Shown here: piece after piece, positions 1-64,000 of the stretch
How positions within the stretch are numbered: position 1 is the stretch's first letter
How the letters are laid out: the number at the start of each line of letters is the position of its first letter
Program-made: the position numbers and the translations under genes
Origin: Candidatus Aenigmatarchaeota archaeon
GTDB lineage: Archaea; Aenigmatarchaeota; Aenigmatarchaeia; Aenigmatarchaeales; JACQIB01
Assembly: GCA_016198755.1 (NCBI GenBank)
Contig: JACQIB010000004.1
Coordinates: forward strand, 1-64,000
Length of the DNA stretch: 64,000 nucleotides
Direction: 5' to 3'
Notes under the pieces: model-generated
What the model saw: the letters and a program-made list of their open reading frames with translations, nothing else
Database searches by the model: none
What the model was told of the DNA's origin: nothing

Positions 1-435
1 CGCTGCCGGTTTAGCTGGAGTAGCTGCTGTTGGAGTTGGTTATGCTGCTCTTAGAAACTCCAACAATAGAAAATATGGAAACTCCTCTGCCGGCCCCGGA
101 GAAAGATTAAAAACTTTCTGGAACAATGTTGCAAAAGAGGAAAAGTATTATAATGAAGTTAGGGTTCCTGAAATAAATAAAAGGCAGGCTGAGATTGAAT
201 CTATTATAAAGGGGTTTCAGGAACAGGCTAGGAAGAAGAAAGAGAAGGAAGAACTGGAGAAGGTTGCTGAGCAGGTTGCCTGGGTGAATAAGCTGGCTGG
301 TTCAGGGAAATTATCTACTATGGAGGCTGCTAAGGAGTTGAGAGTTTTATCTGGGAGCGCTGGGATTGGGTATGAGAACTCCCAGAAACTGAGAAGCATG
401 AGCAATAAATTTTTAGAGATAGCAGAGGAGAATGA
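1..435 (+). repeat. Linker cassette shared by A, B and C (copy A)
   Basis: This stretch encodes the membrane segment and coiled coil of gene A. It aligns without gaps to the reverse strand of gene C (18437-18871) at roughly 95% identity by eye, with the first 90 or so bases identical. Bases from about 68 to 376 also match gene B (7677-7985) closely. The cassette lies exactly between the ectodomain and the variable C-terminus, so recombination here would swap C-terminal ends between paralogues. Confidence 0.85.
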
Positions 436-3226
436 TAACAGGCAGAAACCTGTTAAAGAATTGCAGAATATTATGGAACTATATAAATCCGGAAAGCTCT
501 CTGCTGAGGATCTGGCAGCAAAGCTCTATAAACTTTCTAAAAATCCTTACCTGAGCTCTGAGTTAAAGGGTGAGATACTTGGAATAAGAGAGGAGATTTT
601 GAAGGCGCTGAGAGAACAGGGGAGAGGAAAAGAGCTCTCTATGGAACCCGATATAGAAAGTGTAAATCAACCCAGTATTCTGGGGGGTATAACAGGTGCG
701 GTTACTGGCTTTGGAAGCTGGGTGGGAAACGGGATAAACTGGCTTGCAAACAATGTTGGCGAACCAATAAATAAGGGAATAGACTGGGCAAAGGGAAAAC
801 TCTGGGGATATGCAGGGAAAGCAATAGGTGCAGGAGCTGGGTTTGTAAACAGTTCTTTGAACCTTGTTTCTACAGTCCCGTTTGTTGGTTCATCTATAAG
901 CAATTCTATTAGAAACACTATTCTAACTTCCCTCTCTGCTATAAATTCCTCTTTAACAAGCATACAAGATTCAATCCTTTCCAAATCAGACTGGATTGAA
1001 AAGACTTCTGATAGTTTGTCTGTTGCTGGAATGGGAATGATAGGGGCTGGCACAGCATCTATGATGACTGGCTTTGGAACTCCATTTGCTTTTCCAACAA
1101 TGATTGCAGGAGCTGGCATGCTGGCTGCAGGCTCTGTAATGGATGTTTCTGTCTGGGGAGCTAAAGAGAGCGCTGGTAAAGCAAATGGATGGGACAGATT
1201 AAGGGGATTGTTTGGAGCTTTAATGTTTGTGCCCGAGATTGGGGCTGCCGGGAAGGTTGGAAGTGTAGGTAAATTGGTAAAAGGTGGAAGAATGTTGGAT
1301 GAATTATCCAATCTAAAATATATTACTAAGGTTATACAAGATGGGAAAGCATTCTACAGACCACATTACTTAAACTTTATAGATTCAGTTAGTGAAACAG
1401 CAGGCAATGCTGTTAGAGTAACAGACAATTTGATACGGAAACTATTCAATGATCAATTACTGAAAAATCCATTTCTGCGCAAGGATATAGAAATATTAAT
1501 TGAGGAATCTGGGGGGAAGAAGGTTCTTGCAGAGACATTTGTTAAAACCGGCGGCTGGTATCTTGGAAACAAAATAGAAAAAATAATATTTTACAGGAAA
1601 GCGATGGAAAAATTCATAAAAGAGATGAAGGTCGATTCTATAGAATCAATAAGAACAATAATAGACCACGAACTGGGGCATGCAGCCAGTGTGGAAAGCA
1701 GTAAGTTCTGGGAGTTTTTCGGCTTTCCTGTTTCGGTAAGAGATTGGATATTAAATAACATTGTGGCAGATCATCCTGGAGTTTTGGAAGAAATATTGAT
1801 GGGCATAAGAGCGGCTGATAATGATATGTCCAGAATAGATATTGTACATAAGATTGAGGATAGTCTAGGAGGCAAATATATGGAAAATTTTGATTTTGTT
1901 AAGCAGGCAATAAGAGAATTAGAAGGTAAAGCAGCTTCTTCTGGCGGACAGTTTAAGGAAGATTTGTTATATTCTGCCAGAAAACTTGAGGGGCTGATGG
2001 AAAAGTATAAGTTGGAAGGCAAAATATTACCTATATTGGGAGCATTGGGTTTGGGTTCTTTGTTTGGCGGGAAGAAAGATGGCAAAAGTGAAAATAATGT
2101 TGGGGGTTTTGAGGACTCTTCCCTAAAGCTCAGAAAAGATTCTCCAGAGGCTGCTAGGAGGGATGACGAATATAACTGGAAAAATATTCTGGCTGCCATT
2201 GGAGGTGTATTGGGAGCAATATTGTTGGGTGCAACAACAATAACATGTAATGGAGCATCGTTGTTATGTCCTGTATTAGAGCCCCCCATAACTGTGACAG
2301 GAACTGTTTTTGACAGTCTCCACAACCCGCTTTATTCCACAAGTGTGTTATTGCATGGTAGTGGGGATATTAATAAAACTCTTACACAACAGAGCGGTAA
2401 TTTTGATGTAATAGGTTATCATAATGGAACTATAACAGCAAAAGCGGAGCTAAAATACTTCCCCAATGGATTGAATTCCGCTGGCCCAGCAATAGAAATG
2501 CTAAAAATAAACAGCCATAATGCAGACTGGTCGGAAACACAAACTGAAACAGTTTCTAACGAGCAGCACGTAATGAATCAAACCTATACTATAGATTTCA
2601 CGTTCTCTCACGATCAGGGAGGAAATGCATATTATGGGTTGCAAAATTCTTATGATTACTGGAGAAACCACGAGACAGCAAATAGGATTTCAGCTTTCGT
2701 GAACGATCCTAGACCTGCTACAGCATATTATTGCCTCGATAAAGACAAGACATTACCTTATAAATGTACAGCAAGTAACGAAATTCACTTTTCAACTGCA
2801 TACCAGACATATGTTCTTGGACTCCACGAGTACGGTCACTCAATATCGCACAATTGGGGCCTGCCTGGTGGGCATGAAGAGCAACCAAATCCAATAGAAG
2901 AATCCTGGGCAGATTTCGTAATTGCATTGGTTCAAAATAATTCATATATAGGTGAGCCATACAATCTGGATATAAAAAATGCCAGAAATGCATCTGCATG
3001 GGGAAGGGAGTGGGCACTTGCAGGTGTAATGTGGGATTTGGAGCAGGAGAAACAGGGGGTTGTGTACGATACTTTAAAACCCAAGGATGATAAAGAAAAA
3101 ACAACTACACTGGAAATTTTGTATAATAAATTTAATAGCAAAGGCGGAATACCATCTAATGATATCTGCCGTATATTTAAAAAACATGGTTTTAATGCAA
3201 CTGCATGGGATCAAAGTTGTGTGTGA
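2..3226 (+). CDS. Polymorphic-toxin-like protein A with two metallopeptidase motifs (5' end outside window)
   Basis: The frame is open to the left edge, so the ectodomain and signal peptide lie outside the window; the first in-frame ATG (284) is internal, because the residues before it match paralogues B and C. Visible in order: a membrane segment (about 2-50), a charged coiled coil (about 100-430), hydrophobic glycine-rich stretches (690-1150) resembling pre-toxin regions of bacterial polymorphic toxins, a HELGH motif (1667-1681) followed by an acidic LEE stretch, another membrane segment (2180-2260), a carboxypeptidase-regulatory/CnaB-like beta domain (2285-2460), and a second motif HEYGH (2825-2839) followed by EESWAD as a likely third zinc ligand. 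The first peptidase domain resembles the C-terminus of gene D; the second is unique here. The toxin role is inferred from architecture; the zinc-peptidase motifs are seen directly. Confidence 0.75.
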   Translation, partial: AAGLAGVAAVGVGYAALRNSNNRKYGNSSAGPGERLKTFWNNVAKEEKYYNEVRVPEINKRQAEIESIIKGFQEQARKKKEKEELEKVAEQVAWVNKLAGSGKLSTMEAAKELRVLSGSAGIGYENSQKLRSMSNKFLEIAEENDNRQKPVKELQNIMELYKSGKLSAEDLAAKLYKLSKNPYLSSELKGEILGIREEILKALREQGRGKELSMEPDIESVNQPSILGGITGAVTGFGSWVGNGINWLANNVGEPINKGIDWAKGKLWGYAGKAIGAGAGFVNSSLNLVSTVPFVGSSISNSIRNTILTSLSAINSSLTSIQDSILSKSDWIEKTSDSLSVAGMGMIGAGTASMMTGFGTPFAFPTMIAGAGMLAAGSVMDVSVWGAKESAGKANGWDRLRGLFGALMFVPEIGAAGKVGSVGKLVKGGRMLDELSNLKYITKVIQDGKAFYRPHYLNFIDSVSETAGNAVRVTDNLIRKLFNDQLLKNPFLRKDIEILIEESGGKKVLAETFVKTGGWYLGNKIEKIIFYRKAMEKFIKEMKVDSIESIRTIIDHELGHAASVESSKFWEFFGFPVSVRDWILNNIVADHPGVLEEILMGIRAADNDMSRIDIVHKIEDSLGGKYMENFDFVKQAIRELEGKAASSGGQFKEDLLYSARKLEGLMEKYKLEGKILPILGALGLGSLFGGKKDGKSENNVGGFEDSSLKLRKDSPEAARRDDEYNWKNILAAIGGVLGAILLGATTITCNGASLLCPVLEPPITVTGTVFDSLHNPLYSTSVLLHGSGDINKTLTQQSGNFDVIGYHNGTITAKAELKYFPNGLNSAGPAIEMLKINSHNADWSETQTETVSNEQHVMNQTYTIDFTFSHDQGGNAYYGLQNSYDYWRNHETANRISAFVNDPRPATAYYCLDKDKTLPYKCTASNEIHFSTAYQTYVLGLHEYGHSISHNWGLPGGHEEQPNPIEESWADFVIALVQNNSYIGEPYNLDIKNARNASAWGREWALAGVMWDLEQEKQGVVYDTLKPKDDKEKTTTLEILYNKFNSKGGIPSNDICRIFKKHGFNATAWDQSCV

Positions 3227-3232
3227 TTATTA

Positions 3233-3964
3233 ATGATTAAAAAATTGCTTGGAAGCACTGTTCTCGTCTCTATTATAATACTAATATTTTACATCTATCT
3301 TAATTTACAGACCGAGAGCTCTGGCTACTGGAAGCCAGATAAAGCCGAACAGGCTAAACAGCTGGAAACACTAAAACAGATTTATACAGAACGTAACAAC
3401 TGGAGTGCTAGTATAGGTCTAACAGATCATGAAATTCCGAGACGAGTAATATCTGCGGATTATAAACGTATTTATGATAGAGAACTACTCAAAATAATTG
3501 ACGAAAAAACTGCCATTAAGATGGCTACAGATATTATGCAAAACAACCACTCCTATTTTGGCGTGCCTAAAGATCTTAAGATGAAAAACGAAGTTAGAAA
3601 TATCGGTTTTGGAACTTGGGTAATAACATATGAACCACAAACTTATAAGGATTTACAGATTTGTAATGCACAGGATAGTGGTGGGATGTCAATTGATGCA
3701 GACGGTGTTATAACAGATATAGGATTTGTTTGGTATCCCAACCTGACAGCCCCCACTAGACCTAAACTGACAGATGAACAGATAGGCAAAATAGTGGGAG
3801 CACCCCTCGGATGGCTACATGATGGGAAGCTCTGTATTTTTCCCAAGTGGCACCCTGAAGGGGAATATTGGACTTACCATTTGGCAAAGGATTATGGGGG
3901 CCCTATAATAGACACATGGACAGGGGAGACTTTGAAGGAACCGAGACCTCCAATAATAGATTAA
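3233..3964 (+). CDS. Membrane-anchored PepSY-like protein, candidate inhibitor/immunity protein of A
   Basis: This 243-residue protein starts 6 nt after gene A. Residues 5-25 form one hydrophobic N-terminal anchor; the rest is predicted outside the membrane. Two stretches look PepSY-like: about 85-165 (a TAIKMA helix, then GTWVITYE and IDADGVITDI) and about 180-235 (a helix, then WTYHL and IIDTWTGETL). PepSY domains are known from propeptides that inhibit metallopeptidases, which fits a position directly behind a gene with two zinc-peptidase motifs. An outward-facing inhibitor would protect the producing cell or its kin. The PepSY call is by eye and moderate; the immunity role is inference. 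It could instead be an unrelated lipid-facing accessory protein. Confidence 0.55.
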   Translation: MIKKLLGSTVLVSIIILIFYIYLNLQTESSGYWKPDKAEQAKQLETLKQIYTERNNWSASIGLTDHEIPRRVISADYKRIYDRELLKIIDEKTAIKMATDIMQNNHSYFGVPKDLKMKNEVRNIGFGTWVITYEPQTYKDLQICNAQDSGGMSIDADGVITDIGFVWYPNLTAPTRPKLTDEQIGKIVGAPLGWLHDGKLCIFPKWHPEGEYWTYHLAKDYGGPIIDTWTGETLKEPRPPIID

Positions 3965-4513
3965 GTGATATGCATGCTGTATGTATCGAAAATGCGGAAA
4001 GATCCTATGTTTGGTTTATTGAAAAAGCTGGATATGTCACTTACCCTAAACAGTGGAAATAAAACTGAAATAAATCTGGAGTATGAAAGGGAGTGGGACT
4101 ACAATTATTGGGACTACAATATAATGTATAATGCGAGCGCTATACTGAAAGATTTTAACACTATAAAACACCCGGAGCATATACATTCTTATATTTCTAT
4201 GGAAGAAATTAAATATAAAAATGTTAAGGATAAGATAATTAAGAATCTTACATGGCCAAGGCTTATTGGGATTGGCTTCGTGCCGAATAGGCGTGAGGCG
4301 TTGGCCGCAGCAGCAATTATAGTTAAAAGCAAAGCAATGAAAGACCAACCTAATCTAAAGCCGAATTTAAGTGGTTCTGATATATGTAAAATTTTAAAAG
4401 TAAATGAGAGAAAAATTAGAAAGCTAGTTTCTTCAATGGGTGGGAAGATGCTTTTAAAATCATCCCCACGTTCATGTAAAGTATCTTCATGTAAGGTACC
4501 TACGAAGTTTTAA
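3965..4513 (+). CDS. Hypothetical protein with a possible TFB-like cyclin fold
   Basis: A GTG start directly abuts the stop of the PepSY-like gene; ATG codons at 3974 and 3992 are alternatives. The 182-residue product has an unremarkable N-terminal half. Residues about 90-160 resemble the second cyclin repeat of transcription factor B: a helix, a conserved-looking NRREALAAAAII segment, then a helix-turn-helix-like SDICKILKVNERKIRKL. Full TFB has a zinc ribbon and two cyclin repeats, and these are absent. The DNA is more A+T-rich than that of gene A. It may be the third gene of module A, either a regulator or a decayed TFB fragment. The function is not established. Confidence 0.45.
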   Translation: MICMLYVSKMRKDPMFGLLKKLDMSLTLNSGNKTEINLEYEREWDYNYWDYNIMYNASAILKDFNTIKHPEHIHSYISMEEIKYKNVKDKIIKNLTWPRLIGIGFVPNRREALAAAAIIVKSKAMKDQPNLKPNLSGSDICKILKVNERKIRKLVSSMGGKMLLKSSPRSCKVSSCKVPTKF

Positions 4514-4559
4514 CTCCCCACATCAGCCTACTTTATTAGAAATAGCAAATTTACATGTA

Positions 4560-4609
4560 TATAGCCGTTGGTAGCTCTAACCTTCCACATGTTCGTCAAT
4601 TGTACGCGA
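4560..4609 (+). repeat. Module-end element, copy 1 (after module A)
   Basis: About 50 nt with the core GCCGTTGGTAGCTCTAAC, then a spacer, then CAATTGTA. It aligns without gaps to the minus-strand copy at 15483-15531 and, with a 2 nt gap, to 12172-12217. All three copies follow a toxin-like gene and its small genes and point the same way relative to that gene. It is not recognised as any known repeat. It could be a recombination site, a 3' UTR structure or a relic of duplication. Confidence 0.7.
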
Positions 4610-4664
4610 ATAGATGATTATCCATAAGTAAGTGTCCACTCACCGCAATAGCCACTTGCTCACC

Positions 4665-4672
4665 TTTAAATA
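4665..4672 (+). promoter_or_regulatory. TATA box of the tail-fibre-like gene
   Basis: TTTAAATA centred 26 nt before the ATG at 4695. This implies a leaderless transcript and supports that start over a longer open frame from 4632. Confidence 0.7.
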
Positions 4673-4694
4673 TCTAAATACCCTAAAATCTAGA

Positions 4695-5672
4695 ATGAAA
4701 TCTATACTAAAGCTGGCTATTCCTGTTCTTGTAATAGCTGTTTTTATATCATCCATAGCTGTTGCCCAAACAACACTGGAAAAGCAAATACCAATTAAAG
4801 GAAAGTTAACAACCACAACAGGCACCCCTCTCGAGGGTAAATATAACTTTGTATTTGAAATTTTTGATGCTGCAACAGAAGGGAACTCTCTCTGGTCTGA
4901 AACAAAGCAGATATCTGTTACAAAGGGGATTTGGAGCACAAACCTTGGTTCCACAACACCTCTCCCATTCACTATAGCCACTGAAAAACAGCTCTATATT
5001 GAAATAACAGCCAACAGCAAAAAATACAGCCCTCGTTCCCCTATTTACACAGGCCTAACCTCCCGCGACCTTACTCTCCCAAACAGCATTGGAACAGCAG
5101 AGATAAAAACAGACTATGGCATTTTGAGCAAAATAACAGGCAGCCTTTTCACCCTTGTGAATAATGTTTTCAATTTTGCTGGCTCCCTTACCAGCTCAGG
5201 CACAGTAACAGCCTCTAAGCTTGTAGGCAACGCTTCTTCTGGAAACGCAATAGAAGCCTATGGCACAGTTTCAATCAAGTCCAGCCCCACTGCCCAGACC
5301 GGAACCCTGAATATTGGTTCAGGCTCCATTGCCTATACTGCAAACGCATGGACAATAACACCTGGCTTATCCACTGCAAATATACAAGACAATTCCATAA
5401 CCCGCAGCAAAGTCAGTTCTAGTTTTATTCAGGCAGGGAGTGCGACTGTGCTATCAGCTGGTAGCTTGGATATACCATTTCCAACGGCATTTGGTGGCAC
5501 ACCTAACATAGTATGCACAACACAAACAACAAACAGCTATTGCGTTGTAAAAAATCCAAGTTCTGGCACACTTTCTACTGGATTTAAAGCCAACGTTTAC
5601 ATAGACTCAGGTAGCGGTGCAACCTACCCCTCTGGTGGCATAGTGATAAACTGGATCGCAGTCGGAGCCTAA
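4695..5672 (+). CDS. Secreted tail-fibre-like repeat protein
   Basis: The 325-residue product begins with a signal peptide (residues 1-25, ending AVAQ). Residues about 30-125 form a beta domain of a type common at the N-terminus of bacterial secreted and tail-fibre-like proteins (a G.L....GTPL.G motif, then a LWSE strand and a TPLPF turn). The rest is Ser/Thr/Gly-rich repetitive beta sequence ending in a small globular C-terminus. The start at 4695 follows from the signal peptide and the TATA box 26 nt upstream. It is a paralogue of the 43266-44270 product in its N-terminal domain. It lies between modules A and B. Probable cell-surface or adhesive role; ligand unknown. Confidence 0.7.
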   Translation: MKSILKLAIPVLVIAVFISSIAVAQTTLEKQIPIKGKLTTTTGTPLEGKYNFVFEIFDAATEGNSLWSETKQISVTKGIWSTNLGSTTPLPFTIATEKQLYIEITANSKKYSPRSPIYTGLTSRDLTLPNSIGTAEIKTDYGILSKITGSLFTLVNNVFNFAGSLTSSGTVTASKLVGNASSGNAIEAYGTVSIKSSPTAQTGTLNIGSGSIAYTANAWTITPGLSTANIQDNSITRSKVSSSFIQAGSATVLSAGSLDIPFPTAFGGTPNIVCTTQTTNSYCVVKNPSSGTLSTGFKANVYIDSGSGATYPSGGIVINWIAVGA

Positions 5673-5685
5673 ATTCTGACATTTA

Positions 5686-5706
5686 TTTACTCTCCCCGCG
5701 AGTAAA
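5686..5706. promoter_or_regulatory. Palindrome upstream of gene B
   Basis: TTTACTC and GAGTAAA form 7 nt inverted arms around a 7 nt centre, ending about 16 nt before the TATA-like box at 5723. A related palindrome occupies the same place upstream of gene C (20333-20358). Candidate operator for the toxin-like genes; a hairpin terminator of the preceding gene is the alternative. Confidence 0.4.
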
Positions 5707-5722
5707 ATATCCCAAACCCAGC

Positions 5723-5730
5723 TTTTTAAC
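5723..5730 (+). promoter_or_regulatory. TATA-like box of module B
   Basis: TTTTTAAC centred about 26 nt before an ATG at 5752. The whole upstream region aligns with that of gene C, where TTTAAATA (20311-20318) holds the same position. Confidence 0.5.
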
Positions 5731-5751
5731 CTTTTCCGTTCCATATTATCT

Positions 5752-5838
5752 ATGCTCAGTAGTAATACGACAGACAACGTGCAGAGGATGCCTTTTTATT
5801 CCAGAAAAACCATTTCTCTTTTGGGGTTCAGAGTATGA
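5752..5838 (+). CDS. Short upstream reading frame coupled to gene B by ATGA overlap
   Basis: A 28-codon frame starts at the predicted transcript start (26 nt after the TATA-like box). Its stop overlaps the start of gene B as ATGA, the classic arrangement for translational coupling. In gene C the aligned leader is in frame with the main gene and would add 24 residues before the signal peptide. Whether the peptide is made, or the segment is simply a 5' leader, cannot be told from sequence. Confidence 0.35.
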   Translation: MLSSNTTDNVQRMPFYSRKTISLLGFRV

Positions 5839-8800
5839 ACAAATTATTTTGTATAGTGGCAGCTACCCTCTTCCTTTTAACTATACCAACTGTTTCCTTT
5901 GCCCTAGATCCTTCTATACCAGACAATAATTGGAGAGTTTTTGTTTCCCATGCGTACGGGGCAATAAACCCTGGTCCAGACTGGAATAAACTAAATTATA
6001 ATGACAGTTCTTATGTTTCGGTAATTAACGGAGAAGGGTGGACAACAAAAACGAGCGGAACAGAGCCGATGGGAACCACAGGCAGCGATTCAATTTACTT
6101 TAGAAAGTGGATAGACTGGAGCGGGCAGGATTTGTGGTTGAAATCTTGGGATGGGTATGGTGGGGAGTGTTTTGTTAACGAGCAAAGGGTAGCGGAGAAG
6201 CACTTCTATCTATCCAAATACCTGAAGCCAGGGAAAAACCTGATAGCCTGCTATATTATTGGACCAGGCATGGACGGTATTATGTCTACTTTTTATGGGA
6301 ACCTTATTACAGTTTCTGATAACCAGATAGCCTGGTCCAATGACTGGACAGACTGGTATCTTACTGACAGGCCTGTTACTACAGGAACAGAGGGCAAGTA
6401 TTATTATTGCTATAATGGGAATTGCAAGGAAACGGGTTTCTGGGCCTCTGCCTGGCCCTGGTCCACCGGCGGAGGAACGGCTTTCAAGAAATCAATCTAT
6501 CTTTCTAGCACAAACAACTCTTATCTTCTGGTTGGGTCGAACGTTGGCACTGGTGGGTTCTGGTGCTCTGTAAACGGAGATTGGACAAAACCGGATTCCC
6601 TTGTAGGCTTTTCCCAAAACACACATGAAAAGTACAATTTAATTGCTGATGTTTCCACAAAAGTAAAGCCTGGCTTGAATATAGTAACCTGCTTTATCTC
6701 CACTTATTCTGAACCAAATCCCTATCCAAAGGGTTTTAAAAAGTTTGATATGAATTTTGTGCAGTTGCCCGTTAAATCTGATATAACTGGACTGGCAGAA
6801 TATTCTGTTCCGATAGATGATGCAACAATAACTGCTTTGGTTTCCGGTTCTGGCAATACTACAGTATATGCTGAGCTGTTAAAGGGAACACGGTCTATAG
6901 ATAAGATAGAAACAGATACTGTTCTGGCTGGTACAGGAACAGTTAAACTAACATTGGATGTTTCAAAGGATAAAGCTGTCCAGTCCAGCAGGAATACATG
7001 GAAATACTATGTTGTAAACCATCTCAATCCTGTTCCCAGCTCAGACTGGTATAAAATTGGTTTCGATGCAGAATCCTGGGGAGATACTGATATGCCTACA
7101 TCTGCTGGAGGAGGGCCACTATTTATAAGGAAAATATTATATTTAGAAAAGCCCATTGATATTAAACTGAAAGCATGGGAGGGATATGCTGGATATTGTT
7201 TCGTAAATGAAAACAGAGTGGAGGGGCAGAATATACAGATAGGGCAATACCTAAGGGCAGGGGAGAATGTTATTGCATGTTCAATCTGGGGTCCGGGGAG
7301 GGACGGGATAACAACAACTTTCTATGGAGAACCTGTTCTACCACCTACCTATACTGTTTTATCCAATAGTTTTGGAGATTGGTTTATTGTTAACAGCACC
7401 GAAAGTCCAATTCTTTCCCTTACTGAACCAAAAAAGTATTCTGTTAAAATAACAGCTGTTTATAATGAGTATGGGATTTCCAAATCTGCAAACTACCCAA
7501 TCGAGTTTACAGAAACCCCAATTGTTCTGCCAATAACTGGAAACCCGTTTGTTCAGGATACTGGATCGGGCGGTAACACAGGAACAAGTTCTAGTTCCAG
7601 TTCTTCTGCAATACCGCTTGCTTTAGGTTTAACAGCAGTGGGTGCTGTTGGCGCTGGGTATGTTGCTCTGAATGGAAGGAAATATGGAAACTCCTCTGCC
7701 GGCCCCGGAGAAAGATTAAAAACTTTCTGGAACAATATTGGAAAAGAGGAAAAGTATTATAATGAGATTAGGCTACCTGAAATAAATAAAAGGCAGGCAG
7801 AGATTGAGTCTATTATAAAAGGGTTTCAGGAACAGGCTAAAAGAAAGAAAGAAGCGGAGGAACTGGAGAAGGTTGCTCAGCAGGTTGCTTGGGTGAATAA
7901 ACTGGCCGGCTCTGGAAAGTTATCCACTATTGAGGCTGCTAAGGAGTTTAGGTTATTGGCTGGGACTGCTGGGATTGGGGCTGGAGCTTCCAGCGCTCTC
8001 TGGCAGGCTAGCTCAAATTTATTGGAGGAACAAACCGTCAAACCCCCAAAAAATAACCAGAGCTACCTATACTCCACATCATCTACTACAGCAGTCTATG
8101 ATCCATATTTGGAACAAGGCCCCACAAGTGCAGAATACCTGTCGAGCGGAATCAATTGGTTTGTTAATGCCATGTGGGATAAGTTTGACTGGGTTACTGG
8201 GAAAGCAACAGGATTTGCAAAGGATGTTTACAATACTCTAAAGCCACTTCCGCTAATAGGTCCACTTGTAAGCTGGGCTGGTCCTCCAGTAGCCGGCACT
8301 GTTTATTGGGCATATGATACGGCGGACAATTACATATATGCTAACAGGAATACTATAGCCGGGGTTAGTGTTGGGCTTAGCGTGACTGGGATAGGGTTTA
8401 TGGTCATTAGCATGGCTGCTGCCCCTGAGGCTGGAGCAGCGGCTGGGCCTTATGGGCTTGCATTTGACACTAGTTTGTTTGCTATCGGAGCTATAGCAAC
8501 TGCAGCTGGGGGTGTTATAGATGTGGCTCTTGGAAATTCCTATCTCAGAAGAAAGGAGAGAGTAGAGGGTACTGTACTTTTGATTAGCGGTTTCATGAGC
8601 TTTATACCTAGTGGGGCAGTAGAGAGAAAAGGACTGGAAATTATTGCAGAAAATACACTGAAACAGATTGGAAAAGAGGGTTCTGTAAGGCTTGTCAGTA
8701 GATGGGGGAAATATGCAGAATGGGCTGCACTATACCTGAAACATAACGGGAGGGCTGTTACAGAGGAGGAGATAGAAATGCTTGTCAAGAGCCGCATAGG

Positions 8801-9617
8801 GTATTTGAAAACCCTGAACAATCCGGAGCTGAATGCAAAAATAGCTCAGTTGGATACAATGGATCCGTTTATGACTCCGGCTAGGAGAAAATTGTTGCTG
8901 GAGGATGTGTTTGAGAGTGATATGACCATAAACATAATTGGAAATATAGACGAGTCTATTTTGAAGGGTATATCTAATAAATACGGACACGACGTTGCAG
9001 AGTTGATAAGGCTTGACGCTAAAACAATGGGAAGGAAGCTTACAGAGGCTGAGGTGAATATTCATGCGAGATCACTCAACTATTTATTAAAAAATGGGTT
9101 TCAGATAAATGAAGTTGAAAGATTCTTGTCAAATCAGATGAGTAGTGCCGAAAGAAAAGTATTTTTAGAAAAGGTAAAACCATTAGAGAACACCATAGAA
9201 GAAATAAGAAATCCAGCCTTTACAAAAACTCCAGATAAGATTTTCGGTAATGTTATAATAGAAGAAAAAGCTATTACAAAAGAAGGACTTATTATTAGAG
9301 ACGTAGAAGATTTGATGAATGAATTAAAAGGTGCGAGGGAACAACTAAAACCAAATGAAGCAGCTATAGGTAAAGCTTATAATAAGCCTATATATGTTAC
9401 AGATGGTTATCATAAGATTATAAGCTATGATGCTAGGAAAGGTATATGGAAAGCCAATACAAACAATTTTATAGCTGATATGAGAGGGTTTTTAGAAGAT
9501 ACACGTGCTCAGCATATAGATGAAATATATATAACTATAAAAGAAAACAATATAGAAAAGACATTTCGTGTATTTAGAGGTATTAGAAGAGAAGTGTTGT
9601 CTGAGGTGATTGTATAA
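5835..9617 (+). CDS. Polymorphic-toxin-like protein B, unknown C-terminal effector
   Basis: The 1260-residue product starts with a signal peptide (1-23) identical to that of C. The ectodomain has three related jelly-roll-like units (about 28-155, 160-300, 385-510), each with a tryptophan-rich core and paired cysteines. The linker PFVQD is at 571-575, followed by Ser-rich sequence and a membrane segment (about 590-612). Then come the charged coiled coil shared with A and C (about 615-720), a hydrophobic glycine/alanine-rich pre-toxin-like stretch (about 835-925), two helical YG...GRKLTE-type units (about 955-1000 and 1045-1090), and a C-terminal domain of about 140 residues that I do not recognise. 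From about 9100 the DNA becomes visibly A+T-richer, suggesting that the end was acquired. The stop overlaps the next start by 1 nt. Confidence 0.75.
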   Translation: MNKLFCIVAATLFLLTIPTVSFALDPSIPDNNWRVFVSHAYGAINPGPDWNKLNYNDSSYVSVINGEGWTTKTSGTEPMGTTGSDSIYFRKWIDWSGQDLWLKSWDGYGGECFVNEQRVAEKHFYLSKYLKPGKNLIACYIIGPGMDGIMSTFYGNLITVSDNQIAWSNDWTDWYLTDRPVTTGTEGKYYYCYNGNCKETGFWASAWPWSTGGGTAFKKSIYLSSTNNSYLLVGSNVGTGGFWCSVNGDWTKPDSLVGFSQNTHEKYNLIADVSTKVKPGLNIVTCFISTYSEPNPYPKGFKKFDMNFVQLPVKSDITGLAEYSVPIDDATITALVSGSGNTTVYAELLKGTRSIDKIETDTVLAGTGTVKLTLDVSKDKAVQSSRNTWKYYVVNHLNPVPSSDWYKIGFDAESWGDTDMPTSAGGGPLFIRKILYLEKPIDIKLKAWEGYAGYCFVNENRVEGQNIQIGQYLRAGENVIACSIWGPGRDGITTTFYGEPVLPPTYTVLSNSFGDWFIVNSTESPILSLTEPKKYSVKITAVYNEYGISKSANYPIEFTETPIVLPITGNPFVQDTGSGGNTGTSSSSSSSAIPLALGLTAVGAVGAGYVALNGRKYGNSSAGPGERLKTFWNNIGKEEKYYNEIRLPEINKRQAEIESIIKGFQEQAKRKKEAEELEKVAQQVAWVNKLAGSGKLSTIEAAKEFRLLAGTAGIGAGASSALWQASSNLLEEQTVKPPKNNQSYLYSTSSTTAVYDPYLEQGPTSAEYLSSGINWFVNAMWDKFDWVTGKATGFAKDVYNTLKPLPLIGPLVSWAGPPVAGTVYWAYDTADNYIYANRNTIAGVSVGLSVTGIGFMVISMAAAPEAGAAAGPYGLAFDTSLFAIGAIATAAGGVIDVALGNSYLRRKERVEGTVLLISGFMSFIPSGAVERKGLEIIAENTLKQIGKEGSVRLVSRWGKYAEWAALYLKHNGRAVTEEEIEMLVKSRIGYLKTLNNPELNAKIAQLDTMDPFMTPARRKLLLEDVFESDMTINIIGNIDESILKGISNKYGHDVAELIRLDAKTMGRKLTEAEVNIHARSLNYLLKNGFQINEVERFLSNQMSSAERKVFLEKVKPLENTIEEIRNPAFTKTPDKIFGNVIIEEKAITKEGLIIRDVEDLMNELKGAREQLKPNEAAIGKAYNKPIYVTDGYHKIISYDARKGIWKANTNNFIADMRGFLEDTRAQHIDEIYITIKENNIEKTFRVFRGIRREVLSEVIV
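7677..7985 (+). repeat. Linker cassette shared by A, B and C (copy B)
   Basis: Direct copy of the cassette at 68-376 and inverted relative to gene C. It encodes the conserved KYGNSSAGPGERLKTFW start of the coiled coil. It is slightly more diverged than A and C are from each other. Confidence 0.8.
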
Positions 9618-10114
9618 TGTCTTACGATTTGATTTTTAAATTTAAATTTTATAGAAACGCGGTAGTAGATGTAGAGCAAATCATAAAAATTATTCTATCT
9701 GTTTTCCCCATAAAATTTACAAAATCCCCAGAATATATCGTTGTGTATTACGATGAAAAGTTTTGTAAGGACTTTCACATAAATTCTGAAAAGTATCTAT
9801 TTGAGCGGATAAATGAAGTTAAAAACCTCGGTTTAATTAGGGAGGTTGGTTTTGGATGTAGACTGTTAGGTAGACATTTTGATATAGATATTACAAAATA
9901 CAAACTTGGAGACAACATTAACAGCAATGTTTTCTTGTCGTCTGTCTCTAAGGCGTGGATTAAAGCTCCAATAGAAGAAAAGAAACAGTTTAATAACATG
10001 CTGAGAGTGTTAGAGAAAAGGCTTAAACCCGAAATTAAATCTCTAGACAATGATATAGCAAAGTATATGTTGGATAAAGTAGATAAGAACGGATTTATAA
10101 TAAAGCAAAGATAG
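9617..10114 (+). CDS. Small protein overlapping gene B, candidate immunity protein
   Basis: The start codon shares one base with the stop of gene B (TAATG), so the two are translationally coupled. The 165-residue product has no signal peptide or membrane segment, is rich in Lys, Ile and Asn, and matches no family I know. Tight linkage to an unrecognised C-terminal effector is the usual layout of toxin and immunity genes. The base composition is A+T-rich like the end of gene B, as if both arrived together. A degenerate copy of its last codons occurs at 11003. The immunity role is inference. Confidence 0.6.
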   Translation: MSYDLIFKFKFYRNAVVDVEQIIKIILSVFPIKFTKSPEYIVVYYDEKFCKDFHINSEKYLFERINEVKNLGLIREVGFGCRLLGRHFDIDITKYKLGDNINSNVFLSSVSKAWIKAPIEEKKQFNNMLRVLEKRLKPEIKSLDNDIAKYMLDKVDKNGFIIKQR

Positions 10115-10131
10115 TGCGGGAAGGTTAGAAA

Positions 10132-11001
10132 ATGAAATCAAACCGAGGCAGAAGACCAAGATATAAGGCTCCATCAGGTGGTCACGGATCACATTTTAAG
10201 ATTTCTATGGGTAACACAGACTTTATTGCAGATATTGTACTTGACACGTTTAAAACACCGTCCGCCTTTGGTATTATAAATATAAAAATACACTCCAAAG
10301 AGTATTATTGTTATATTGTAAAGAAGTTCATAACAAAATTGCTAAGCATTACCTCTATAGCTGTTGATCATAATATAACTACAGCGTATCCTGTCAATAT
10401 GAAAATTGCAAATTATAAGGCAAAAATAAAACATATAACAGAATGGAAGAATAGTATTGAGGCGTGGATTACTGTACAAATATCAGAAGTTGGGCTTACT
10501 TTCTTCGCCTTAGACTACTATAAGAACCTATATAGAACTGGTAAATATTGTAATATTGCAATTTCAGCCTTTGCCTATCTATTAAGACCAGCTACAAACA
10601 ATGTAATAGCTGCTAGGGGAGGGAAGAGATATAGTACTAACGTAATGTGCGCTCTTCTACCTTATAGTATTTTGAATAAAAACGCATTTCCAGATGAGTA
10701 TTGGTTCCGAGGGCAGATAATAGATATTATAGAAGATGATAAAATTAAATTATTTAAACCAAAAAATAAATTATTTAAAATAAAAGTAGCCATTGTTAGT
10801 GGGAACCCTCTAGAAATCTGGGTATACGCTCTTAAGGATGCCATAGACGGTGAATTTAACATAGGGGATTATATATCAGGAATTATATGGATACAGGGAT
10901 TCTTGAACGAAATAAACTCTACTGGTGTAGATGCTTATATTACAGATGCAGAAAAGTTTAGTGTATTTCTTAATGAAATGTATACGAACAGAAATAAATG
11001 A
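10132..11001 (+). CDS. Hypothetical protein with possible OB-like C-terminus
   Basis: The 289-residue product begins 17 nt after the 165-residue gene, in the same A+T-rich tract. It has a basic N-terminus (RGRRPRYK) and no membrane segment. Residues about 190-260 look like a small beta barrel (FRGQIIDII, then strands, then GDYISGIIWIQG), which loosely recalls an OB fold. It is not assigned to a family. It probably belongs to module B, as a second accessory or spare immunity-like gene. Confidence 0.55.
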   Translation: MKSNRGRRPRYKAPSGGHGSHFKISMGNTDFIADIVLDTFKTPSAFGIINIKIHSKEYYCYIVKKFITKLLSITSIAVDHNITTAYPVNMKIANYKAKIKHITEWKNSIEAWITVQISEVGLTFFALDYYKNLYRTGKYCNIAISAFAYLLRPATNNVIAARGGKRYSTNVMCALLPYSILNKNAFPDEYWFRGQIIDIIEDDKIKLFKPKNKLFKIKVAIVSGNPLEIWVYALKDAIDGEFNIGDYISGIIWIQGFLNEINSTGVDAYITDAEKFSVFLNEMYTNRNK

Positions 11002-11002
11002 T

Positions 11003-11104
11003 ATGTTTGGTAAAATAGATGAGAAAGGCTTCATCTTATAATGATTATTTGAAACGCGGAGGTACTCCAGAAGGTATATGAAGGTGTAGAAATGAAATCA
11101 TAAC
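11003..11104 (+). pseudogene. Decayed remnant of a duplicated immunity-gene end
   Basis: A 12-codon frame (MFGKIDEKGFIL) resembles the end of the 165-residue protein (MLDKVDKNGFII). It is followed, as at the first copy, by a GAAGG...TAGAA stretch and ATGAAATCA, the first codons of the 289-residue gene, which here run into a stop. The segment reads as a remnant of a tandem duplication of the gene 3' end and the next gene 5' end. The match is short, so chance is not excluded. Confidence 0.4.
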
Positions 11105-11124
11105 AACATTTCCTTCTTTTGATT

Positions 11125-11132
11125 AGGTGATC
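11125..11132 (+). promoter_or_regulatory. Strong archaeal ribosome binding site
   Basis: AGGTGATC is complementary to the conserved 3' end of archaeal 16S rRNA and ends 3 nt before ATG 11136. It decides the start of the zinc-ribbon gene. Confidence 0.6.
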
Positions 11133-11135
11133 ACC

Positions 11136-11348
11136 ATGGAAAATCTTAAAGTTTTTGACAAAATTTTTGGAAGTAGATACACGCCACGTGAACGAAAGCT
11201 TATTTTAGAAGAACTAAGACAAGGTGCACATTACGAATGTATGCAAACTACGTGTGGATATAAATGGACATCAAAAGAAATAGAGATGTCTTGCCCTAAG
11301 TGCAAATCTATGGATATATATAAAATTAAGGGAAAAAATACCTCTTAG
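11136..11348 (+). CDS. Small zinc-ribbon protein
   Basis: The 70-residue product has a helical N-terminal half and a C-terminal zinc ribbon with four cysteines (Cys at about 36 and 41, then a CPKC pair). The start is ATG 11136, because a ribosome binding site AGGTGATC lies at 11125-11132; an upstream in-frame GTG lies inside that site. Zinc ribbons of this size bind nucleic acid or protein partners. It sits in the A+T-rich tail of module B. Function unknown. Confidence 0.6.
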   Translation: MENLKVFDKIFGSRYTPRERKLILEELRQGAHYECMQTTCGYKWTSKEIEMSCPKCKSMDIYKIKGKNTS

Positions 11349-11431
11349 GGAAGGGGCACTAACATACATACCTATACATGGTAAAATACACTGAATAATA
11401 TAACAAAAGACATAGATTTAAAGTGAAGATT

Positions 11432-11998
11432 ATGACTATGACTGCTAAAAACAAATTGATAAAAAATATTGAAGCTGCTATTAAAGAAGTTGCAAATAGC
11501 AAAGATAAAGACTTTGTGAAAAAAATAAAGACAGAAGGAATAGATTATCTTGTTTTCCCTGCTAAGAGAGAAAATAAAGAAAAATCATTTTGGGGTAGGT
11601 CTCTTCTTGTTGACCACTACGTTTTTACCCTTAGAGATGCTGCAGAAGAGGTTGGTGAAAAATCCCCACTGTCGAAAAATTGCAGTAGACTGTTACAAGA
11701 AGGAAAAGTTGGGGTTTTTGTAGAGATAGACTTGAAAATATTCTATGATAAATTCAAGACAATATCAGAAGATAGTGGATGGATTGTGAAAAGTCAGTTG
11801 TGGGAAATAGAACCGAAGGGATGGCGTGCAACTATAAATAATCCTAAAGTCGGCGACACTAGTATTGCATTTTTAAAATGGGCAATAATTTCAGCAGCAA
11901 CATTTAGAAGTTTTGATGATGTTCTGAGAGAAAAAGATATGACTCCTGTTGAAGTTAAAACTCTGTTAAACCTTGACAAAAAATACAATAAATTATGA
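11432..11998 (+). CDS. Hypothetical protein of module B
   Basis: The 188-residue product is soluble, rich in Lys and Glu, with no motif I recognise. Start choices are GTG 11423, ATG 11432 and ATG 11438; 11432 is taken as a compromise. It ends about 170 nt before the module-end element at 12172 and shares the A+T-rich composition of the region. It may be cargo of module B; no function is proposed. Confidence 0.5.
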   Translation: MTMTAKNKLIKNIEAAIKEVANSKDKDFVKKIKTEGIDYLVFPAKRENKEKSFWGRSLLVDHYVFTLRDAAEEVGEKSPLSKNCSRLLQEGKVGVFVEIDLKIFYDKFKTISEDSGWIVKSQLWEIEPKGWRATINNPKVGDTSIAFLKWAIISAATFRSFDDVLREKDMTPVEVKTLLNLDKKYNKL

Positions 11999-12171
11999 TG
12001 CTTCAAAAGCTATTTTACAATTAGAATTATTTTAACTACTAAACATAATCCGCCAGTTGAGATTAGAAAGTTTTTGACAAAGGATAATATAGCTCTTCGT
12101 ATAATAGATTAATACAACTAGAATTGCAAGTAGTGTAAGTGCCAGAGAATATGTGTGGTGTTGAGCAGTAT

Positions 12172-12217
12172 TAATCGTCGGTATCTCTATCCCCAATATT
12201 CGGCAATTGTAGTGCAA
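12172..12217 (+). repeat. Module-end element, copy 2 (after module B)
   Basis: It contains CGTCGGTATCTCTATC and GGCAATTGTA in the same order and spacing as the copies at 4560 and 15483, with a 2 nt gap. It lies between the last gene of module B and the TATA box at 12226. The rest of the 258 nt gap 11999-12256 shows nothing else but that promoter. Confidence 0.6.
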
Positions 12218-12225
12218 AACATGGG

Positions 12226-12233
12226 TTTATATA
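12226..12233 (+). promoter_or_regulatory. TATA box of the 12257 gene
   Basis: TTTATATA centred about 27 nt before ATG 12257. It indicates a leaderless transcript and rules against a longer frame from 12155, which would begin inside the module-end element region. Confidence 0.75.
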
Positions 12234-12256
12234 AGTTTCGGTTTATAATTATTGTC

Positions 12257-15200
12257 ATGGCAAAGGGCGTTCAGCTGCATAGGAGAAGAATTGTACATAT
12301 TCCTGCTCCAGTGCAAAATGGGTATGGTTCTGGTAGTTATGTTCCTCCAGCTCAAGCTGTTGCAGATATTAGAGAAAATCCCTTGATTGCTGTTGCTTGT
12401 GCAATGTATGGTCCAAGGCCAAATGCAAGATATGGCTCTTCTTCTAATTTTAGGCCATTAAAAGGGACTGAGAGAGCGCTCAGGGATGCTGCAACCCAAT
12501 ACAAACAGGGAGAACATCCTGTTTTAAGCGCTGTTGCAAGGGCTGGGTATTCTGTTATTAAAGCTGTGGATGATGTTGCTGGGCCTGCTGTTGGTATTGT
12601 TGCTGTTGGAACATTGGCTACTATAGGTGGGGTTGTTCCACTTGAAAAGGATTCAACTGGGAAAACACCTGAAAAGATTTCTGAGCATCCTGATAAAGAA
12701 CAAGCAAAAGTTCCAATTGTTAAGGAGGCAAAAGAGCCTGTTAAGGTATCAGAGAAAATGAAAGGGCAGGAGTATAAAGCTCCTGAGAAACAGGAACCTG
12801 TAAAAACAGTTGCAAAGGGAAGGGGGAGAGCTGCTACAGAATTCTTTGCTGGAGCTGGGCAGGTTGTTAGTTATGTTTCTGCTGTTGATGGGGGAAATGC
12901 TGATGGGAGTTTTGATCCTTCTGACAGGGCTCAGGTACAGCAGGTTGGGCCAATAGCTCAGTATTTGGCTGGAGTAGCTTCTGCTTTTAAGGATACTGAC
13001 CCAGCGAATGGTATTTTTGTGCAGCACTGGTGGAACATGCAGCAACAGATGAAGAGTAATGTTACGCAGGATTTGAGCGGGGCGCCTGGGGGTAATTGCG
13101 GGCAAAGTGTAGACGAAGGTGGGGCACGGTATAACGGTGCCCATAAAGCTTTGGAGTATATTGCTGCAATGAAAGCGCTGGCTGGAAAGGCTGGGCTGGA
13201 TATTAATGGCTCTCCAGCTCAGAAGCCTGGAAATTATCTGGGAGTGTTTGGATGGGAGGTTTCAAAATCGATAAGAGCAAATGAGGCTGCAACAAACAAA
13301 GCTCTACAGCAGGGGTGTACAGTAGATAAAAGTGAAGCTTACATTCCAGCAGAGGATATTGGACCTGGAGTTGATACTTTAGCAAAGCTTGCACAGGCTG
13401 TTGATGGGTTAAAGCAGTGGGTTGATAAAGAGCCAACTGGATTAGGGCCTGTTAGCCCATGGGTTGCTGGGGTAGATAATTTAGGGAAGGTTTATACAGG
13501 GGCTTTAGCAAGAGCTTCTGCGCAGGCTTTGGTTGATGGTATAGGGCTTGCAAAGAAATACAATGATGCTGGGTTGGGAATAGATCAGGTTTCAGATGCG
13601 TTCGCAGGATTGGTTCCGTTTAATTTACCACCAACAATAGAGGGGTTGGCTCTGGATTCTGCGGTTCCAGCATATCTCGGCTTTGAGCCTATATTGAAAG
13701 GAAATATGAGAGATCCTGATGGAAAGGGGATAAGATCTGGCCAAGTACAGGTTGGGGATGATATAGCAGATTTGCCTGTTTCCGGGAAAGTAACTGAAAA
13801 AATAGAATATGCTCTAAAGAACTTGCGTTTAGGAAATAATAAAGTTCTTGTAAGGGCAGGTGATAGCGCATGGGTTGTGGATACAAGCATGGATGTAAAT
13901 GTAACTGATCCTGCTCCAACAATGGATACATGGAACTCTTCAGTTGAGAAAGTAAGCGATGGATTGTATAAAGTTTATGTTTCTGCTTTCCTTGCTGATG
14001 ATAATGACAATATAGATGGTGTAAGGGCTGTGGATGTGAATGGTTCTGGGTTTAATATTGGGTTAGAGAAAACAACTGTAACAAAACTGGAGAATGGGAA
14101 GACTTTTGTAAGGTATGAAGGGGTGCAGAATGTTAGATTAAAGAATCCTGGGGATTCAAAGGATTTGACTTTGCAGTTAAGGTATAAGGATCCTACAAAC
14201 CCTGAAGTACAGGCACCGAATACTGAGAGGATTAACGTTGTTTATCCAAAGCCAGCACCGCCAAATCCAATAAATAATGGAACACCTAACGGAACTCCAC
14301 TAAATAATTCTACGGTTATTCCACCGATAGTAGATAATGGAGATGGGCACACAGAGCCACCGAGGGATTATAGGGGATTGCTTGCTGGTTTAGTTGCTTT
14401 GGGAGGAGGCGGTGGAGCAGGAATTTGGCAGCGCAGAAGGATTGCAGCTGCTTTGGGTATGGGAAGTAGAATCAATGGTGGAAATGTAAGATATACTCCG
14501 CTGGCTGGGAATGGATATTCCCAAAATGTTGATCTGACATCAATATTGGATGCAATTGTCTATGTTGGGCCAGGAGGAAGGGTAATGTTTGTTGAACAGT
14601 CTAAGAGAGGAAATCAGTTCTTATCAAAGGGTTCAAGGATAGATACTGATTTGGCAGGTGGGATGATAGATGCTGTATTAAGTGGTCTGGGCCAAGTATT
14701 GGGAAATAATATTAGTAGTGCTGTTACAACATTGGCTGATGGAAGCAAAGCAAGATATGTTAGGGGCAGGAGTGGGGATGTGCTTTGCATAATAACCAAC
14801 CCTAAACATGCTAATGCGCCTCCAGAACAACTTTCTTTGGTATTGCCTCAACTTGACCAAAAATTGGAACAGGAGATGGAGCAAACAATGAGAGATATAG
14901 AAAACCTTGTTCCTGAGCTGAAAGATTGGCAGGGGGAAACATCTTCTACAGATAGTGCAGGACAAAAAGTAAATGCACCAATTGTAGATAGAATTGCAGA
15001 AGTTGTCAGGACTAGGGTTATTGAAGGAAAGGATCCAGTATTAGTTTTACAGCCTCTACCACAAGCTTCTGTACCACCTGTTGATTCTAGGGGAGGTTTA
15101 TTGGATGCGCAGGGGGAGGCTGAGAGACCCACAGGGGATATACCTCACCCAGAGATAACAGCCCATGTTCAGCCTGCAGATGGGTTTGGGCCTCCAGTTA

Positions 15201-15472
15201 GGCCTAAGCCAAGGGTTGTTTCTGACCAGTCAATGTCTCCACCGCCTATGCCAACTGGAGTTTCAGACCTTTTGGCTTCAACACCAGCCCCTCCAACAGA
15301 TAGTGTTGCTTTGAGAGCTAGTGTAATGAGAGGGATGGAGCCTCCGGAAGATTTATCAGGAGTTGGGATGCATCCCGGTGTTCCAGCAAACGGGAATGGG
15401 GAACATGTGGATGTGGAAGGGATTTTGGGTGGATTGGGATTAGGGAAAGGAAAGGGCGGGGCAGGGAGATAA
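12257..15472 (+). CDS. Large membrane surface protein with Ig-like ectodomain and cytoplasmic tail
   Basis: The 1071-residue product has a basic N-terminus, a hydrophobic segment at about 105-125, a Lys/Glu/Pro stretch, a long helical alanine-rich region (about 185-470), Ig- or cadherin-like beta domains (about 470-680, with DDNDN motifs), a Pro/Asn linker and a second membrane segment at about 705-725. The remaining 345 residues are predicted cytoplasmic. Part of them (about 745-860: YVGPGGRVMFVE, a central helix, then DVLCIITN) loosely recalls roadblock/longin folds, and the tail is Pro-rich. The start follows from the TATA box 27 nt upstream. It sits between modules B and C. Not assigned to a family. 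Confidence 0.6.
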   Translation: MAKGVQLHRRRIVHIPAPVQNGYGSGSYVPPAQAVADIRENPLIAVACAMYGPRPNARYGSSSNFRPLKGTERALRDAATQYKQGEHPVLSAVARAGYSVIKAVDDVAGPAVGIVAVGTLATIGGVVPLEKDSTGKTPEKISEHPDKEQAKVPIVKEAKEPVKVSEKMKGQEYKAPEKQEPVKTVAKGRGRAATEFFAGAGQVVSYVSAVDGGNADGSFDPSDRAQVQQVGPIAQYLAGVASAFKDTDPANGIFVQHWWNMQQQMKSNVTQDLSGAPGGNCGQSVDEGGARYNGAHKALEYIAAMKALAGKAGLDINGSPAQKPGNYLGVFGWEVSKSIRANEAATNKALQQGCTVDKSEAYIPAEDIGPGVDTLAKLAQAVDGLKQWVDKEPTGLGPVSPWVAGVDNLGKVYTGALARASAQALVDGIGLAKKYNDAGLGIDQVSDAFAGLVPFNLPPTIEGLALDSAVPAYLGFEPILKGNMRDPDGKGIRSGQVQVGDDIADLPVSGKVTEKIEYALKNLRLGNNKVLVRAGDSAWVVDTSMDVNVTDPAPTMDTWNSSVEKVSDGLYKVYVSAFLADDNDNIDGVRAVDVNGSGFNIGLEKTTVTKLENGKTFVRYEGVQNVRLKNPGDSKDLTLQLRYKDPTNPEVQAPNTERINVVYPKPAPPNPINNGTPNGTPLNNSTVIPPIVDNGDGHTEPPRDYRGLLAGLVALGGGGGAGIWQRRRIAAALGMGSRINGGNVRYTPLAGNGYSQNVDLTSILDAIVYVGPGGRVMFVEQSKRGNQFLSKGSRIDTDLAGGMIDAVLSGLGQVLGNNISSAVTTLADGSKARYVRGRSGDVLCIITNPKHANAPPEQLSLVLPQLDQKLEQEMEQTMRDIENLVPELKDWQGETSSTDSAGQKVNAPIVDRIAEVVRTRVIEGKDPVLVLQPLPQASVPPVDSRGGLLDAQGEAERPTGDIPHPEITAHVQPADGFGPPVRPKPRVVSDQSMSPPPMPTGVSDLLASTPAPPTDSVALRASVMRGMEPPEDLSGVGMHPGVPANGNGEHVDVEGILGGLGLGKGKGGAGR

Positions 15473-15482
15473 AATCCAGATA

Positions 15483-15531
15483 TTTACATACAATTGCCAA
15501 ACATTTGAGGAGTTAGAGCTACCGACGGCTA
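15483..15531 (-). repeat. Module-end element, copy 3 (after module C)
   Basis: Read on the minus strand it gives ATAGCCGTCGGTAGCTCTAA, a spacer and GGCAATTGTA, aligning without gaps to 4560-4609; most differences are transitions. It lies downstream of gene C in the same relative orientation as the other two copies and just past the stop of the 12257 gene. Confidence 0.7.
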
Positions 15532-15585
15532 TATATGTTAATTCACCACACTGCTAATAAACTGGACAACTACGAGAGCTAACGG

Positions 15586-16026
15586 GTGTTAGATATAGAG
15601 CTTAGAAAAATAATATATGGTCTTATTTTGATAGCCTTTGTTGTGACAACTGTTATTTTCTGGCAAATAATGAAATTAAATGAGCTGAATAATGGTAGCG
15701 AGCTTAAGAACAATGTTGCAGAATTTATACAAAAATTTCATACATTAAAGTCTGCTGGAAAGGATAGTTTTGACAACATCACACTTCATGTCCCAAATGG
15801 ACAACACCTCACCATAGACATAGAAGACACATCTAGCTATATCAGCTATTACAATGGTTTAAACTTCACTTTTATCTTACCAGCTAAAATAATAAAATTT
15901 AAAGACAAAGATACGATATACACAAAGGGTAAGATAAATTTTACGAATGACACGTATAAGATAAAGTTATATTATGGTGTACTAAAGGACGAAAATATTG
16001 AACCGTGGACTCTCACTTTTGAGTAA
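15586..16026 (+). CDS. Small protein with N-terminal membrane anchor
   Basis: The 146-residue product starts at GTG 15586. Residues 9-29 are hydrophobic and the remainder is a soluble, beta-rich domain with several N-glycosylation-type NFT/NDT sites, so it probably faces outward. It is convergent with the 124-residue gene of module C and lies between that gene and the module-end element. It could be an extra anchored inhibitor or a pilin-like protein; neither is shown. The frame is A+T-rich but clean. Confidence 0.5.
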   Translation: MLDIELRKIIYGLILIAFVVTTVIFWQIMKLNELNNGSELKNNVAEFIQKFHTLKSAGKDSFDNITLHVPNGQHLTIDIEDTSSYISYYNGLNFTFILPAKIIKFKDKDTIYTKGKINFTNDTYKIKLYYGVLKDENIEPWTLTFE

Positions 16027-16082
16027 TTGTGTTCTATAAAGTGCCAATGCATAAAATCCATCAGCACTTCGCTCTAACGACA

Positions 16083-16457
16083 TTATTTGAAGCGTTTTTT
16101 TATAATATTCAATGTATTTTCTGTTATTTTGCCTTTTGTTTTCAAGTCCTTTTTAGCAGCCCTATAAAATAATTTGAATAACAAATAGGATTTTTTATCC
16201 TTAGGTGGATTTATAATACTATCCAGTGTTTTTTGGGATTCACCACGACGCTTTAATTGATCAACATATTCCTCAAATCTTTCGTAACCTTCTATTATTG
16301 CTTTTTGTCTTTCTATATCAAATGATATGGCTTTTAAATGATCCCTCAAGACACCCAATGCAGCTTCTTCTTTGCTCAGTCTCTTATTTATAGCATCCGT
16401 TAAAATAAAACTTCCATACCATGGCTTAAAGGTTTTAGGTGTATTATACTTAGACAT
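16083..16457 (-). CDS. Small protein overlapping gene C, candidate immunity protein
   Basis: The start lies inside the last codons of gene C (8 nt overlap), so translation is coupled. The 124-residue product is charged and mostly helical (KEEAALGVLRDHLKA, then a central coiled helix), with no signal peptide. It is unrelated to the small genes behind A and B, as expected if each partners a different effector end. A+T-rich. The immunity role is inference from position only. Confidence 0.55.
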   Translation of the reverse strand: MSKYNTPKTFKPWYGSFILTDAINKRLSKEEAALGVLRDHLKAISFDIERQKAIIEGYERFEEYVDQLKRRGESQKTLDSIINPPKDKKSYLLFKLFYRAAKKDLKTKGKITENTLNIIKKRFK

Positions 16458-19400
16458 TTTCTATCACACTCCTCATAGTTTTTATAGTTTTATCAAGATA
16501 TGTTTTCGTGGCCGGGGAAAGTCTGCTTATTATATCATTCAGTTGATGATTTACAATATCATCACTTAGATTTAAGGTCTTTAAGTATGCAATATCAGAA
16601 ATATTTTCTTCTCCAATGGATAATATTTTATCGGATTTATTATAAAAATATTTTATATTAGATAACAATGACTGTACAGTCTCACTCCACCCCTTTACCA
16701 TTCTCGGATCTTCTTTAAGTACAAGATAATCGGCAATCAAGCGTTCTTCTATGGTTTCTGTAAGCTCCTTTTTGGCTGCTTCGGATATATCCAACTTATC
16801 CACCATTTTAGCAATATCATTTTCTGTCGGTATCTTTCCAGCAGCTCTTAGCTCTTCTTTCAATATTTCCTTTGTCTCGTGGCGCATTCCAAATTCGAAT
16901 CCGTCTTCAGATAGTTTGGCAGCTTTTATAGGGTTTACACCCAATATTTTTGTTCCCTTTACAACTCCAAAAGAAGCATCTAGTCCCTCGCTGTCTACAA
17001 TATAATTTGTAAAGCTTTTGTCCGATAATATGCGCTCTATTCTATTGTTGGATATTCCGGATTTCGAGAGCTTTGAAGCAAATCTAGCTAATCGCCCAGC
17101 TTCTGTTGTTGTCAATTTCCTTCCAGTTTTTAGAACAATACGTCCCACAAGTTCGACAGCTTCCTCTCCGTTTGCTTTTATTAGCGTTTGAAGACCTTTG
17201 CGCCCAATCATTTCAACAAGTAACTTTACACCCGATTTTGTTGGCATTTCTATAACGCCACCTATTGGCATAAGATCTGCCATATCCCAAGCATCTAGAA
17301 CCAATCCAGCACCCATAAACTCTACAATCGCCTGTTCAGCATGAATTTCACTTATGCCTAACTGCTGGGAAATTACAAGAGGTGCATCTTCCCCATATCG
17401 CATAACAGCATCATCTACTATCATCTGATCAGTTGGATTTCTTTTATAGGGTTCAATAAATGTGTAATAGAAATTATTTGAAATTGTTGACACCCTATCT
17501 GATACGGTCTTTCCTACATTTTTTACTATGTTAAACATTCCAAAAAATCCATAATTTTGATAAGAATCATTAAATACATTGTCTAGATTAGACAAAAGCT
17601 CTATATATTTTTCCCTACTTCCAACTGTTCCTTTATCTATAGTATTTTTCAGCCAGCTGTCTAATAAAGTCTTTATTTTGCCGTATTTTTCTTTGCTAAC
17701 TAAGCCATTATTAATAAAGAAACTAGAAAGATTGCCGGCGTTCTTTATTGAGAGCTTATCCCCAGACCTCTCTGCCAATAACTCAGCAGCTACAATTTGT
17801 TCGAGCTCGCGCTTTGTAAGTTTAACATCTGGATGTTCTGTGTATCTTTCTATTAAATAAAGTTGCTGCATAACAAAATAATTAACTTTAGAATTAAATT
17901 GTTCTACACCTGCTTTAACTCTTATTAAATCGTCCGCCTCAAGTTCATCAAGCCATGTATTGGTGTAGTATCTTGCGCTATCCAACTGAAGATCCCATCG
18001 GTTCTGATAACGGTTCTGATGTATGTACAGGTGTGCCATCTCATGTGCTATAGTTGATTTAGTTACAAAACTATAAACATCTACAGTTTCTTGTATCTTA
18101 TCATCTACCTCTCGGTATATCTTATCTGTTGGAGTTTTCAATACAATGAAATTCAGACTTGCCTCAGCATTTCTATCATCTCCAATATTTCCTAAGGCCA
18201 CAAAATCAGGCTTTATACCAAAATTAGCTTCTTGTTTCTCTATTTCACGTTCCAATATGCTACGCTCTTCTTGTGGTAGTGTACTTAGTGGTTTCCAGCC
18301 TTCTATCAAAGCATGAAGTCCATCGCTAGCATGAAATATGGCGCCTTTTGTCCAATCTAGAATATTGCTTACCCCATTCATAATGTTTTGCGGTATACTA
18401 GAGATTCCATTAATATTAATCGTATTTCTGTTGTTTTCATTATCCTCTGCTATCTCTAAAAATTTATTGCTCATGCTACTAAGTTTCTGGGAGTTCTCAT
18501 ACCCAATCCCAGCGCTCCCAGATAAAACTCTCAACTCCTTAGCAGCCTCCATAGTAGATAATTTACCTGAGCCAGCCAGTTTATTCACCCAGGCAACCTG
18601 CTCAGCAACCTTCTCCAGTTCTTCCTTCTCTTTCTTTTTCTTAGCCTGTTCCTGAAACCCCTTTATAATAGATTCAATCTCAGCCTGCCGTTTCTTTATT
18701 TCCGGAACCCTAATCTCATTATAATACTTTTCCTCTTTTCCAATATTGTTCCAGAAAGTTTTTAATCTTTCTCCGGGGCCGGCAGAGGAGTTTCCATATT
18801 TTCTATTGTTGGAGTTTCTAAGAGCAGCATAACCAACTCCAACAGCAGCTACTCCAGCTAAACCGGCAGCGAGCGGGATTGCAGAAGAACTAGAATCTGT
18901 TCCTGCGCTGTTAGAGCCGCCACCGGAATCCTGAACAAACGGGTTTCCTGTTATTGGCAGAACAATTGGGGTTTCTGTTATTTCCAGGTTGTAATCCTTG
19001 CTCTTGCTAATCCCATACTCATTGTAAACAGCTGTTATTTTAACAGAGTATTTTCCTGTCTGGTTAATATTCAAAGTTAACGGAACTTCTGTTTGCCCGT
19101 CCAAATCCAGAGTATCTTCTATGGGCAGAGCAACACTCTTCCCGTTTTCAAACAGTTCGGCATAAACTGTTGCATTCCCTGCACCGTTAACCAAAACTGT
19201 TATTGTTGGATCTTCAACTGTAACAGAATAGCTGGAAAGCCCTAAAATATCCAGAGACTTTTGCACAAAACTCATGTCAAATTTCTTGAAACCACCCGGT
19301 CTGGGGTTTGGTTCTGCATAAGTGGAGACCCAGCAATTTATATTATTTATGCCTGGCTTTACCTTACTGGAAATGTCAGCCATAAGGTTGTACTTTTCGT

Positions 19401-20217
19401 GGGTGTTTTGTGAAAATCCCACTGTTTCTCCAGTCCAGTCACCGTTTACAGAACACCAAAATTTATCTTTACTCCCAATATCGGCGATATTTGTTCCAAG
19501 CAACAGGTAAGAGTTCTCTGTGCTGGAAATATAGAAGGATTTCTTGAAAGCAGTCCCGCCCCAATTAGCCCATGGCCATGCAGAATTTTCAAAACAGCCA
19601 TAAGATTCCTCTGGATAATCATAACAGAAATAGAATTTGGCTTCTGTTCCTGTATCAATAGGCCTGTTATTAACAAACCAGTGATTCCAGTCATTGCTCC
19701 ATGCCAATTGAGAATCGGAGACTGGAGTAAACTGGCCGTAAAAATAGGCTTGTTTATTGTTCCAGTAATCTGCACCCTTGCCCCAGATTGAACAGGCAAC
19801 TAAATTGATTCCTGTCTTTAGATAGTCTGATAAATGTATATCTTGGGAGTCGACTTTCTGGTCATTGATATAGCAGGTTCCTGCATATCCCTCCCAGGCT
19901 CTGAACCATAAATCCTCCCCATTCCAGTTTATTGTTTTCCTGAAGTAAACTGGATCGCTGCCCGTAATTCCTATATTTTTTATTCCGTCTCCAACCCTGT
20001 CTACCCATACTGTATAGCTATCTCCTGGACAATTGCCAGAGCTATAGGAAGAATCATCATAATTTATTTTATACCAATCGGGTCCGGGAGTCATGTATCC
20101 ACAGCTTCCATGGGAAACAAACATTCTCCAGCTGTTATCAGTGGAAAAAGCAAAGGAAACAGTTGGTATAGTTAAGAGAAAAAGGGTAGCTGCCACTATA
20201 CAAAATAATTTGTTCAT
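16450..20217 (-). CDS. Polymorphic-toxin-like protein C with HEMAH metallopeptidase domain
   Basis: The 1255-residue product has the same 23-residue signal peptide as B, which is why 20217 is chosen, although a TATA box 26 nt before ATG 20289 would allow 24 more residues. Two jelly-roll-like ectodomain units (about 25-320) and one Ig-like strand set precede PFVQD (426-430), a membrane segment (about 450-470) and the coiled coil shared with A. A zinc-peptidase domain follows: HEMAH at 725-729 and DELEAD about 30 residues later as third ligand, homologous to the end of protein E. Then come a hydrophobic stretch (about 950-985), a GRKLTT unit (about 1030) and a last domain containing HETKE. The final 300 nt are A+T-rich. 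The stop is overlapped by the next gene. Confidence 0.75.
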   Translation of the reverse strand: MNKLFCIVAATLFLLTIPTVSFAFSTDNSWRMFVSHGSCGYMTPGPDWYKINYDDSSYSSGNCPGDSYTVWVDRVGDGIKNIGITGSDPVYFRKTINWNGEDLWFRAWEGYAGTCYINDQKVDSQDIHLSDYLKTGINLVACSIWGKGADYWNNKQAYFYGQFTPVSDSQLAWSNDWNHWFVNNRPIDTGTEAKFYFCYDYPEESYGCFENSAWPWANWGGTAFKKSFYISSTENSYLLLGTNIADIGSKDKFWCSVNGDWTGETVGFSQNTHEKYNLMADISSKVKPGINNINCWVSTYAEPNPRPGGFKKFDMSFVQKSLDILGLSSYSVTVEDPTITVLVNGAGNATVYAELFENGKSVALPIEDTLDLDGQTEVPLTLNINQTGKYSVKITAVYNEYGISKSKDYNLEITETPIVLPITGNPFVQDSGGGSNSAGTDSSSSAIPLAAGLAGVAAVGVGYAALRNSNNRKYGNSSAGPGERLKTFWNNIGKEEKYYNEIRVPEIKKRQAEIESIIKGFQEQAKKKKEKEELEKVAEQVAWVNKLAGSGKLSTMEAAKELRVLSGSAGIGYENSQKLSSMSNKFLEIAEDNENNRNTININGISSIPQNIMNGVSNILDWTKGAIFHASDGLHALIEGWKPLSTLPQEERSILEREIEKQEANFGIKPDFVALGNIGDDRNAEASLNFIVLKTPTDKIYREVDDKIQETVDVYSFVTKSTIAHEMAHLYIHQNRYQNRWDLQLDSARYYTNTWLDELEADDLIRVKAGVEQFNSKVNYFVMQQLYLIERYTEHPDVKLTKRELEQIVAAELLAERSGDKLSIKNAGNLSSFFINNGLVSKEKYGKIKTLLDSWLKNTIDKGTVGSREKYIELLSNLDNVFNDSYQNYGFFGMFNIVKNVGKTVSDRVSTISNNFYYTFIEPYKRNPTDQMIVDDAVMRYGEDAPLVISQQLGISEIHAEQAIVEFMGAGLVLDAWDMADLMPIGGVIEMPTKSGVKLLVEMIGRKGLQTLIKANGEEAVELVGRIVLKTGRKLTTTEAGRLARFASKLSKSGISNNRIERILSDKSFTNYIVDSEGLDASFGVVKGTKILGVNPIKAAKLSEDGFEFGMRHETKEILKEELRAAGKIPTENDIAKMVDKLDISEAAKKELTETIEERLIADYLVLKEDPRMVKGWSETVQSLLSNIKYFYNKSDKILSIGEENISDIAYLKTLNLSDDIVNHQLNDIISRLSPATKTYLDKTIKTMRSVIENV
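18437..18871 (-). repeat. Linker cassette shared by A, B and C (copy C)
   Basis: Minus-strand counterpart of 1-435, gap-free and about 95% identical by eye. With copies A and B in the opposite orientation, recombination between them could invert the intervening DNA or convert one gene end to another. Confidence 0.85.
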
Positions 20218-20310
20218 ACTGCTGGCCCCAAAAGAGAAATAGTTTTTTGGGAATAAAAAGGCGTTCTTTGTATTCGTCAATTGCTGCATAGATAAAGTGG
20301 GGGAGAAATC

Positions 20311-20318
20311 TATTTAAA
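20311..20318 (-). promoter_or_regulatory. TATA box of gene C
   Basis: Minus-strand TTTAAATA centred about 26 nt before an ATG at 20289 that is in frame with gene C. Gene B has a TATA-like box and a leader start at the equivalent place. Confidence 0.65.
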
Positions 20319-20332
20319 ACTGGTTTTGGGCT

Positions 20333-20358
20333 ATTTTACTCGGACAGGTGGGTAAAAT
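20333..20358. promoter_or_regulatory. Palindrome upstream of gene C
   Basis: ATTTTACTC and GGGTAAAAT form 9 nt arms (one wobble) around 8 nt, 15 nt before the TATA box. It is equivalent to 5686-5706 before gene B. The rest of 20218-20393 holds only the leader of gene C. Confidence 0.4.
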
Positions 20359-20393
20359 TATAGGATATTTCAATTGAGCACACAATTTCCCTT

Positions 20394-21758
20394 TCATTTG
20401 TAATAAGTCCCTTTTCCAGGTGACCAACAGAGTGTGTACGCATGTTTCACATCCGGGAAATACGGGTTCCACGAAACATAATATGTAGTGCAAGACTCTT
20501 GTCTTCCAGTATTAGTGTTATATGTTTTGGCAGTTCCCCAATCTTTGTTAGAGCCTAAATCAGTGACGTTCGATGTAACGGTTTTATACTGCTCTCTGAA
20601 TGCGGCTCTATACATTTCTGCGCTGTCATAACTGTTTTTATCATAAGCTGTACCTTTCAATATATCATCGGAACATGTGAGAGGATATGATGTTACGCCA
20701 TCTGCAGTCTTATAGCCTGGTATAAAAACCCTCCCTATACAGTCTATATATGAAGAGTCGGAAATCACGAATAATCCGTTAGTGTTTTGAACATAGAACT
20801 CCTTAAGCCAAATATTCTGGGAGCCTTTTACTTCGAATGCATTCTGAGAGTTAATGATTTTAATATTGTTTAACAGTAACATTTCAGAGTTTTCAATTAA
20901 AATCCCATTTTCAAATTCTCCACCTATATTACAATCTATTATAGTAGCTCTTAAAGATGGACCTTTGCTGTCTAGATCAGGACCGTTTGCACTTCTTATT
21001 CTTATGCCATATTTCCCAGACCCTTTTATTAGAGAGTTCCCACAATCCAGCCTGGGATAACTCCCCGCAATATCTATCTCACCCTCGTATACTCCTTCGT
21101 CTGTAACCGTTACCCATGCGTTAGGAATAGCCTTGAATGCGTCACTTATCTCTGTGAAATCACACCTATCGCTCTTGCAAACCGTAAAGCTTTTGTCCCT
21201 TCTTTGCGGTTCTATATAAAATTCTACAGGGAACTCATTTTCCTGCCCATTTCCGACAAACTTTACAGTTGCATTATATCTTCCAGCCACAACGCCTATA
21301 GTAGTATTAAATATTGCAGTAATCTCGGCTGGCAATGATGTTTCACCAGGAATGGATAGTACTTTTATACCCCATACCCCGTTATCCGGAGTAAAATTAT
21401 GATTGATATAGCTTTTGATATTTCCTTCATAAACCTCATCTGGCTCTACCAGAAACTTTACATAGCCGGCTTCTCCCGGGTTTATAGAAAGTTTGGAATC
21501 TATAACGCTGATTTTGAACCCTGATTTCAGAGCCTTCTGTGTGGTAGTAGTTGTTTCGATTGTATTTTCTGCGGCTGGTGTTGAAATGTCCGGTTCATTT
21601 TTAATCACATCACCCGTTGGACTACCTGTTGAACTATCCTGTATAGACTCTATACCTATGCTATAAGCTGCGGCTACAAAAACCAGAATACATATAGCTG
21701 TTACAATCAAGAGTTTTGAAGTCTTGCCTTTGTAGTGTTTCACAGCCATAAACAACAT
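20394..21758 (-). CDS. Membrane-anchored beta-helix surface protein
   Basis: The 454-residue product has one N-terminal membrane anchor (about 18-36), a Thr-rich linker, an Ig-like domain (about 70-185) and a right-handed parallel beta-helix (about 190-370) with short repeated strands such as NGILIENSEMLLLNNIKI. The C-terminal 80 residues are Tyr- and Thr-rich with paired cysteines. The start ATG 21758 lies about 25 nt after TATATAAA (21779-21786), so a leaderless transcript is expected. Beta-helix proteins on the surface usually bind or cleave polysaccharide; no catalytic residues were identified. Divergent from the M6 peptidase gene. Confidence 0.6.
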   Translation of the reverse strand: MLFMAVKHYKGKTSKLLIVTAICILVFVAAAYSIGIESIQDSSTGSPTGDVIKNEPDISTPAAENTIETTTTTQKALKSGFKISVIDSKLSINPGEAGYVKFLVEPDEVYEGNIKSYINHNFTPDNGVWGIKVLSIPGETSLPAEITAIFNTTIGVVAGRYNATVKFVGNGQENEFPVEFYIEPQRRDKSFTVCKSDRCDFTEISDAFKAIPNAWVTVTDEGVYEGEIDIAGSYPRLDCGNSLIKGSGKYGIRIRSANGPDLDSKGPSLRATIIDCNIGGEFENGILIENSEMLLLNNIKIINSQNAFEVKGSQNIWLKEFYVQNTNGLFVISDSSYIDCIGRVFIPGYKTADGVTSYPLTCSDDILKGTAYDKNSYDSAEMYRAAFREQYKTVTSNVTDLGSNKDWGTAKTYNTNTGRQESCTTYYVSWNPYFPDVKHAYTLCWSPGKGTYYK

Positions 21759-21778
21759 TAATTATTACTTCTTAGTAG

Positions 21779-21879
21779 TATATAAATGTATGCACGAGCG
21801 GTTTCGTAAACTTTTTACCCGCGGAGGAGAGTAAATTAATTTATAACTTATAGGTAGTAAAATAACATAGCTTTAAATA
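21779..21879. promoter_or_regulatory. Divergent promoter region with palindrome
   Basis: The minus-strand TATA box at 21779-21786 serves the beta-helix gene; TTTAAATA at 21872-21879 lies 26 nt before ATG 21903 of the peptidase gene. Between them, 21814-21835 has TTTACCC and GAGTAAA arms similar to the palindromes before genes B and C. Confidence 0.6.
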
Positions 21880-21902
21880 CGTCTCTATTATAGTTAATTC
21901 TT

Positions 21903-24900
21903 ATGGAAACCCATGGTTTTGGTGGGAGAAAAATTATCTTGGTTACAATTGCTCTTTTTCTAACATTTTCCCTTATATCTTTTGGAGTTTTTGCTGTTCC
22001 AACTAATCCTTCAGCCTCCTGCTGGAAAACAAAAACCTGTCCTATAGATCCTGATCAGCCGGCAGACAAAACTTCTGTACAAAAACCTGTCCCACAGTTG
22101 CACTCAGCGGGCTCTCCAACACTTCCAATAGATGGCTCAAAAGGCATACAAAAAGTTCTTGTTATTCCTGTTACTTTTTCTGATATATCGCCTACAAAAA
22201 CAATAGCAGAGGCAAATGCAAGCCTGCAAAAGCTTGTGGATTATTATAAAGAGGTTTCATATGGGAAGCTGGAGCTGGAGGTTGTTTTTGCAAGCACAGA
22301 CTGGGTAGAGCTTTCAGAAACAATGGCATGGTATGGGGAGGATACAGAAGATGAGATAGATCCTTATACAGGACTGCTTTTTGTGGATGCCATAGCTGCT
22401 GTGGATGCTGATGTGGATTTCAATGGCTTTGATCATATTCTGGTTTTGCATGCTGATAGGGATCAGGCTGCTGACTCCGATTGCACAGATTGTATATGGT
22501 CTTCCCGCATAAAGTTTGGAACGCCTATAGTTACAGATGATGGGGCAACTATAAACGGGGCTTTAACTGTTGCAGAAATAAAGAGTTATGATGAGCCAGA
22601 GTTTTCTCTTGGAACTGCAGCACACGAGCTTGCGCATGATATAATTTCCCCAGTAACAGGGCGCGGAGCTTATGATTTGTATAATATTTTAACTGGGGCT
22701 TCTGTGGTAGGAAAATGGAGTTTGATGGATTCTGGAGCTTGGCTTAATCCACCTGCCCATTTAGACCCTCTGCACAAGAGCTTATATGAGTGGACAGCAG
22801 ATGCGGAAATGCAAGTGCCTGTCGGGGAGTCAAGAATTGTTACTTTAAAACCTTCTGCAGATAATCCTAACTTTTTAACTGTAATAGGTTCTAAAACAGA
22901 GTTGTTCTTTGTGGAAAACAGGATTGCAAAGGGCTTTGATACAAAGGTACCAGAGGAGGGTGTTGTTATATGGCATTTTGATTTAGTAAACCTGTTTTTG
23001 GGAAACCTTTTCAATGCTTTGGATCCGCCTGGGCTTGCAGTAGAGAGCCTTTCCACGATTAATAATGCTGCTTTCGTAGACGGGGAAGCTTTTAAAACCC
23101 CGCTGAGTGATTTGAACGATGGAACAACTACTGGCATTGTTATAGACCAGATAAAACGCACAGGTGAGGAGTTTAGCTTTAGAATAAACAATAATGATAC
23201 AACTCCACCGGATTTGAAGGTTGTTTTGCCCTCTCCAGTTGAGGCCACAAAGGATGTTTCAATTGTTTTGGACTCACCGGATGCTGTTTCTTGCACTTAT
23301 TCCCGCGAAGGTTTGGTAAATCCTCTAGAACTCGAGTGGGATGGAAAAAACTGGAAAGGAATGGATACTCCTGGGGATGGCAAGTTTGTATACTCTTTCG
23401 AGTGCAAAGATGCAGCAGATAATACTGCTTCAAAGGAGCTGGATGTTCTTGTTGATTCAACCCCACCAACAATAAATGTGCTTTTACCCGAGCCTGTCAC
23501 AACCAGCAAAGATATTATAATAAATATTAAAACAGACTTGGATGTTGTTTCATGTACATATTCGCGCCCAGGGGTTGATGCTGTTAATTTAGAAGAATTG
23601 GGGGGTATATGGAAGGGTACAGATTCGCTGGAAGAGGGGAAGACAGAGCTTTCGTTCAAATGCACTGACAACGCAGGGAACAGCGCTTCCACAACCTTTA
23701 CAGTTACAATAGATAAAACACCTCCTTCTATTACAGTCTTATCACCTGCAGCTACTGTAGATAAGGACACTATTTTAAAAACAGCTGATGTTTCAGTTGA
23801 GATAAAAGCAGATGATGATGCTACATATTGTTCCTATTCACGCACTGGACTGGAGAAGGCTGTTGAATTAATTAAAGAAGGGGAGGTTTGGAAGGCTTCA
23901 GATACTCTGTCAGAGGGGTTGACTTCGTTTGTTTTTGCCTGCAATGATAATGCAGGGAATATTGCAATAACCCCACAGTTCCACATGGTTCTTGTAGATT
24001 TGTCCCCTCCAACACTTAAGACAAAATATATTGAGGATGGAACTGTTTTTGCAGGATTTGATCCGCAGCTTTTGAAGCCGTTTGAAATAACAGTGGATGA
24101 TGCTTGCTTGGATCCGAAGTCCACAGGTTTGAAGGTGGATGGAATTGATTTAACATCACTGGAAACGGGTGTAGGAATAGCCTTTCCTGGACCGCCCATC
24201 GAGGGTTTGCAATGCACTTCGGGTATTTCCTTTCTATACCGGTTAAATCTAAGCGAATATTCAGAAGGTTCCCATACTCTTGAGTTCAGGGCAGCTGATA
24301 TTTTGGGTAGGGAAACAGTAAAAACTTTCAATGTGGAATTTGCTCAGCGTTCTCCAGTAGCAACAATAGAGCTTGCTGAGGGACAGAAGGATAGGATAGA
24401 ATTTGGGGAGCTGTTCAGCATAGCTGCAGACTTCAAGATAGATGATATGTTAGTTTATCCAACAGCCAAAACTGTTGGCTCGCTTTTTAAGAGTCTGAAT
24501 GTTAGGTTAATTCCGCGGGTTGGGTTGTTTGGCTCGGAGCCTGTGCTATGCACAGAGTACAACGAGCCAGATACAGCAGATATATCAGAGACAATAGACT
24601 GCTTTGCAACAGGTATTGGGGGTCCGCAGCTAATTGTTGTAGAGGGATATGATACATACTCAAACTTTATTTCTCAGGGATTCATAGGCCCTACAGTTTA
24701 CAACGCAGAGCCCTCAGTTTTCGGCTCAGCCAAAATAGAAAATAAAAATTACGCGCTCAAAGAAGGCGATTTTGTTTTTGATGCAATAAGCGGGGATTAC
24801 AGTACAGGCATATTTCATGCTTCAGACGGGTTAAGTGGAACAGGGGCAAAGATATGGACTCTGAACTTTACTGTAAGCGCTATAGATTATAATGCTCCGG

Positions 24901-26507
24901 CTCCTCCTGAGGGGGGAGGCGGTGGAAGCGGGGGTAGTGGACCGGGGCCACAGATGATTACTGTTTATATAACAAACCCAGGAGCAGTCCCAGTTTTGGA
25001 TGGAAATGCAGACGGGTTTACAGGCAGGTTCAAGCTTCTATGGGATGGGAAAGAGATAAGCTCAGATGAAAAGGGAGTTGTAAATGTTACATGGACAGGA
25101 ACAGGCTGCAAAAACAACACTCTTTGCAGCATAGATGAGATGAACGAGAACTTAAGGGAGGAGATGGAATCGGGAAATAAGGCTCTGCCTCCTTGGACTA
25201 TTATTATAGAAACCGAACTGACAGAGGGTAGTGTTATACCAGTTACAGTTATGTACGAAACTCCAACAATCCATATTGAAAGGACTGTGATAAAGAATAA
25301 TGCAAAAGTTTCTTATCTTCTGAACGCAACAGCCCCGAACCAGTTTTATTCAGAGGATAACCAGTATATTGTCTTTCCAATTATCCAGAATATTACATAT
25401 AATCTCCCTAACGGCAGTGAAAGAGTGGAGGAGCTTTCAGGGAACTATAGTTTGCTCGACTCGGTGGGGGAGGAGGTTTCAGGCAGCCCTTTCAGCTTCT
25501 GCAAGACTCTAACAAGAGATAGGGAATATAAAGTTTGCTATGGTGGAATAAAACATTTGCTTTCTGGAGATTCTATAGGTTTGAACTTTACTGCAGACTT
25601 GTTTTTCCCGAAGCTACTCGCAGAGCTTGAAACAAAAGCTTCCGGAGGCGCGGGTGCAAATGTCTATAAGAAAACGGTTTTCATATCTGTTGCAAGCGAC
25701 TATACTATTGAAAATGAAATGCTTCCGGGCTTTTCAGGAGCTTCAGACAAGAAAGTTTTTGTGGACGGGAAAGAGCTCTCTGCTGAGGAGTGGAAGGAGG
25801 GTTCTGTTATAATTCTGGGGATTGAACCTGGTCCGCATGAGGTTGAAGTTAAATATACGGTTCCATCTCCTCAAGTATCTAATCCGGCTCCCAGCAGCGG
25901 CGGTGGGGGAGGAGGCGGAGGCAGTTCTATACCTTCGTATTCTTTAACAGCCAAAGCCAGCGAAAACAATCTTGTTTTGAATGGGCAGGAAACAAAAACA
26001 ATAGAGATAGAGTTTGAGAACAAAGGATATGAAAAGCTTACAGGGTTTTCATTTGTTGTTGAAGGATTGCCTGCTGAATGGTTTAGGGCTGAGAGCCTTC
26101 CAAAAGAGATTGGAGCAGGGGAGAAGGTAAAGGTTTCAATTGTGTTTGCTCCGCGCGGCCCAAGCTCTGAGTTAGCTGGAAAAATTGTTGTTAAATCAGT
26201 TGAAGGTGCTGTTGCTGAGACAGAAGTTAAAGTAAGTTATACAGGCTCTGCTAAAAGCCCTGCACCACAGGAAACAACTACAACAACTCCAACAGAAGAG
26301 CTTCCAATACCTGTTCCCCCACAATCTCCAGGTCCTACAGGTTTGTTTGTATTAGACACTGGAACAGCTTTGGGTGTGGGAATTGGGATTGTTGTTTTGG
26401 CTGTTGCAGCCTATTCTTTGCGCGGGAGCAAGAGCTGGGCAAAAATAGCTTTCCGCCACAAGTATGGCCCACGCAGGTTCGGGGCTAGTCTGAAAAGGAA
26501 ATTCTAG
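21903..26507 (+). CDS. Secreted M6-type metallopeptidase with Ig-like and NEW3-like domains
   Basis: The 1534-residue product has a signal peptide (about 1-31), then an immune-inhibitor-A/M6-like catalytic domain (about 75-330) with zinc motif HELAH at 241-245, followed by the GRGAYDLYN stretch and MDSGAW turn typical of the family. Several Ig-like units follow (about 415-720; each starts with a PP...V pattern and has paired cysteines), then more beta domains, a Gly/Ser linker, a NEW3-like domain (about 1345-1430), a Thr/Pro stalk and a C-terminal membrane segment (about 1484-1508) with a basic tail. It is a cell-anchored extracellular protease. Leaderless start by TATA box. Its stop overlaps the stop of the convergent Tim44-like gene by 4 nt. 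Confidence 0.85.
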   Translation: METHGFGGRKIILVTIALFLTFSLISFGVFAVPTNPSASCWKTKTCPIDPDQPADKTSVQKPVPQLHSAGSPTLPIDGSKGIQKVLVIPVTFSDISPTKTIAEANASLQKLVDYYKEVSYGKLELEVVFASTDWVELSETMAWYGEDTEDEIDPYTGLLFVDAIAAVDADVDFNGFDHILVLHADRDQAADSDCTDCIWSSRIKFGTPIVTDDGATINGALTVAEIKSYDEPEFSLGTAAHELAHDIISPVTGRGAYDLYNILTGASVVGKWSLMDSGAWLNPPAHLDPLHKSLYEWTADAEMQVPVGESRIVTLKPSADNPNFLTVIGSKTELFFVENRIAKGFDTKVPEEGVVIWHFDLVNLFLGNLFNALDPPGLAVESLSTINNAAFVDGEAFKTPLSDLNDGTTTGIVIDQIKRTGEEFSFRINNNDTTPPDLKVVLPSPVEATKDVSIVLDSPDAVSCTYSREGLVNPLELEWDGKNWKGMDTPGDGKFVYSFECKDAADNTASKELDVLVDSTPPTINVLLPEPVTTSKDIIINIKTDLDVVSCTYSRPGVDAVNLEELGGIWKGTDSLEEGKTELSFKCTDNAGNSASTTFTVTIDKTPPSITVLSPAATVDKDTILKTADVSVEIKADDDATYCSYSRTGLEKAVELIKEGEVWKASDTLSEGLTSFVFACNDNAGNIAITPQFHMVLVDLSPPTLKTKYIEDGTVFAGFDPQLLKPFEITVDDACLDPKSTGLKVDGIDLTSLETGVGIAFPGPPIEGLQCTSGISFLYRLNLSEYSEGSHTLEFRAADILGRETVKTFNVEFAQRSPVATIELAEGQKDRIEFGELFSIAADFKIDDMLVYPTAKTVGSLFKSLNVRLIPRVGLFGSEPVLCTEYNEPDTADISETIDCFATGIGGPQLIVVEGYDTYSNFISQGFIGPTVYNAEPSVFGSAKIENKNYALKEGDFVFDAISGDYSTGIFHASDGLSGTGAKIWTLNFTVSAIDYNAPAPPEGGGGGSGGSGPGPQMITVYITNPGAVPVLDGNADGFTGRFKLLWDGKEISSDEKGVVNVTWTGTGCKNNTLCSIDEMNENLREEMESGNKALPPWTIIIETELTEGSVIPVTVMYETPTIHIERTVIKNNAKVSYLLNATAPNQFYSEDNQYIVFPIIQNITYNLPNGSERVEELSGNYSLLDSVGEEVSGSPFSFCKTLTRDREYKVCYGGIKHLLSGDSIGLNFTADLFFPKLLAELETKASGGAGANVYKKTVFISVASDYTIENEMLPGFSGASDKKVFVDGKELSAEEWKEGSVIILGIEPGPHEVEVKYTVPSPQVSNPAPSSGGGGGGGGSSIPSYSLTAKASENNLVLNGQETKTIEIEFENKGYEKLTGFSFVVEGLPAEWFRAESLPKEIGAGEKVKVSIVFAPRGPSSELAGKIVVKSVEGAVAETEVKVSYTGSAKSPAPQETTTTTPTEELPIPVPPQSPGPTGLFVLDTGTALGVGIGIVVLAVAAYSLRGSKSWAKIAFRHKYGPRRFGASLKRKF

Positions 26508-29500
26508 ACTGCTCTCTCGTGCTCATAGTACCATTTCATTTGTTCTGGTGTTGAGAGCTCGTCGAAATTATCATCTGACAAAATTTTGCTGCCTTGTCTA
26601 ATTTGAGTTATTTCCTTTATTTTCCATTTGCTTTCTTTTGCATCCCATAAAAATGTCCAGAACTCTTCAAATGGGTAAACATCATCATCTCCCCTGATAA
26701 CCTTTGGCTCTGTAAAAGTATTTTCATTCCCGTCTCCAACCTCCTCAACAACCGTGGTTTTGTTTATAGTAATGCTTAATTTACCCTTCACTTTTTGTCC
26801 TTCATAATTTTCTGACTTTGTTTGTTTTGTAACAATTTTCTCCTGCTTTATACCATGTGCTTTTGCATACCAGTCTGGTACAGAAGAATCGCGCAGAATA
26901 ACATCCTGAGCGTGCGCAGAAATCCATGCTACAAACTCGTTCTTTTTCTTGTCAGCATGGTTCCTTATTATTATAATTTTCACATCCTCTATACCCAAAT
27001 TTCTCAGCTCATTTCTTTCATTCTGCTTTATCATCTGCTCCAGTTCTTCTGTGTGTTCTTTGTAAATATCAGGCATCATTAGCCCTTCCACTTCTGTATA
27101 ATCCCTGTCCTGCCAGGCTGTCTGGAGCTGGGTAAAATAGGAACGAGTTAATTGAACTAATTTTCTCTCATCCCACTCTTTCCAGAGCATATGCAAATAG
27201 TTTAAAAGCCTGTGGGCGCGCTCAGCTTTCTCATCTATTTTTCCCCGCGGTGCAGGCTGATCCATTGTTGCCCAGCCTCCTCCGGAGCTTCTGCCCTTAA
27301 CAATCGCATAAATAAAAACGCCTATAAACACTAGGAAAAACAAACCAAAGAAAAGTGAAACTATTATATTAAAGATAACTTCTGCAGGGCCGGGAGGGGG
27401 GAGAAAAGGAGAGTTTGCTGGGACAGTTCCTGCGTAAATTGAAACTGGAACTGAGGAATTGCGCTCAAAATCCCCGTTCAGTACTGGAAAAAGGGTTACA
27501 TTGTTCTGTGTTATTGTTATATTGTCTATAAGTGTGTACCAGCCTCCTGTGCTTGAAGAAGGATGCTGGGAGAAACGTATCCTTACTGTGTTCCCTGTAA
27601 AATTGGATAGGTCTGCTCTCGCCTTATACCAGCCTCCTGTGAGCCCAGAGTATGTGGTTGTATAAAGCTTTTCCTCTCCCCTGAGGTCTAACAAATCAAA
27701 TGTGAAATTTATCCCTCCGTTTTCGTCTAACTGGATCCATTCTATTCCATTCCCACGAAGGATAAATGGATCATTTGTGGCTATTCCAACGGAGGAAGAG
27801 GATCCAGAGGAACCTGAACGCAGGATTAGTGCTTTGTCAGTGGATGGAAACACAATGTTTTTTGTATTTGTAGCCCCAGATATTTGTGTTTTCTCTAAAA
27901 CAATACCAGAAATACCATTGCTTATATTGGAAAAGTTCCAGCCTTGGGCTGAGAGAATTATGGGAAAGTAAAAAGAAACTGGAGGAGGTGGGCTTGAGCT
28001 GCCGCCTCCACCGCCCCCGCCTTTATTGTGCACAGCAAAAGAATTTGCAAAGAAGGTATGTTCCCCATCAACTTCAAGATTATAAGCTACAGTTGGTTCT
28101 GGTATAAAATTATTGAAAATTATTTTCTCTCCCACAAGCCTTCCATTTTTTAGAATATAGATTGTTTCCCCCGTTTTCAGCTCCTGCACTTCCTTATATC
28201 CGGTATTTGTTAGGAATGGATGTTCAGCAGTTGCATTTACCTCGCTTGTTTTTGTTTTAAGGGAAAAGTAACCATCTCTGTGGACTTTATAAATTGTTTT
28301 TACAGCAGATTCCTTTACATTTCTATTTTCATCGAAAGAGTATATTTTATCCCCTTTCTTTAGGGTTTCTATGTTTACAGGGCCGGAAACAGTGGAAATT
28401 TCTGTTCCTGGAAGGAAACAGCCGCCCTTGTTATGTACAGCAAAAGAATTTGCAAAAAAAGTGTGCTCATTATCAACTTCTAAGTTATAGGCTGTGGTAG
28501 GTATGGGAATATAGGTTATAGAGAGTATTTTTTGTGGTACAAGACTGTTGCTTTCAAGGATAAAAACAGTTTCTCCAACAGACAAATATTGGGTTTCTAC
28601 ATAACCATTATCAGTTAGGAAAGGGTGTTCTGCTGTTGCATTAACTTCCGTGGATTCTGTTTTTAGGTTATAATAGCCTTCTCTATGCACAGAAAAAACC
28701 TTGTTAACTCTGGATTCCACTATATTTCCATTGCTGTCAAAGGAAAATACAGAATCTCCTGCTTTAAGGTTCTCTATATCCACTGGTCCTGAAGAGCCGG
28801 AAACTTGGGTTCCGGGCAGAAAGCATCCCCCGCCGCCGCCCTTGTTATGAACTGCAAATTTGTCTGCAAAGTAAGTATGTTCTCCGGAAACTTCCAGATT
28901 ATAGGCATAGGTTGGCTCTGGAACATATTGTACTGAAAGTATTTTCTCAGGGGAAAGCTTTTCATTATTTAGGATAAAAATAGTTGACCCTGCAGAAAGG
29001 TACTGGGTTTCAATATAGCCTTTGTCAGTTAGGAAAGGGTGTTCTGCTGTTGCTTTCACTTCAGAGGAAGATATTTTAACTATATAATAGCCCTCGCGGT
29101 GGACTTTGTAAATCTTGTTTACTGTTGAGGAAGCTATCTTTCCGGAAGGATCAAAAGAATAGACAGATTCCCCAACAGAGAGTGTTTCAATGTTTTTTGG
29201 ACCGGAAAGGGTTTCAACTGCAGTTCCGGGTAAAAAACAGCCTCCTTTGTTGTGCACAGCGAAAGAGTTTGAGAAAAAAGTATGCTCGCCGGAAACTTCC
29301 AGATTATAGGCAACTGTTGGGTTAGGAATATACTCTGAAGATGATATAGCTTCTTTGACAAGCTTACCTTCAGAAAGAATAAAAACTTCATTACCGATAT
29401 TAAGGTTCTGTGCTTCAATATAGCCTTTATCAGTCAAAAAGGGATGTTCAGCAGTAACGTTTACAATAGAACTTTTTGTTCGCAGAATATAGTAGCCTTC

Positions 29501-29719
29501 TCTGTGCACTTCATAAACTTTTTTCACAGAGGATTCAAGAACGTTTCCGTTCTCATCAAAAGAGTAAACAGAATCCCCAGGGAGAATATTCTCTATATTT
29601 ACAACTCCTGTGGGAGTGGAAACTTCTGTCCCAGGAAGGAAACAGCCGCCGCCAGCGCGTGCAAAAGCTGGTGCAGCTATAAAAAGCAATAAAAGTAAAG
29701 GGAGCAGGAGTTTTTTCAT
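26504..29719 (-). CDS. Tim44-like membrane protein interrupted by four tandem Hint (intein-like) domains
   Basis: The 1071-residue product has a signal peptide (1-20) ending in ARAGGG, four Hint domains of exactly 132 residues each (26-157, 161-292, 299-430, 434-565), a Gly/Ser/Pro linker, a beta-sandwich (about 585-755), one membrane segment (about 785-815) and a cytoplasmic Tim44-like domain (about 830-1060). Each Hint copy starts with CFLPGT, has TAEHPF (block B), EHT.F (block F) and ends AVHN, separated only by KGG or KGGGGG. Bacterial Tim44-like proteins often begin with a signal peptide and a Gly-rich stretch, so the Hint array appears to sit within that stretch. RBS GGTGA before ATG 29719; 12 nt behind the DUF350-like gene, probably one operon. 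Confidence 0.85.
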   Translation of the reverse strand: MKKLLLPLLLLLFIAAPAFARAGGGCFLPGTEVSTPTGVVNIENILPGDSVYSFDENGNVLESSVKKVYEVHREGYYILRTKSSIVNVTAEHPFLTDKGYIEAQNLNIGNEVFILSEGKLVKEAISSSEYIPNPTVAYNLEVSGEHTFFSNSFAVHNKGGCFLPGTAVETLSGPKNIETLSVGESVYSFDPSGKIASSTVNKIYKVHREGYYIVKISSSEVKATAEHPFLTDKGYIETQYLSAGSTIFILNNEKLSPEKILSVQYVPEPTYAYNLEVSGEHTYFADKFAVHNKGGGGGCFLPGTQVSGSSGPVDIENLKAGDSVFSFDSNGNIVESRVNKVFSVHREGYYNLKTESTEVNATAEHPFLTDNGYVETQYLSVGETVFILESNSLVPQKILSITYIPIPTTAYNLEVDNEHTFFANSFAVHNKGGCFLPGTEISTVSGPVNIETLKKGDKIYSFDENRNVKESAVKTIYKVHRDGYFSLKTKTSEVNATAEHPFLTNTGYKEVQELKTGETIYILKNGRLVGEKIIFNNFIPEPTVAYNLEVDGEHTFFANSFAVHNKGGGGGGGSSSPPPPVSFYFPIILSAQGWNFSNISNGISGIVLEKTQISGATNTKNIVFPSTDKALILRSGSSGSSSSVGIATNDPFILRGNGIEWIQLDENGGINFTFDLLDLRGEEKLYTTTYSGLTGGWYKARADLSNFTGNTVRIRFSQHPSSSTGGWYTLIDNITITQNNVTLFPVLNGDFERNSSVPVSIYAGTVPANSPFLPPPGPAEVIFNIIVSLFFGLFFLVFIGVFIYAIVKGRSSGGGWATMDQPAPRGKIDEKAERAHRLLNYLHMLWKEWDERKLVQLTRSYFTQLQTAWQDRDYTEVEGLMMPDIYKEHTEELEQMIKQNERNELRNLGIEDVKIIIIRNHADKKKNEFVAWISAHAQDVILRDSSVPDWYAKAHGIKQEKIVTKQTKSENYEGQKVKGKLSITINKTTVVEEVGDGNENTFTEPKVIRGDDDVYPFEEFWTFLWDAKESKWKIKEITQIRQGSKILSDDNFDELSTPEQMKWYYEHERAV
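28025..29644 (-). repeat. Four tandem Hint-domain repeats
   Basis: Units at 29249-29644, 28844-29239, 28430-28825 and 28025-28420, each 396 nt. All keep Cys1, the TxxH histidine and the terminal His-Asn. The residue after Asn is always Lys, not Cys, Ser or Thr, as in type B bacterial intein-like domains. They differ enough from each other to be old duplications. Confidence 0.85.
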
Positions 29720-29731
29720 TTTTTCACCTGC

Positions 29732-29989
29732 TTACCCGTGTATTCCAGCTATTATTGCAGAGCCAATTATTATTGCCATACCCAAAATTGCTGCGCTAAC
29801 TATTCTCCCAAAATACTGGGCAACAGCATTGTTTCCCCTTTTAATTTCTTTTCCTTCGTCCAAGTCAGGGGTTAGCCTGTTTATTAACTTGGGTAATAGC
29901 ACGGTTGCAACCAACATTGCTGCAAATCCTATAACTATTCCCACTACAGTAAAGCCCACAGCCAGAGCAGTGGTTTCTACTAGAGCCAT
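29732..29989 (-). CDS. Small DUF350-like membrane protein
   Basis: The 85-residue product has an N-terminal membrane helix (about 6-30), a polar loop with EIKRGNN and a C-terminal glycine-rich membrane helix (about 58-82), which resembles the DUF350/YjfL family. The start ATG 29989 is supported by GGTGAT at 29993-29998 and by a TATA box at 30021-30028; an in-frame TTG at 30001 is less likely. It is first in an operon with the Tim44-like gene. The 170 nt upstream (30002-30172) hold this promoter and a weak direct repeat. Confidence 0.6.
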   Translation of the reverse strand: MALVETTALAVGFTVVGIVIGFAAMLVATVLLPKLINRLTPDLDEGKEIKRGNNAVAQYFGRIVSAAILGMAIIIGSAIIAGIHG

Positions 29990-30172
29990 TATATCACCCA
30001 AATAAACAAGGCTGAACTGATTTATATAGTTAGCTAAGGAAAAATAATAGGATTTTTAGTATGCATAATAACCTTTCAGTCTGTTCATAGATCATTCAGC
30101 TTCAAATTTCTTTCAACTAGCATTAAAGCATAAGAATATTTCTTAATCTGAAGCAAGCTGCTAAGGAAAAAC

Positions 30173-33100
30173 CTAGGAAGTTTTTATTGTGGGTTCAGGT
30201 TTGCGCCCGCGCACAAAGCCCATGTAAACACCTGCTATTATAGCGATAGCAGCCACAACACCTATTGCAATCCATGTTTCTATACCAACAGTTATAGGTG
30301 GCTTTATGTCTTTTGTTTCGAGTGCATTCTGTGCTTGTATTGCAGAGTTCTCTGCATCAGCATATTTCTCTGCGCTGAAAGCAGCTTCAGCTTCTTTAAA
30401 CAGCCTTTCAGCTTCAACAACATTTATTCCCTTTGCTTTTGCTGCTTCTATTGCAGTGCGTGCAGAATCTATAGCGCTTTTTGCTGAATCCTTGGGTTCC
30501 AATAAAGGTTTATCCTTATCATCAGCTTTACAGCTCTGATCCTCCTTCACAAGCTGGCACTCATAGTTTGTGGTATCATCGCAAACATATGTATCCCTTG
30601 ATTGTTTTCCACTTGCACAAACTCCAAACTCTGTGGGTTGTGGGCAGATTGGGCAACTCTTTGCACCAACTTCAACACTAAAGCTGTTTTCTGGGGTAAC
30701 AGCTATATTGTCACCCGCATCAATTGCATAAATTCTCCACTTTACTGTTGTCCCTCCCTTAATTTTCAGATCCTGCCATACAAACCTTGCAACAGCTTCT
30801 GATCCTGATAGGTCTGTGGTTGTCAGGTTTTTATAACCTGAACCTGTGTCAAGGCTTAATATAGCTCTCTTCAGTTCACCATTGTCCCTCCAGCGGGCTG
30901 TAAGCTCAACAGTGCCTCCAACAGAAACGCTTTCTTTGCTCTGTTTTGACTCAATAAGAGTTGGAACTGATGTATCAGGCTCTATAACAAAGCTAGGGTC
31001 TGTATCATTTGTATTTCCGTCAACGTCTGTAGCTATAGTCTTCCAGGATATTGAAGTTCCCGGAGCAGCTGATGGTATCCATGTGAAGGAAACAATCTTA
31101 TCTGTTCCCAATACATCCTTTCTATCCTTCTCAACCCAACTCCCAGTTTCATTTACAAGGAATGCAACTTCCTTCAGGTTATTATCATCTTTCCAGTGTG
31201 CGTTTATAGTTACAGCTTGCCCCTGTACAGGTCTTGCCGGATCCTGTGTTTTCTCAACGAAATATGGGGAATTGGATGTTGTAACAAAACTGTGTTCAGG
31301 TCCTTCAATTGTATTTCCGGCAGAATCAACTCCAACAGACTTCCACTTTACTTCAGTTCCAATTGGCAGGTTTGCATTTGAGTATTCATAATTGGCGCAT
31401 CCTTTCAGGTCTGCAAATGCTCTTGTTGGAATAACCTGCGGAGCTTTTTCAGTTCCCCCTTCAGTGACTATAAATCTAATCTCTTTCAAAACTCCAGAGT
31501 CGCGGAAGCATGCTGAAATCACATTCTTCTGATTTCCAACAATCTTTGCATTCTGTTGCTTGTCTTCTACAAAGCTCGGGGAATCTGTATCCTTAATCCT
31601 GAATCCTCCACCATTTATTATATCTCCATTGTTGCTTTCATCAATTACAAAAACCCTCCAGCTCATGTTTGTTCCAGGGAGTCCAATAGGCATTGTCGGA
31701 GGTAATGGATCTGAAGATAATCCAGTTACTTCACCTCCGCTTATGATGCGCAATCTGCCTGCAGCAAGCCTGCCGCCGAAGGCTGATAATGCACTACTCA
31801 TCCCTCCCCTAAGTGTAGCATAAGTTCCAACGCCTTTTATATTGTCATCAAAGGCTCTTCCACCCATTCCCAGTGGTATTGAGCGTGGTAACTGTTTCAA
31901 TGTTGAAGGATCTGGTATCAGCCATGATCCAGCGAGCTTTCCTTCTGAAGTTTTTGGAGTTTTGTCTATCCAGTTGTTTGCCCCAGGTCCAACAGTTTTA
32001 ATATTTGTAAAGTTTGCTATAGTAGCTGTGTAAATCGTGCTCCATGTGCCATCCTCTCCTATAACCTGTACATAAGCATACTTTAACCCTCCGCAGCCCG
32101 CAGAAACCGTATTTTCAACAGAATCTTTCAACAGTGCTCCAAATCTTACCTCTTGTGTTGGCAATAGCTCTGTAGGTCCTGTTTCAAAACCAGATGCTGT
32201 GGGTTTGATCCTTTCTATGCACTTCTTTGGAGACAGTGTGAATTTCGAGTCTTGCTGATTCTTATTTCCAGCCTTGTCAAACACAACAACAGTAAATGGA
32301 ACTTCCGCATTTGATCCGGTCTTGTAGTATTTGTTCCAAATCTCTTCTGTTGCATTCACAGTGAAGTGTGCATAACCCAACAGCCTGTTATCATTCCCTG
32401 AATATAGCTGCACTTTGCTCTCTTCCTTTCCGTTTACAGAGACTGTTGCATAATCCAGACCAATATTGTCTGTTGTTTCCGCAAAGAAACTCACAGGCTC
32501 TCCAATGCTGCCCTCAAGCTTTGCTCCTTCCCCAGAGATACGATTAATTTTCGGGATTGTAACATCCTTTACTTTAACTACATCATTTGATTTAGCCCAT
32601 GCTGAGCTCATACCTGCCATGTCAATTACCTGAGTGCTGAGCTTTACTATGCTTCCATCCTTTCCAGCAGGTATTGTTATTGAGGTATCAGCATTCCCAT
32701 TTCTGAATGGTATGTTTTGAGTTATTGTTTCTGCTTGGTATCCATCAGGTCCATAAAAGTCAAATACAAAAACTGCTTCTTTCAGATTCACATTATCATT
32801 TGCACTTAATGTAGCTGTTATCTTCTCCTCCGGATTGAGTTCTTTCAGAGATGTGATAGTGGGGCCAGATGTTATAGTTGGAGCTATAGTGTCCCTGACA
32901 AGGAAGCAGAATGGCTTTGTTTCTGATGTTAAGTCAGCATCATTTCCCCAGTCAGAAGCCCTGTCTGTTACACTGATCTTCCAGCAAAGTCTCTTTCCCT
33001 GCTGGTCAGTTGTTGGTCTGTACTCAAACTCAGTTGTATCTTCAGTTGCATACACTTTCTTGGGTTCACCTACTTGATTTAAGGTTCCCCCCTCAGGCCC

Positions 33101-36100
33101 AACAAAAAACTTTGTATTCCTCAATTCCTTATTATCCTCAACAATCGCTCTGGCCATAAGCCATGTAAATCCATCGCTGCTCTCTGGCGGGAACACATCC
33201 TCCCCATATATTTTTGGCGGCTTATCGTCTCTGACTGCAACCTGAACAACCTGTAGGCTCTTTGTTTCAGTCTCTCCTTGGTTTCCATTATAATCAAGGG
33301 CAACCATTTTCCACTTTACTGTGCCTGTTGAAGCTACAGGCAGGGCAAATGTATGGCCAGCTCTGAATTCCTTTCCATCTTTGTTCACAGAATTCTCCTT
33401 TATTTCACTTGCTCCCCAGGCCTTTGCAATAATGAATGGCTCTGGTCCATCCCCGTCATAATCAACAAGAAGCCTTACTGTTTTGACTGCAAACTGGTCT
33501 GACCAGGTAGCACCAAAGCTTACTGGAGTCTGATCTTTTATCCCAAATTGATCTGCAGACTGGGAAACATCATCAGCCACAGGAGGCCTTGTGTCTGTTG
33601 TATAAACATAAATATTATCTGTCCCTGGGAAGAATACCATCCTGTTTGAAAGTGCTGGTGAAGCAGGCATATAGATATTGTTGTTTGCAAGCACGTTCTT
33701 GAACACAATCTCTGGTGTAAACTCCCCCGATTTTGATCCTTTGAGTACATATGCTGTCCTCTCCTTCCCGACACCTATAAAGTAAACATAATAGTTTCTG
33801 TCAGGTTCATTTGAGATTGTAACCACAGGCTGCCCAAGTATATACTCATTGGGCTGCAGTTCAAACTTCCATACAACTTTCCCGTCCTCATTCAGCATTT
33901 TCAGCTCATTAACAACCGCAGATGTTGTAGTTGTTTTTATTGTGGTTGTTGTAACAGCAGTGGTACTTGAGTTGTTTCCTTCTGTATCCACTGTTACAGC
34001 CCCGCCGGAAACAGCAGCCACGGTTGGTATTGTTGTAGTTGTGGGGGAATTAACAGGTGTATTATAAGTGATGCTTTTAACATAGTCCTGCACAAAGTAA
34101 ACATACTTTCCAGTGGATGTTTTAACAGCAACAGGATTCATTACTGTTGGTATGGAAAGAGGCACATTCCCTATCTGATAGTTCAGTTTAAACCTCTCTA
34201 AAAGCTTTCCGGAGCCAACCTTTTTCCCTTTCATTGAAGAGTCAAGCTGCGAAACAGTTAACTCAGCATTAGCCTTGTCTTTCGGAGCAGTTATCATAAC
34301 AATGTTTGTATCATTTGTTCCCCCAGGAAGGGATGGGATAACTGGAGTTGTGCGCCAGCTATATACTGAAATAGAACTCTTGTCTTTTCCTGTTTCTCCA
34401 GGAATCCTGAATCTTGATACTGTTGTGAATGTGTTTGCATCTATAGTGTTTACTACACCGGTCTCTTCAACAATATAAATGAAGTTGTGTTCTGGTTCAT
34501 ATACAGGACCTGCAACTATTGTTTTCAATCCTCTGGCTTTCCTTCCGAATATCTGCTCCAATTTTCCATCTCCGTTTATCAAAAAGAACTGCCCGTTTGA
34601 AACAACTCCTATAGAATCAAAACCATCAGGGTGATCTTTGTTTTTGTAAGCTTTTATTTTCAAAGGTGCTGATGTTACATTTGGTATGATTGCTCCGGGA
34701 TTGTATCCAGAAAACTTCCTCTTCCAGACAATTTCTCCTGTTATCTGATTCAGGGCTGTTACAATTCCGTTTGCAGAGCTTACAACAACAGAATCAACAA
34801 GTTCTCCACCCGTTGTTATAGCTTTTTCTCCTTCATCTGTCTGTATCTTTGTTACATTTATAGGAACGCGTGCAGCAAAATCTGTAACAGGTTCATGCAG
34901 CAATATCGCCTCATCCAATTTTGTTTTCCATAAAATACTCCCGTCTGTTGTAAGGGAAAATATCCAGCCATTATGGGTTACTATATAGGCCTTCCCGTTG
35001 GATATGACTGGTGAAGCACTTACTATAACTGGTTCTCCTGCTGCAGCAGAAGCATCAAAAGTCCAGAGTGGGATAGGTGAAAGTTTTTTCCCTTCCTTTA
35101 CCAACAATTCATCAGTATAACCGCTGTGCTTTCCACTCCCCCCAAAGTTACTCCAGTCTACATATGGCCTCACATCTGCTTCTGGCAAATCAACATCAAG
35201 CTTATAGGCTAAACTATACAAAGGCTGCTCTTCAGCTCCATGATAAACGCTCCCTTTCCTCTCCTTTCCTCTTGCCCAATATAGTTTTTTGCCAACTCCC
35301 CCCTTTATGTATATCAAATAGGTCTTTCCCACATTCAGCTCCCCGCTCTTAACTCTGGTGTCAAAAGAAACTGATTTCCAGCCAGCAGAAACACTTACAG
35401 GTTTGCTTACCCAGACAGGCCTGCTTTCTGTCCCCCCTTCAAGTGTATAAACATATGCTGTTAGTTCTTGATCTTCTTCAGAATTGACATATACCTGGAT
35501 TTTTCCAATTGGTGCAGCATGCTGTGCAATAAATGACTGTGTGGTTTTGAAAGCTGCTCCCAATGTAGCTTCTGTTGTTACAGATACATCAGTTGCAAAA
35601 TCTATATCTTCTCCGGTTTTTACCCAGTTTTTTTCACCAACCTTTTCCCATCCTTCTCCCCTATCATAAGACTGCCCCATCATCCATTCCACAGCACCCT
35701 TTCCTTTATCCTGAGTGCTCAAAACAATATAATATTTTTGCCCTGCTTCTATGTTTACAGAGCTTGTACCAGCTACTCCAACCATGCCCGGAGTGAAATC
35801 TATCCAGTCCCAATCCCTATTTGTTATAGGTTTTTGCATATTTCCAATAGAGTCACCTGTTGCACTGCTTACGACATCTACAAATACAGTCTGGTCTACA
35901 TCGCTTTTCAGGTATAATTTAAGTCCTGTTAAAGTACCTCCGTATGTGGATACAAAACTCTGTCTCAGACTCCTGTCAACAGAAGGGTCTATTTCCACTT
36001 CAGTAGCAAGGCTGTTTGATACCCCTTCTGCTATATCAATTTTATTCCCTTCTATATACAGCTCAGAATCCTCTGTAAGCCCCCTTATTGGGCCTAAGTT

Positions 36101-36760
36101 GTCTCCAGAACCAAGATCCCAATAAGCTTTGCTCCCCTGAACAACCTTTGTTGCTATAACATACTGTGATCCCCTATCCACCTCTACTCCACTCAATGCT
36201 CCAGCCGCTGTCCAGTCATAAGAACCTGTCAGTTCATTTCCTATGTAAGTTTCAAGTATTGGGTTGCCGTTTAAGAATCCATCAAGCGTGTATATTCCAA
36301 GTTGTATCCTTACTGTTTCACTCGGAGAACCCTTCATATAAAGCCTGATAGATTTGATTATTCCGGATTCCGGCGCACTAAATGTAACGCCAACAAGCTT
36401 GTCTTTTACAAGAACATTATTTTCAACAGCTGTATCAGAGAGAGTGCTTCTAACTGTTATTTTATGTAAAATAGATCCTGCGCTCGATGCAGAAGGGGGC
36501 ATTTCAGGTACTTTTATTGGAAAAGCTTTCAATTCTGATGTTATATCTTCGCGTCCGCTATCAGGAGTTGATATAGCATCTGTTCCGGTTTCAGTAAAAA
36601 GCACAAATCCACTCGAGCTTGCTGCAAAGTTTAGATTTGTAGATTTCTCTCCAAAATTGGCTGCAAAAATCCCCACCAATAACAGCGGTACTAAAAGCAG
36701 GATATAAAAAATAGCTGAGTGATGACCCCGCCCTCTATGTAAATGAGATTTGTGCTTCAT
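30173..36760 (-). CDS. Giant surface protein with PQQ-type propeller and Ig-like repeats
   Basis: The 2195-residue product has an N-terminal membrane segment (about 17-34) after a basic His-rich head, several beta-sandwich units (about 90-540), a PQQ/YVTN-type beta-propeller (about 560-1060; blades with WKTKL, WKRKF and similar), a long array of Ig-like modules (about 1060-2020) and a Cys-rich segment (about 2025-2060). An alanine-rich coiled coil (about 2070-2140) precedes a C-terminal membrane segment (about 2155-2178). The Ig modules share the pattern GxxVxWKxxAxDxxGN with the proteins encoded at 36822, 44303 and 45507. Probable extracellular scaffold or adhesin. The start ATG 36760 lies about 32 nt after a TTAAATA box. 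Confidence 0.75.
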   Translation of the reverse strand: MKHKSHLHRGRGHHSAIFYILLLVPLLLVGIFAANFGEKSTNLNFAASSSGFVLFTETGTDAISTPDSGREDITSELKAFPIKVPEMPPSASSAGSILHKITVRSTLSDTAVENNVLVKDKLVGVTFSAPESGIIKSIRLYMKGSPSETVRIQLGIYTLDGFLNGNPILETYIGNELTGSYDWTAAGALSGVEVDRGSQYVIATKVVQGSKAYWDLGSGDNLGPIRGLTEDSELYIEGNKIDIAEGVSNSLATEVEIDPSVDRSLRQSFVSTYGGTLTGLKLYLKSDVDQTVFVDVVSSATGDSIGNMQKPITNRDWDWIDFTPGMVGVAGTSSVNIEAGQKYYIVLSTQDKGKGAVEWMMGQSYDRGEGWEKVGEKNWVKTGEDIDFATDVSVTTEATLGAAFKTTQSFIAQHAAPIGKIQVYVNSEEDQELTAYVYTLEGGTESRPVWVSKPVSVSAGWKSVSFDTRVKSGELNVGKTYLIYIKGGVGKKLYWARGKERKGSVYHGAEEQPLYSLAYKLDVDLPEADVRPYVDWSNFGGSGKHSGYTDELLVKEGKKLSPIPLWTFDASAAAGEPVIVSASPVISNGKAYIVTHNGWIFSLTTDGSILWKTKLDEAILLHEPVTDFAARVPINVTKIQTDEGEKAITTGGELVDSVVVSSANGIVTALNQITGEIVWKRKFSGYNPGAIIPNVTSAPLKIKAYKNKDHPDGFDSIGVVSNGQFFLINGDGKLEQIFGRKARGLKTIVAGPVYEPEHNFIYIVEETGVVNTIDANTFTTVSRFRIPGETGKDKSSISVYSWRTTPVIPSLPGGTNDTNIVMITAPKDKANAELTVSQLDSSMKGKKVGSGKLLERFKLNYQIGNVPLSIPTVMNPVAVKTSTGKYVYFVQDYVKSITYNTPVNSPTTTTIPTVAAVSGGAVTVDTEGNNSSTTAVTTTTIKTTTTSAVVNELKMLNEDGKVVWKFELQPNEYILGQPVVTISNEPDRNYYVYFIGVGKERTAYVLKGSKSGEFTPEIVFKNVLANNNIYMPASPALSNRMVFFPGTDNIYVYTTDTRPPVADDVSQSADQFGIKDQTPVSFGATWSDQFAVKTVRLLVDYDGDGPEPFIIAKAWGASEIKENSVNKDGKEFRAGHTFALPVASTGTVKWKMVALDYNGNQGETETKSLQVVQVAVRDDKPPKIYGEDVFPPESSDGFTWLMARAIVEDNKELRNTKFFVGPEGGTLNQVGEPKKVYATEDTTEFEYRPTTDQQGKRLCWKISVTDRASDWGNDADLTSETKPFCFLVRDTIAPTITSGPTITSLKELNPEEKITATLSANDNVNLKEAVFVFDFYGPDGYQAETITQNIPFRNGNADTSITIPAGKDGSIVKLSTQVIDMAGMSSAWAKSNDVVKVKDVTIPKINRISGEGAKLEGSIGEPVSFFAETTDNIGLDYATVSVNGKEESKVQLYSGNDNRLLGYAHFTVNATEEIWNKYYKTGSNAEVPFTVVVFDKAGNKNQQDSKFTLSPKKCIERIKPTASGFETGPTELLPTQEVRFGALLKDSVENTVSAGCGGLKYAYVQVIGEDGTWSTIYTATIANFTNIKTVGPGANNWIDKTPKTSEGKLAGSWLIPDPSTLKQLPRSIPLGMGGRAFDDNIKGVGTYATLRGGMSSALSAFGGRLAAGRLRIISGGEVTGLSSDPLPPTMPIGLPGTNMSWRVFVIDESNNGDIINGGGFRIKDTDSPSFVEDKQQNAKIVGNQKNVISACFRDSGVLKEIRFIVTEGGTEKAPQVIPTRAFADLKGCANYEYSNANLPIGTEVKWKSVGVDSAGNTIEGPEHSFVTTSNSPYFVEKTQDPARPVQGQAVTINAHWKDDNNLKEVAFLVNETGSWVEKDRKDVLGTDKIVSFTWIPSAAPGTSISWKTIATDVDGNTNDTDPSFVIEPDTSVPTLIESKQSKESVSVGGTVELTARWRDNGELKRAILSLDTGSGYKNLTTTDLSGSEAVARFVWQDLKIKGGTTVKWRIYAIDAGDNIAVTPENSFSVEVGAKSCPICPQPTEFGVCASGKQSRDTYVCDDTTNYECQLVKEDQSCKADDKDKPLLEPKDSAKSAIDSARTAIEAAKAKGINVVEAERLFKEAEAAFSAEKYADAENSAIQAQNALETKDIKPPITVGIETWIAIGVVAAIAIIAGVYMGFVRGRKPEPTIKTS

Positions 36761-36821
36761 AATCTCAGGATTTAATACGCAGAGCAGGTATTTAAGCCTT
36801 TATTTCTGTTTTTTTAATAAA

Positions 36822-39620
36822 TTACGCCTGTTCCCCCCCATAAACTATTGGGGCAGTTTTTTTCTGGCTGCGTTTCACAATAATCAAAACAATAGCAACC
36901 ATAACCAGAACAAGAGCCCCCCCAACCACATAATATATAGGTATCGGTATAACAGTTTCCCTACCGCCGCAGCTTCTCTCCTCCACAGATCTGTCATATT
37001 GATTGCTCTCTGCATTGCATTTGTAAACAACTCGTGTCTGTTTTTCATTTATACATTCAGACCATCCAGAGGGTTCAGGAACCTGTCCTGCGCACTCGGA
37101 TATAGTTGTAGTTGTTTCTGGAATAATATTGGCTTTTGCAATGAAGGTTTTTGAATCAGTAACAAAGCTGTTTCCCGCAGAATCAAAAAGATATACTTTC
37201 CAGACGTAGTTTCCATCCTCTTCCGGAGTGAACTTGAACTCAAGTGTATCAGATGTTCCAGAGAGCTGTTTTTCTGTGATATTTTTTTCGTTTATCTCCA
37301 AAATAGCTACCCCTAGTCCAATGTTATCTATTGCTTTTACAGTTAAAACAACCTCAGTGCCAACTCTTACTGTTTTCGCTGTCTGAATTTGCTCCAAAAC
37401 AGTGGGCGCTTCAGTATCCACAGAAATTTTAAAGCTCAGCTCAGAAGAGTATTTTGAGTTTCCAGCCTTATCAGTTGCCTTTACTCTCCATTTTACAGCA
37501 GTTCCTCCATTCGCACGGCTTATATAAGTAAAGTTGCTCCAATAGCTGCTCCCGGTCAGGTTAACAACGGATTTTTCCATATATCCTCCCCCCTCATTTA
37601 CCTCCAAAAATGCCTGATCCAGTTCTGAGTTGTCAGTCCAGAGAACCCCGAGATTCACAGGAACACCCTTTGCGACTTCCTGGGAAGACTGCAGTGATTT
37701 TACTGGAACTGGCGGAGAATCATCCAAAAGAACCCTGATACTCTTCTGATCTGAAACAATCCAGTTCCCAGCGGTATCGTTTATATACACCCTCCATTTT
37801 ACGGTTGTTCCGTCTTTTATGCTCCCATTCCTCCAGTTGAATGCTATATTTGCAAAATTATCTCCTCTTAGGTTTACAGGACTCCCATAAACAGTTTTAT
37901 TTCCGAATATTCCTGATTCATCTGTCTCCAATGTAGCCCAGCCAAGGGCAGCATTGTCTGTAACATTGATATTGATGAGAACAACAGCTCCTATACCTGC
38001 GATATCAGTGCTCTGTTTAATTGCAGTTATTACGGGAGATTCTGTATCTTCTATAACGAACTGTTTTTCAGTTGTTGAATTTATGTTTCCTCCAACATCA
38101 TATCCTGCAAACTTCCATTTTACTGTAGAGCCATGTTGCAGGGTCTTGTTTGGATCTGACCAGGTAAAATTAGACTGTGCGCTTGTCCCAGACAAACTTA
38201 TTTTTGCAAAATCAACCCACTGTTTTCCGCTTGAGTTATACATCTGCAGCACTGTGTATGAAAGTCCTGTATTATCTGTCCATGCAGCTGAAACAGTCAC
38301 ATTTTCCCCGAGCTTTGGGGAAGCTGTAGATTGCTGGACAGAAGAATATGCCGGAGGGAAAATATCAGGCCCTATTGCATACAGTTTCCCGTTGTCAGAT
38401 CCGAAATAAATTCCGTTTTTGCTTACTGCCGGGCTGGAAAATGCAGTAGAACCATAATTGTACTTCCAGAGCAAATCCTTCTGGTTGCCTCCATTATCCT
38501 TTTCAAGCCCCTCATCCACTCCATCAGAGGGATCAAAATCATATGAATAAACAAAACCATCATTTGAAACAACATACAATATATTGTTAGAAATAACAGG
38601 AGACGAGATGATTTGCCCTCCAACAATTGCGCTCCATAATATCTGCCCCGCGCTTGTAACAACTTTAACTTCTCCGCCATTATTTGTGAAAACAATTTTG
38701 TTCCCCGATATTGCTGGAGAAGCATATGGCCATGCTCCGGCTGAGGCTATAAACAGGACCGCGCTCCCGTCAGAAATCTTTCTTACATAATACCCCTGCC
38801 CAGCCCCAGAACCCCCGCCTATTGCAACTATTTCCCCCCCAGCAGAGGAGGCCGCAGGAGTTGAATAAAATGTTCCTCCGCCCCCGAAATTAGAAGACCA
38901 GATTTTTGTGCCATCAGAGTCCTTATAGGCTGCCATATAGCTCTGGAAAGCTGCTATAACCTTATCCCCATAGACAGTTGGAGCTGCGTCTACAAATTGC
39001 AGATTAACATCATTTACAGACCATATTCTACTCAAGCTTAAATCATATTTGTAAATATTTTGGTTCGAGCCAATATACAAATAACTACCTGCAGAAGCAA
39101 TGGCTGGCCTGCTTGTAAATGCCAGCTGGGCTGAGGTTTGTACACCCCCATCCCTCATCTTTATCTTATAAATTAAATTTGGGTTCCCACCAGTGGTTGC
39201 AACATAGATAAAATCATTCACAATAACCGGCGATACAGTTATGGGAAGTCCGAGATTTGTTTTCCATATTAGAGTCCCGCTTATTTGATCCAAAGCATAC
39301 AAATATCCATCATCCCCCCCGAAAACAACCTTCCCCCCAGCAATAACAGGATTTGTCTGTATTTTTTTACCTGAACCAGTGTCAAAAATCCATCTTGTCA
39401 TATTTTCATTTGCCCCAGGGCCAGGCCATGGGCTTTCTCCCGTATGGTTTGCCCAGCCCCTATGCTGAGTCCAGTTCTGGAAAACACTAACAGAGGCTCC
39501 ACCAACAACTCCGCCCCCACCTCCGCCGGGAAACCCTATCTGTGCTGTCCCTTCCTGTGATAAGTAAACAAAAACGAGCGTTATTGTAATAAACAAAATC
39601 ACTGCAAACTTTTTGAGCAT
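36822..39620 (-). CDS. Surface protein with PQQ-type propeller, Ig-like repeats and C-terminal anchor
   Basis: The 932-residue product has a signal peptide (about 1-26), a Gly-rich stretch, a PQQ-type beta-propeller (about 70-425; repeated blades such as GTLIWKTNLG and YLYALD), four Ig-like modules (about 430-850), a Cys-containing spacer and a C-terminal membrane segment (about 895-917) with a basic tail. GGGGGGAG lies just before ATG 39620 as ribosome binding site, and a TATATAAA-type box about 40 nt upstream leaves a short leader. It is closely related to the neighbouring 2195-residue protein in domain content, suggesting tandem duplication and divergence. Confidence 0.75.
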   Translation of the reverse strand: MLKKFAVILFITITLVFVYLSQEGTAQIGFPGGGGGGVVGGASVSVFQNWTQHRGWANHTGESPWPGPGANENMTRWIFDTGSGKKIQTNPVIAGGKVVFGGDDGYLYALDQISGTLIWKTNLGLPITVSPVIVNDFIYVATTGGNPNLIYKIKMRDGGVQTSAQLAFTSRPAIASAGSYLYIGSNQNIYKYDLSLSRIWSVNDVNLQFVDAAPTVYGDKVIAAFQSYMAAYKDSDGTKIWSSNFGGGGTFYSTPAASSAGGEIVAIGGGSGAGQGYYVRKISDGSAVLFIASAGAWPYASPAISGNKIVFTNNGGEVKVVTSAGQILWSAIVGGQIISSPVISNNILYVVSNDGFVYSYDFDPSDGVDEGLEKDNGGNQKDLLWKYNYGSTAFSSPAVSKNGIYFGSDNGKLYAIGPDIFPPAYSSVQQSTASPKLGENVTVSAAWTDNTGLSYTVLQMYNSSGKQWVDFAKISLSGTSAQSNFTWSDPNKTLQHGSTVKWKFAGYDVGGNINSTTEKQFVIEDTESPVITAIKQSTDIAGIGAVVLININVTDNAALGWATLETDESGIFGNKTVYGSPVNLRGDNFANIAFNWRNGSIKDGTTVKWRVYINDTAGNWIVSDQKSIRVLLDDSPPVPVKSLQSSQEVAKGVPVNLGVLWTDNSELDQAFLEVNEGGGYMEKSVVNLTGSSYWSNFTYISRANGGTAVKWRVKATDKAGNSKYSSELSFKISVDTEAPTVLEQIQTAKTVRVGTEVVLTVKAIDNIGLGVAILEINEKNITEKQLSGTSDTLEFKFTPEEDGNYVWKVYLFDSAGNSFVTDSKTFIAKANIIPETTTTISECAGQVPEPSGWSECINEKQTRVVYKCNAESNQYDRSVEERSCGGRETVIPIPIYYVVGGALVLVMVAIVLIIVKRSQKKTAPIVYGGEQA

Positions 39621-39686
39621 GTTCTCCCCCCGCGCTAAAAGAAAGTTAGCAAAGCCCGTATATAAACATTCCTTACTATGTCCCGT

Positions 39687-40388
39687 CTAATATTCTTTCT
39701 CCAAAACTTCCCTTATTTTCTGTGCCAGCTTTTCCCCTATTCCTTCCGCTTCTTTTAGTTCCTGCTCAGAAGCAGCAAAAATCCCTGCAGGGCTTCCAAA
39801 CTTTTTCAGCAAAGCCCTGGCTTTAACATTGCTAACCCCCGGCAACCCAGCTACAATAAACTCCTGCACATCTTTCACGGTTTCTGCTTTTTTCTCCCCT
39901 CTAACTGCAAGTTCCCTTCTCTCTGTCAATTGCTCCCTCCTTGCAATCCAGTTTATTAGTGCTGCCGATTCCTGCGGGTTTGCACTCCACATTATTGGTA
40001 TTCCATAATCGATAGCAATGCTCGCCAGCGCTCCTCTTACACTGTTTGGGTTTAGTCTACCGTATAAGTCATTCCCTTCTATCAGTAAAATTGGTTTCTC
40101 AAAACTTTCTTTTAATGCTTCCGCCTGCTGGAAAAGCCTCTGGTCTGTTATAGAGTTTAAAAAATCCTGCGCAGCCTTCCTCTCTATCCCCACTCTCTCA
40201 GAACATAGATAATCTGCAACCTCGAGTCTCTTGCTCTTGACAATACAATCAAACTTTCCCAGAGCTTCCACAACAGGTGAGTAAAATTCCCTTGAATCCA
40301 CAAAAATCATTGGTTTTGGTGATTCAGGCTTTTTCAAAACCTGTTCCCCCAGAAAATCCAGATGCCCAGCTTTCTTTTTTTCAGCCAT
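39687..40388 (-). CDS. ERCC4/XPF-type nuclease with helix-hairpin-helix domain
   Basis: The 233-residue product has an ERCC4 nuclease domain (about 26-155) with VDSRE at 30-34, D59 and the catalytic ERK at 69-71, followed by a helix-hairpin-helix domain (about 168-230; LPGVSNVKARALL and AEGIGEKLA). It cleaves branched DNA at stalled forks or flaps in known XPF/Hef proteins. It starts 21 nt after the helicase stop, so the two most likely act together as a split Hef. Length and motifs are complete. Confidence 0.9.
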   Translation of the reverse strand: MAEKKKAGHLDFLGEQVLKKPESPKPMIFVDSREFYSPVVEALGKFDCIVKSKRLEVADYLCSERVGIERKAAQDFLNSITDQRLFQQAEALKESFEKPILLIEGNDLYGRLNPNSVRGALASIAIDYGIPIMWSANPQESAALINWIARREQLTERRELAVRGEKKAETVKDVQEFIVAGLPGVSNVKARALLKKFGSPAGIFAASEQELKEAEGIGEKLAQKIREVLEKEY

Positions 40389-40409
40389 ACAACAGAAATG
40401 TACATAACC

Positions 40410-41906
40410 TTATTTATCCTTTTGTTCCATACCTTTTCCAATCCCTTCCAGCTCTTCCCTCATTCTTCTCTCTTTCCTTTTTGCTGTATACAGGTTTGCT
40501 TCATCTCTCGTCCCTTTGTTAACAAGCACAAAAACCCTCCCAGCCTTAATTCTTCCCACGCGACCGCGGCGCTGTATCGTTCTTATCTCAGAGGAAACAG
40601 GTTCATAAAAAACAGCAATATCAGCACTCGGTATATGCAATCCTTCCTCCCCCACAGGGCTTGTAACAAGAATATTGTAAACTCCGGCTGTAAAGTCTTT
40701 TATAGTATCTATCTGTTCTTTCTGGCTCTGTCCTGTCTCCCCCCCCTGCCCTACTAAAACAGCAGGTTTACACCCTTCTATATTCTTCAGTGCAGAAAAA
40801 ACAGTGGAAATATTGTCCCTGAAATGGGAAAAGACTATAATGCTTGCCTTAGGATTTTCCTTTACTAACTTTTCTAGTAATATAAATTTAGGGCTTTCAA
40901 ACCCCTCTACTTTCAGTTCTTGAGCAGTTCTCAATGCGTTCTGCACTTTTAAGTCTTGTAAGGCTCTTTCAGCAGCTTTATTCCCCTGTGTTCTTAACTT
41001 TTCCAAATACAAACAAAGAGCTGAAATACTCTGTGTTTCCAAAAGCTCAAGAGCATGCCATATTTTCAGTGTCTCTGCACAGAGAGACAATATACGGAAG
41101 TTTGCAGGATTCCCAGCCCTCAGTCCGGAAGCAGCCCTTTTCTGTGCCAGCAATAAATCAGTTTTGCTGTAAACATTAACTTTACACTGTTTCAGTTTTT
41201 CTACTCTTTCTTTCAGTGCAGCCTTAAGCGAGGATTGTATTTTCAGCATTTTCTCTGGTAATTCAGCTCTCAGAACCTCAAATTTTGATTCCTGTATATA
41301 GGGTTTTATATCCTCATCCTCTTCTGTTCTCATCTCAACAGCTTCCGTCCCCAAATTCTTGCAAACCTCCTCAATCTTTTCTTTTGTGCTCCCCGGGCTT
41401 GCTGTTAATCCCAGAACCCTAGGGTTTTTTGCCTGCTTCATGTAAACAGAAACTATTATAGGATAAGCATATTTTTTCACAGATCTGTGACACTCATCCA
41501 CAACCAGCAAGCTGAACTCTGCGAGCGAAAGCCTGCCCCCGTGCAAATCATTAGCTATTGTCTGCGGTGTAGCTGCAATAATTTTTGCTTCTTTGTAAAT
41601 TTCTTTTCTCTCCAGCGGGTTTACAACTCCTGTAAGCACAACAATTTTCTCTTTTTCTATAGTCAGCATATTCTGGAACGCAGAACAGTGCTGCTCAGCC
41701 AATGGTCTTGTGGGAGCCATAATTAGAACCTTTCCTCCGAACTTTTCCATTCTCTGTGCAGAAAGCAAAACAGCAAGCGCGGTTTTACCAGTCCCAGTAG
41801 GCAGAACACATAAAGTATTTTTACCCACAGCAGTATTCAGTATTGAAGACTGATACAGCCTCTCTTCTATGCTGTTTGGCTTTATCAGAGGATGTGTTAT
41901 AAACAT
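40410..41906 (-). CDS. Hef/FANCM-type superfamily 2 DNA helicase
   Basis: The 498-residue product has Walker A LPTGTGKTA near residue 35-43, a DECH box (VVDECHRS), the TASPG motif and motif VI QRRGRVGR. The N-terminal HPLIKPNSIEERLYQ is typical of archaeal Hef helicases. In many euryarchaea Hef carries the ERCC4 nuclease on the same chain; here the nuclease is a separate gene directly downstream. ATG 41906 is preferred; GTG 41915 is the alternative. It lies 26 nt behind the HerA-like gene, in one operon for processing stalled replication forks. Confidence 0.9.
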   Translation of the reverse strand: MFITHPLIKPNSIEERLYQSSILNTAVGKNTLCVLPTGTGKTALAVLLSAQRMEKFGGKVLIMAPTRPLAEQHCSAFQNMLTIEKEKIVVLTGVVNPLERKEIYKEAKIIAATPQTIANDLHGGRLSLAEFSLLVVDECHRSVKKYAYPIIVSVYMKQAKNPRVLGLTASPGSTKEKIEEVCKNLGTEAVEMRTEEDEDIKPYIQESKFEVLRAELPEKMLKIQSSLKAALKERVEKLKQCKVNVYSKTDLLLAQKRAASGLRAGNPANFRILSLCAETLKIWHALELLETQSISALCLYLEKLRTQGNKAAERALQDLKVQNALRTAQELKVEGFESPKFILLEKLVKENPKASIIVFSHFRDNISTVFSALKNIEGCKPAVLVGQGGETGQSQKEQIDTIKDFTAGVYNILVTSPVGEEGLHIPSADIAVFYEPVSSEIRTIQRRGRVGRIKAGRVFVLVNKGTRDEANLYTAKRKERRMREELEGIGKGMEQKDK

Positions 41907-41932
41907 TATTCTCACGTTTTCTTAGAGTAATT

Positions 41933-43195
41933 TTACCCTTTCTGTTTCAGCGCAGAAGGAGTTGAGCCTGCATGCCAGCTCTGCCTCATTCTAATCTGTA
42001 CATTGAAAAGTCGCTCAGAATTATCATCTAAAACAACAGCAGAGCCTTTTGTTTTGGGCAGGTCTGTAATATTTTTTCTCAAATCCTCAAGCAAATAGGT
42101 TTGCATTATTCCGGATAAAGCTTCCATATCAGGTTTCGCTGTTAAACGATGGGCTATAACCAAATCAGCCTGTGCTATAGCATCCTCATGCAGCTTATTC
42201 GGCCTTTGGGTGGCAAGAACAAGGGAAATTCCAGGCTGCCTTCCTTGGCGAAGCAAGGTCAGGAAAGGACCTGTAGATGCTGTTTCGCGCTCAGACCCTA
42301 TAAAGTTGTGCGCTTCATCCACCATTATCCATGTTAACGGAACCTTTCTCTTTTCTTCCCCTGCAATAAGTGCAGACTCTTCTTCGCGTCTGGCAGAAAT
42401 GCGTACAGAATAGATTTCCCTTGCCAAAAATCCTAAAAATAACGAGCGCACAGCCCAGTCCATTAAACTCACATCTAATATCGTAACAGAGCCGGGCTTC
42501 ATTATATCCTCTATTCTAAGATCTTTATCTGAAAAAATCCCCCAGTTTTCAGCCCCATAGAATCTGTTTTCCAGCGATAGCCTCTCTTTCTCTCCTGATT
42601 TTTTATCCCCTTCTATTTCTTTTAGTATATTCTCCAGACCATATTTTTTTCCTTCCAATTTTTTCAAAGCCCTTTGCAGTAAAATTCCCTCAGGTTCTGT
42701 AAGCTGGATACCAAAGGTCAGTGCCCAGTCTCCAGCAGATAAAGCTGAAGGCTGTAAAGAAAATGCCCCGTCAAATCCCAAATGTTTTTCTTTGTATACC
42801 TGTTCAAACCCTTTTGGAACAAGATTCTGAACTGGAAATCCCTTTGGTTGCACCCCCCATTCCCTTAACTGCAGCAAAGCAGAATCATTTGCAATTTTCA
42901 TGCTCCAGAAAATTCCCATTGTATCCACAATCAAAACAGAAAGACTATCCCTTACATCAGCAGGCAGGTTCATAACTTCCTCAGCCATCAAAGCCATTGT
43001 AAAGCTCTTTCCACTTCCCCTTTTTCCAACAATCAAAGCCACATGCGGCTGTGCCATATCCAGAAAAACAGGATTAGTTAAATTATAGTCAAATCCAGCT
43101 TTCACCAAATGTTTTCCAATATAGGCCGTTCCTCGCTTCCCGAACTTCTTCAGGTCACTCTGTTCCCTTCCCAATATAATCTCTTCCATAGGCAT
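41933..43195 (-). CDS. HerA/DUF87-type ATPase
   Basis: The 420-residue product has a P-loop GKRGSGKS at 57-64, Walker B WIMVDEAHNF and a later ATQRPNKL sensor stretch, the pattern of HerA/VirD4-like hexameric translocases. The N-terminus (about 5-45) is a short beta domain as in HerA. It lacks a NurA partner here and instead heads the Hef helicase and nuclease operon, so it may move DNA during fork repair. The start ATG 43195 follows a TTTATTTA box (43221-43228) by about 27 nt; ATG 43189 is possible. Confidence 0.8.
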   Translation of the reverse strand: MPMEEIILGREQSDLKKFGKRGTAYIGKHLVKAGFDYNLTNPVFLDMAQPHVALIVGKRGSGKSFTMALMAEEVMNLPADVRDSLSVLIVDTMGIFWSMKIANDSALLQLREWGVQPKGFPVQNLVPKGFEQVYKEKHLGFDGAFSLQPSALSAGDWALTFGIQLTEPEGILLQRALKKLEGKKYGLENILKEIEGDKKSGEKERLSLENRFYGAENWGIFSDKDLRIEDIMKPGSVTILDVSLMDWAVRSLFLGFLAREIYSVRISARREEESALIAGEEKRKVPLTWIMVDEAHNFIGSERETASTGPFLTLLRQGRQPGISLVLATQRPNKLHEDAIAQADLVIAHRLTAKPDMEALSGIMQTYLLEDLRKNITDLPKTKGSAVVLDDNSERLFNVQIRMRQSWHAGSTPSALKQKG

Positions 43196-43265
43196 AAAAG
43201 AAATTGCTGCTACAGGTTATTAAATAAAGTTGTTATGGGCTTTAATGTGATTATTGGACTATGTA

Positions 43266-44270
43266 TCAGGCCTTGCAGCAAAGGAACCATACACCAGGAT
43301 CATTTTTCCAGTCCACTGAGCCACCACATGCTTCATCATACCCTCTCCAGGATATACTGGCGATCTGCAACCCTCCAGCATTTGAAGGGAAATTCCCACC
43401 ACAGCTCTTGCAGAATGCACATGAGTTCAAAACACCGCCTGCAACCTTTTCCTTTGTAACAGCTCCGTTTGCCAGCTTTGATGTAGCCACAGCTCCGTCT
43501 CCTATTTTTGATGAAGTAACAGCATTATCAGCCAGTTCAGTTGTGCTAACACCATTATTTTCTATCTGCAGTGCTCCAACAGAATCAGCAGCCAGCTTAT
43601 CTTTTGTTACAGTGCTGCCAAATAATTTTGCGCCAGTTATAGTTCCATCAGCAATTTGTGTTGCTGTTATAGTTCCGTCCTGTATTTTAGAACCCTTTAC
43701 CTTCATGGCAGAATTTGTTCCGCAAGCATCTGCATTTATATTACTTACAGCTGCACCACAAATAAGCCTATCTCCCTGTATGCTCCCGCCCTTTATTTTG
43801 CCATTTGTTACAGATTCATCTGCCAGCTTTCCTGTTGTTATAGACCCGTCAGCCACAGCAAAGTTTTTCCTTGCTATAAAAGCCCCCGGAGCAATAATAA
43901 TCCTTGGGGAAAGTTTGTTCCCGCCAATCTCCAGCTCTGCATAATATTCCTTATCAAATGTTATAGAATTTGGGAAAGCCTTTGTTTTTCCAAGGCTTGC
44001 AAACCAAGTCCCTTTTTTCACAGAAATAGTCTGGGTTTCTGTAAACAATGCTGTCCCAGCAGTTGCAACATCATACAAATTAAATGTGATGCTCAAATCC
44101 TGTGTTACAGGTTTCCCAGTAGAATCTTTAAGGAACCCCTGAAGCGGGAGCTGCTCTTTTACAACAGCTTGCCCTGGTTGTGTTGTGGTTGTCTGTGCAA
44201 CAGCTAAAGCAGCCATTATTGCAAATACAGCCAGAACAGAAAACAAAACAACTTTTGCACTCCCTTTCAT
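43266..44270 (-). CDS. Secreted tail-fibre-like repeat protein
   Basis: The 334-residue product has a signal peptide (about 1-26), an N-terminal beta domain like that of the 4695-5672 product (about 35-130; PLQGFLKDSTGKPV, then FNLYD), and a repetitive region (about 140-285) of short units of the form G(S/T)ITxxKLADxSVT, like tail-fibre shafts. The C-terminal 50 residues hold several cysteines (CAFCKSCGG and CC). The start ATG 44270 follows TATTTATA (44293-44300) by about 26 nt. Probable surface fibre or adhesin. Confidence 0.7.
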   Translation of the reverse strand: MKGSAKVVLFSVLAVFAIMAALAVAQTTTTQPGQAVVKEQLPLQGFLKDSTGKPVTQDLSITFNLYDVATAGTALFTETQTISVKKGTWFASLGKTKAFPNSITFDKEYYAELEIGGNKLSPRIIIAPGAFIARKNFAVADGSITTGKLADESVTNGKIKGGSIQGDRLICGAAVSNINADACGTNSAMKVKGSKIQDGTITATQIADGTITGAKLFGSTVTKDKLAADSVGALQIENNGVSTTELADNAVTSSKIGDGAVATSKLANGAVTKEKVAGGVLNSCAFCKSCGGNFPSNAGGLQIASISWRGYDEACGGSVDWKNDPGVWFLCCKA

Positions 44271-44302
44271 ACAAATCACTCTGCTTTTTACATATAAATA
44301 CT

Positions 44303-45475
44303 TTATCTTTTTGATTGTATAGGAAGTTTTTCAACCGTAGCAGTATGTTTCCTGCTGTATATATAGTATCCAAGACCTCCAGCAACTGCAACAGCAGCTA
44401 TTATTATAATCAATGGAAGCAGCACTTCAGTTGAAAGCCCGCCCTTTGGAAGTGTGGATGTAGTATCTGGTACAGATCCAGTTGTTGTTGATTCTTCTGT
44501 AGACAGTGTTGTTGTAGTCCCTATTGGAGCCGCTTTCACAGTCAGGCTAAAGCTACCAGATTCTGTTTTTAATCCTGCCCCGTCCTCCACAGTTATTTTC
44601 CAGTTAATTTTAGCTCCGGCCTTCAGTTTTGAAGTATCATACTTGAACTTAACAACAGTTTTTGTCTTCCCTCCTATATCTGCTGTCTGCACAACATTCC
44701 CACCCACAACCAGCTGCGCCTTTTTCAATCCAACATTATCCTCCACTGTTGCAAACAAAAGTATAGAATCCCCAATAACAGGTTCCTCCGGAGTTGCTGT
44801 AGCATCTTTTATGGTTGGAGCAACAGTGTCCTTACCCCCTATAGTGAAGCTTCCTACATCACTCTCAGCAGAGTTATCAGAAGTATCATATCCAATCATT
44901 TTCCATTTTACAACCGTGTCTTTAGGAACACTTCCTGACCATGTATAGGTTGCTGTAGCTCTTGTTCCAGTAAGAGTTATTATTTTTGCCTGCTGGAAAC
45001 CAGCTCCTTCATCTATAAAAACAACAGCCCTGTCCAATCCTGAATCATCTTCCCACTCAACAGAAAATGTAACGGCCTCACCAACATTAGGGAGGGTTTT
45101 ATCTTGTGTTGTGTTCTGTGGGACTGGAGGTGTAGAATCTCCGGAAGAGAGCGGCCCGAAAACAGCTGTATAATCAGAAGAGGAAGCCTCTCCAACAGGT
45201 TCGTCTGTATATGTTGCTATTCCAGAATAATCAGAACTGGAACTATCAGAAGGAGACCCACCAGCAGAACCGCTATCAATCACATATTCCTCCCCGCCGG
45301 AAACAACATAAGCTGTTGGCTGGAAAAAAGAAGAAGCAACAGAGAATGCAACAAAAAGGGAAACCACAATACCCAGCATTGCAACAGGTATTGAAGGATC
45401 CTGATGTGCATGCCCAATCCTGTATTTTGCATGTCTTACAGAATGTCTGCCTGACTTTGAATATCTTTTTGCCAT
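44303..45475 (-). CDS. Membrane surface protein with two Ig-like modules
   Basis: The 390-residue product has a basic N-terminus, a membrane segment (about 30-50), a Ser/Asp-rich spacer, two Ig-like modules (about 105-205 and 210-310) of the same type as in the giant neighbours, a Thr-rich stalk and a C-terminal membrane segment (about 350-372) with a short basic tail. Both ends are anchored, so the Ig part forms an external loop. A TTAAATA-type box lies about 32 nt before the start. Likely an envelope component; partner unknown. Confidence 0.65.
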   Translation of the reverse strand: MAKRYSKSGRHSVRHAKYRIGHAHQDPSIPVAMLGIVVSLFVAFSVASSFFQPTAYVVSGGEEYVIDSGSAGGSPSDSSSSDYSGIATYTDEPVGEASSSDYTAVFGPLSSGDSTPPVPQNTTQDKTLPNVGEAVTFSVEWEDDSGLDRAVVFIDEGAGFQQAKIITLTGTRATATYTWSGSVPKDTVVKWKMIGYDTSDNSAESDVGSFTIGGKDTVAPTIKDATATPEEPVIGDSILLFATVEDNVGLKKAQLVVGGNVVQTADIGGKTKTVVKFKYDTSKLKAGAKINWKITVEDGAGLKTESGSFSLTVKAAPIGTTTTLSTEESTTTGSVPDTTSTLPKGGLSTEVLLPLIIIIAAVAVAGGLGYYIYSRKHTATVEKLPIQSKR

Positions 45476-45506
45476 TTATCTCAATCCACTTTATATTTTT
45501 ACATAT

Positions 45507-47348
45507 TTAAGCTTTCTTTGGCGGAGTCTCGTCTACTTTTGGTCCTCCTTTAAATCCTGCTTCTGTCATTGTAACAGTTTTCTGGGACTTTTTCTTCTTT
45601 AAATAAAGGAAAATGCCGGCTCCTGCAGCAACAGCAGCTGCAATTCCAACACCTACAAATACTATAACATTTCCCCCACCCTCTCCCTTTAGCTTTTCCA
45701 CCTGTGACTTTGCTAAATTAAGTTTTGAGGTTGCTTTGGTTTCATCTCCAGCAGTCAATGCAGTCTCTGCTTCGTTTATAATATCCTGTATAATTTCCAC
45801 GTCTTTTCCCTGTGCTTTTAAGGTAGCTATATCAGTTTTAACAGTTTCTATATCATTGCTCAAAGAGCTTACAGCAGTTGTACGTGTTGCCCCTGTGGTT
45901 GTTGTCTGCTTTGTAGTGCTTGTTGCAGTAGTTGTTATGTTCATTGATGAAAAATCCACTTCCCCGCCTCCGGAGAATGAACCATCACTGTCTATATCTA
46001 CACATGCATAGAAGGCTTTTAATCCCTTAACAAACGGGGCTTTGAATGTAACATCTCCATTTCCCTCCCTTAATCCCAGCTCTTCATCTGAGCAGGAGTT
46101 TGCCCGTATATAAACGCTCTTTGATTCACACCCATTCAATCCGGATATTTCTGCTGTAACAGTTGAGCCTGTTTTTGCACTTTCAGGTAAGGTTAATTTA
46201 ACAAATCCTGTGCACGTTCCACCAGTTGTTCCACCAGTCGTACCAGTAACAGCAAAAAAACTAAGTCCTGGGGAAACCGCAGAATATTCAACAGAATCCG
46301 TGCCTTCTGTACCCTTTTTAGCAGCCGTTTTATTCCATGCTGTTCCTGTCCAGCGCTGTAAAAATATCTTTCCAGAATCCACGCTATTCTCGCTTATCCA
46401 GCTGCTGTTTATCTGCAGTTCTATTGTAGCATTTTTAATATTCGCATCAGAAATGCCATCAAGCACAAACTCATAGAACTGGTATATTATACCATCCGGA
46501 TTTACTGAAACTTCTGTTGGTTTTCCTATAAGCTTTCTTATAGTCAGCTTCCCGCTCGGTATATCAACAGCAGGGAAAATGCTTACTTTCTTTATTCCGT
46601 GTTTTGAAAAATTTGTAAATGTAAGAGGAAGCAGCCTCCCTTCTATTGCCGTTGAAATTGTTTTATCTTCCTTTTCTGTGAATGTGGGCCTTTTAATTAG
46701 TGTAAAATTCTGCTCTGCGCATGTTGTTCCAGCTCCGTTTATGTCCTTTGCTATAACCCTCCATTTTATTTTTGTACCAGCTGTTGCACTGCTGTCAGAC
46801 CATGTATAACTCGAAAACTTCAGCGTTGGAGATCCGGTAATAGTTATTTTCTGCAAATCTTTCCAGGGGGCAGCTGTTGTACCGCCAAAATCAGTCTGAA
46901 ACAAAGCTTCAGCCAACCCACTGTTATCACTCATGTTTACCAGAAACTCAACATCATCCCCTTCAAATGGAGCAGATGGAGTTGCTTTAAAGTTTAAACA
47001 TACGGGAGGTGTATTTGATCCAGATTGAGTTGTACTGGTTGCAGCAGCAGAACATGTGCTTGAACCACTGTTCCAGATGCAGCTCGCTCCTGTACAGGCA
47101 GCGCTTGCAGAACAGGCTGCGCAGTTGCTTGCTGAACAGGTTGCGCTGGTTGTACTTGATGCGCCAGATAAAGTTGACTGTGAAATTCCTCCACCACCAA
47201 ATCCGCTACCTGGGTCATAATAACCTCCTCCAATAGGCATTCCGGTTATCGAGCTGGAAGCAACCATGCCTATATAATATAAAATAGATACTGCAAATAT
47301 AACAAAAACTAACGGTGGAAGTTCCCGTTTATCAGCCCTCCTTTTCAT
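45507..47348 (-). CDS. Membrane surface protein with Cys-rich, Ig-like and coiled-coil parts
   Basis: The 613-residue product starts at ATG 47348, about 27 nt after an ATTATAAATA box (47371-47380). It has a membrane segment (about 14-34), a Cys-rich region resembling a PSI repeat (about 70-105), one Ig-like module (about 115-215), a second beta domain (about 220-370), another beta domain with two cysteines, a Thr-rich stalk, an alanine-rich coiled coil (about 500-555) and a C-terminal membrane segment (about 565-585). Same general plan as the 2195-residue protein without the propeller. Possible shared role in the cell envelope. Confidence 0.65.
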   Translation of the reverse strand: MKRRADKRELPPLVFVIFAVSILYYIGMVASSSITGMPIGGGYYDPGSGFGGGGISQSTLSGASSTTSATCSASNCAACSASAACTGASCIWNSGSSTCSAAATSTTQSGSNTPPVCLNFKATPSAPFEGDDVEFLVNMSDNSGLAEALFQTDFGGTTAAPWKDLQKITITGSPTLKFSSYTWSDSSATAGTKIKWRVIAKDINGAGTTCAEQNFTLIKRPTFTEKEDKTISTAIEGRLLPLTFTNFSKHGIKKVSIFPAVDIPSGKLTIRKLIGKPTEVSVNPDGIIYQFYEFVLDGISDANIKNATIELQINSSWISENSVDSGKIFLQRWTGTAWNKTAAKKGTEGTDSVEYSAVSPGLSFFAVTGTTGGTTGGTCTGFVKLTLPESAKTGSTVTAEISGLNGCESKSVYIRANSCSDEELGLREGNGDVTFKAPFVKGLKAFYACVDIDSDGSFSGGGEVDFSSMNITTTATSTTKQTTTTGATRTTAVSSLSNDIETVKTDIATLKAQGKDVEIIQDIINEAETALTAGDETKATSKLNLAKSQVEKLKGEGGGNVIVFVGVGIAAAVAAGAGIFLYLKKKKSQKTVTMTEAGFKGGPKVDETPPKKA

Positions 47349-47438
47349 AGGGTAAAATAGCAAATCCAGCTATTTATAATCCTTCCTTGCGAGCAGCTCC
47401 CTTTAAATCTGGGCGCGCGAATACATTCCTCGGTAAAA

Positions 47439-47696
47439 ATGAAGCATGAGAACACAGCTTTCCTGTTTTACATTGTTCTGGGTATTATAGTTGGTTCTGT
47501 AAGCCTCTACCTTCCCAGTCCTTTAATTTCCCTTGCTTTGGCAGTTATAATGTTTTTTGCTGGAGGTTTCTTATTATCAAAAATAACAAAAGAAAAGAAG
47601 GAACTTCGCTGGCTTATAACAAATGGCGGCTGGCTCTATTTCTTTGTCTGGCTTTTGATATGGATACTTTTGTTCAACCTTTTCCCACATCCTTAA
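47439..47696 (+). CDS. Small three-helix membrane protein
   Basis: The 85-residue product has three hydrophobic helices (about 7-25, 29-46 and 62-82) with a charged KITKEKKE loop between the second and third. A TTTAAAT box lies about 35 nt before ATG 47439. It ends 26 nt before aspS and may be cotranscribed with it. Family not recognised. Confidence 0.6.
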   Translation: MKHENTAFLFYIVLGIIVGSVSLYLPSPLISLALAVIMFFAGGFLLSKITKEKKELRWLITNGGWLYFFVWLLIWILLFNLFPHP

Positions 47697-47722
47697 TAAA
47701 CCAGTAGGGAGGAAGAATAATT

Positions 47723-49060
47723 ATGGAAGAACTTGGTGAATGGAGCAGAACACATTATTCAGCAGAGCTTTCCCCTTCTTTAGAGGGGAAAGAAGTAATT
47801 TTAGCTGGCTGGGTTAGGGAACTCAGGGATATGGGAAAGCTGAAGTTTGTGCTTTTAGCTGACAGGGAAGGCTCAATACAGATAACAGTAAAGCAGGGTG
47901 AAACAAAGCCTGCTGTTCTGAAGAAGTTTGAAAAGCTTGGGAAGGAGTTTGTTGTTGCAGTTAAAGGAACAGTTAAGGCAAACAAAGCAGCTCCCAGTGG
48001 GCTGGAAATAATTCCAATAGAGCTCAAAATACTGAATGAGTCAGAATCTCCTCTCCCATTAGAGCCGCGCTCAAAAGTTGTAGCTGACCTTCCAACTAGG
48101 TTGGATGCTCGTTTTTTGGATTTAAGAAAGCCTGAAATTGGGGCAATTTTTAAGGTAAAAGATATGGTTACAACAGCTGTGCGCAATTATTTAGAATCCA
48201 ACAGCTTTATTGAGATCCATACACCGAAAATTATTGGTGAAGCATCAGAAGGAGGTTCTGAAGTGTTTTCAGTTACCTACTTTAACCGCGAGGCTTTTCT
48301 CGCTCAAAGTCCGCAGTTTTACAAGCAGATAATGATGGCTTCAGGCTTTGACAAGGTTTATGAAATAGCGCCTGCTTTTCGTGCAGAAAAATCCCATTCC
48401 ACCCGCCACGTAACAGAGATAATAATGTTGGATATGGAAATGGCTTTTATACACGGTATAGAGGATGTTCTTTCAGTTCTGGAGAATTTAATGAGAGCTG
48501 TTGTTTCCCACGTTTCAGAACAGGGGAAGGAAGAGATAAAAGCTCTCGGAAAATCCCTCTCCCTCCCCAGCATACCCTTTCCCAGAATAACAATGGAAGA
48601 AGCGAAAGCTTTGCTTAAGAAAGAGCGCGGAATGAAGTTTTCCCCTGAAGATGAACTGGACAGTGCAGGTGAAAAAGCTCTGGGGGAGCTGATAAAACAA
48701 AAACAGGGGCATGATTTTGTTTTCCTTACAGAATTTCCATGGTCCCAGGCAAAGTTCTACCACATGAGGAATGAAAAAAATCCAAAGGTTACTGTGCGCG
48801 CAGACTTGCTGTTTAAGGGGCTTGAAATAGCAACAATAGCCCAGCGCGAGCACCGCTACCCAATTCTAATGAAGCAGGCAAAAGAAATGAAAGTAACCCC
48901 TGAAAAAATACAATTCTATATTGATGCTTTCAGGTTTGGAATGCCCCCGCACGGTGGCTGCGGAGTTGGAGTAGACCGCATTGTTCAACAACTGTTAGAC
49001 CTGCCAAATGTGCAGGAGGCTATACTGTTCCCCCGCACTCCCGAAAGGCTCAAACCTTGA
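47723..49060 (+). CDS. aspS: Aspartyl-tRNA synthetase, archaeal type
   Basis: The 445-residue product has an N-terminal OB anticodon-binding domain (about 5-105), class II motif 2 (FRAEKSHSTRH), an AEGGSE-like flipping-loop region (ASEGGSEVFSV) and motif 3 (GCGVGVDRI), with the short archaeal/eukaryotic layout without a bacterial insertion domain. It charges tRNA-Asp with aspartate. Whether it also charges tRNA-Asn cannot be decided: the tryptophan that marks the discriminating Thermococcus enzyme (GWVWE) is Arg here (GWVRE), and no gatCAB is in the window. RBS AGGGAGG precedes ATG 47723. Its last seven codons recur at 49619 with only synonymous changes. Confidence 0.93.
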   Translation: MEELGEWSRTHYSAELSPSLEGKEVILAGWVRELRDMGKLKFVLLADREGSIQITVKQGETKPAVLKKFEKLGKEFVVAVKGTVKANKAAPSGLEIIPIELKILNESESPLPLEPRSKVVADLPTRLDARFLDLRKPEIGAIFKVKDMVTTAVRNYLESNSFIEIHTPKIIGEASEGGSEVFSVTYFNREAFLAQSPQFYKQIMMASGFDKVYEIAPAFRAEKSHSTRHVTEIIMLDMEMAFIHGIEDVLSVLENLMRAVVSHVSEQGKEEIKALGKSLSLPSIPFPRITMEEAKALLKKERGMKFSPEDELDSAGEKALGELIKQKQGHDFVFLTEFPWSQAKFYHMRNEKNPKVTVRADLLFKGLEIATIAQREHRYPILMKQAKEMKVTPEKIQFYIDAFRFGMPPHGGCGVGVDRIVQQLLDLPNVQEAILFPRTPERLKP

Positions 49061-49061
49061 T
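49040..49061 (+). repeat. aspS 3'-end direct repeat, left copy
   Basis: Encodes the last residues of AspRS, PERLKP and stop. The right copy at 49619-49640 encodes the same peptide and stop with three third-position changes. The pair flanks the toxin-antitoxin genes. Confidence 0.8.
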
Positions 49062-49069
49062 ATAGTAGA

Positions 49070-49103
49070 TTTATATACTATCGTATACTATAGTAAACTA
49101 TGG
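49070..49103 (+). promoter_or_regulatory. TATA box and triple 10-bp operator of the toxin-antitoxin operon
   Basis: TTTATATA (49070-49077) lies about 26 nt before ATG 49100. Overlapping it are three tandem 10-bp units (TATACTATCG, TATACTATAG, TAAACTATGG; 49074-49103), suited to cooperative binding of a ribbon-helix-helix antitoxin that would block transcription and the start codon. Confidence 0.65.
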
Positions 49104-49348
49104 TAAACATAAAAGAAACAACAATTAAATTGCGCCACGATACAAAGTTACAGTTAGATAAATTTAGGGAATATAGAAGCGAGAGCTATGATGAAGTGGT
49201 TAAAAAAATATTATATATAGCAAAAACCAGCAGGACAGAACCAGAACTTAGCAAAGAAACCATGGAAGCCATAGAAAGAGCAAGAAAGAGAATCAAAGAT
49301 GGCAAGTTTATAACAGAGGCTGAGGCAAAAAAGAGATTAGGATTGTAA
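49100..49348 (+). CDS. Antitoxin, ribbon-helix-helix/RelB-like
   Basis: The 82-residue product has an N-terminal strand and two helices of ribbon-helix-helix type (NIKETTIKLRHDTKLQLDKF), followed by a charged C-terminal helix likely to wrap the toxin. Its stop overlaps the toxin start by 1 nt (TAATG). It probably autorepresses from the triple repeat over its own promoter. Leaderless. Confidence 0.8.
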   Translation: MVNIKETTIKLRHDTKLQLDKFREYRSESYDEVVKKILYIAKTSRTEPELSKETMEAIERARKRIKDGKFITEAEAKKRLGL

Positions 49349-49623
49349 TGTACGAAATTGCCATAGACAAAGAAGCAATGAAATTTTTAGAACGCCTCCC
49401 CAGACCTGTAAGAGAGCGCATTTTTAAGAAAATAACTGCTGCAAAATTGAATCCCATGCATTTCTTCGAGAATCTGGAAGGAACTAAAGAGCGCAAGTTA
49501 AGAATAGGTGACTATAGGGTAATTGCAAATGTAAATGATGCCACAAAAAGGATAGAAATACTTTACATTGGTCATAGGAAAAATGTGTATAAAAGAGCAT
49601 CTCAGTTACTACACGCTTCCTGA
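49348..49623 (+). CDS. RelE/ParE-family toxin
   Basis: The 91-residue product has the RelE fold pattern: YEIAIDKEAMKFLERLP at the N-terminus, then a helix, LRIGDYRVIAN and a final IEILYIGHRKNVYK strand. RelE toxins cut mRNA in the ribosome; ParE relatives target gyrase. The conserved Arg and His/Arg near the C-terminus favour RelE. The stop codon lies inside the right copy of the aspS repeat. Confidence 0.85.
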   Translation: MYEIAIDKEAMKFLERLPRPVRERIFKKITAAKLNPMHFFENLEGTKERKLRIGDYRVIANVNDATKRIEILYIGHRKNVYKRASQLLHAS

Positions 49624-49640
49624 AAGGCTCAAGCCCTGAT
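49619..49640 (+). repeat. aspS 3'-end direct repeat, right copy
   Basis: Second copy of the aspS terminal codons, out of any gene, running directly into the TATA box (TTTATATT, 49640-49647) of the next gene. It marks the right end of the inserted toxin-antitoxin unit. Confidence 0.75.
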
Positions 49641-49669
49641 TTATATTCTACCCCACAGCTATTTTTCTA

Positions 49670-50794
49670 ATGCCCCGCAGAAAAACCCGCAGGAAAGCCT
49701 CAGCCAAGAAAACAGTTCCAAAAATAAACTCTTTTGTTTCCAACCTATCATTCCTTTACAGGAACGCAAAAAAGGAAATCTGGCTTATGTCAGTCTTGTT
49801 TATTATTGGTATGGTTCTGCCCCTCTTTCTTCCAGTAGAGCAGAAAGCAGAGGCCCTCTCAAGTTTTTCAGATAAAAAAGAAATATTTTCCTTTTTTCCA
49901 GATAAACTCTTATTATTCTTTCTCCCAGCCATCTTGTTCCTGAACAACAGTTACGTTTCTGTACTATCCTTTATTTTCGGCTTCCTCTCCCCCTATCTAA
50001 TATTTAACAATGGTTTTATTGTTGGTTCATTGTTCGATGCCTTGAGCAAAACAGCTCCTGCCTTTCCCAACATCTACCTCCTTCCAATTGTTTCAGTCCT
50101 TCCCCACGCATGGTTAGAGATACCAGCGTTTATTTTGGCAGCAGCTTATGGGCTGCGCACATGGGAAAAAATAGCCTTTTCCAGCAGAATAGAGCCAAAA
50201 TTAAGTAGGTTAAAATTCTTTTTCAAGTACATAGAACCTTTATTCAAAGCTGTTGTGCCAATGCTAATAGCTGCAGCCTTAATTGAAACCTATGTTTCCG
50301 GAGTGCTCGGTGCAGTTATTCCAATAATTCCTGAACATAATCCAGGTAATCTAACAAACCTCCTGCTCACGCAGCAGGACCTTGCAAGCGCAGGTTTTAA
50401 TCTAAACAAAACCCAGCTCCCCTCAATTTTCAGTGATGTTACATCAATGTACAGTAAAAGCTTTCCAGAAGCCCTGAAAATAGAATCGCGCAGCCAGCGC
50501 GACTCAAATTATTTTTCCAATAAAAACACAACTCTTCTTATAACTGTTGTTAAAACAGACGAAGCTGAAAAGCTGGTGCAGCTGCGCAGGGAAATAGCAT
50601 TATTCAAGCTCAGCTTCTACAAGAACCATACTCTCGAGGACTTCGAAACCTATAGTTTGGCAAAAACAGACAAAAAGTTATATTATTTTTCCTTTACAAC
50701 CAAGAACGATTATGCAGTTTTAATAACACTCTGGTCCACAGCTCCGCAGGACTTTCAGAAAATAATCGAGTTGCAGAGGGGAAAGCTTACCTAG
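49670..50794 (+). CDS. SpoIIM-family integral membrane protein
   Basis: The 374-residue product has a basic N-terminus, membrane segments at about 38-56 and 80-100, and the SpoIIM/DUF95 core (NNSYVSVLSFIFGFLS, then PHAWLEIPAF), with further helices to about 225. The last 150 residues form a soluble domain, probably outside the cell. ATG 49670 lies 26 nt after a TATA box, so it is leaderless. Family members are widespread in archaea with unclear function, often linked to membrane remodelling. Confidence 0.8.
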   Translation: MPRRKTRRKASAKKTVPKINSFVSNLSFLYRNAKKEIWLMSVLFIIGMVLPLFLPVEQKAEALSSFSDKKEIFSFFPDKLLLFFLPAILFLNNSYVSVLSFIFGFLSPYLIFNNGFIVGSLFDALSKTAPAFPNIYLLPIVSVLPHAWLEIPAFILAAAYGLRTWEKIAFSSRIEPKLSRLKFFFKYIEPLFKAVVPMLIAAALIETYVSGVLGAVIPIIPEHNPGNLTNLLLTQQDLASAGFNLNKTQLPSIFSDVTSMYSKSFPEALKIESRSQRDSNYFSNKNTTLLITVVKTDEAEKLVQLRREIALFKLSFYKNHTLEDFETYSLAKTDKKLYYFSFTTKNDYAVLITLWSTAPQDFQKIIELQRGKLT

Positions 50795-50812
50795 GCAATA
50801 TTAAGGCGGAAA

Positions 50813-53800
50813 TTACTTTGAATTCCCCTCATTGTACAAATCATTTCTAACCAGCTCTTCTACAGCTATAGCAGCAGGGAACAATACACCTTTTTTCATA
50901 AATTCTTCATATTTCTTCTCCACAGACAGTGCAGCGTCCAGAAAATCCTTATCTCCTGTAACTACCGCCTGCTCCCTCAGTTGTTTAACCAAAAACCTGT
51001 AAAAATCATAAGAATCCTTCCCAATATTATTTGCATACCTGTTATGTACAAAGTCTATGGCACCCAGGTTATTTTTAGCTGCAAAAATATCTGCAGTTAC
51101 CTCATCCAGTGCCCCAACATCATCTACAATTTTATTCATTATCCAGTTCCTTACTTTTTCGGATTTTATATTGAAATAATATATCCAGAAATTTTCGCTT
51201 TCAAGAGCAGCCTTATGCCCAATTTCATGCTTGGCAACAAACCTCGGTACACTTTCTCCAAGCCAATCCTTTACATCACTTTTTAACTCGCTTATAGGCT
51301 TAGTATAAAAGCTGATTTTTTCTGCACTGTTCCCAAACCACCATGTAGTTTGTATTCCACCGACATTCTTTTTATAATCGGACGCCATAGTCCTCCCATA
51401 AATTGTCGTATCCAAAAAGTGTCCCGAACTCTCAGAAAACTCATATTTTGTGCCTTTCTTTAAGTCAGGCAACTCTGCTTCAATTTCTCCAACATTCTTT
51501 ATCATTGCCAATTTTATCCCAGATCCAACAGTTTTTGCACTACTACCCGACAACTCTATAATACCTCCCCCAGTTTTCACAATAACTATCTTGTCTATAC
51601 CTTCCCATTCTGGCATATCCAACTTGTTTGCCAAATCAGATGCCATATTTTCTATGTCTTCCGAACTTATATGAGAGTCCTCTCCAACTTCTATTAAAAC
51701 TGTCTTTGTTTTTCCCTCATAGCGTTTTAGCTGCTGCGCCTTTACGCTTATTCTTTTATAGATGGCATCTGCAACATTTTCTTTGCCAGAATCCCTACCA
51801 ATTCTCGAGTGCTCCACAATCTCATCACCCACTTCAAAATCAGGCCCAGATTTATTTTTCTCGCTTAATATTATCTTTTCCGGGTCTGTTATTGGTTGCT
51901 TTTTATTCGCTATATATCTAGCAAACGCTTCCCTACCCTCTCCATTCTGATTTTTCTCTACAGTCAATATTTTTTTCATTACCTTTGCTGCACCTTCTGC
52001 CTCTTTCTCTGTTAATTTTCTTCCCACATTAACTTCAATTTCCTTTACCAGTCTTCCAACATCATCCCCATATTTTTCTATTATAGTGGCAATAGTTTTC
52101 TCGTTCTTTAGAGTATTAAAAAAAAGTTTTATGGCTTCCGGTAGGTTTTTTATACCTCCCAATGATTTCAAAATCTCCCCCCCAAAGAACAACTGTACAA
52201 TATCCCCGACAAATCTGCCCTTGTTTTCTGCAGATGAGCTGTAATACTCTGCCATACCCTTGCTTAATTCTTTCAATCCTTCCAAAACTTCAATTGGATG
52301 TCCTAATACCCATAGGCCAGCCTTTCCAACAGACACCAAAACACTTGCAATATCTCCTATAGGATCCTGCGAGTTTTTCAGCCAATTTGAAAGATATGCT
52401 GGAAAGTCTGAAATAACGAATTTTCCAGCCAAAACAAGGCTCTTAAAAGAATCGAAAAAGGATTTGAGGAATCCTCCGAGAAATTCAAGCCCATCTTTTA
52501 TGAGCTGTGTGGCTCTATCATAGTAAACCATATAAGTAGAATATTCCACAGGCTTTAACCTCTCCTCCTCTGATTGATTCAGAAAATCGTTCCATTCCAA
52601 AGCTATTGTTTCCATGCTTACGCCTTCCTCAATCATCCTTAGCACTTCATCTTTCGTTTCCCCATAAAGATCTTCCTTTGCCTTTTTAGAAAAATAGTTC
52701 CTGTTCCACTCATCCTGCAGCCTAAGCTCCTCCTTCCACTTCTTAGCTATATAGTCCTTTTTGCTCTCCCTTAGATTTTTATAATATGCTTTTGTTTCTG
52801 TGAAAAGTTTGCTGTCTTTCCCAATCCTGCTGCTTATGCCAGACTTTTTTGGCTGGGAATCCCACTCCACCATCTCCCCGTCTGGAGGCAATACAGCTTC
52901 CTCCTCTTGTTCAGGCGTCCATATTTTGGGAAGTTCTGGCGGGTTTCCAAAATCGATATGTCTGTTTTCTGCCCTCTTTGTTTGAACCGGCAGAATAAAA
53001 TCCACTAGTTTTCCTACCGGAGTTATTGTAACATTCTTTTCCGGACTTTTTACTTCAGGCAAGACTGTGCTTAAAACTTCTGTTACGCGTTCAATAGGGG
53101 ACTTGACAAGCTCAACAGCAGGTTTTATTGCGCGGAAAATAGGCGTTGCCATATCTTTAACAGTTTCAATAACTCCAGAAACCGCTTTTTTAACTGGTTT
53201 CAAAAGATCTGAAAAAAAGCCCTTAAAATCATCTATAACAGGCTTTACAGTTTCAATTGCTTTAGACACAAAATCATTAGCAGTATGCAAAATGCCAGTG
53301 AAAACATCCTTAACGCTGTTAACTATATTTGGGATAATGGGAATTGTTTTTTGTATATCGTTTACAACAGCTTCAAAATTGCTGACGATATTTGAAACAG
53401 GGATGCGCACAGGATCTTCTGTAATCACTGCACGTTTTCTTATATAGTTGTCCCAGGCAGCGCTTGCTTTCAACCTTTCAGCCGTTTCAGTATCAAATCT
53501 CCTTGACCAATACCCATCTTTCTCCTGCTCTATGAAAGACAGAACTGTTTTTGCCTTGTTTTTTAGATATGCTCCGTAGGCTGTGAATCCTGATTTTATG
53601 TTTTTTATCCTCCCTTTCCCTGCAAAAATTCCTATAGCATAAGCTCCGGCTGCCACAGCAGCTGCCCCCGCAGCCAGTGGAAATACAGCTATATCATTGT
53701 TTCCATTTGTCCCTTCATTATTAGACCCGCTGTCCTGTACAAATGGGGACACAACAGCAGCAGCCTCAGGCTCCTCTATATCAAACTCCATCTTCCATAC

Positions 53801-55633
53801 AGTTTTCTTCGGCAGCTCAGAAACCTTTACTGTTTTAAAATCCCTCTTTTCCAGCCAGCAGTAATCATTATGGTTTAAATTTCTCGATCCAGGGCTTGGA
53901 TATGTTTCCTCATTGTCAGAATACCCATAGTTGCAGAATGAGCTCGCATAATCCATGTTAACGCTGCCACAATTATCAGAGCCTGTTATAGTATTCCCAT
54001 TCCTATCGAAAATAATCTGTTTTGTCGTTATATTCCCTACAGGTTCCTGATTTGCACACAAAGTTTCTATATGTTCCCTATAATATCCAGGTCCCTGATT
54101 AAACAGATATCTCAACTGTTTAACAAAATCTGTTTTCCAATAATCAAGAGTATCATCCAAACCATACTTTTCCTTTGGATTTTTATAGGACATTATAGCC
54201 GGTATTTCTATCTGCTTCAGTTCCAGTTTGTAGTGGCCGCCAGAGGAAGTGTCAACTGAAAAATACTGCTGCGGGATGTTTATGATAGAATAATAATGGT
54301 ATCTGGTGTTTGGAGTATAATAGGGATCATAAACGTTCTCATATCTGGTAACTGTTCCAGAATTCCAGTTAAAGGTTTTCAATGTCTCTTCTGTTCCATT
54401 AGGATATGTTATTGTATAGTAGAAAAGGTGCTGGTTTTTGCTATAATAATTCTTGCCTGCAATCTGGTTTTCCGTTATCTCAGAAAACGAATAGGGATAG
54501 GAATTGAAACTGCTGTATTGGTACTTTCCTGGGCTGTACCAGTCTCTCAGGAGTGCTGAAAATGAAGGTGTTGTTATAGGCTCCTCTTCCCCCCCAACAG
54601 AAACAGCCGGTTCAATAACAGAGTACTTCCTTAACCTTATCGTATCTATAAACCCTCCAATACCCTTATCAGCAAGGCAGTCTGAATCCCCCCAAGTTTC
54701 TATTCTCTGTGTTGGATGATCATCATCCACCCGTTTATTTCCCACTTTCCTGATTCCATCTATAGAAATATCAGCATAAGTCCCATCTGTCTTATAGCTG
54801 ATCTGATACCATTTGTTTGGCTCATAATAGCCGCCATCATACCAGTTATCTTTCCAATATCCCTCGTACAAATGACTGGAATAACCCCAATGGCTCACTG
54901 GAATTTCATTTGCTCCACACCTTCCAAACTGCAAAATCGCAGGGCGCGAGCCAGTTCCAATGTTAAGAGCGCCTGCTGTTTGATTTGGGTACAATTCCAG
55001 ATCCAAAACAAACTTTTTCAGCTGTTCTGGCAGAATAGTGTATGAAGGTTCTGCATTATCCGCGGTTCCCTGTACAAGCATACTGTTCTCTCCGCGGAAA
55101 GCTTCCAAATCTGAAACGCTCACATCTGCAAATGCCGAATCCACCCACCCCTGTGGTTGCCTATCTTTGAAATCTGCAGATTCCTTATCAAAATCCTGGT
55201 AAAAATCAAAAGTTTCCTTCCCACTGCTCCCATATTCAGGAATCTCAGCTCCATAGTAGGCATATATATTTTTTTCTCCCCCCGCGGGGATATTATCAAC
55301 TTTAACCCAGAAAACAGTCTCTTTTGTCCCGCAGGTTAAATAGTCTACCCAGAAAGGATAGGGTTTTGTCCAGCTGGAGTTGTCAAAGCTTTTAGAATCC
55401 GTAAACCTTACATCAGCACATGAAGGTGAAATTTTGTCCTCAGCCAAAAGCCTTTCCGTATCCAGTGTAATTTTTACCTGAAAATCCGCAAGCTCCTGTC
55501 CGCTATTCTTTATTGTTATTGGAACTCTATAATCAAACCCTGCAGCAAAAGCTGGAAGGGAAATAAAAATAGAGAAAATAATAAAACAGACCAAAAACTG
55601 CAATTGACGTATTTTTGTTACCAATGTCCCCAC
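50813..55633 (-). CDS. Polymorphic-toxin-like protein D: DUF2341 ectodomain, CdiA_C-like and metallopeptidase ends
   Basis: The 1606-residue product starts at GTG 55633. It has a signal peptide (about 1-31), DUF2341 (about 32-125), a LamG-like domain (about 130-350), a block shared with E (about 358-625; SALLRDWYSPG), PFVQD at 630-634, a membrane segment (about 653-675) and a coiled coil. Amphipathic helices (about 770-880) and a YG...GRKLTE unit (about 1180-1215) follow. Then comes a domain resembling the CdiA_C endonuclease fold (about 1255-1370; EIVEHSRIG, then KAQQLKR, a VLIEV strand and an IVIVK strand). The C-terminal zinc-peptidase domain has HEIGH at 1469-1473 and DEVTAD, homologous to the first peptidase of A. 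No small gene follows: the next gene, SpoIIM, is convergent. Confidence 0.75.
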   Translation of the reverse strand: MGTLVTKIRQLQFLVCFIIFSIFISLPAFAAGFDYRVPITIKNSGQELADFQVKITLDTERLLAEDKISPSCADVRFTDSKSFDNSSWTKPYPFWVDYLTCGTKETVFWVKVDNIPAGGEKNIYAYYGAEIPEYGSSGKETFDFYQDFDKESADFKDRQPQGWVDSAFADVSVSDLEAFRGENSMLVQGTADNAEPSYTILPEQLKKFVLDLELYPNQTAGALNIGTGSRPAILQFGRCGANEIPVSHWGYSSHLYEGYWKDNWYDGGYYEPNKWYQISYKTDGTYADISIDGIRKVGNKRVDDDHPTQRIETWGDSDCLADKGIGGFIDTIRLRKYSVIEPAVSVGGEEEPITTPSFSALLRDWYSPGKYQYSSFNSYPYSFSEITENQIAGKNYYSKNQHLFYYTITYPNGTEETLKTFNWNSGTVTRYENVYDPYYTPNTRYHYYSIINIPQQYFSVDTSSGGHYKLELKQIEIPAIMSYKNPKEKYGLDDTLDYWKTDFVKQLRYLFNQGPGYYREHIETLCANQEPVGNITTKQIIFDRNGNTITGSDNCGSVNMDYASSFCNYGYSDNEETYPSPGSRNLNHNDYCWLEKRDFKTVKVSELPKKTVWKMEFDIEEPEAAAVVSPFVQDSGSNNEGTNGNNDIAVFPLAAGAAAVAAGAYAIGIFAGKGRIKNIKSGFTAYGAYLKNKAKTVLSFIEQEKDGYWSRRFDTETAERLKASAAWDNYIRKRAVITEDPVRIPVSNIVSNFEAVVNDIQKTIPIIPNIVNSVKDVFTGILHTANDFVSKAIETVKPVIDDFKGFFSDLLKPVKKAVSGVIETVKDMATPIFRAIKPAVELVKSPIERVTEVLSTVLPEVKSPEKNVTITPVGKLVDFILPVQTKRAENRHIDFGNPPELPKIWTPEQEEEAVLPPDGEMVEWDSQPKKSGISSRIGKDSKLFTETKAYYKNLRESKKDYIAKKWKEELRLQDEWNRNYFSKKAKEDLYGETKDEVLRMIEEGVSMETIALEWNDFLNQSEEERLKPVEYSTYMVYYDRATQLIKDGLEFLGGFLKSFFDSFKSLVLAGKFVISDFPAYLSNWLKNSQDPIGDIASVLVSVGKAGLWVLGHPIEVLEGLKELSKGMAEYYSSSAENKGRFVGDIVQLFFGGEILKSLGGIKNLPEAIKLFFNTLKNEKTIATIIEKYGDDVGRLVKEIEVNVGRKLTEKEAEGAAKVMKKILTVEKNQNGEGREAFARYIANKKQPITDPEKIILSEKNKSGPDFEVGDEIVEHSRIGRDSGKENVADAIYKRISVKAQQLKRYEGKTKTVLIEVGEDSHISSEDIENMASDLANKLDMPEWEGIDKIVIVKTGGGIIELSGSSAKTVGSGIKLAMIKNVGEIEAELPDLKKGTKYEFSESSGHFLDTTIYGRTMASDYKKNVGGIQTTWWFGNSAEKISFYTKPISELKSDVKDWLGESVPRFVAKHEIGHKAALESENFWIYYFNIKSEKVRNWIMNKIVDDVGALDEVTADIFAAKNNLGAIDFVHNRYANNIGKDSYDFYRFLVKQLREQAVVTGDKDFLDAALSVEKKYEEFMKKGVLFPAAIAVEELVRNDLYNEGNSK

Positions 55634-55686
55634 GCACTATTAGTTATCTAAGCATAAAAATAGCTGCTTTTTATCATACGACACTC

Positions 55687-58600
55687 TTAGCGCGGCAATA
55701 TATCCATTAACTGATCCTGCACTTCCCCAGCTTCAGCTTCACTCCCAACTTTCCCTTTGTCTATTGTATTGGTTAGCCAATTGTCCATAATATCCTTTGC
55801 TTCATTGTAGTCGGCTTCGCTGACTTTACCTTTATTTATTAAAGCTTTTATCGGTATGTGCGCTTGGTTAGCAAGCCTGCTATCCCCAGTTCTTTTAGCC
55901 AAAAGCTCCGCAGAAATAATACTTTCAATCTGAGTGGCAGAAAACTGCCTGTCAATATTTTCATTCAAAGCATCCGTTATATCAGCTACCCTGTAATTTA
56001 CCATATCCTTGAATACCTTATCCCCAGCCTTTACTCTAACTAACGCATCAGCTTCCAGTTCATTGAACCAGGTTTTGCTTCCGTGTTCGAATTTCTCCAT
56101 ATAGAAACCTAGATTTCCTTCAAATCTATTCTTTGCAATAAACACATGTCCCATTTCGTGTGCGAAAACAAAGTCTATTACCCTAGGCACTATTGGCGTT
56201 GAGCTTCCAATCCTTATTGTATCAAAGTTTGCCTGTGCAAATGTTCCCTTCTCAACATCCCCCACAACAATTTTATTTGGACTAAACCCAAAGTTTTTCT
56301 CCTGCTTTCTAACAGCTTCCTGCAGCACTTCAAAATCCTCTTTATTGAGTGAGGATAGAGGTTTGTCCCTGCGTATAACACCTACCGCAGCTTCTCCAAA
56401 TGCAAAAACAGACCTGTCTAAAATAGCATTCACTGCGTTGTCCATATCCTCTATAATACCCCCATACCTCCTCTTTCCCTCCTCATTCGCCAGAACCATT
56501 TTCGCAAGTTCGTGATGTGTGGTAAACAACCCCCCAAGGTTCAATGTCATTTTTGCAAAATCAGTTTCCAGTTTTGTGAAAGTTGAAAGGGTATTGGAAG
56601 TCTTTAAGTCAACACCAAGCTCCATGAGATTGTTTCCTTTGACAACAACAATTTTGTCTATGTTTTCCCAACCAAAAGAATCTGCAGTTTTTAAGTCTTC
56701 TAACATATCTTTAGCATCATCCAAATCAAATTTAGATTTTTCTTCTATTTCTATAAGAACAGTCCTTGTTTTGTCCTTTACATATTTTAACTGTTCTGAC
56801 TTGTTTCTTAATCTCCAAGTAATATCTCTGTATTCTGCAGGTGTTCCTATTTTTGTATGTTCTATAACTTCCCCAGGAATTCCATAATCCAATAGTTTTG
56901 GACCGGCTTTAGGTTCTATAACTAAGTCCATGGTGTTGGTTATTGGGACGTCTTTAGTTGCCAGATATTTTGAAACAGCTTCCCTACCTTCCATGAGTTT
57001 TCCTGTAGAATCTCTTGATTCTAACAGTTTTTTACTAACCTTTGTAATGTCTTCAATTTCCTCTTTTCCAAATTTCCTCCCAGATATTTTAACAGTCTGT
57101 TCAACAACTCTTGCAACTTCTACTCCATAGCTCTTGGTTATTTGTTTTAAAATACTTTTAGTCAATCCTGACCCTTTCAGCAACTCTTTGGCCCCCTTAC
57201 TCCCAACACCGCCACCAATAAGACCTAATGGTGCGAACATAGCTCTAGTGGTATCGTCCTCATCAGCTCTTCCAACACTCTCCTTTGCTCCATAAACAGC
57301 CAAATCAGCAGCAGAACTCACAGCTCCCAGCCCAATACCAGCAGCTAGTATTGGAATTCCTATACCACCAACAGGAGTCAACACAACCCCTGCTGCTATC
57401 AACCCAATACCAATCAATCCCATCGCATCTGCAGATTTCTTTATTTCCTCGCTCTTATCTACAACAAAGTCTCTAGCACTGTTCACAGCATTTATAATAG
57501 GCTGCCCAATCAAAGGAATCTTTCCTACAGTATCCAGCACTCCACCAACAAGCTTCTTTGCATTCCCCAGAACATTCCCAAAGAAGCCCATAACATTATC
57601 CAAAATTCCCTTTGGCTCAGCCTTTGCTGGAGCCGAAACTAAAGGTGCAGCAGGTTTTCCTAGCTCAGGAGTATAAACAACAGCAGGCCTTGCTTCAAGT
57701 TGACTCTGTATTTGCATTCCTAAGCCAGCTAACTGCGCAGACAGCTCTTTGTTATCAGAATTCTCAGACAAATACTGCATTCTTTCCACAAACCAGCCAG
57801 GATCCCCCTTTCCAGACTTTAACATGTCTATTGCTTCCTGCGCTTGGTTAGCAGCCCAGATAGTTTGTTTATTTTCCTCAAGCCACTGGGCTTTCTGTTT
57901 CTCAGCCTGTGCTGCATTGAATTGTGCCCACATTGCAGCTTCAGCTCTCATCCTAGCCTCCCAAAGCTTTACCCAGTATCCATTTTTCTCTTCCTGTATA
58001 AAGTCTAAAATTTCCTTTGATCTTTTCAAAAGATTATTCCCATAATCTGTAAACCCTTCCTTTATTCCAGTTATAACTTTTCCAGTACGTGGGCTCCTGC
58101 TTAGCAAAACAATTCCGCCTGCTCCCGCAGCAAGCACAGCTCCGGCAGCTAATGGGATTGCTGCGCCTCCTGCTGCCCCAGCATTTTCATTCCCTGTCCC
58201 GCCCCCTCCAGAATCCTGAATGAACGGGTTTGAAATAAAGTTTTCAGCTACTCCAGTATCCCCGTTATCATAGCTTACAAATATTGGCTGTGAGAATGTA
58301 TCATTCCTCTCATCTGCCCGTGCAACAAATTCTAAAGTATAATCTCCCTCTTCTTGTGGTGAGAACAGGAAAGGATAAGTTGTACTACTCAATTTGGGAA
58401 TATTTAAACTCTCTATATCAGTTTCTGCTTTGTATATTCTAACTTCGTCTATAGCACCCTTGAAGTATTCGTTGTTATTCCAAAAGCCAGCTCCAATAGC
58501 CTGCTGCCTGTTTGTTTTAACCTTCCCTGTCATTGGCCTTTCAAAGTCCAGCTTCCCATCAACATACCCGCGTGCATATACACCATCATAAACATACTCC

Positions 58601-61600
58601 ATCTTGTGCCATTCCCCATTGGAAACAATATTTTGCCCTCCCCCATTATAGAACTGGCCATTTTCTGTTGTTAGGTGGTAGCGCAGAGTGTTTCCGCCAG
58701 CTGTAGCAGCAACCCCAACATCAGTCCAATCCGGCCCGCTTCCATATATCCATCTCCATGTACCGAAATCATCCACCTTGAACCATGCTTCTATTTTGAA
58801 CCCACTCAAGCCATTCAGAATGTTTGGCACTTCAATTCTCTGTTTGCCATCAAAACTGGCAGCCTGCCCTGAAAATCCTCCTGTAAACACAGCCGTATTA
58901 TTAACAATTATTCTAAAATCAGAGATTGTTCCTATGTAGTATTCGTTCTTGTTCCATGTACCAGCCCCGATAGCCTGCTGGCGGGAAGTCTTTACCTTCC
59001 CGGTTATCTGCCTTGAAAAGTCTAATTTCCCGTCTATATACCCTGCTACAACATTTCCATCATACACATATCTCAGATGGTATACTTTTCCTGGAACAAG
59101 TTGGGTTATCCCATTCCCATCATAGAATGCGCTGTTTTCTGTTGTCATGTGGTAGCGCAAAATGTCCCCGCCAGCCGTAATAGCAACCCCAACATCAGTC
59201 AAATCCGGCCCATTCCCATATATCCACTGCCAGTTTGCCTGTTTATTGTATGTAAAATATGTATTTATCTCGAAATTCCCAAGTCCGTTTATGACATTTG
59301 GAACATCCATTTTCTCAGAGCCACCAAAAGCAATATTACCCATGGCAGAATACAAAACTGTCCCAATAAGATTGCCATTTCTCTCCCCAATGCTGTCTAT
59401 AAAGTTCCCATCAAAGCTCCAGTTTGCTAATAGTGTGTATTTCGGGGGCGTGCGGTTTTTGGAGAGCATATTTGAAATATACGCATTCATGTCCATCGGG
59501 CCCTGCGGTCGCATCCCAACAAGGTAAGTATTGTCTCCATAAGCAGGCTGCAAAAGCTCGGGGTTAGAAAAATCGCTTTTCAGAACCAAATCCCCTTTAT
59601 CTACAGTCAACTCAGAAAGCAGGAAAGAAACCCTCAACTCCCCAAGAGCACGCACTTCAGCACTCCCAGGCTCCGGAGGCTGGCTCAATGCCTGCTCCAT
59701 TACTTTATTTCCATCCAGAAGCCAGACAACCTTGTCTTTGTAAACATCCAGTTCAAATGTGTGTTCTGTTCCTGACAAGTCCCCTAAAAATACTGATGGA
59801 GGCCACTGCTGCCCAACAGGTATTACATCAGAGACAGCATAGAGTCTCCTGTACCATCCATCCCAGAAAAATCCCAGAAAGTTGTTCATAGGGAAATTTT
59901 CTTTGGTTCTGTACATCATTTGTATATTGTTATAGTTCAGCTCACTATACCCAGCTTCTATAGTTCCTTTCCATTTGATTTTTACAGGATAACCAAATTT
60001 ATCCTGTGTTTTGAAAGTTGCAGAGCTACTATACCAGCCGCATCCATTAGGATCACCACCACACCCATGTCTATCATATCGTGATTCTGGTGAAGGTTGT
60101 GCCGGGAAATTTGTGCCTCCGGAAAGCTTTAGTTTTCCATTCTGCAAAATATAGGGTTTCCCCCACTCGGGCTCTGAAATTATAGAGAATGTATAGCTTG
60201 AATATTTATCCACTGCAGCTTGGTTGCTTGCAGTAAAGTTCAGGAATTTATCTCCCCCATTAATATTTCCTGTAATCTGTCCGTCTCCCAAATCTATTTG
60301 GAACTCTTTTAGCTGGAATTCCACTGAACCCCCATAAGCTATTATTCCAATTCTCGAAGCTGGCAGCGGGTTTGATAGCGCTACTTCGTTAATCTTGTTC
60401 CCATCCAAAAACCAGACAAGCTTATCCTTCAAAACCTGCAGTTCATATGTGTGTTCTTTGTTGACTTCTGGCTGGCCCAAATTAACATTACCCACGTAGT
60501 TTGTATTCATAGCACCGCTATCAAAGGTACCAAGATAAAAACCAATAAAATTCCCATTATTATGTCCCATTGAAAAATCTTCTTGATCCCCATAGACCAT
60601 ATTCACCATACCAGCCTGGTAAAAAGCATATTTTCCCTTCCACTTTATTTTTAGCGGATATGAAAATTTATCAGTTGTAATTATTTTCCTGTATCCTATA
60701 CCATCGTTTGTTATTTTCATAAATGATGTATCCCCCTTTACTTCAGCTCCGAGCTTCAAATAAGAATATTTTTCTTTTGTTTCTTCCGCGGTCTGCGTTT
60801 TCCAAACATTCATTATCAGGCCCGCGGGCTCAGAAGTGTTAATAAAAAAGAAAGCATCCTCAGCAGGCCTGAAAGCAGGATTTGTTTTGCACTCTATATC
60901 CCCGCAAGCTTTAACAGCAGTTATTGTTAAGGGCTGTTTAACATCAAACTCGTGAGTCCAAATAACCCCAACCTGCAAATCCTTTACTTTAATCTTTTCA
61001 AAATTATTTCTTTCAATCCAGCATTTGTCTGTTCTGGCGTGGTTTACATAGCTTCCATACCTGTCATTTTCCGTATATTCATAATAATTATATTTACATA
61101 CATAGCCTGAAGCAGGATTCATGTTATAGTTCCCGCAGCTTGTTGTAGGGTAATTTATTGGGCCATATCTGTTTACTGTCACAGCTGTTTTCAGAGTAAT
61201 GTTACCAACAGGTCCCTCTGCTGCACAATTTTCATCCCTATACTCTCTCCACCAATCCCCATTGTTCCATGAAGAGGAATAGTACATCGTGTTTATGGTT
61301 TCTGCCCGCCATTTATCCAGCTTATCCTCAAGATTATAATTTTCCATTGGGTTCTTAGACAACATTATTTTCGGTATTTCAACCCTTCTCAATTCCACTT
61401 TATAATGTCCATAATCCGATATATCGGCAGTAAGATTCATAGCTGTGATATCTATTTTTGAAGTATAGTGGTACCTGTATTCCGGTATCCACTCAGGAGT
61501 CATTTTCACATAATCAGAACTCGTTGCATCTGCAGTGTTTATTCTCTGCTCATAGAGAACCTTTTCAGTACCGTTAGGATAAACCAGAACATAATAGAAA

Positions 61601-61869
61601 ATATTATAACCATTTCCATAGTTGTTGCTTCCTGCAAGCTCTCCCCTAACTTCCCTATGGGAAAACGATGAGCCATCTGGAGCAGAATAATGATAAACGT
61701 AGTCCCCTTCAGAGTACCAGTCCCTGAGCACAGCTGAATAGGACGGGGCTTGAACTGAATAGGTATCTACTCCAGTTCCCTTCTCTATAACTTCAGCTGC
61801 AGCAAACTGGGCAAAAAACCCTAAGAAAACAAGGGCAAATACAGCTGAAATAATCACTTTTCTATACAT
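55687..61869 (-). CDS. Polymorphic-toxin-like protein E: two LamG domains, CdiA_C-like and metallopeptidase ends
   Basis: The 2060-residue product starts at ATG 61869, with GGGGGGA just upstream; ATG 61881 is less likely. It has a signal peptide (about 1-23), the block shared with D (about 30-320), beta-sandwich units (about 330-800), two tandem LamG domains (about 810-970 and 980-1143) and PFIQD at 1215-1219. A membrane segment (about 1235-1260), a coiled coil, a hydrophobic pre-toxin-like stretch (about 1480-1535) and a GRKFGKEE unit (about 1597) follow. The end comprises a CdiA_C-like domain (about 1650-1770; EVIEHTKIG, then KSEQLK) and a zinc peptidase with HEMGH at 1904-1908 and NELEAD, homologous to that of C. 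It lies 53 nt upstream of D on the same strand. Confidence 0.75.
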   Translation of the reverse strand: MYRKVIISAVFALVFLGFFAQFAAAEVIEKGTGVDTYSVQAPSYSAVLRDWYSEGDYVYHYSAPDGSSFSHREVRGELAGSNNYGNGYNIFYYVLVYPNGTEKVLYEQRINTADATSSDYVKMTPEWIPEYRYHYTSKIDITAMNLTADISDYGHYKVELRRVEIPKIMLSKNPMENYNLEDKLDKWRAETINTMYYSSSWNNGDWWREYRDENCAAEGPVGNITLKTAVTVNRYGPINYPTTSCGNYNMNPASGYVCKYNYYEYTENDRYGSYVNHARTDKCWIERNNFEKIKVKDLQVGVIWTHEFDVKQPLTITAVKACGDIECKTNPAFRPAEDAFFFINTSEPAGLIMNVWKTQTAEETKEKYSYLKLGAEVKGDTSFMKITNDGIGYRKIITTDKFSYPLKIKWKGKYAFYQAGMVNMVYGDQEDFSMGHNNGNFIGFYLGTFDSGAMNTNYVGNVNLGQPEVNKEHTYELQVLKDKLVWFLDGNKINEVALSNPLPASRIGIIAYGGSVEFQLKEFQIDLGDGQITGNINGGDKFLNFTASNQAAVDKYSSYTFSIISEPEWGKPYILQNGKLKLSGGTNFPAQPSPESRYDRHGCGGDPNGCGWYSSSATFKTQDKFGYPVKIKWKGTIEAGYSELNYNNIQMMYRTKENFPMNNFLGFFWDGWYRRLYAVSDVIPVGQQWPPSVFLGDLSGTEHTFELDVYKDKVVWLLDGNKVMEQALSQPPEPGSAEVRALGELRVSFLLSELTVDKGDLVLKSDFSNPELLQPAYGDNTYLVGMRPQGPMDMNAYISNMLSKNRTPPKYTLLANWSFDGNFIDSIGERNGNLIGTVLYSAMGNIAFGGSEKMDVPNVINGLGNFEINTYFTYNKQANWQWIYGNGPDLTDVGVAITAGGDILRYHMTTENSAFYDGNGITQLVPGKVYHLRYVYDGNVVAGYIDGKLDFSRQITGKVKTSRQQAIGAGTWNKNEYYIGTISDFRIIVNNTAVFTGGFSGQAASFDGKQRIEVPNILNGLSGFKIEAWFKVDDFGTWRWIYGSGPDWTDVGVAATAGGNTLRYHLTTENGQFYNGGGQNIVSNGEWHKMEYVYDGVYARGYVDGKLDFERPMTGKVKTNRQQAIGAGFWNNNEYFKGAIDEVRIYKAETDIESLNIPKLSSTTYPFLFSPQEEGDYTLEFVARADERNDTFSQPIFVSYDNGDTGVAENFISNPFIQDSGGGGTGNENAGAAGGAAIPLAAGAVLAAGAGGIVLLSRSPRTGKVITGIKEGFTDYGNNLLKRSKEILDFIQEEKNGYWVKLWEARMRAEAAMWAQFNAAQAEKQKAQWLEENKQTIWAANQAQEAIDMLKSGKGDPGWFVERMQYLSENSDNKELSAQLAGLGMQIQSQLEARPAVVYTPELGKPAAPLVSAPAKAEPKGILDNVMGFFGNVLGNAKKLVGGVLDTVGKIPLIGQPIINAVNSARDFVVDKSEEIKKSADAMGLIGIGLIAAGVVLTPVGGIGIPILAAGIGLGAVSSAADLAVYGAKESVGRADEDDTTRAMFAPLGLIGGGVGSKGAKELLKGSGLTKSILKQITKSYGVEVARVVEQTVKISGRKFGKEEIEDITKVSKKLLESRDSTGKLMEGREAVSKYLATKDVPITNTMDLVIEPKAGPKLLDYGIPGEVIEHTKIGTPAEYRDITWRLRNKSEQLKYVKDKTRTVLIEIEEKSKFDLDDAKDMLEDLKTADSFGWENIDKIVVVKGNNLMELGVDLKTSNTLSTFTKLETDFAKMTLNLGGLFTTHHELAKMVLANEEGKRRYGGIIEDMDNAVNAILDRSVFAFGEAAVGVIRRDKPLSSLNKEDFEVLQEAVRKQEKNFGFSPNKIVVGDVEKGTFAQANFDTIRIGSSTPIVPRVIDFVFAHEMGHVFIAKNRFEGNLGFYMEKFEHGSKTWFNELEADALVRVKAGDKVFKDMVNYRVADITDALNENIDRQFSATQIESIISAELLAKRTGDSRLANQAHIPIKALINKGKVSEADYNEAKDIMDNWLTNTIDKGKVGSEAEAGEVQDQLMDILPR

Positions 61870-61942
61870 TTGTCCCCCCATCTATTTGTATAGACAGTTT
61901 TAAAAACCTATCTTTTGTGGCAACACTGCTCTGGAAACCGCA

Positions 61943-61950
61943 TATTTATA
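61943..61950 (+). promoter_or_regulatory. TATA box of the 61972 gene
   Basis: TATTTATA centred 26 nt before ATG 61972; it supports the shorter start over a frame opening at 61915. Confidence 0.6.
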
Positions 61951-61971
61951 CATTTCTTTCCAATTCTGTAC

Positions 61972-62316
61972 ATGATTTTTCCGGATTCTGGGAGGCGCCC
62001 AACAAGCTGGGACCAAGTTAGGATTTTTGATGACTTGGTTTCGTCTGAGGATGCAGAAAAGACAAGAGCCATACTATCCGGAGCTGAAAGGCGGTGCCCA
62101 TACCTTAAAATGCAGGGAAAATGGCCTTATTGTGGAAAGGGGCAGGTAATTGAGCCAGATGCACCTCAGCTGAAACCAACCCCAGACAATCCAATCTACA
62201 ATACCCATCTGGGTCATGAGTTTATGGAAATTTTCTGTGCAAGGGATTTTGAGGAATGTCTGGTATACAAGGGCGAAAAATCCCATAGGGCAGATTGGCT
62301 TGAAAACCTGCGCTGA
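61972..62316 (+). CDS. Small cysteine-containing protein
   Basis: The 114-residue soluble product has four cysteines in two groups (CPYLKMQGKWPYC at about 43-55 and a later FCARDFEEC), which could bind a metal or an iron-sulfur centre. There is no signal peptide. The TATA box 26 nt upstream fixes the start. It lies between genes E and F on the opposite strand and is not coupled to either. Family unknown to me. Confidence 0.55.
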   Translation: MIFPDSGRRPTSWDQVRIFDDLVSSEDAEKTRAILSGAERRCPYLKMQGKWPYCGKGQVIEPDAPQLKPTPDNPIYNTHLGHEFMEIFCARDFEECLVYKGEKSHRADWLENLR

Positions 62317-62353
62317 CTGTACAATGGAGGCTTTCCAATAAAATTCCAATATA

Positions 62354-64000
62354 CTAAATATTCCTGTTCCTTGGTCCCCCTAATGTTCCTTTAGAATAAT
62401 AAGACCTTGCTGCTGTTGAGCTTACAGTAGACGTGCTGGGATAGGTGGACTTGCTAACAGGGCTTTGACGATCAGAGGGGGATATGGGCATATCTCTTGG
62501 ATAGGTGGACTTTGTAGGCGTATCATACATCACATACCCATCTGCTCTGGTATAGTCCTTAGTAGCGTCCCTTGCAGAAGGGCCAGTCCATTTCTCTGCT
62601 GTCGTATAAAAATCAGATACAGAAAACCTTTCCAAAACTGACAACACTTCAATTCTGCTCGCTGTTTTCCACAACCCTGCGTTTGCCACATTAAGCCATA
62701 ATCCAGTTTCATTCTCGGGGGCATATGTAACGTTAGTGTTTATGTATTTTTGATTATTAATTGACCATAAAACCGAGAGATCTAAAGTGTTGTTAGTGGC
62801 TCCAGTCGTATAGGTTCCCAGATCAACTTTCTGCGGCATTACATTGCCAAAATAGCGTTCTCCTGGTCTTTGTTCTGGATTTGAATAATTGAGTATGGTA
62901 TTAAGTACACCAATGTAGGAAGAGAACAGTGTAGAGGCGACAGCAATTATTATATTTCTTGTATCTCTGAGTGCATAGTCCCATTTCTGTTGTTTTATAC
63001 TTATATCTAAATCGCGGCTGTTAGATATGATTCCAAATAGCGTACCAATAAATGGTATATTACCTAGTTTATCTATATCATCAGGTCTTTTCTCAATACC
63101 TGTGGCGTATACAAGTTCATCCTTTAGATTTGAAATCCTATTTTTTATACCGCTCCATTCTTTGGACTTTTCAAGGGCAAGGGAAGGATTAGGGTGGGTT
63201 TGCCACCCAATATAAGGTTCATATGCTTTTCTTACGTTTTCTTCTTCATAATTTAGTCTAGCAGCGAGCTTCTGAGCCTCGCTAATGGTCATCCTAGTTC
63301 CTAAAATTCTTTCTCTTGTTTGATAATAAGAAATCAAATTTTCTACCATATCGATTGCACTTGTATTGTAGGACTCGCCATATATTCTTACAAGTCCCAT
63401 TTCTGGATCTACAAGGGATATGCTGACAGGTTTTATCTCATTTTGTTCTCCAAAAGGAGACGATTTAAAATCTATAATGCTCCCCTTCTCTTGTCTCACA
63501 TTCTCAGAACCAACAAAGCCACCGCCAGTTCCAATACTATTCATCATTGTAGCGCCCGTTTTCAAAAGAAATCTACCATATCCAGTTCGCACAGCAATAT
63601 AGACACCTGCAACGGCGACAGTTCCGATAACACCTGCCACAGCTAACGGCAAAGCACTGCTGGCAGAGCTGCTGTTAGAATTGGTTTTTGTTTCCGAGCC
63701 AGAAGGGAAAACAAAGGGAGATGTTACCAAACCTGTTGCATCGGATCCATCAGCAGGAAAATAAGCGTCTGTTCCAGTTCCGTTAATAAAGTTCCAGCCC
63801 TCTTTAACAGGCTGATAGCCAAACCCAGAATTTTCCACTCTGTACAGATCCCATTTATCCACAGTAGTGTTTTCCCAGTGCGGATCGGATTTCCACCTAT
63901 AGTAAGATACATCTTGCCTGATCCAGCCCGAAGTTTTAATTATTGCCAAAATCTTGGCATTTGCAAGCTGCAGCCGGTGGCAACTGCTTTGCGTATCAGA
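62354..64000 (-). CDS. Polymorphic-toxin-like protein F (5' end outside window)
   Basis: The frame is open to the right edge, so the N-terminus is missing; the TTG at 63949 is internal. Visible from the edge: the end of an ectodomain (Trp/Tyr-rich), SPFVFPSG, which is a variant of the PFVQD linker, a Ser-rich stretch, a membrane segment (about 63590-63670), a Gly-rich turn, and a region with TISEAQKLAARL. A hydrophobic segment (about 62890-62960) and a C-terminus with a repeated KSTYP motif follow. No HEXXH motif or known effector was found. It ends 38 nt from the convergent 114-residue gene and has no candidate immunity gene. It may be an incomplete or differently armed member. Confidence 0.6.
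   Translation of the reverse strand, partial: SDTQSSCHRLQLANAKILAIIKTSGWIRQDVSYYRWKSDPHWENTTVDKWDLYRVENSGFGYQPVKEGWNFINGTGTDAYFPADGSDATGLVTSPFVFPSGSETKTNSNSSSASSALPLAVAGVIGTVAVAGVYIAVRTGYGRFLLKTGATMMNSIGTGGGFVGSENVRQEKGSIIDFKSSPFGEQNEIKPVSISLVDPEMGLVRIYGESYNTSAIDMVENLISYYQTRERILGTRMTISEAQKLAARLNYEEENVRKAYEPYIGWQTHPNPSLALEKSKEWSGIKNRISNLKDELVYATGIEKRPDDIDKLGNIPFIGTLFGIISNSRDLDISIKQQKWDYALRDTRNIIIAVASTLFSSYIGVLNTILNYSNPEQRPGERYFGNVMPQKVDLGTYTTGATNNTLDLSVLWSINNQKYINTNVTYAPENETGLWLNVANAGLWKTASRIEVLSVLERFSVSDFYTTAEKWTGPSARDATKDYTRADGYVMYDTPTKSTYPRDMPISPSDRQSPVSKSTYPSTSTVSSTAARSYYSKGTLGGPRNRNI

What the first reader, a model, noticed from the sequence alone, without database searches (positions are those of the whole stretch)
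1..20358. Archaeal polymorphic-toxin-like family with exchangeable ends and coupled small genes
Seen: six paralogues (A-F) share a hydrophobic segment after a PF[VI]QD-type linker, followed in A-E by a charged coiled coil. Ectodomains vary and C-termini differ. A, B and C are each followed at once by an unrelated small gene (6 nt gap, 1 nt overlap, 8 nt overlap). Known: bacterial polymorphic toxins show this layout of conserved delivery part, pre-toxin stretch, variable effector and adjacent immunity gene. Inference: this archaeon uses such proteins in cell-cell conflict or host attack. The topology, which places the effector behind a membrane segment, is unusual.
Basis: partly seen in the sequence, partly recalled or inferred. 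Interest (0 to 1): 0.9.

Follow-up and report, generated by a model that had tools for sequence, protein, structure and literature searches.

The report
Archaeal shuffled adhesin-effector membrane proteins
A small-genome archaeon carries at least nine large surface proteins built from swapped parts (sticky outer domains, one membrane anchor, and variable nuclease or protease ends), which look like weapons or host-manipulating effectors, but how they would reach another cell is unknown.

Summary
The observation largely holds and is bigger than reported. The genome encodes at least nine paralogues: A-F in the window, G-I elsewhere, about 41 kb or 4.6% of the genome. Each has a signal peptide (A's start is lost at the contig end), a disulphide-type adhesin ectodomain, one transmembrane helix (positive-inside rule: C-terminus inside), a coil or pre-effector region, and usually a PD-(D/E)XK-like nuclease and/or a zincin. 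Domains are shuffled: A and C are 96% identical in DNA over 448 nt, then unrelated. Behind the membrane helix, cysteine is almost absent (6 in 7,803 residues, 85 expected). Gene a is a membrane-anchored PepSY/YpeB-like protein, i.e. a predicted protease inhibitor; it follows A, which uniquely ends in an extracellular thermolysin/fungalysin-like protease. Genes b and c are real but singletons. Adjacent small genes occur only behind the three proteins that do not end in a zincin (3/3 versus 0/6). Best reading: a polymorphic-toxin-like effector family for contact with a partner cell. Topology resembles nanohaloarchaeal SPEARE proteins, without their VirB4 ATPase. Membership in bacterial polymorphic toxins is not established: no known delivery module, no immunity shown, close relatives in only two other genomes. 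New variant of a known kind.

The parts
2..3226 (+). Protein A (1074 aa visible; 5' end cut by contig start): TM1 - coil - hydrophobic hairpin - zincin ZN1 - TM2 - extracellular protease tail
   Evidence: open frame; contig start; module matches
80..436 (+). A: charged coil shared with B and C
   Evidence: 93% identical to C copy; DNA 96% over 448 nt
974..1351 (+). A: hydrophobic hairpin (pre-effector) module shared with E, B and with G003/G004 relatives
   Evidence: alignment A2 and HMM search
1454..2071 (+). A: zincin module ZN1 (HELGH)
   Evidence: homologous to D, I and G003
2186..2242 (+). A: second transmembrane helix (6 K/R before, none after: C-side outside)
2240..3223 (+). A: extracellular tail, CarboxypepD_reg-like domain plus thermolysin/fungalysin-like metalloprotease (HEYGH...ESWAD), 6 Cys
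   Evidence: motif
3233..3964 (+). gene a: N-terminal TM plus PepSY/YpeB-like domain; predicted inhibitor of the A tail protease
   Evidence: HMM E=1.9e-5, next best ORF 2.1
5835..9617 (+). Protein B (1260 aa): signal peptide, ectodomain (galactose-binding-like by inspection, internally repeated), TM 7608-7664, coil 7689-8027, hairpin 8343-8675, nuclease-like C-terminus 8940-9554
9617..10114 (+). gene b: 165 aa singleton, candidate immunity gene of B
   Evidence: 1 nt overlap; coding and RBS; no relative
15586..16026 (+). pilin-like small protein next to c/C; its homologue lies next to the G003 family member
   Evidence: E=2e-17; found only in G000 and G003 of 40 genomes
16083..16457 (-). gene c: 124 aa singleton, candidate immunity gene of C
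   Evidence: 8 nt overlap; coding; no relative
16450..20289 (-). Protein C (1279 aa): signal peptide, B-like ectodomain, TM 18826-18882, coil 18436-18792, zincin ZN2 17572-18396 (HEMAH...ELEAD), unique helical C-end 16453-17571
50813..55633 (-). Protein D (1606 aa): DUF2341, shared ectodomain 53768-54619, TM 53621-53677, pre-effector-2 52088-52519, nuclease (CdiA_C-like) 51542-52111, zincin ZN1 50858-51478
55687..61881 (-). Protein E (2064 aa): shared ectodomain 60931-61791, LamG 58429-58851, TM 58102-58158, hairpin 57133-57459, nuclease-like 56608-57159, zincin ZN2 55690-56469
62354..64000 (-). Protein F (707 aa, runs on to 64477 outside the window): ectodomain, linker and TM of the family; C-part without nuclease or zincin match

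Best explanation
A lineage-restricted family of at least nine single-pass (A: two-pass) membrane proteins that works like a polymorphic toxin system. The N-terminal half is exported and folds into disulphide-bonded lectin/adhesin domains that bind a partner cell (shown: signal peptides, LamG/DUF2341 matches, even cysteine counts; inferred: the partner). One helix anchors the protein with the C-terminal half on the cytoplasmic side (shown by charge bias only). That half carries a coil, a membrane-active pre-effector region (hydrophobic hairpin or a C-x9-C module) and effector domains, PD-(D/E)XK-like nuclease and/or zincin protease, exchanged by recombination between paralogues (shown). On contact the cysteine-free effector half would be released, perhaps cut by the zincin, and handed to the partner (inferred; no delivery machine identified). 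Protein A is a special case: a second TM puts an extra thermolysin/fungalysin-like protease outside, and gene a supplies a membrane-anchored PepSY-type inhibitor protecting the producer (homology shown, inhibition inferred). Genes b and c are probably the corresponding immunity proteins of B and C (position only). Members ending in a zincin have no dedicated partner, as expected if their targets are distant cells such as a host.
For: Mosaic structure with abrupt junctions: A/C 96% DNA identity over 448 nt then none, B/C 82%; ZN1 shared by A, D, I, G003 protein J and ZN2 by C, E, G, H in different contexts. Zincin catalytic motifs: HExxH in all eight zincin copies, ELEAD in all four ZN2 copies. 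Nuclease: D 1264-1358 matches the whole Pfam CdiA_C model, E=7e-4 but below the curated cut-off; canonical PD...ExK-like motifs read in B, H and I. Cys avoidance: 6 in 7,803 residues after the TM versus 85 expected, P=4e-29, and the 6 are three C-x9-C pairs. Topology: 0-1 K/R before and 3-7 after TM1 in B-F, I and J, reversed at A TM2. Gene a PepSY/YpeB-like; A tail related to a secreted FTP/PepSY-bearing protease of G020. Partners 3/3 of non-zincin-terminated versus 0/6 of zincin-terminated members, Fisher P=0.012, or 0.033 with F. Same architecture in another family of the order (G003 protein J).
Against: No toxicity, immunity or transfer is shown. Effectors lie on the producer's own cytoplasmic side by prediction, an odd place for a weapon without a known exporter. 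Six of nine members have no adjacent small gene. No known polymorphic-toxin delivery domain, pre-toxin domain or immunity family was found above cut-off. The nuclease fold is unconfirmed: AlphaFold2 gave pLDDT 75-84 for that domain but Foldseek gave no significant PDB match, and D and E have VEH/IEH where the ExK lysine is expected. The partner/zincin association rests on nine proteins and was noticed after the fact. Relatives are too few to test C-terminal type against small-gene type across genomes.
Confidence: 0.55

Rival explanations
1. Contact or virus sensors with a self-acting effector: the adhesin ectodomain detects a virus or foreign cell, and the cytoplasmic nuclease/zincin acts inside the producer, as in abortive infection; small proteins a-c keep it off.
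For: Predicted N-out/C-in topology places the effectors in the producer's cytoplasm; nucleases and proteases are common in defence; variable ectodomains fit variable triggers.
Against: Extreme cysteine avoidance in the C-half is not expected of an ordinary cytoplasmic protein; LamG/DUF2341-type domains suggest glycan adhesion; no PADLOC model matched except one marginal, irrelevant hit; A's protease tail is outside; nine such systems would be a heavy load in a 0.9 Mb genome.
Confidence: 0.14
2. Feeding and uptake proteins: the ectodomain docks to a host, the hairpin helps to open a passage, and the cytoplasmic nuclease and zincin digest host DNA and protein that enter (the role once proposed for SPEARE proteins).
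For: Explains the cytoplasmic-side nucleases and the lack of immunity genes in most members; such a role was suggested for SPEARE (PMC6642349); the small genome suggests dependence on a host.
Against: Does not predict shuffling of C-termini, cysteine avoidance or small genes coupled to A-C; the SPEARE nuclease assignment was later rejected (PMC10266531).
Confidence: 0.15
3. Ordinary surface remodelling proteins: adhesins with processing zincins that mature the cell envelope or shed their own ectodomains; the nuclease resemblance is spurious.
For: A-tail plus PepSY-like a resembles a protease with a separate propeptide or chaperone, a housekeeping arrangement; nuclease assignment is sub-threshold; pilin-like neighbour points to the cell surface.
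Against: Zincins lie on the other side of the membrane from the ectodomains; nuclease-like motifs in B, H and I; recombination at the effector boundary; patchy distribution (3 of 156 genomes with the hairpin at strong E).
Confidence: 0.12

Closest known systems
Bacterial polymorphic toxin systems (Zhang et al. 2012, PMC3482391), including CdiA/Rhs/LXG/MuF types
   Same: Conserved N-terminal part, pre-toxin stretch, exchangeable C-terminal nuclease or metallopeptidase; abrupt recombination junctions; adjacent small gene in some members; C-terminal metallopeptidase effectors and toxins without immunity genes are known there.
   Different: No T5/T6/T7/PVC delivery module, RHS or FilH repeats, or HINT/PVC releasing peptidase detected; the effector sits behind a TM helix on the cytoplasmic side; immunity candidates behind only 3 of 9; the held text of that paper has no mention of PepSY.
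SPEARE giant proteins of Nanohaloarchaeota (Hamm et al. 2019, PMC6642349; reanalysed in PMC10266531)
   Same: Small-genome archaeon, signal peptide, LamG/adhesin ectodomain, one TM, C-terminal part predicted in the cytoplasm; several copies taking about 4% of the genome.
   Different: SPEARE are mostly 3,300-9,400 aa, largely Ig repeats, with a conserved VirB4/TraG ATPase inside; here 700-2,079 aa with variable nuclease/zincin modules and no ATPase match.
Archaeal polymorphic toxins and conflict systems (Makarova et al. 2019, mBio 10:e00715-19; paper not held here) and VARTIG of Thermococcales (PMC8416519)
   Same: Hypervariable, recombining large secreted or membrane proteins in archaea with variable downstream genes; colicin D and PD-DExK toxins reported in archaeal islands (PMC6393860).
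   Different: VARTIG has Ig domains and no identifiable toxin domains; the present effector modules were not recognised by Pfam, NCBIfam, PADLOC or PHROGs above cut-off.
YpeB/double-PepSY proteins of DPANN archaea (cls.004634 in PMC6393860) and FTP/PepSY propeptides of thermolysin/fungalysin peptidases
   Same: Gene a aligns over residues 84-168 with proteins that match YPEB_PepSY1-2, DUF4901 and FTP; predicted outside the membrane; that paper expected an unknown protease as partner.
   Different: Here the PepSY-like protein is encoded next to a candidate partner protease, at the end of an adhesin-effector protein.

Membership tests
Polymorphic toxin system | constant N-terminal part joined to unrelated C-termini by recombination | tested here: met
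   A/C/B shared coil with unrelated continuations
Polymorphic toxin system | C-terminal domain belongs to a known toxin fold | tested here: inconclusive
   CdiA_C E=7e-4 below cut-off; HExxH zincins; Foldseek inconclusive
Polymorphic toxin system | cognate immunity gene directly downstream, tracking the toxin type | tested here: inconclusive
   a fits A's protease by class; b, c singletons; absent in 6 of 9
Polymorphic toxin system | recognised trafficking or releasing module (T5SS, T6SS, T7SS, PVC/DUF4157, HINT, RHS) | tested here: not met
   none above cut-off in Pfam scans of A-I or NCBIfam scans of A-D, F and J
Polymorphic toxin system | toxicity neutralised by the small protein | not testable with these tools
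   needs expression assays
SPEARE giant proteins | LamG/adhesin ectodomain, TM, cytoplasmic C-terminus | tested here: met
   LamG in E and H; charge bias
SPEARE giant proteins | conserved VirB4/TraG-like ATPase in the C-terminal part | tested here: not met
   no ATPase match in any member
PepSY/YpeB-like inhibitor (gene a) | sequence match to PepSY/YpeB family | tested here: met
   family HMM E=1.9e-5, next ORF 2.1; best of 2,000 shuffles 10.8 versus 20.5 bits; related proteins match YPEB_PepSY1-2 and FTP below curated cut-offs; direct Pfam scan of a gave nothing
Thermolysin/fungalysin-like peptidase (A tail) | HExxH with downstream glutamate (ExxxAD) and homology to a family member | tested here: met
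   HEYGH...ESWAD; E=2e-4 against L008, which carries FTP/PepSY below cut-off; no direct Pfam peptidase hit

The most novel reading that the evidence does not exclude
A new delivery class of contact-dependent effectors in small archaea: lectin-tipped, membrane-anchored proteins hold nuclease and protease effector domains, kept free of cysteine, on the inner face of the membrane and hand them to a partner cell on contact, with PepSY-type propeptide inhibitors serving as immunity proteins.
Probability: 0.22. Interest if true: 0.87.

Novelty: new variant of a known kind. Interest (0 to 1): 0.6.

Why it matters
How small symbiotic archaea act on their partners is largely open; SPEARE proteins, pili and unknown effectors are the current candidates. 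This family offers about nine concrete effector candidates in one genome, a clear modular boundary to clone at, a plausible protease/inhibitor pair (A tail and a) that could explain an orphan DPANN PepSY family, and a topology puzzle (effectors behind the membrane, no cysteine) that can be tested directly.

Tried and rejected
Marginal HMM hits of the nuclease and hairpin profiles in other genomes (G012, G030, G052, G125, others) were opened; the long reading frames at those places are LeuRS, DNA ligase, a Rad50-like ATPase and other unrelated proteins, so they were rejected as chance. Two genome-contig scans, three viral-contig scans, tblastn in plasmids and phages: nothing. PDB sequence searches with the nuclease and ZN2 profiles: nothing relevant. 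AlphaFold2 of gene a alone failed (pLDDT 41), so its PepSY assignment rests on sequence. Foldseek on the D nuclease-zincin model: mostly kinases at E>0.01; XPF-ERCC1 and MUS81-EME1 (PD-(D/E)XK folds) appear lower down but are not significant. Imm30 match in I (E=0.001 on a 35-residue stretch, below cut-off) judged chance. SseC, ApoL and NheB matches to the hairpin are below cut-off and kept only as a hint of membrane insertion. A multi-module query scored too few candidates per genome and was replaced by module profiles. 'Immunity gene for the zincin' was rejected for a and c: ZN1 and ZN2 recur in members with no such gene.
Full report
WHAT WAS CHECKED. The window is the first 64 kb of contig C2 of an 891 kb, six-contig, 89% complete archaeal genome. 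The archaeal nature follows from neighbouring genes read in the frames: Hef helicase and ERCC4-type nuclease, HerA ATPase, small RFC subunit, geranylgeranyl reductase. All genomes offered for its phylum fall in one class; about 156 were available. DPANN affiliation is my inference from genome size and content.

OBSERVATION. Frames A-F and the three small genes exist as described, with the stated 6 nt gap, 1 nt overlap and 8 nt overlap. Codon usage supports a, b and c as genes in their own frames, and b is preceded by GAGGTGAT within the end of B. The interval given in the finding covers only A-C. A begins inside its transmembrane helix because the contig starts there, within a stretch that is 96% identical to C; its ectodomain is unknown.

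THE FAMILY IS LARGER. Profiles of the zincin modules found three more members in the same genome: G (C2:80003-84994, 1663 aa), H (C3:4113-9797, 1894 aa) and I (C3:11305-17544, 2079 aa). A profile of the ectodomain shared by D, E, H and I added none. Nine members make about 13,600 aa, or 4.6% of the genome. In the phylum the hydrophobic hairpin module occurs convincingly in only two other genomes, both in the same order but other families: G003 (protein J, 902 aa, same layout, ending in ZN1 and a lysine-rich tail) and G004 (a short form cut by the contig end). The A/B/C coil was not found in any other of 95 genomes.

ANATOMY. (i) Ectodomain: B and C share one (55% over 393 aa); D, E, I and H share another; D adds DUF2341 (E=1.9e-15), E and H add LamG (E=1e-26, 9e-17). 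Cysteine counts between signal peptide and TM are even in every member (8, 8, 8, 8, 2, 20, 14, 16, and 16 in J), as expected of disulphides. (ii) Linker and TM: 25 residues before TM1 hold almost no K/R, 25 after hold 3-7, in B-F, I and J (the automatic TM placement for G and H was off by some residues, but basic residues also follow the helix there; for A only the after-side is visible, 4 K/R); A TM2 shows the reverse. So the C-half is predicted inside, and A's tail outside; A's tail has six cysteines, a secreted-protein feature. (iii) Behind the TM: coil; then hairpin (A, B, E, J, G004) or a second pre-effector module (D, G, H, I) in which G, H and I carry a C-x9-C pair that D lacks entirely. 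(iv) Effectors: a nuclease-like domain in B, D and E (alignment A3), of which D 1264-1358 matches the full Pfam CdiA_C model at E=7e-4, below the curated cut-off; by eye, canonical PD...EEK in B, DVDG...VESK in H and IDID...AEVK in I, while D and E read VEH/IEH where the lysine should be. AlphaFold2 models the D domain as a mixed beta-alpha fold with pLDDT 75-84, but Foldseek finds no significant match. Two zincin families: ZN1 in A, D, I, J and ZN2 in C, E, G, H, the latter with invariant HExxH...ELEAD and a WLxNTIDKG signature.

RECOMBINATION. A and C are 96% identical in DNA over 448 nt and then unrelated; B and C are 82% identical from linker through coil and then unrelated. A continues with the hairpin of E and the zincin of D; C continues with the zincin of E; B with the nuclease of D/E. 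This is shuffling at domain borders, not simple divergence.

CYSTEINE AVOIDANCE. After the TM, 11 proteins sum to 7,803 residues with 6 cysteines, all in the three C-x9-C pairs; 23 cytosolic proteins of the same genome give 1.09%, predicting 85 (P=4e-29). This is a real constraint. It fits a part that is later exported or must unfold, and fits poorly with a permanent life in the cytoplasm. It does not say where the part goes.

THE SMALL GENES. Gene a: a phylum search gave weak matches to three proteins of one genus over residues 83-167. Those proteins match YPEB_PepSY1-2, DUF4901 (YcdB/YcdC) and FTP, below curated cut-offs. A profile built only from them ranks a first among 1,065 frames at E=1.9e-5, next 2.1, and above 2,000 shuffles of a. 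Gene a thus is a TM-anchored PepSY/YpeB-like protein, the class that inhibits or chaperones thermolysin-type peptidases (PMC6393860 cites this for a DPANN family whose protease was unknown). Protein A alone ends in a protease of that type: its tail aligns at E=2e-4, HEYGH...ESWAD included, to a secreted protein of G020 that carries FTP/PepSY itself. Both are predicted outside the membrane. This is the best-supported effector/partner pair, and it is inferred from sequence only. Genes b and c have no relative in 155 genomes. Across the set, small partners sit behind exactly the three members that do not end in a zincin (A, B, C) and behind none of the six that do (D, E, G, H, I, J): Fisher P=0.012, or 0.033 if F is counted. 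The comparison was made after seeing the data and is small. In bacterial systems a notable share of PVC-type toxins also lack immunity genes, read by Zhang et al. (PMC3482391) as aimed at distant organisms.

NEIGHBOURHOOD. A pilin-like protein (15586-16026) lies beside c/C. Its homologue lies beside J in G003, next to a TadA/TadC pilus cluster (E=2e-17). Among 40 near genomes only these two have it; a second copy in this genome lies with another pilin-like gene. This may be a delivery or attachment link, or only a shared surface-gene neighbourhood.

HOW IT MOST LIKELY WORKS. Adhesins bind a partner, the anchored protein holds effector domains on the inner side, and contact leads to release and transfer of the cysteine-free half, possibly with zincin cleavage and membrane insertion of the hairpin. 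Shown: architecture, shuffling, topology bias, cysteine avoidance, one inhibitor-like partner. Inferred: partner cell, transfer, toxicity, immunity. I put the general reading (effectors acting on other cells, polymorphic-toxin-like) at 0.55.

COMPARISON. It works like a polymorphic toxin system but fails one defining test (no known delivery module) and leaves two open (toxin fold, immunity), so I do not file it as a member. It has the SPEARE layout (adhesin, LamG, TM, C-terminus inside; PMC6642349) without the VirB4/TraG ATPase that PMC10266531 finds in SPEARE, so it is not one of those either. Polymorphic toxins in archaea as such are known (Makarova et al. 2019, cited through PMC12988326; not held here). 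I rate it a new variant of a known kind.

Noticed in passing
26504-29719 (-): One secreted protein carries four tandem Hint/intein-like domains (CFLPGT...VHNKGG repeated four times), resembling bacterial intein-like modules; unusual in an archaeal surface protein.
   Followed up: no
52979-53566 (D residues about 690-885, - strand): The segment after D's TM matches many phage tail tape-measure profiles (best E=4e-8), probably through amphipathic helix repeats; a possible hint of a translocation function.
   Followed up: no
15586-16026 (+); L046:3092-3535; L067:7378-7854: Pilin-like small protein family present only in this genome and G003 among 40 relatives, each genome having a copy next to a member of the adhesin-effector family.
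   Followed up: partly
L041:17837-18370 (C3): Small TM-containing protein gene 293 nt downstream of member I; too far to count as a coupled partner but a possible one.
   Followed up: no
1-448 (A) versus 18425-18871 (C): The contig starts inside a repeat that is 96% identical to part of C (first 120 nt identical), so the assembly break at the window start is probably caused by this family.
   Followed up: partly
L059, L060, L061 (genus g21 genomes): Membrane proteins with an N-terminal YpeB/double-PepSY-like region, possibly the DPANN-specific PepSY family reported as having no known protease partner.
   Followed up: partly
12155-15472 (+): 1105 aa protein between B's and C's gene groups without any Pfam match.
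   Followed up: no
L040:6004-10995 (G, residues about 1110-1270): Besides ZN2, member G has a further zincin-like region with a degenerate HAVAH motif, perhaps an inactive copy.
   Followed up: no

What the first reader, a model, noticed from the sequence alone, without database searches (positions are those of the whole stretch)
1664..3964. Two zinc-peptidase domains in one protein followed by a membrane PepSY-like inhibitor candidate
Protein A carries HELGH and HEYGH motifs separated by a membrane segment and a CnaB-like domain. Six nt later a membrane-anchored protein with two PepSY-like units begins. PepSY domains are known peptidase-inhibiting propeptide modules, so this could be a secreted protease with an anchored immunity inhibitor, a pairing I do not know from archaea.
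Basis: partly seen in the sequence, partly recalled or inferred. Interest (0 to 1): 0.75.

Follow-up and report, generated by a model that had tools for sequence, protein, structure and literature searches.

The report
Archaeal surface protease with paired inhibitor candidate
A tiny archaeon carries a family of large surface proteins with interchangeable tails; one tail is a zinc protease that lacks the built-in inhibitor found in its relatives, and the very next gene encodes a membrane-anchored protein resembling that missing inhibitor, which would be a new way to build a toxin-immunity pair if confirmed.

Summary
Protein A has two HExxH domains (window 1667 and 2825), split by a membrane helix and a small beta domain. 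A 243-aa membrane-anchored protein starts 6 nt after its stop.

A, 5835-9617 and 16450-20289 share the N-terminal stem (A and the third: 94% DNA identity), then diverge abruptly. Each is followed at once by a different small gene. This is polymorphic-toxin/immunity anatomy, in a phylum Aenigmatarchaeota genome. The first zinc domain belongs to a four-member family of the same kind of protein. The second is distantly M36 (fungalysin)-like. Its two nearest archaeal relatives carry an FTP-PepSY propeptide inhibitor in the same chain; A does not, and its neighbour resembles that propeptide.

Direct Pfam PepSY/FTP searches fail. Support is indirect: alignment to the cis propeptides beats shuffles (0/3,000 for one, 0.001-0.004 for the other), and similarity to YpeB-like archaeal proteins. 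Only the first unit is significant. Both structure predictions were too poor to use.

Best reading (0.45): a protease whose propeptide is encoded in trans as an anchored inhibitor, probably its immunity protein.

The parts
2..3226 (+). Protein A, truncated at its N-terminus by the contig start; full length 1,521 aa when joined to contig C5 (start codon at C5:191767)
   Evidence: open frame to the contig edge; exact 71-nt overlap of the C5 end with the C2 start; joined frame without internal stops
2..430 (+). conserved stem: TM anchor (first ~40 nt) and charged coiled region, shared with 5835-9617 and 16450-20289
   Evidence: 77-91% protein identity; DNA identity 94% and 81%, ending abruptly
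803..1330 (+). hydrophobic glycine-rich 'pre-toxin'-like region shared with protein 55687-61881 and with proteins in two related genomes
   Evidence: 32-38% identity hits at residues 268-447
1454..2071 (+). first zincin-like domain (HELGH at 1667-1681); family of four, not in Pfam
   Evidence: alignment with 50813-55633, a C3 protein and a G003 protein; H, E, H and third-ligand E invariant; no Pfam match
2186..2242 (+). membrane helix, predicted to place the second peptidase on the outer face
   Evidence: hydropathy 2.19 over 19 residues, positive charges before it
2282..2580 (+). small beta domain (CarboxypepD_reg/CnaB-like)
   Evidence: weak Pfam match E 0.004; colinear with the region preceding the peptidase in G020/G033
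2581..3226 (+). second zincin domain, M36 (fungalysin)-like, HEYGH at 2825-2839, downstream E in EESWAD; no propeptide in cis
   Evidence: 30% identity to the G020 protein, E 3e-5, which matches PF02128 weakly (E 9e-4)
3233..3964 (+). 243-aa membrane-anchored partner, candidate trans-encoded FTP-PepSY propeptide / inhibitor / immunity protein
   Evidence: 6 nt after the stop of A; TM residues 5-23; similarity to cis propeptides and YpeB-like proteins
3500..3742 (+). FTP/PepSY1-like unit of the partner
   Evidence: hhalign E 3.7e-5 against YpeB-like archaeal proteins (one-to-one comparison); 0 of 3,000 shuffles reach the scores with G020, G035, G023
3755..3961 (+). possible second PepSY-like unit of the partner
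   Evidence: colinear with the cis propeptide but not significant alone
5835..9617 (+). paralogue B with the same stem and a different C-terminus
9617..10114 (+). 165-aa gene overlapping the stop of B (TAATG), candidate immunity gene
   Evidence: no confident relative in 155 other genomes of the phylum
16450..20289 (-). paralogue C with the same stem, a third zincin type (HEMAH...ELEAD) and a different C-terminus
16083..16457 (-). 124-aa gene overlapping the end of C by 8 nt, candidate immunity gene

Best explanation
A is a modular surface-anchored protein of the polymorphic-toxin type: signal peptide, ectodomain, membrane anchor, hydrophobic region, an internal zincin (perhaps a releasing or processing peptidase), then a second membrane helix and a C-terminal M36-like zinc peptidase on the outer face. 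The M36-like peptidase has lost the FTP-PepSY propeptide that its relatives carry in the same chain. The next gene supplies a similar module in trans, anchored in the membrane on the same side, where it caps the peptidase and keeps it harmless to the producer, and perhaps also helps it fold. Shown: gene order, spacing, motifs, stem sharing with variable tails, small genes after each of three paralogues, cis propeptides in relatives. Inferred: homology of the partner to that propeptide (moderate), topology, inhibition, immunity role and toxicity.
For: Three stem-sharing paralogues diverge abruptly and each is followed at +6, -1 or -8 nt by a different small gene. The nearest archaeal relatives of the second peptidase, chosen by the peptidase alone, have FTP and PepSY matches upstream in cis. 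The partner aligns colinearly with those propeptides (28% and 25% over about 117 residues); local alignment beats 3,000 shuffles for G020 (p<1/3,000) and has p 0.001-0.004 for G033; it ranks first and second of 360 pieces from the same genome. The first relatives found by the partner itself are YpeB/FTP-like proteins. Both partner and peptidase are predicted on the outer face and carry cysteines. Precedent: SleB and YpeB come from one operon, YpeB is membrane-anchored with PepSY domains, and it may hold SleB inactive (PMC13393411).
Against: No direct Pfam, NCBIfam or PDB match of the partner to PepSY or FTP. The profile of the two cis propeptides gives the partner only E 1.7, no better than the best of 5,000 shuffles. 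The second unit is not significant, and a Burkholderia M36-like propeptide shows nothing. Only one genome carries the pair. Both models are unusable. A toxic role rests on anatomy alone.
Confidence: 0.45

Rival explanations
1. The partner is a trans-acting propeptide used as a foldase or latency factor for an ordinary surface protease (nutrition, host attachment, surface remodelling); there is no toxin and no immunity.
For: FTP-PepSY modules act as chaperone/inhibitors in cis in M4/M36 peptidases (established knowledge); the G020 and G033 relatives are plain secreted peptidases; YpeB and SleB need each other for stability.
Against: Does not explain why stem-sharing paralogues with unrelated tails each have a different small gene directly downstream.
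Confidence: 0.25
2. The partner is an immunity or accessory protein of an unrelated fold, and the PepSY resemblance is chance or convergence.
For: No direct profile match; second unit not significant; immunity genes of polymorphic toxins are very diverse (PMC3482391).
Against: Agreement of two separate routes: the partner's own best hits are YpeB/FTP-like, and the propeptides of the peptidase's relatives match it.
Confidence: 0.22
3. The partner inhibits the first (HELGH) peptidase, or neither; the two genes are merely adjacent.
For: Only 6 nt separate the genes, but the pair is known from one genome; both peptidase domains are in the same protein.
Against: In three other proteins with the HELGH-type domain no comparable small gene follows (window 49670-50794 is convergent to 50813-55633), and that domain is predicted on the inner face.
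Confidence: 0.08

Closest known systems
Fungalysin (M36) and thermolysin (M4) peptidases with FTP-PepSY propeptide
   Same: HExxH and downstream Glu; nearest archaeal relatives of A's tail have FTP and PepSY matches and the same order of domains
   Different: A has no propeptide in cis; the candidate is a separate, membrane-anchored protein encoded downstream rather than upstream of the catalytic domain
YpeB with SleB (Bacillus spores)
   Same: operon partner with N-terminal membrane anchor and extracytoplasmic PepSY domains, thought to hold an enzyme inactive (PMC13393411)
   Different: SleB is a peptidoglycan hydrolase, not a peptidase; no evolutionary link between the operons was shown
Polymorphic toxin systems (PMC3482391), predicted also in archaea (PMC8416519 citing Makarova et al. 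2019)
   Same: constant N-terminal stem, abrupt variable C-terminus, small gene directly downstream, internal metallopeptidase before the tail, PT-HINT protein in the same neighbourhood
   Different: none of the described trafficking domains was found; internal zincins are not the PVC-metallopeptidase (no HExxHxxQ); an extracellular M36-like tail with a propeptide-like partner was not found among the toxins described there
DPANN double-PepSY family cls.004634 (PMC6393860)

Membership tests
M36 fungalysin family (PF02128) | HExxH plus downstream glutamate third ligand | tested here: met
   HEYGH and EESWAD aligned with HEYGH/HEGLAD of relatives
M36 fungalysin family (PF02128) | match to the family profile above cut-off | tested here: not met
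   A: none; G020 relative: E 9e-4, below the curated cut-off
M36 fungalysin family (PF02128) | FTP-PepSY propeptide in the same chain | tested here: not met
   no such region in A; present in the relatives
PepSY / FTP / YpeB-like proteins | direct Pfam profile match | tested here: not met
   no match for the 243-aa protein or its halves; none in the whole genome at E<=10
PepSY / FTP / YpeB-like proteins | sequence similarity to accepted members through intermediates | tested here: inconclusive
   YpeB-like intermediates hmmsearch E 0.001, hhalign E 3.7e-5 for a one-to-one comparison; first unit only
PepSY / FTP / YpeB-like proteins | alpha-beta fold of PepSY units | tested here: inconclusive
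   AlphaFold2 models of very low confidence (pLDDT 44 and 37); their helix-then-strands pattern occurs twice but cannot be relied on
Polymorphic toxin systems | conserved N-terminal stem with abruptly different C-termini among paralogues | tested here: met
   94% and 81% DNA identity up to about residues 575-596, then none
Polymorphic toxin systems | small immunity-like gene directly after the variable tail | tested here: met
   three of three stem-sharing paralogues, spacing +6, -1, -8 nt; protection itself not testable here
Polymorphic toxin systems | recognised trafficking or delivery domain | tested here: not met
   only signal peptide, lectin/ConA-like ectodomains and a membrane anchor seen
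Polymorphic toxin systems | toxicity and neutralisation | not testable with these tools
   needs an experiment

The most novel reading that the evidence does not exclude
A zymogen taken apart: an M36-like peptidase tail shed its in-chain FTP-PepSY propeptide, which lives on as a separately encoded, membrane-anchored immunity protein, so that the protease is safe on the producing cell and unrestrained once it leaves it.
Probability: 0.3. Interest if true: 0.75.

Novelty: new variant of a known kind. Interest (0 to 1): 0.55.

Why it matters
PepSY-like proteins confined to DPANN archaea have been proposed to inhibit proteases that nobody has identified (PMC6393860). Here a candidate inhibitor sits 6 nt from a candidate target, and relatives with both domains fused indicate which of the two peptidases it would cap. 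If true it would show how an immunity protein can arise from a propeptide, and give an experimentally small pair (a peptidase domain of about 310 aa and an ectodomain of about 215 aa) for studying conflict or host contact in a group that is mostly uncultured.

Tried and rejected
Direct PepSY/FTP identification by Pfam, NCBIfam and PDB sequence search: negative. AlphaFold2 of the 243-aa protein (3-row alignment) and of a read-through chain of the HEYGH tail plus the partner, used as a stand-in for a co-fold (A's stop and the partner's start are in the same frame): both of very low confidence, so no fold search was run. Relatives in viral contigs: none. Named genomes: the whole of A found none; the peptidase alignment found the two Aenigmatarchaeota records already known. 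M36-like proteins on rhizobial and Burkholderia plasmids: tail and propeptide in one chain, no trans arrangement seen; the Burkholderia propeptide does not resemble the partner. Internal duplication of the partner (unit 1 versus unit 2): not significant. Relatives of the other two small genes in the phylum: only weak hits, not followed. The idea that the HELGH peptidase is the inhibitor's target was rejected because that domain recurs without such a neighbour.

Full report
What is there. The window is the start of contig C2 of an 0.89-Mb genome. The two relatives of the second peptidase that could be named, from the same class, are Candidatus Aenigmatarchaeota, so the organism belongs to that DPANN phylum. 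Protein A is an open frame from the contig edge to 3226. The end of contig C5 overlaps the start of C2 by exactly 71 nt. Joining them gives a 1,521-aa protein without internal stops that begins with a signal peptide. The join is an assembly inference; it falls inside the stem that three genes share, which is where an assembler would break.

Domains of A. Hydropathy shows the signal peptide, one membrane helix at residues 442-462 and one at 1176-1194. Between them lie a hydrophobic glycine-rich region shared with another window protein and with two related genomes, and the HELGH domain. The HELGH domain belongs to a family of four: A, window 50813-55633, a contig C3 protein and a protein of genome G003, all large proteins with a membrane anchor. 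H, E, H and a later E are invariant, and the family is not in Pfam. Beyond the second helix come a small beta domain and the HEYGH domain, which ends the protein. With the signal peptide cleaved and two helices crossing, the HEYGH domain would face outward and the HELGH domain inward, if the hydrophobic region does not add an odd number of crossings. The cysteine pairs of the HEYGH part agree with an outer position (inference).

The HEYGH domain. In 156 genomes of the phylum, a single-sequence search and a two-row profile find relatives only in G020 and G033, of one genus. The G020 protein matches M36 weakly (E 9e-4), and FTP and PepSY weakly, in the order FTP, PepSY, beta domain, peptidase. 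A is colinear with it from the beta domain onward (30% identity) and has a membrane helix where the propeptide would be.

The 243-aa neighbour. It starts 6 nt after A's stop, has one N-terminal membrane helix, and has codon-position composition like that of A. Its own search finds, at the margin (E 0.007-0.009), proteins from three genomes that match YpeB_PepSY, DUF4901 and FTP models. The sharper test is independent of that search: the G020 and G033 propeptides were chosen only because their peptidase matches A. The neighbour aligns with them over residues 127-243. Local alignment scores beat all 3,000 shuffles for G020 and give p 0.001-0.004 for G033; among 360 protein pieces of the same genome it ranks first and second. 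Against this, direct profiles fail, a profile of the two propeptides gives E 1.7, the second unit is not significant alone, and a Burkholderia propeptide gives nothing. I take homology to FTP-PepSY as likely, not shown.

The wider system. A, B (5835-9617) and C (16450-20289) share the stem and then diverge at once: DNA identity 94% between A and C and 81-82% for the others, falling to nothing near residue 575-596. Directly after each comes a different small gene (243, 165 and 124 aa) at +6, -1 and -8 nt. C and 55687-61881 carry a third zincin type, HEMAH/HEMGH with ELEAD. A neighbouring protein carries four pretoxin-HINT matches, the best at E 9e-49. In polymorphic toxins an internal metallopeptidase usually releases the tail, and C-terminal metallopeptidases can be toxins (PMC3482391). 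The anatomy fits, but no known delivery domain was found and no activity can be shown here.

How it most likely works. The HEYGH peptidase is held inactive on the producer's surface by the anchored neighbour, as a propeptide would do in cis and as YpeB is thought to do for SleB. The internal HELGH zincin may cut the protein to release the tail (inference). What the peptidase attacks is unknown: a competitor, a host archaeon or an S-layer are all possible.

Limits. One metagenome-assembled genome, one example of the pair, shallow alignments, and unusable structure models. The literature search covered only open-licence papers; Makarova et al. 2019 on archaeal polymorphic toxins was not held, so a published mention of this kind of locus cannot be excluded.

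Noticed in passing
window 26504-29719 (-): Protein with four successive pretoxin-HINT (PT-HINT) matches and a Tim44-like region, beside the polymorphic array.
   Followed up: partly
window 21903-26507 (+): Secreted 1,534-aa protein with an M6 (immune inhibitor A) peptidase match and Ig-like domains.
   Followed up: no
window 55687-61881 (-) and 50813-55633 (-): Two further giant anchored proteins (Laminin_G_3 and DUF2341 ectodomains) that share a similar segment before their zincin domain; in 50813-55633 it gives a weak full-length CdiA_C match (E 0.15, not significant).
   Followed up: partly
window 3965-4513 (+): A possible further gene starting directly at the end of the 243-aa gene, low G+C and with weak coding signal; no family.
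   Followed up: no
window 10132-11998 (+): Two low-G+C genes of unknown family following B and its 165-aa gene, possibly more cassette genes.
   Followed up: no
L021, L022, L023: FTP/YpeB-like N-termini on 673-684-aa membrane proteins next to a von Willebrand-like protein in three genomes of one family of the phylum.
   Followed up: partly

What the first reader, a model, noticed from the sequence alone, without database searches (positions are those of the whole stretch)
28025..29644. Four back-to-back intein-like domains of identical length inside a Tim44-like protein
Each unit is exactly 132 residues from Cys to His-Asn, with only KGG or KGGGGG between units. All keep splicing-type residues, but the next residue is Lys, as in intein-like domains that cleave rather than splice. 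If active, the domains would release themselves and detach or rejoin the signal-peptide end and the membrane part. I know of no Tim44-like protein with such an array.
Basis: partly seen in the sequence, partly recalled or inferred. Interest (0 to 1): 0.85.

Follow-up and report, generated by a model that had tools for sequence, protein, structure and literature searches.

The report
Tandem self-cutting Hint domains in Tim44-like proteins
A membrane protein of a tiny archaeon carries four back-to-back copies of a self-cutting, self-splicing-type protein domain in its outer glycine-rich arm, and the same arrangement recurs next to the same partner gene in distant bacteria, so it looks like a conserved and apparently undescribed protein-processing device rather than an oddity of one genome.

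Summary
Four Hint domains of exactly 132 residues (29644-28025, minus strand) lie between a signal peptide and a membrane-anchored Tim44-like domain, joined by KGG, KGGGGG and KGG. They are 60-65% identical, near saturation at silent sites, and all catalytically intact.

It is not unique. I found 27 Hint-Tim44 proteins (55 Hint C-ends) in Micrarchaeota, Legionellaceae, Riflebacteria and Elusimicrobiota, with 1 to at least 4 units. Cys1 is kept in 50/52; block-B His and C-terminal His-Asn in all. The next residue is Lys in 52/55. The only two sequences without Cys1 also lack block-B Thr, Lys+1 and the Gly linkers. Bacterial units 1, 2 and 3 form separate orthologue groups, and the extein between units 1 and 2 is exactly Lys-Gly in 12/12. 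A DUF350 gene lies directly upstream in 24/24 testable loci.

Best reading: extracytoplasmic A-type bacterial-intein-like domains that activate the preceding Gly as a thioester, free the following Lys by Asn cyclisation, and excise themselves, at least partly religating a Gly/Lys linker like that of Hint-free relatives. Activity and cleavage/ligation ratio are inferred, not shown. Most novel open reading: ligation through the Lys epsilon-amine (isopeptide), as reported for Tetrahymena BUBL1. New variant of a known kind.

The parts
26504..29719 (-). Hint-array Tim44-like protein, 1071 aa
   Evidence: ORF; Pfam/NCBIfam
29660..29719 (-). signal peptide MKKLLLPLLLLLFIAAPAFA (predicted by eye and hydropathy)
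   Evidence: hydropathy peak at aa 4-22; AFA then R-A-GGG
29645..29659 (-). N-terminal extein R-A-G-G-G; same R-(A)-Gly-run found in Hint-free homologues
   Evidence: compare L091, L129-L131, L133
29249..29644 (-). Hint unit 1, 132 aa (Cys1, T64-x-x-H67, H131-N132)
29240..29248 (-). extein linker KGG
28844..29239 (-). Hint unit 2, 132 aa
28826..28843 (-). extein linker KGGGGG
28430..28825 (-). Hint unit 3, 132 aa
28421..28429 (-). extein linker KGG
28025..28420 (-). Hint unit 4, 132 aa
27980..28024 (-). C-side extein KGGGGGGGSSSPPPP
27395..27979 (-). extra ~195-aa domain not seen in the other family members inspected; weak choice_anch_J match (E=0.003)
27311..27367 (-). single transmembrane helix aa 785-803 followed by VKGR, suggesting array outside and Tim44 inside
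   Evidence: hydropathy 3.01
26558..27241 (-). Tim44-like domain (with a low-confidence insertion)
   Evidence: Pfam PF04280; A2 profile E=8.7e-74; fold match to Tim44
29732..30001 (-). DUF350 small membrane protein gene directly upstream, conserved partner
   Evidence: PF03994 E=6.9e-7; orthologue upstream in all 24 testable Hint-Tim44 loci

Best explanation
A conserved two-gene cassette (DUF350 membrane protein plus Hint-Tim44 protein). After export, each Hint domain folds in the extracytoplasmic glycine-rich arm. Cys1 takes over the preceding Gly as a thioester (N-S acyl shift, helped by block-B Thr-x-x-His). The terminal Asn, helped by the penultimate His, cyclises and frees the following Lys. 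Because +1 is Lys rather than Cys/Ser/Thr, the canonical branched intermediate cannot form; instead the freed amine of the Lys extein attacks the Gly thioester (type-A BIL ligation), with hydrolysis as a competing outcome. Each unit thus drops out as a ~14-kDa domain and the short Gly/Lys exteins (RAGGG, KGG, KGGGGG, KGG, KGGGGGGG) are at least partly rejoined, rebuilding the Gly/Lys-rich arm that Hint-free relatives encode directly and leaving it on the membrane-anchored, cytoplasm-facing Tim44-like domain. Shown here: architecture, fold, active-site conservation, purifying selection, positional orthology, partner gene. Inferred: export and topology, catalytic activity, the ligation step, and any biological trigger or role.
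For: Hint fold with intein/BIL/Hedgehog as nearest structures. In 19 array units the only invariant columns are C1, F2, G13, T64, H67, V130, H131, N132. In 52 near-complete units G13, H67, H131, N132 are 52/52, C1 and T64 50/52. +1 Lys 52/55; residue before Cys1 is Gly in all but one of the Cys1-bearing units. The linker between bacterial units 1 and 2 is exactly Lys-Gly in 12/12. Natural decay control: L127/L128 lack Cys1, block-B Thr, Lys+1 and both Gly linkers together. Legionella units 1 and 2: dN/dS 0.05-0.10 where dS is usable, similar to Tim44 (0.04-0.11). Hint-free Tim44 homologues have ARGGGGGGKGGGG or ARAGGGGGGG at the same place. Positional orthologue groups across phyla. DUF350 upstream in 24/24. 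Type-A BIL ligation mechanism from the literature (PMC4031507).
Against: No activity data. [quoted passage not shown] Catalytic residues would also be kept if only cleavage matters. The Hint-free paralogues belong to another Tim44 subgroup, so they are not a strict empty site. Number of units varies 2 to 3 among Legionella species, so unit 3 at least is dispensable there. HMMER-style orthology and topology are computed, not tested.
Confidence: 0.5

Rival explanations
1. Cleavage only: the Hint domains are self-releasing proteases. Thioester hydrolysis and Asn cyclisation cut at both ends, shedding the domains and the Lys-Gly linkers and leaving a Lys-started, membrane-anchored Tim44 protein. 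Function: exposure of a new N-terminus, or release of 14-kDa domains.
For: Type-A BILs yield predominantly cleavage products (PMC4031507; PMC7664689). HINT domains of polymorphic toxins are thought to release their cargo (PMC3482391). No Cys/Ser/Thr at +1.
Against: If only cleavage mattered, one unit would do; instead three or four units with separate, conserved identities are kept. Strict Lys at +1 and an exactly two-residue Lys-Gly extein in 12/12 arrays are not explained by shedding. The N-side to be released is only about five residues.
Confidence: 0.25
2. Neutral or selfish persistence: HEN-less mini-inteins settled in glycine-rich linkers, where insertion and imperfect splicing are harmless, duplicated in tandem, and are kept only because loss of processing would hurt the host protein.
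For: Related Hint domains also sit in glycine/lysine-rich linkers of unrelated hosts: the alpha-2-macroglobulin bait region and a phage tail-tip J protein. Unit number varies between close relatives and one lineage has a decayed unit. The window units are a lineage-specific expansion.
Against: Positional orthology of units 1, 2 and 3 across three bacterial groups and an invariant partner gene suggest an integrated function. Deletion through Gly-coding repeats should be easy.
Confidence: 0.15
3. Catalytically inert structural spacers: the Hint fold is used as a compact beta-domain in a surface stalk.
For: Tandem repeats of small beta-domains are common in surface stalks (general knowledge). L127/L128 keep the domain after losing Cys1.
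Against: The most conserved positions are the catalytic ones, at 40-60% overall divergence. A spacer would not keep Cys1, block-B Thr-x-x-His and His-Asn in nearly every copy.
Confidence: 0.08

Closest known systems
Type-A bacterial intein-like (BIL) domains, e.g. Clostridium thermocellum BIL, PDB 2lwy
   Same: Fold (TM 0.89), ~130 aa, Cys1, block-B TxxH, C-terminal His-Asn, no Cys/Ser/Thr at +1
   Different: Here in tandem arrays of up to at least four with positional orthology, +1 nearly fixed as Lys, Gly at -1, and a membrane Tim44-like host with a DUF350 partner gene. BILs are described as lying in variable regions of non-conserved proteins (PMC7765530).
BUBL1 locus of Tetrahymena thermophila (BIL domains between ubiquitin-like domains), PDB 6tmm/6y75
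   Same: Several BILs in one polypeptide, and reported Lys isopeptide formation (PMC8616854); structural match TM 0.87. A Gly donor at -1 in BUBL is from memory.
   Different: No ubiquitin-like domain here; exteins are 2-8-residue Gly/Lys peptides; the conserved Lys is at +1 in cis; prokaryotic membrane protein.
Pretoxin HINT (PF07591) of polymorphic toxins
   Same: Best Pfam match
   Different: No toxin domain or immunity gene found; the array is N-terminal of a TM and a Tim44-like domain
Class 1 inteins, e.g. the RtcB intein in the same genome (L165)
   Same: Fold and blocks A, B, F, G
   Different: The RtcB intein has an insert of endonuclease size between its two Hint halves and His-Asn-Cys; the array units have no insert and His-Asn-Lys
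Bacterial Tim44-like membrane proteins (PF04280), Hint-free
   Same: Signal peptide, R-(A)-Gly-rich arm, TM, Tim44-like domain
   Different: No Hint; no DUF350 gene found next to them in 13 loci; score lower with the family profile (56-104 against 116-265 bits)

Membership tests
Hint/intein superfamily | Hint fold | tested here: met
   AF2 pLDDT 97.5; Foldseek top hits are inteins, BIL, Hedgehog, E down to 2e-11
Type-A BIL | Cys1, block-B Thr and His, C-terminal His-Asn | tested here: met
   All four window units; 19-unit invariants; 50-52 of 52
Type-A BIL | no Cys/Ser/Thr at +1 | tested here: met
   Lys in all four; 52 K, 2 Y, 1 M over 55
Type-A BIL | self-cleavage and/or ligation | not testable with these tools
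   needs expression and mass spectrometry
Class 1 intein | +1 Cys/Ser/Thr | tested here: not met
   contrast RtcB intein of the same genome with +1 Cys
Pretoxin HINT of polymorphic toxins | located just before a C-terminal toxin domain | tested here: not met
   Downstream regions are Tim44-like by Pfam
BUBL | ubiquitin-like domains flanking the BILs | tested here: not met
   Exteins between units are 2-8 residues
BUBL | Gly thioester donor and Lys amine acceptor | tested here: inconclusive
   Gly at -1 and Lys at +1 are present; chemistry untested
Tim44-like (PF04280) | profile and fold match | tested here: met
   Pfam above cut-off; fold match to 3qk9 and 2cw9
Tim44-like (PF04280) | role in protein import | not testable with these tools
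   no functional data
DUF350 (YjfL) | Pfam match | tested here: met
   PF03994 29.8 bits against a cut-off of 26

The most novel reading that the evidence does not exclude
Isopeptide splicing in cis: the invariant Lys+1 uses its epsilon-amine, not its alpha-amine, to take the upstream Gly thioester, so each Hint leaves a Gly-(epsilon)Lys junction with a free alpha-amine. An array of Lys-Gly exteins would then build a protease-resistant, branched Gly/Lys isopeptide arm on the cell surface without ATP, a prokaryotic counterpart of the BIL-mediated ubiquitin-type conjugation reported for Tetrahymena BUBL1.
Probability: 0.12. Interest if true: 0.92.

Novelty: new variant of a known kind. Interest (0 to 1): 0.74.

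Why it matters
The role of bacterial intein-like domains has remained unclear since their discovery, partly because they sit in variable proteins. Here is a conserved, recurrent host with positional orthology of the units, a fixed Gly donor, a near-fixed Lys acceptor and a fixed partner gene, which makes the question 'what do BIL domains do, cleave or ligate?' directly testable on short, mass-spectrometry-friendly exteins. If the Lys participates, it would be a compact ATP-free amide-bond-forming machine. The invariant two-residue Lys-Gly extein between two splicing-type domains would also be an unusually small extein.

Tried and rejected
Assembly artefact or recent tandem duplication: rejected (units 62-65% identical in DNA, silent sites near saturation). 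Mobile intein with endonuclease: rejected (132 aa, no insert; a true RtcB intein with an insert exists elsewhere in the genome). Polymorphic toxin or defence system: no toxin domain; PADLOC gave only a weak C-terminal match to a homing-endonuclease model. Plasmid or phage origin: no record covers more than about a third of the Legionella protein. Rfam: nothing in the window. PDB sequence search with the Tim44 profile: nothing meaningful; fold search was needed. Literature searches for Tim44 with intein, Hint or DUF350 found no description, and one for alpha-2-macroglobulin with intein/Hint found none; the library is open-access only, so absence there is weak evidence. Geometry of Lys+1 relative to Cys1 could not be measured (models give no coordinates).

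Full report
OBSERVATION. The minus-strand ORF 26504-29719 (1071 aa) reads MKKLLLPLLLLLFIAAPAFA-RAGGG-[Hint 1]-KGG-[Hint 2]-KGGGGG-[Hint 3]-KGG-[Hint 4]-KGGGGGGGSSSPPPP-(~195 aa)-TM-Tim44. The units are 60-65% identical in protein and 62-65% in DNA, with dN about 0.3 and dS of at least 1.6 or saturated. Profile searches find four PT-HINT stretches and four intein N-terminal and C-terminal signatures above cut-off. AlphaFold2 gives pLDDT 97.5 for unit 1, and the nearest solved folds are the C. thermocellum BIL domain 2lwy (TM 0.89), mini-inteins, BUBL1 BIL2 and Hedgehog. The C-terminal part is Tim44-like by Pfam and by fold.

THE ARRAY IS A FAMILY. A scan of representative prokaryote genomes with the four units returned other Micrarchaeota and several bacteria whose ORFs also hold two or more Hint units followed by TM and Tim44. 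Profile searches with the Tim44 part extended this: 5 of 112 Legionellaceae genomes carry two or three units; Riflebacteria carry three; 16 of 248 Elusimicrobiota genomes carry one or three. Among 151 genomes of the window's phylum only the window's own has this Tim44 gene; the two other Micrarchaeota members (L011, L012) came from the contig scan. Such patchiness suggests horizontal transfer, probably from bacteria; this is inference. In total 27 proteins with 55 Hint C-ends were read.

CONSERVATION. In the 19-unit alignment the only invariant columns are C1, F2, G13, T64, H67, V130, H131 and N132. Over 52 near-complete units G13, H67, H131 and N132 are invariant, and Cys1 and Thr64 are kept in 50. 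The residue after His-Asn is Lys in 52 of 55 (Met once, Tyr twice). The residue before Cys1 is Gly in all but one Cys1-bearing unit, which has Ser (the raw regex count includes one spurious start). The two proteins with Tyr (L127, L128, near-identical sisters) are also the only ones without Cys1 and block-B Thr, and they lack the Gly runs on both sides: when the N-side chemistry goes, Lys+1 and the linkers go too. This is one lineage, so it is suggestive only. Legionella orthologues show dN/dS 0.05-0.10 in units 1 and 2 where dS is below saturation, close to the Tim44 domains.

HISTORY. The tree of 52 units puts bacterial first units (Legionella, Elusimicrobia) in one group (99/99), second units of Legionella, Riflebacteria and Elusimicrobia in another (99/99), and third units together with the single-Hint Elusimicrobia proteins in a third (87/78, weaker). 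A three-unit array with distinct positions is therefore old. The four window units instead cluster together (99/82), next to units of the other Micrarchaeota, so this lineage re-expanded or homogenised its array. The linker between units 1 and 2 is exactly Lys-Gly in all 12 bacterial arrays, between units 2 and 3 usually KGGG.

PARTNER GENE. The small membrane protein gene at 29732-30001 is DUF350. An orthologue lies directly upstream on the same strand in all 24 Hint-Tim44 loci whose upstream DNA is available, archaeal and bacterial, and was found in none of 13 Hint-free Tim44 loci within the fetched flanks. The Hint-free proteins score lower with the family profile (56-104 against 116-265 bits), so this may mark the subfamily rather than the Hints. 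DUF350 proteins elsewhere occur in envelope-stress and polyamine operons (PMC11237479).

MECHANISM. Positive residues after the TM suggest that the array is outside and Tim44 inside (inference). Cys1, block-B Thr/His and His-Asn give the parts for N-S acyl shift and Asn cyclisation. Type-A BILs, which lack a +1 nucleophile, are proposed to ligate when the freed amine attacks the N-terminal thioester, with cleavage dominating (PMC4031507). Here the donor is always Gly (unhindered) and the acceptor nearly always Lys. The predicted spliced arm, RAGGG-KGG-KGGGGG-KGG-KGGGG, resembles the arm that Hint-free homologues encode directly, for example LARGGGGGGKGGGGAG in L091. I therefore favour excision with at least partial religation (0.5) over pure cleavage (0.25), neutral persistence (0.15) and inert spacers (0.08). 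The BUBL1 precedent, in which a BIL makes a Lys epsilon-amine isopeptide (PMC8616854), leaves open that Lys+1 acts through its side chain.

WHAT IS SHOWN AND WHAT IS NOT. Shown by computation: coordinates, fold, active-site conservation, purifying selection, recurrence, positional orthology, partner gene. Not shown: any catalytic activity, the product, the topology, or the cellular role. No homologous array was found in the literature searched, but that library is open-access only.

Noticed in passing
L144-L163 (e.g. L145, L149, L153): In about 20 of 333 genomes of the phylum of a Shapirobacteria MAG (candidate phyla radiation), a single Hint of the same type is inserted in the bait-region slot of an alpha-2-macroglobulin-like protein: A2M_BRD, then ..GG-[Hint]-[D/E/N]KGG.., then A2M. 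A self-cutting domain at the spot where proteases normally trigger the trap is striking and deserves its own study.
   Followed up: partly
L038, L039: Viral contigs: two Hint domains near the N-terminus of a phage tail-tip J-like protein, GAGGG-[Hint]-GGGGGGGGKG-[Hint]-GGGGGGGGKSGG.
   Followed up: partly
L127, L128 (L141, L142): Elusimicrobia Hint-Tim44 proteins whose Hint lost Cys1, block-B Thr, Lys+1 and the Gly linkers but keeps His-Asn: a natural inactivated version.
   Followed up: partly
L114 / L135 (4421-5722): Third Hint unit of an Elusimicrobia array carries a 26-residue insertion between its halves.
   Followed up: no
L165 (G000 contig C5, about 42953-44300): The window's genome also has a canonical intein (insert of endonuclease size, His-Asn-Cys) in RtcB.
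   Followed up: partly
window 27395-27979: Extra ~195-residue domain between array and TM, weak choice_anch_J match, not seen in the other family members inspected.
   Followed up: no
L022: Gracilibacteria protein with N-terminal hydrophobic segments and two Hints, each followed by Lys (HN-KGGGG.., HN-KDAV..), not Tim44-linked.
   Followed up: no
L013, L014, L019, L051-L055, L060: Many single Hint domains of CPR and DPANN proteins outside this family also have His-Asn-Lys (16 of 66 non-family C-ends listed, including four repeats of the window's own units), so Lys+1 may define a wider Hint subgroup.
   Followed up: no
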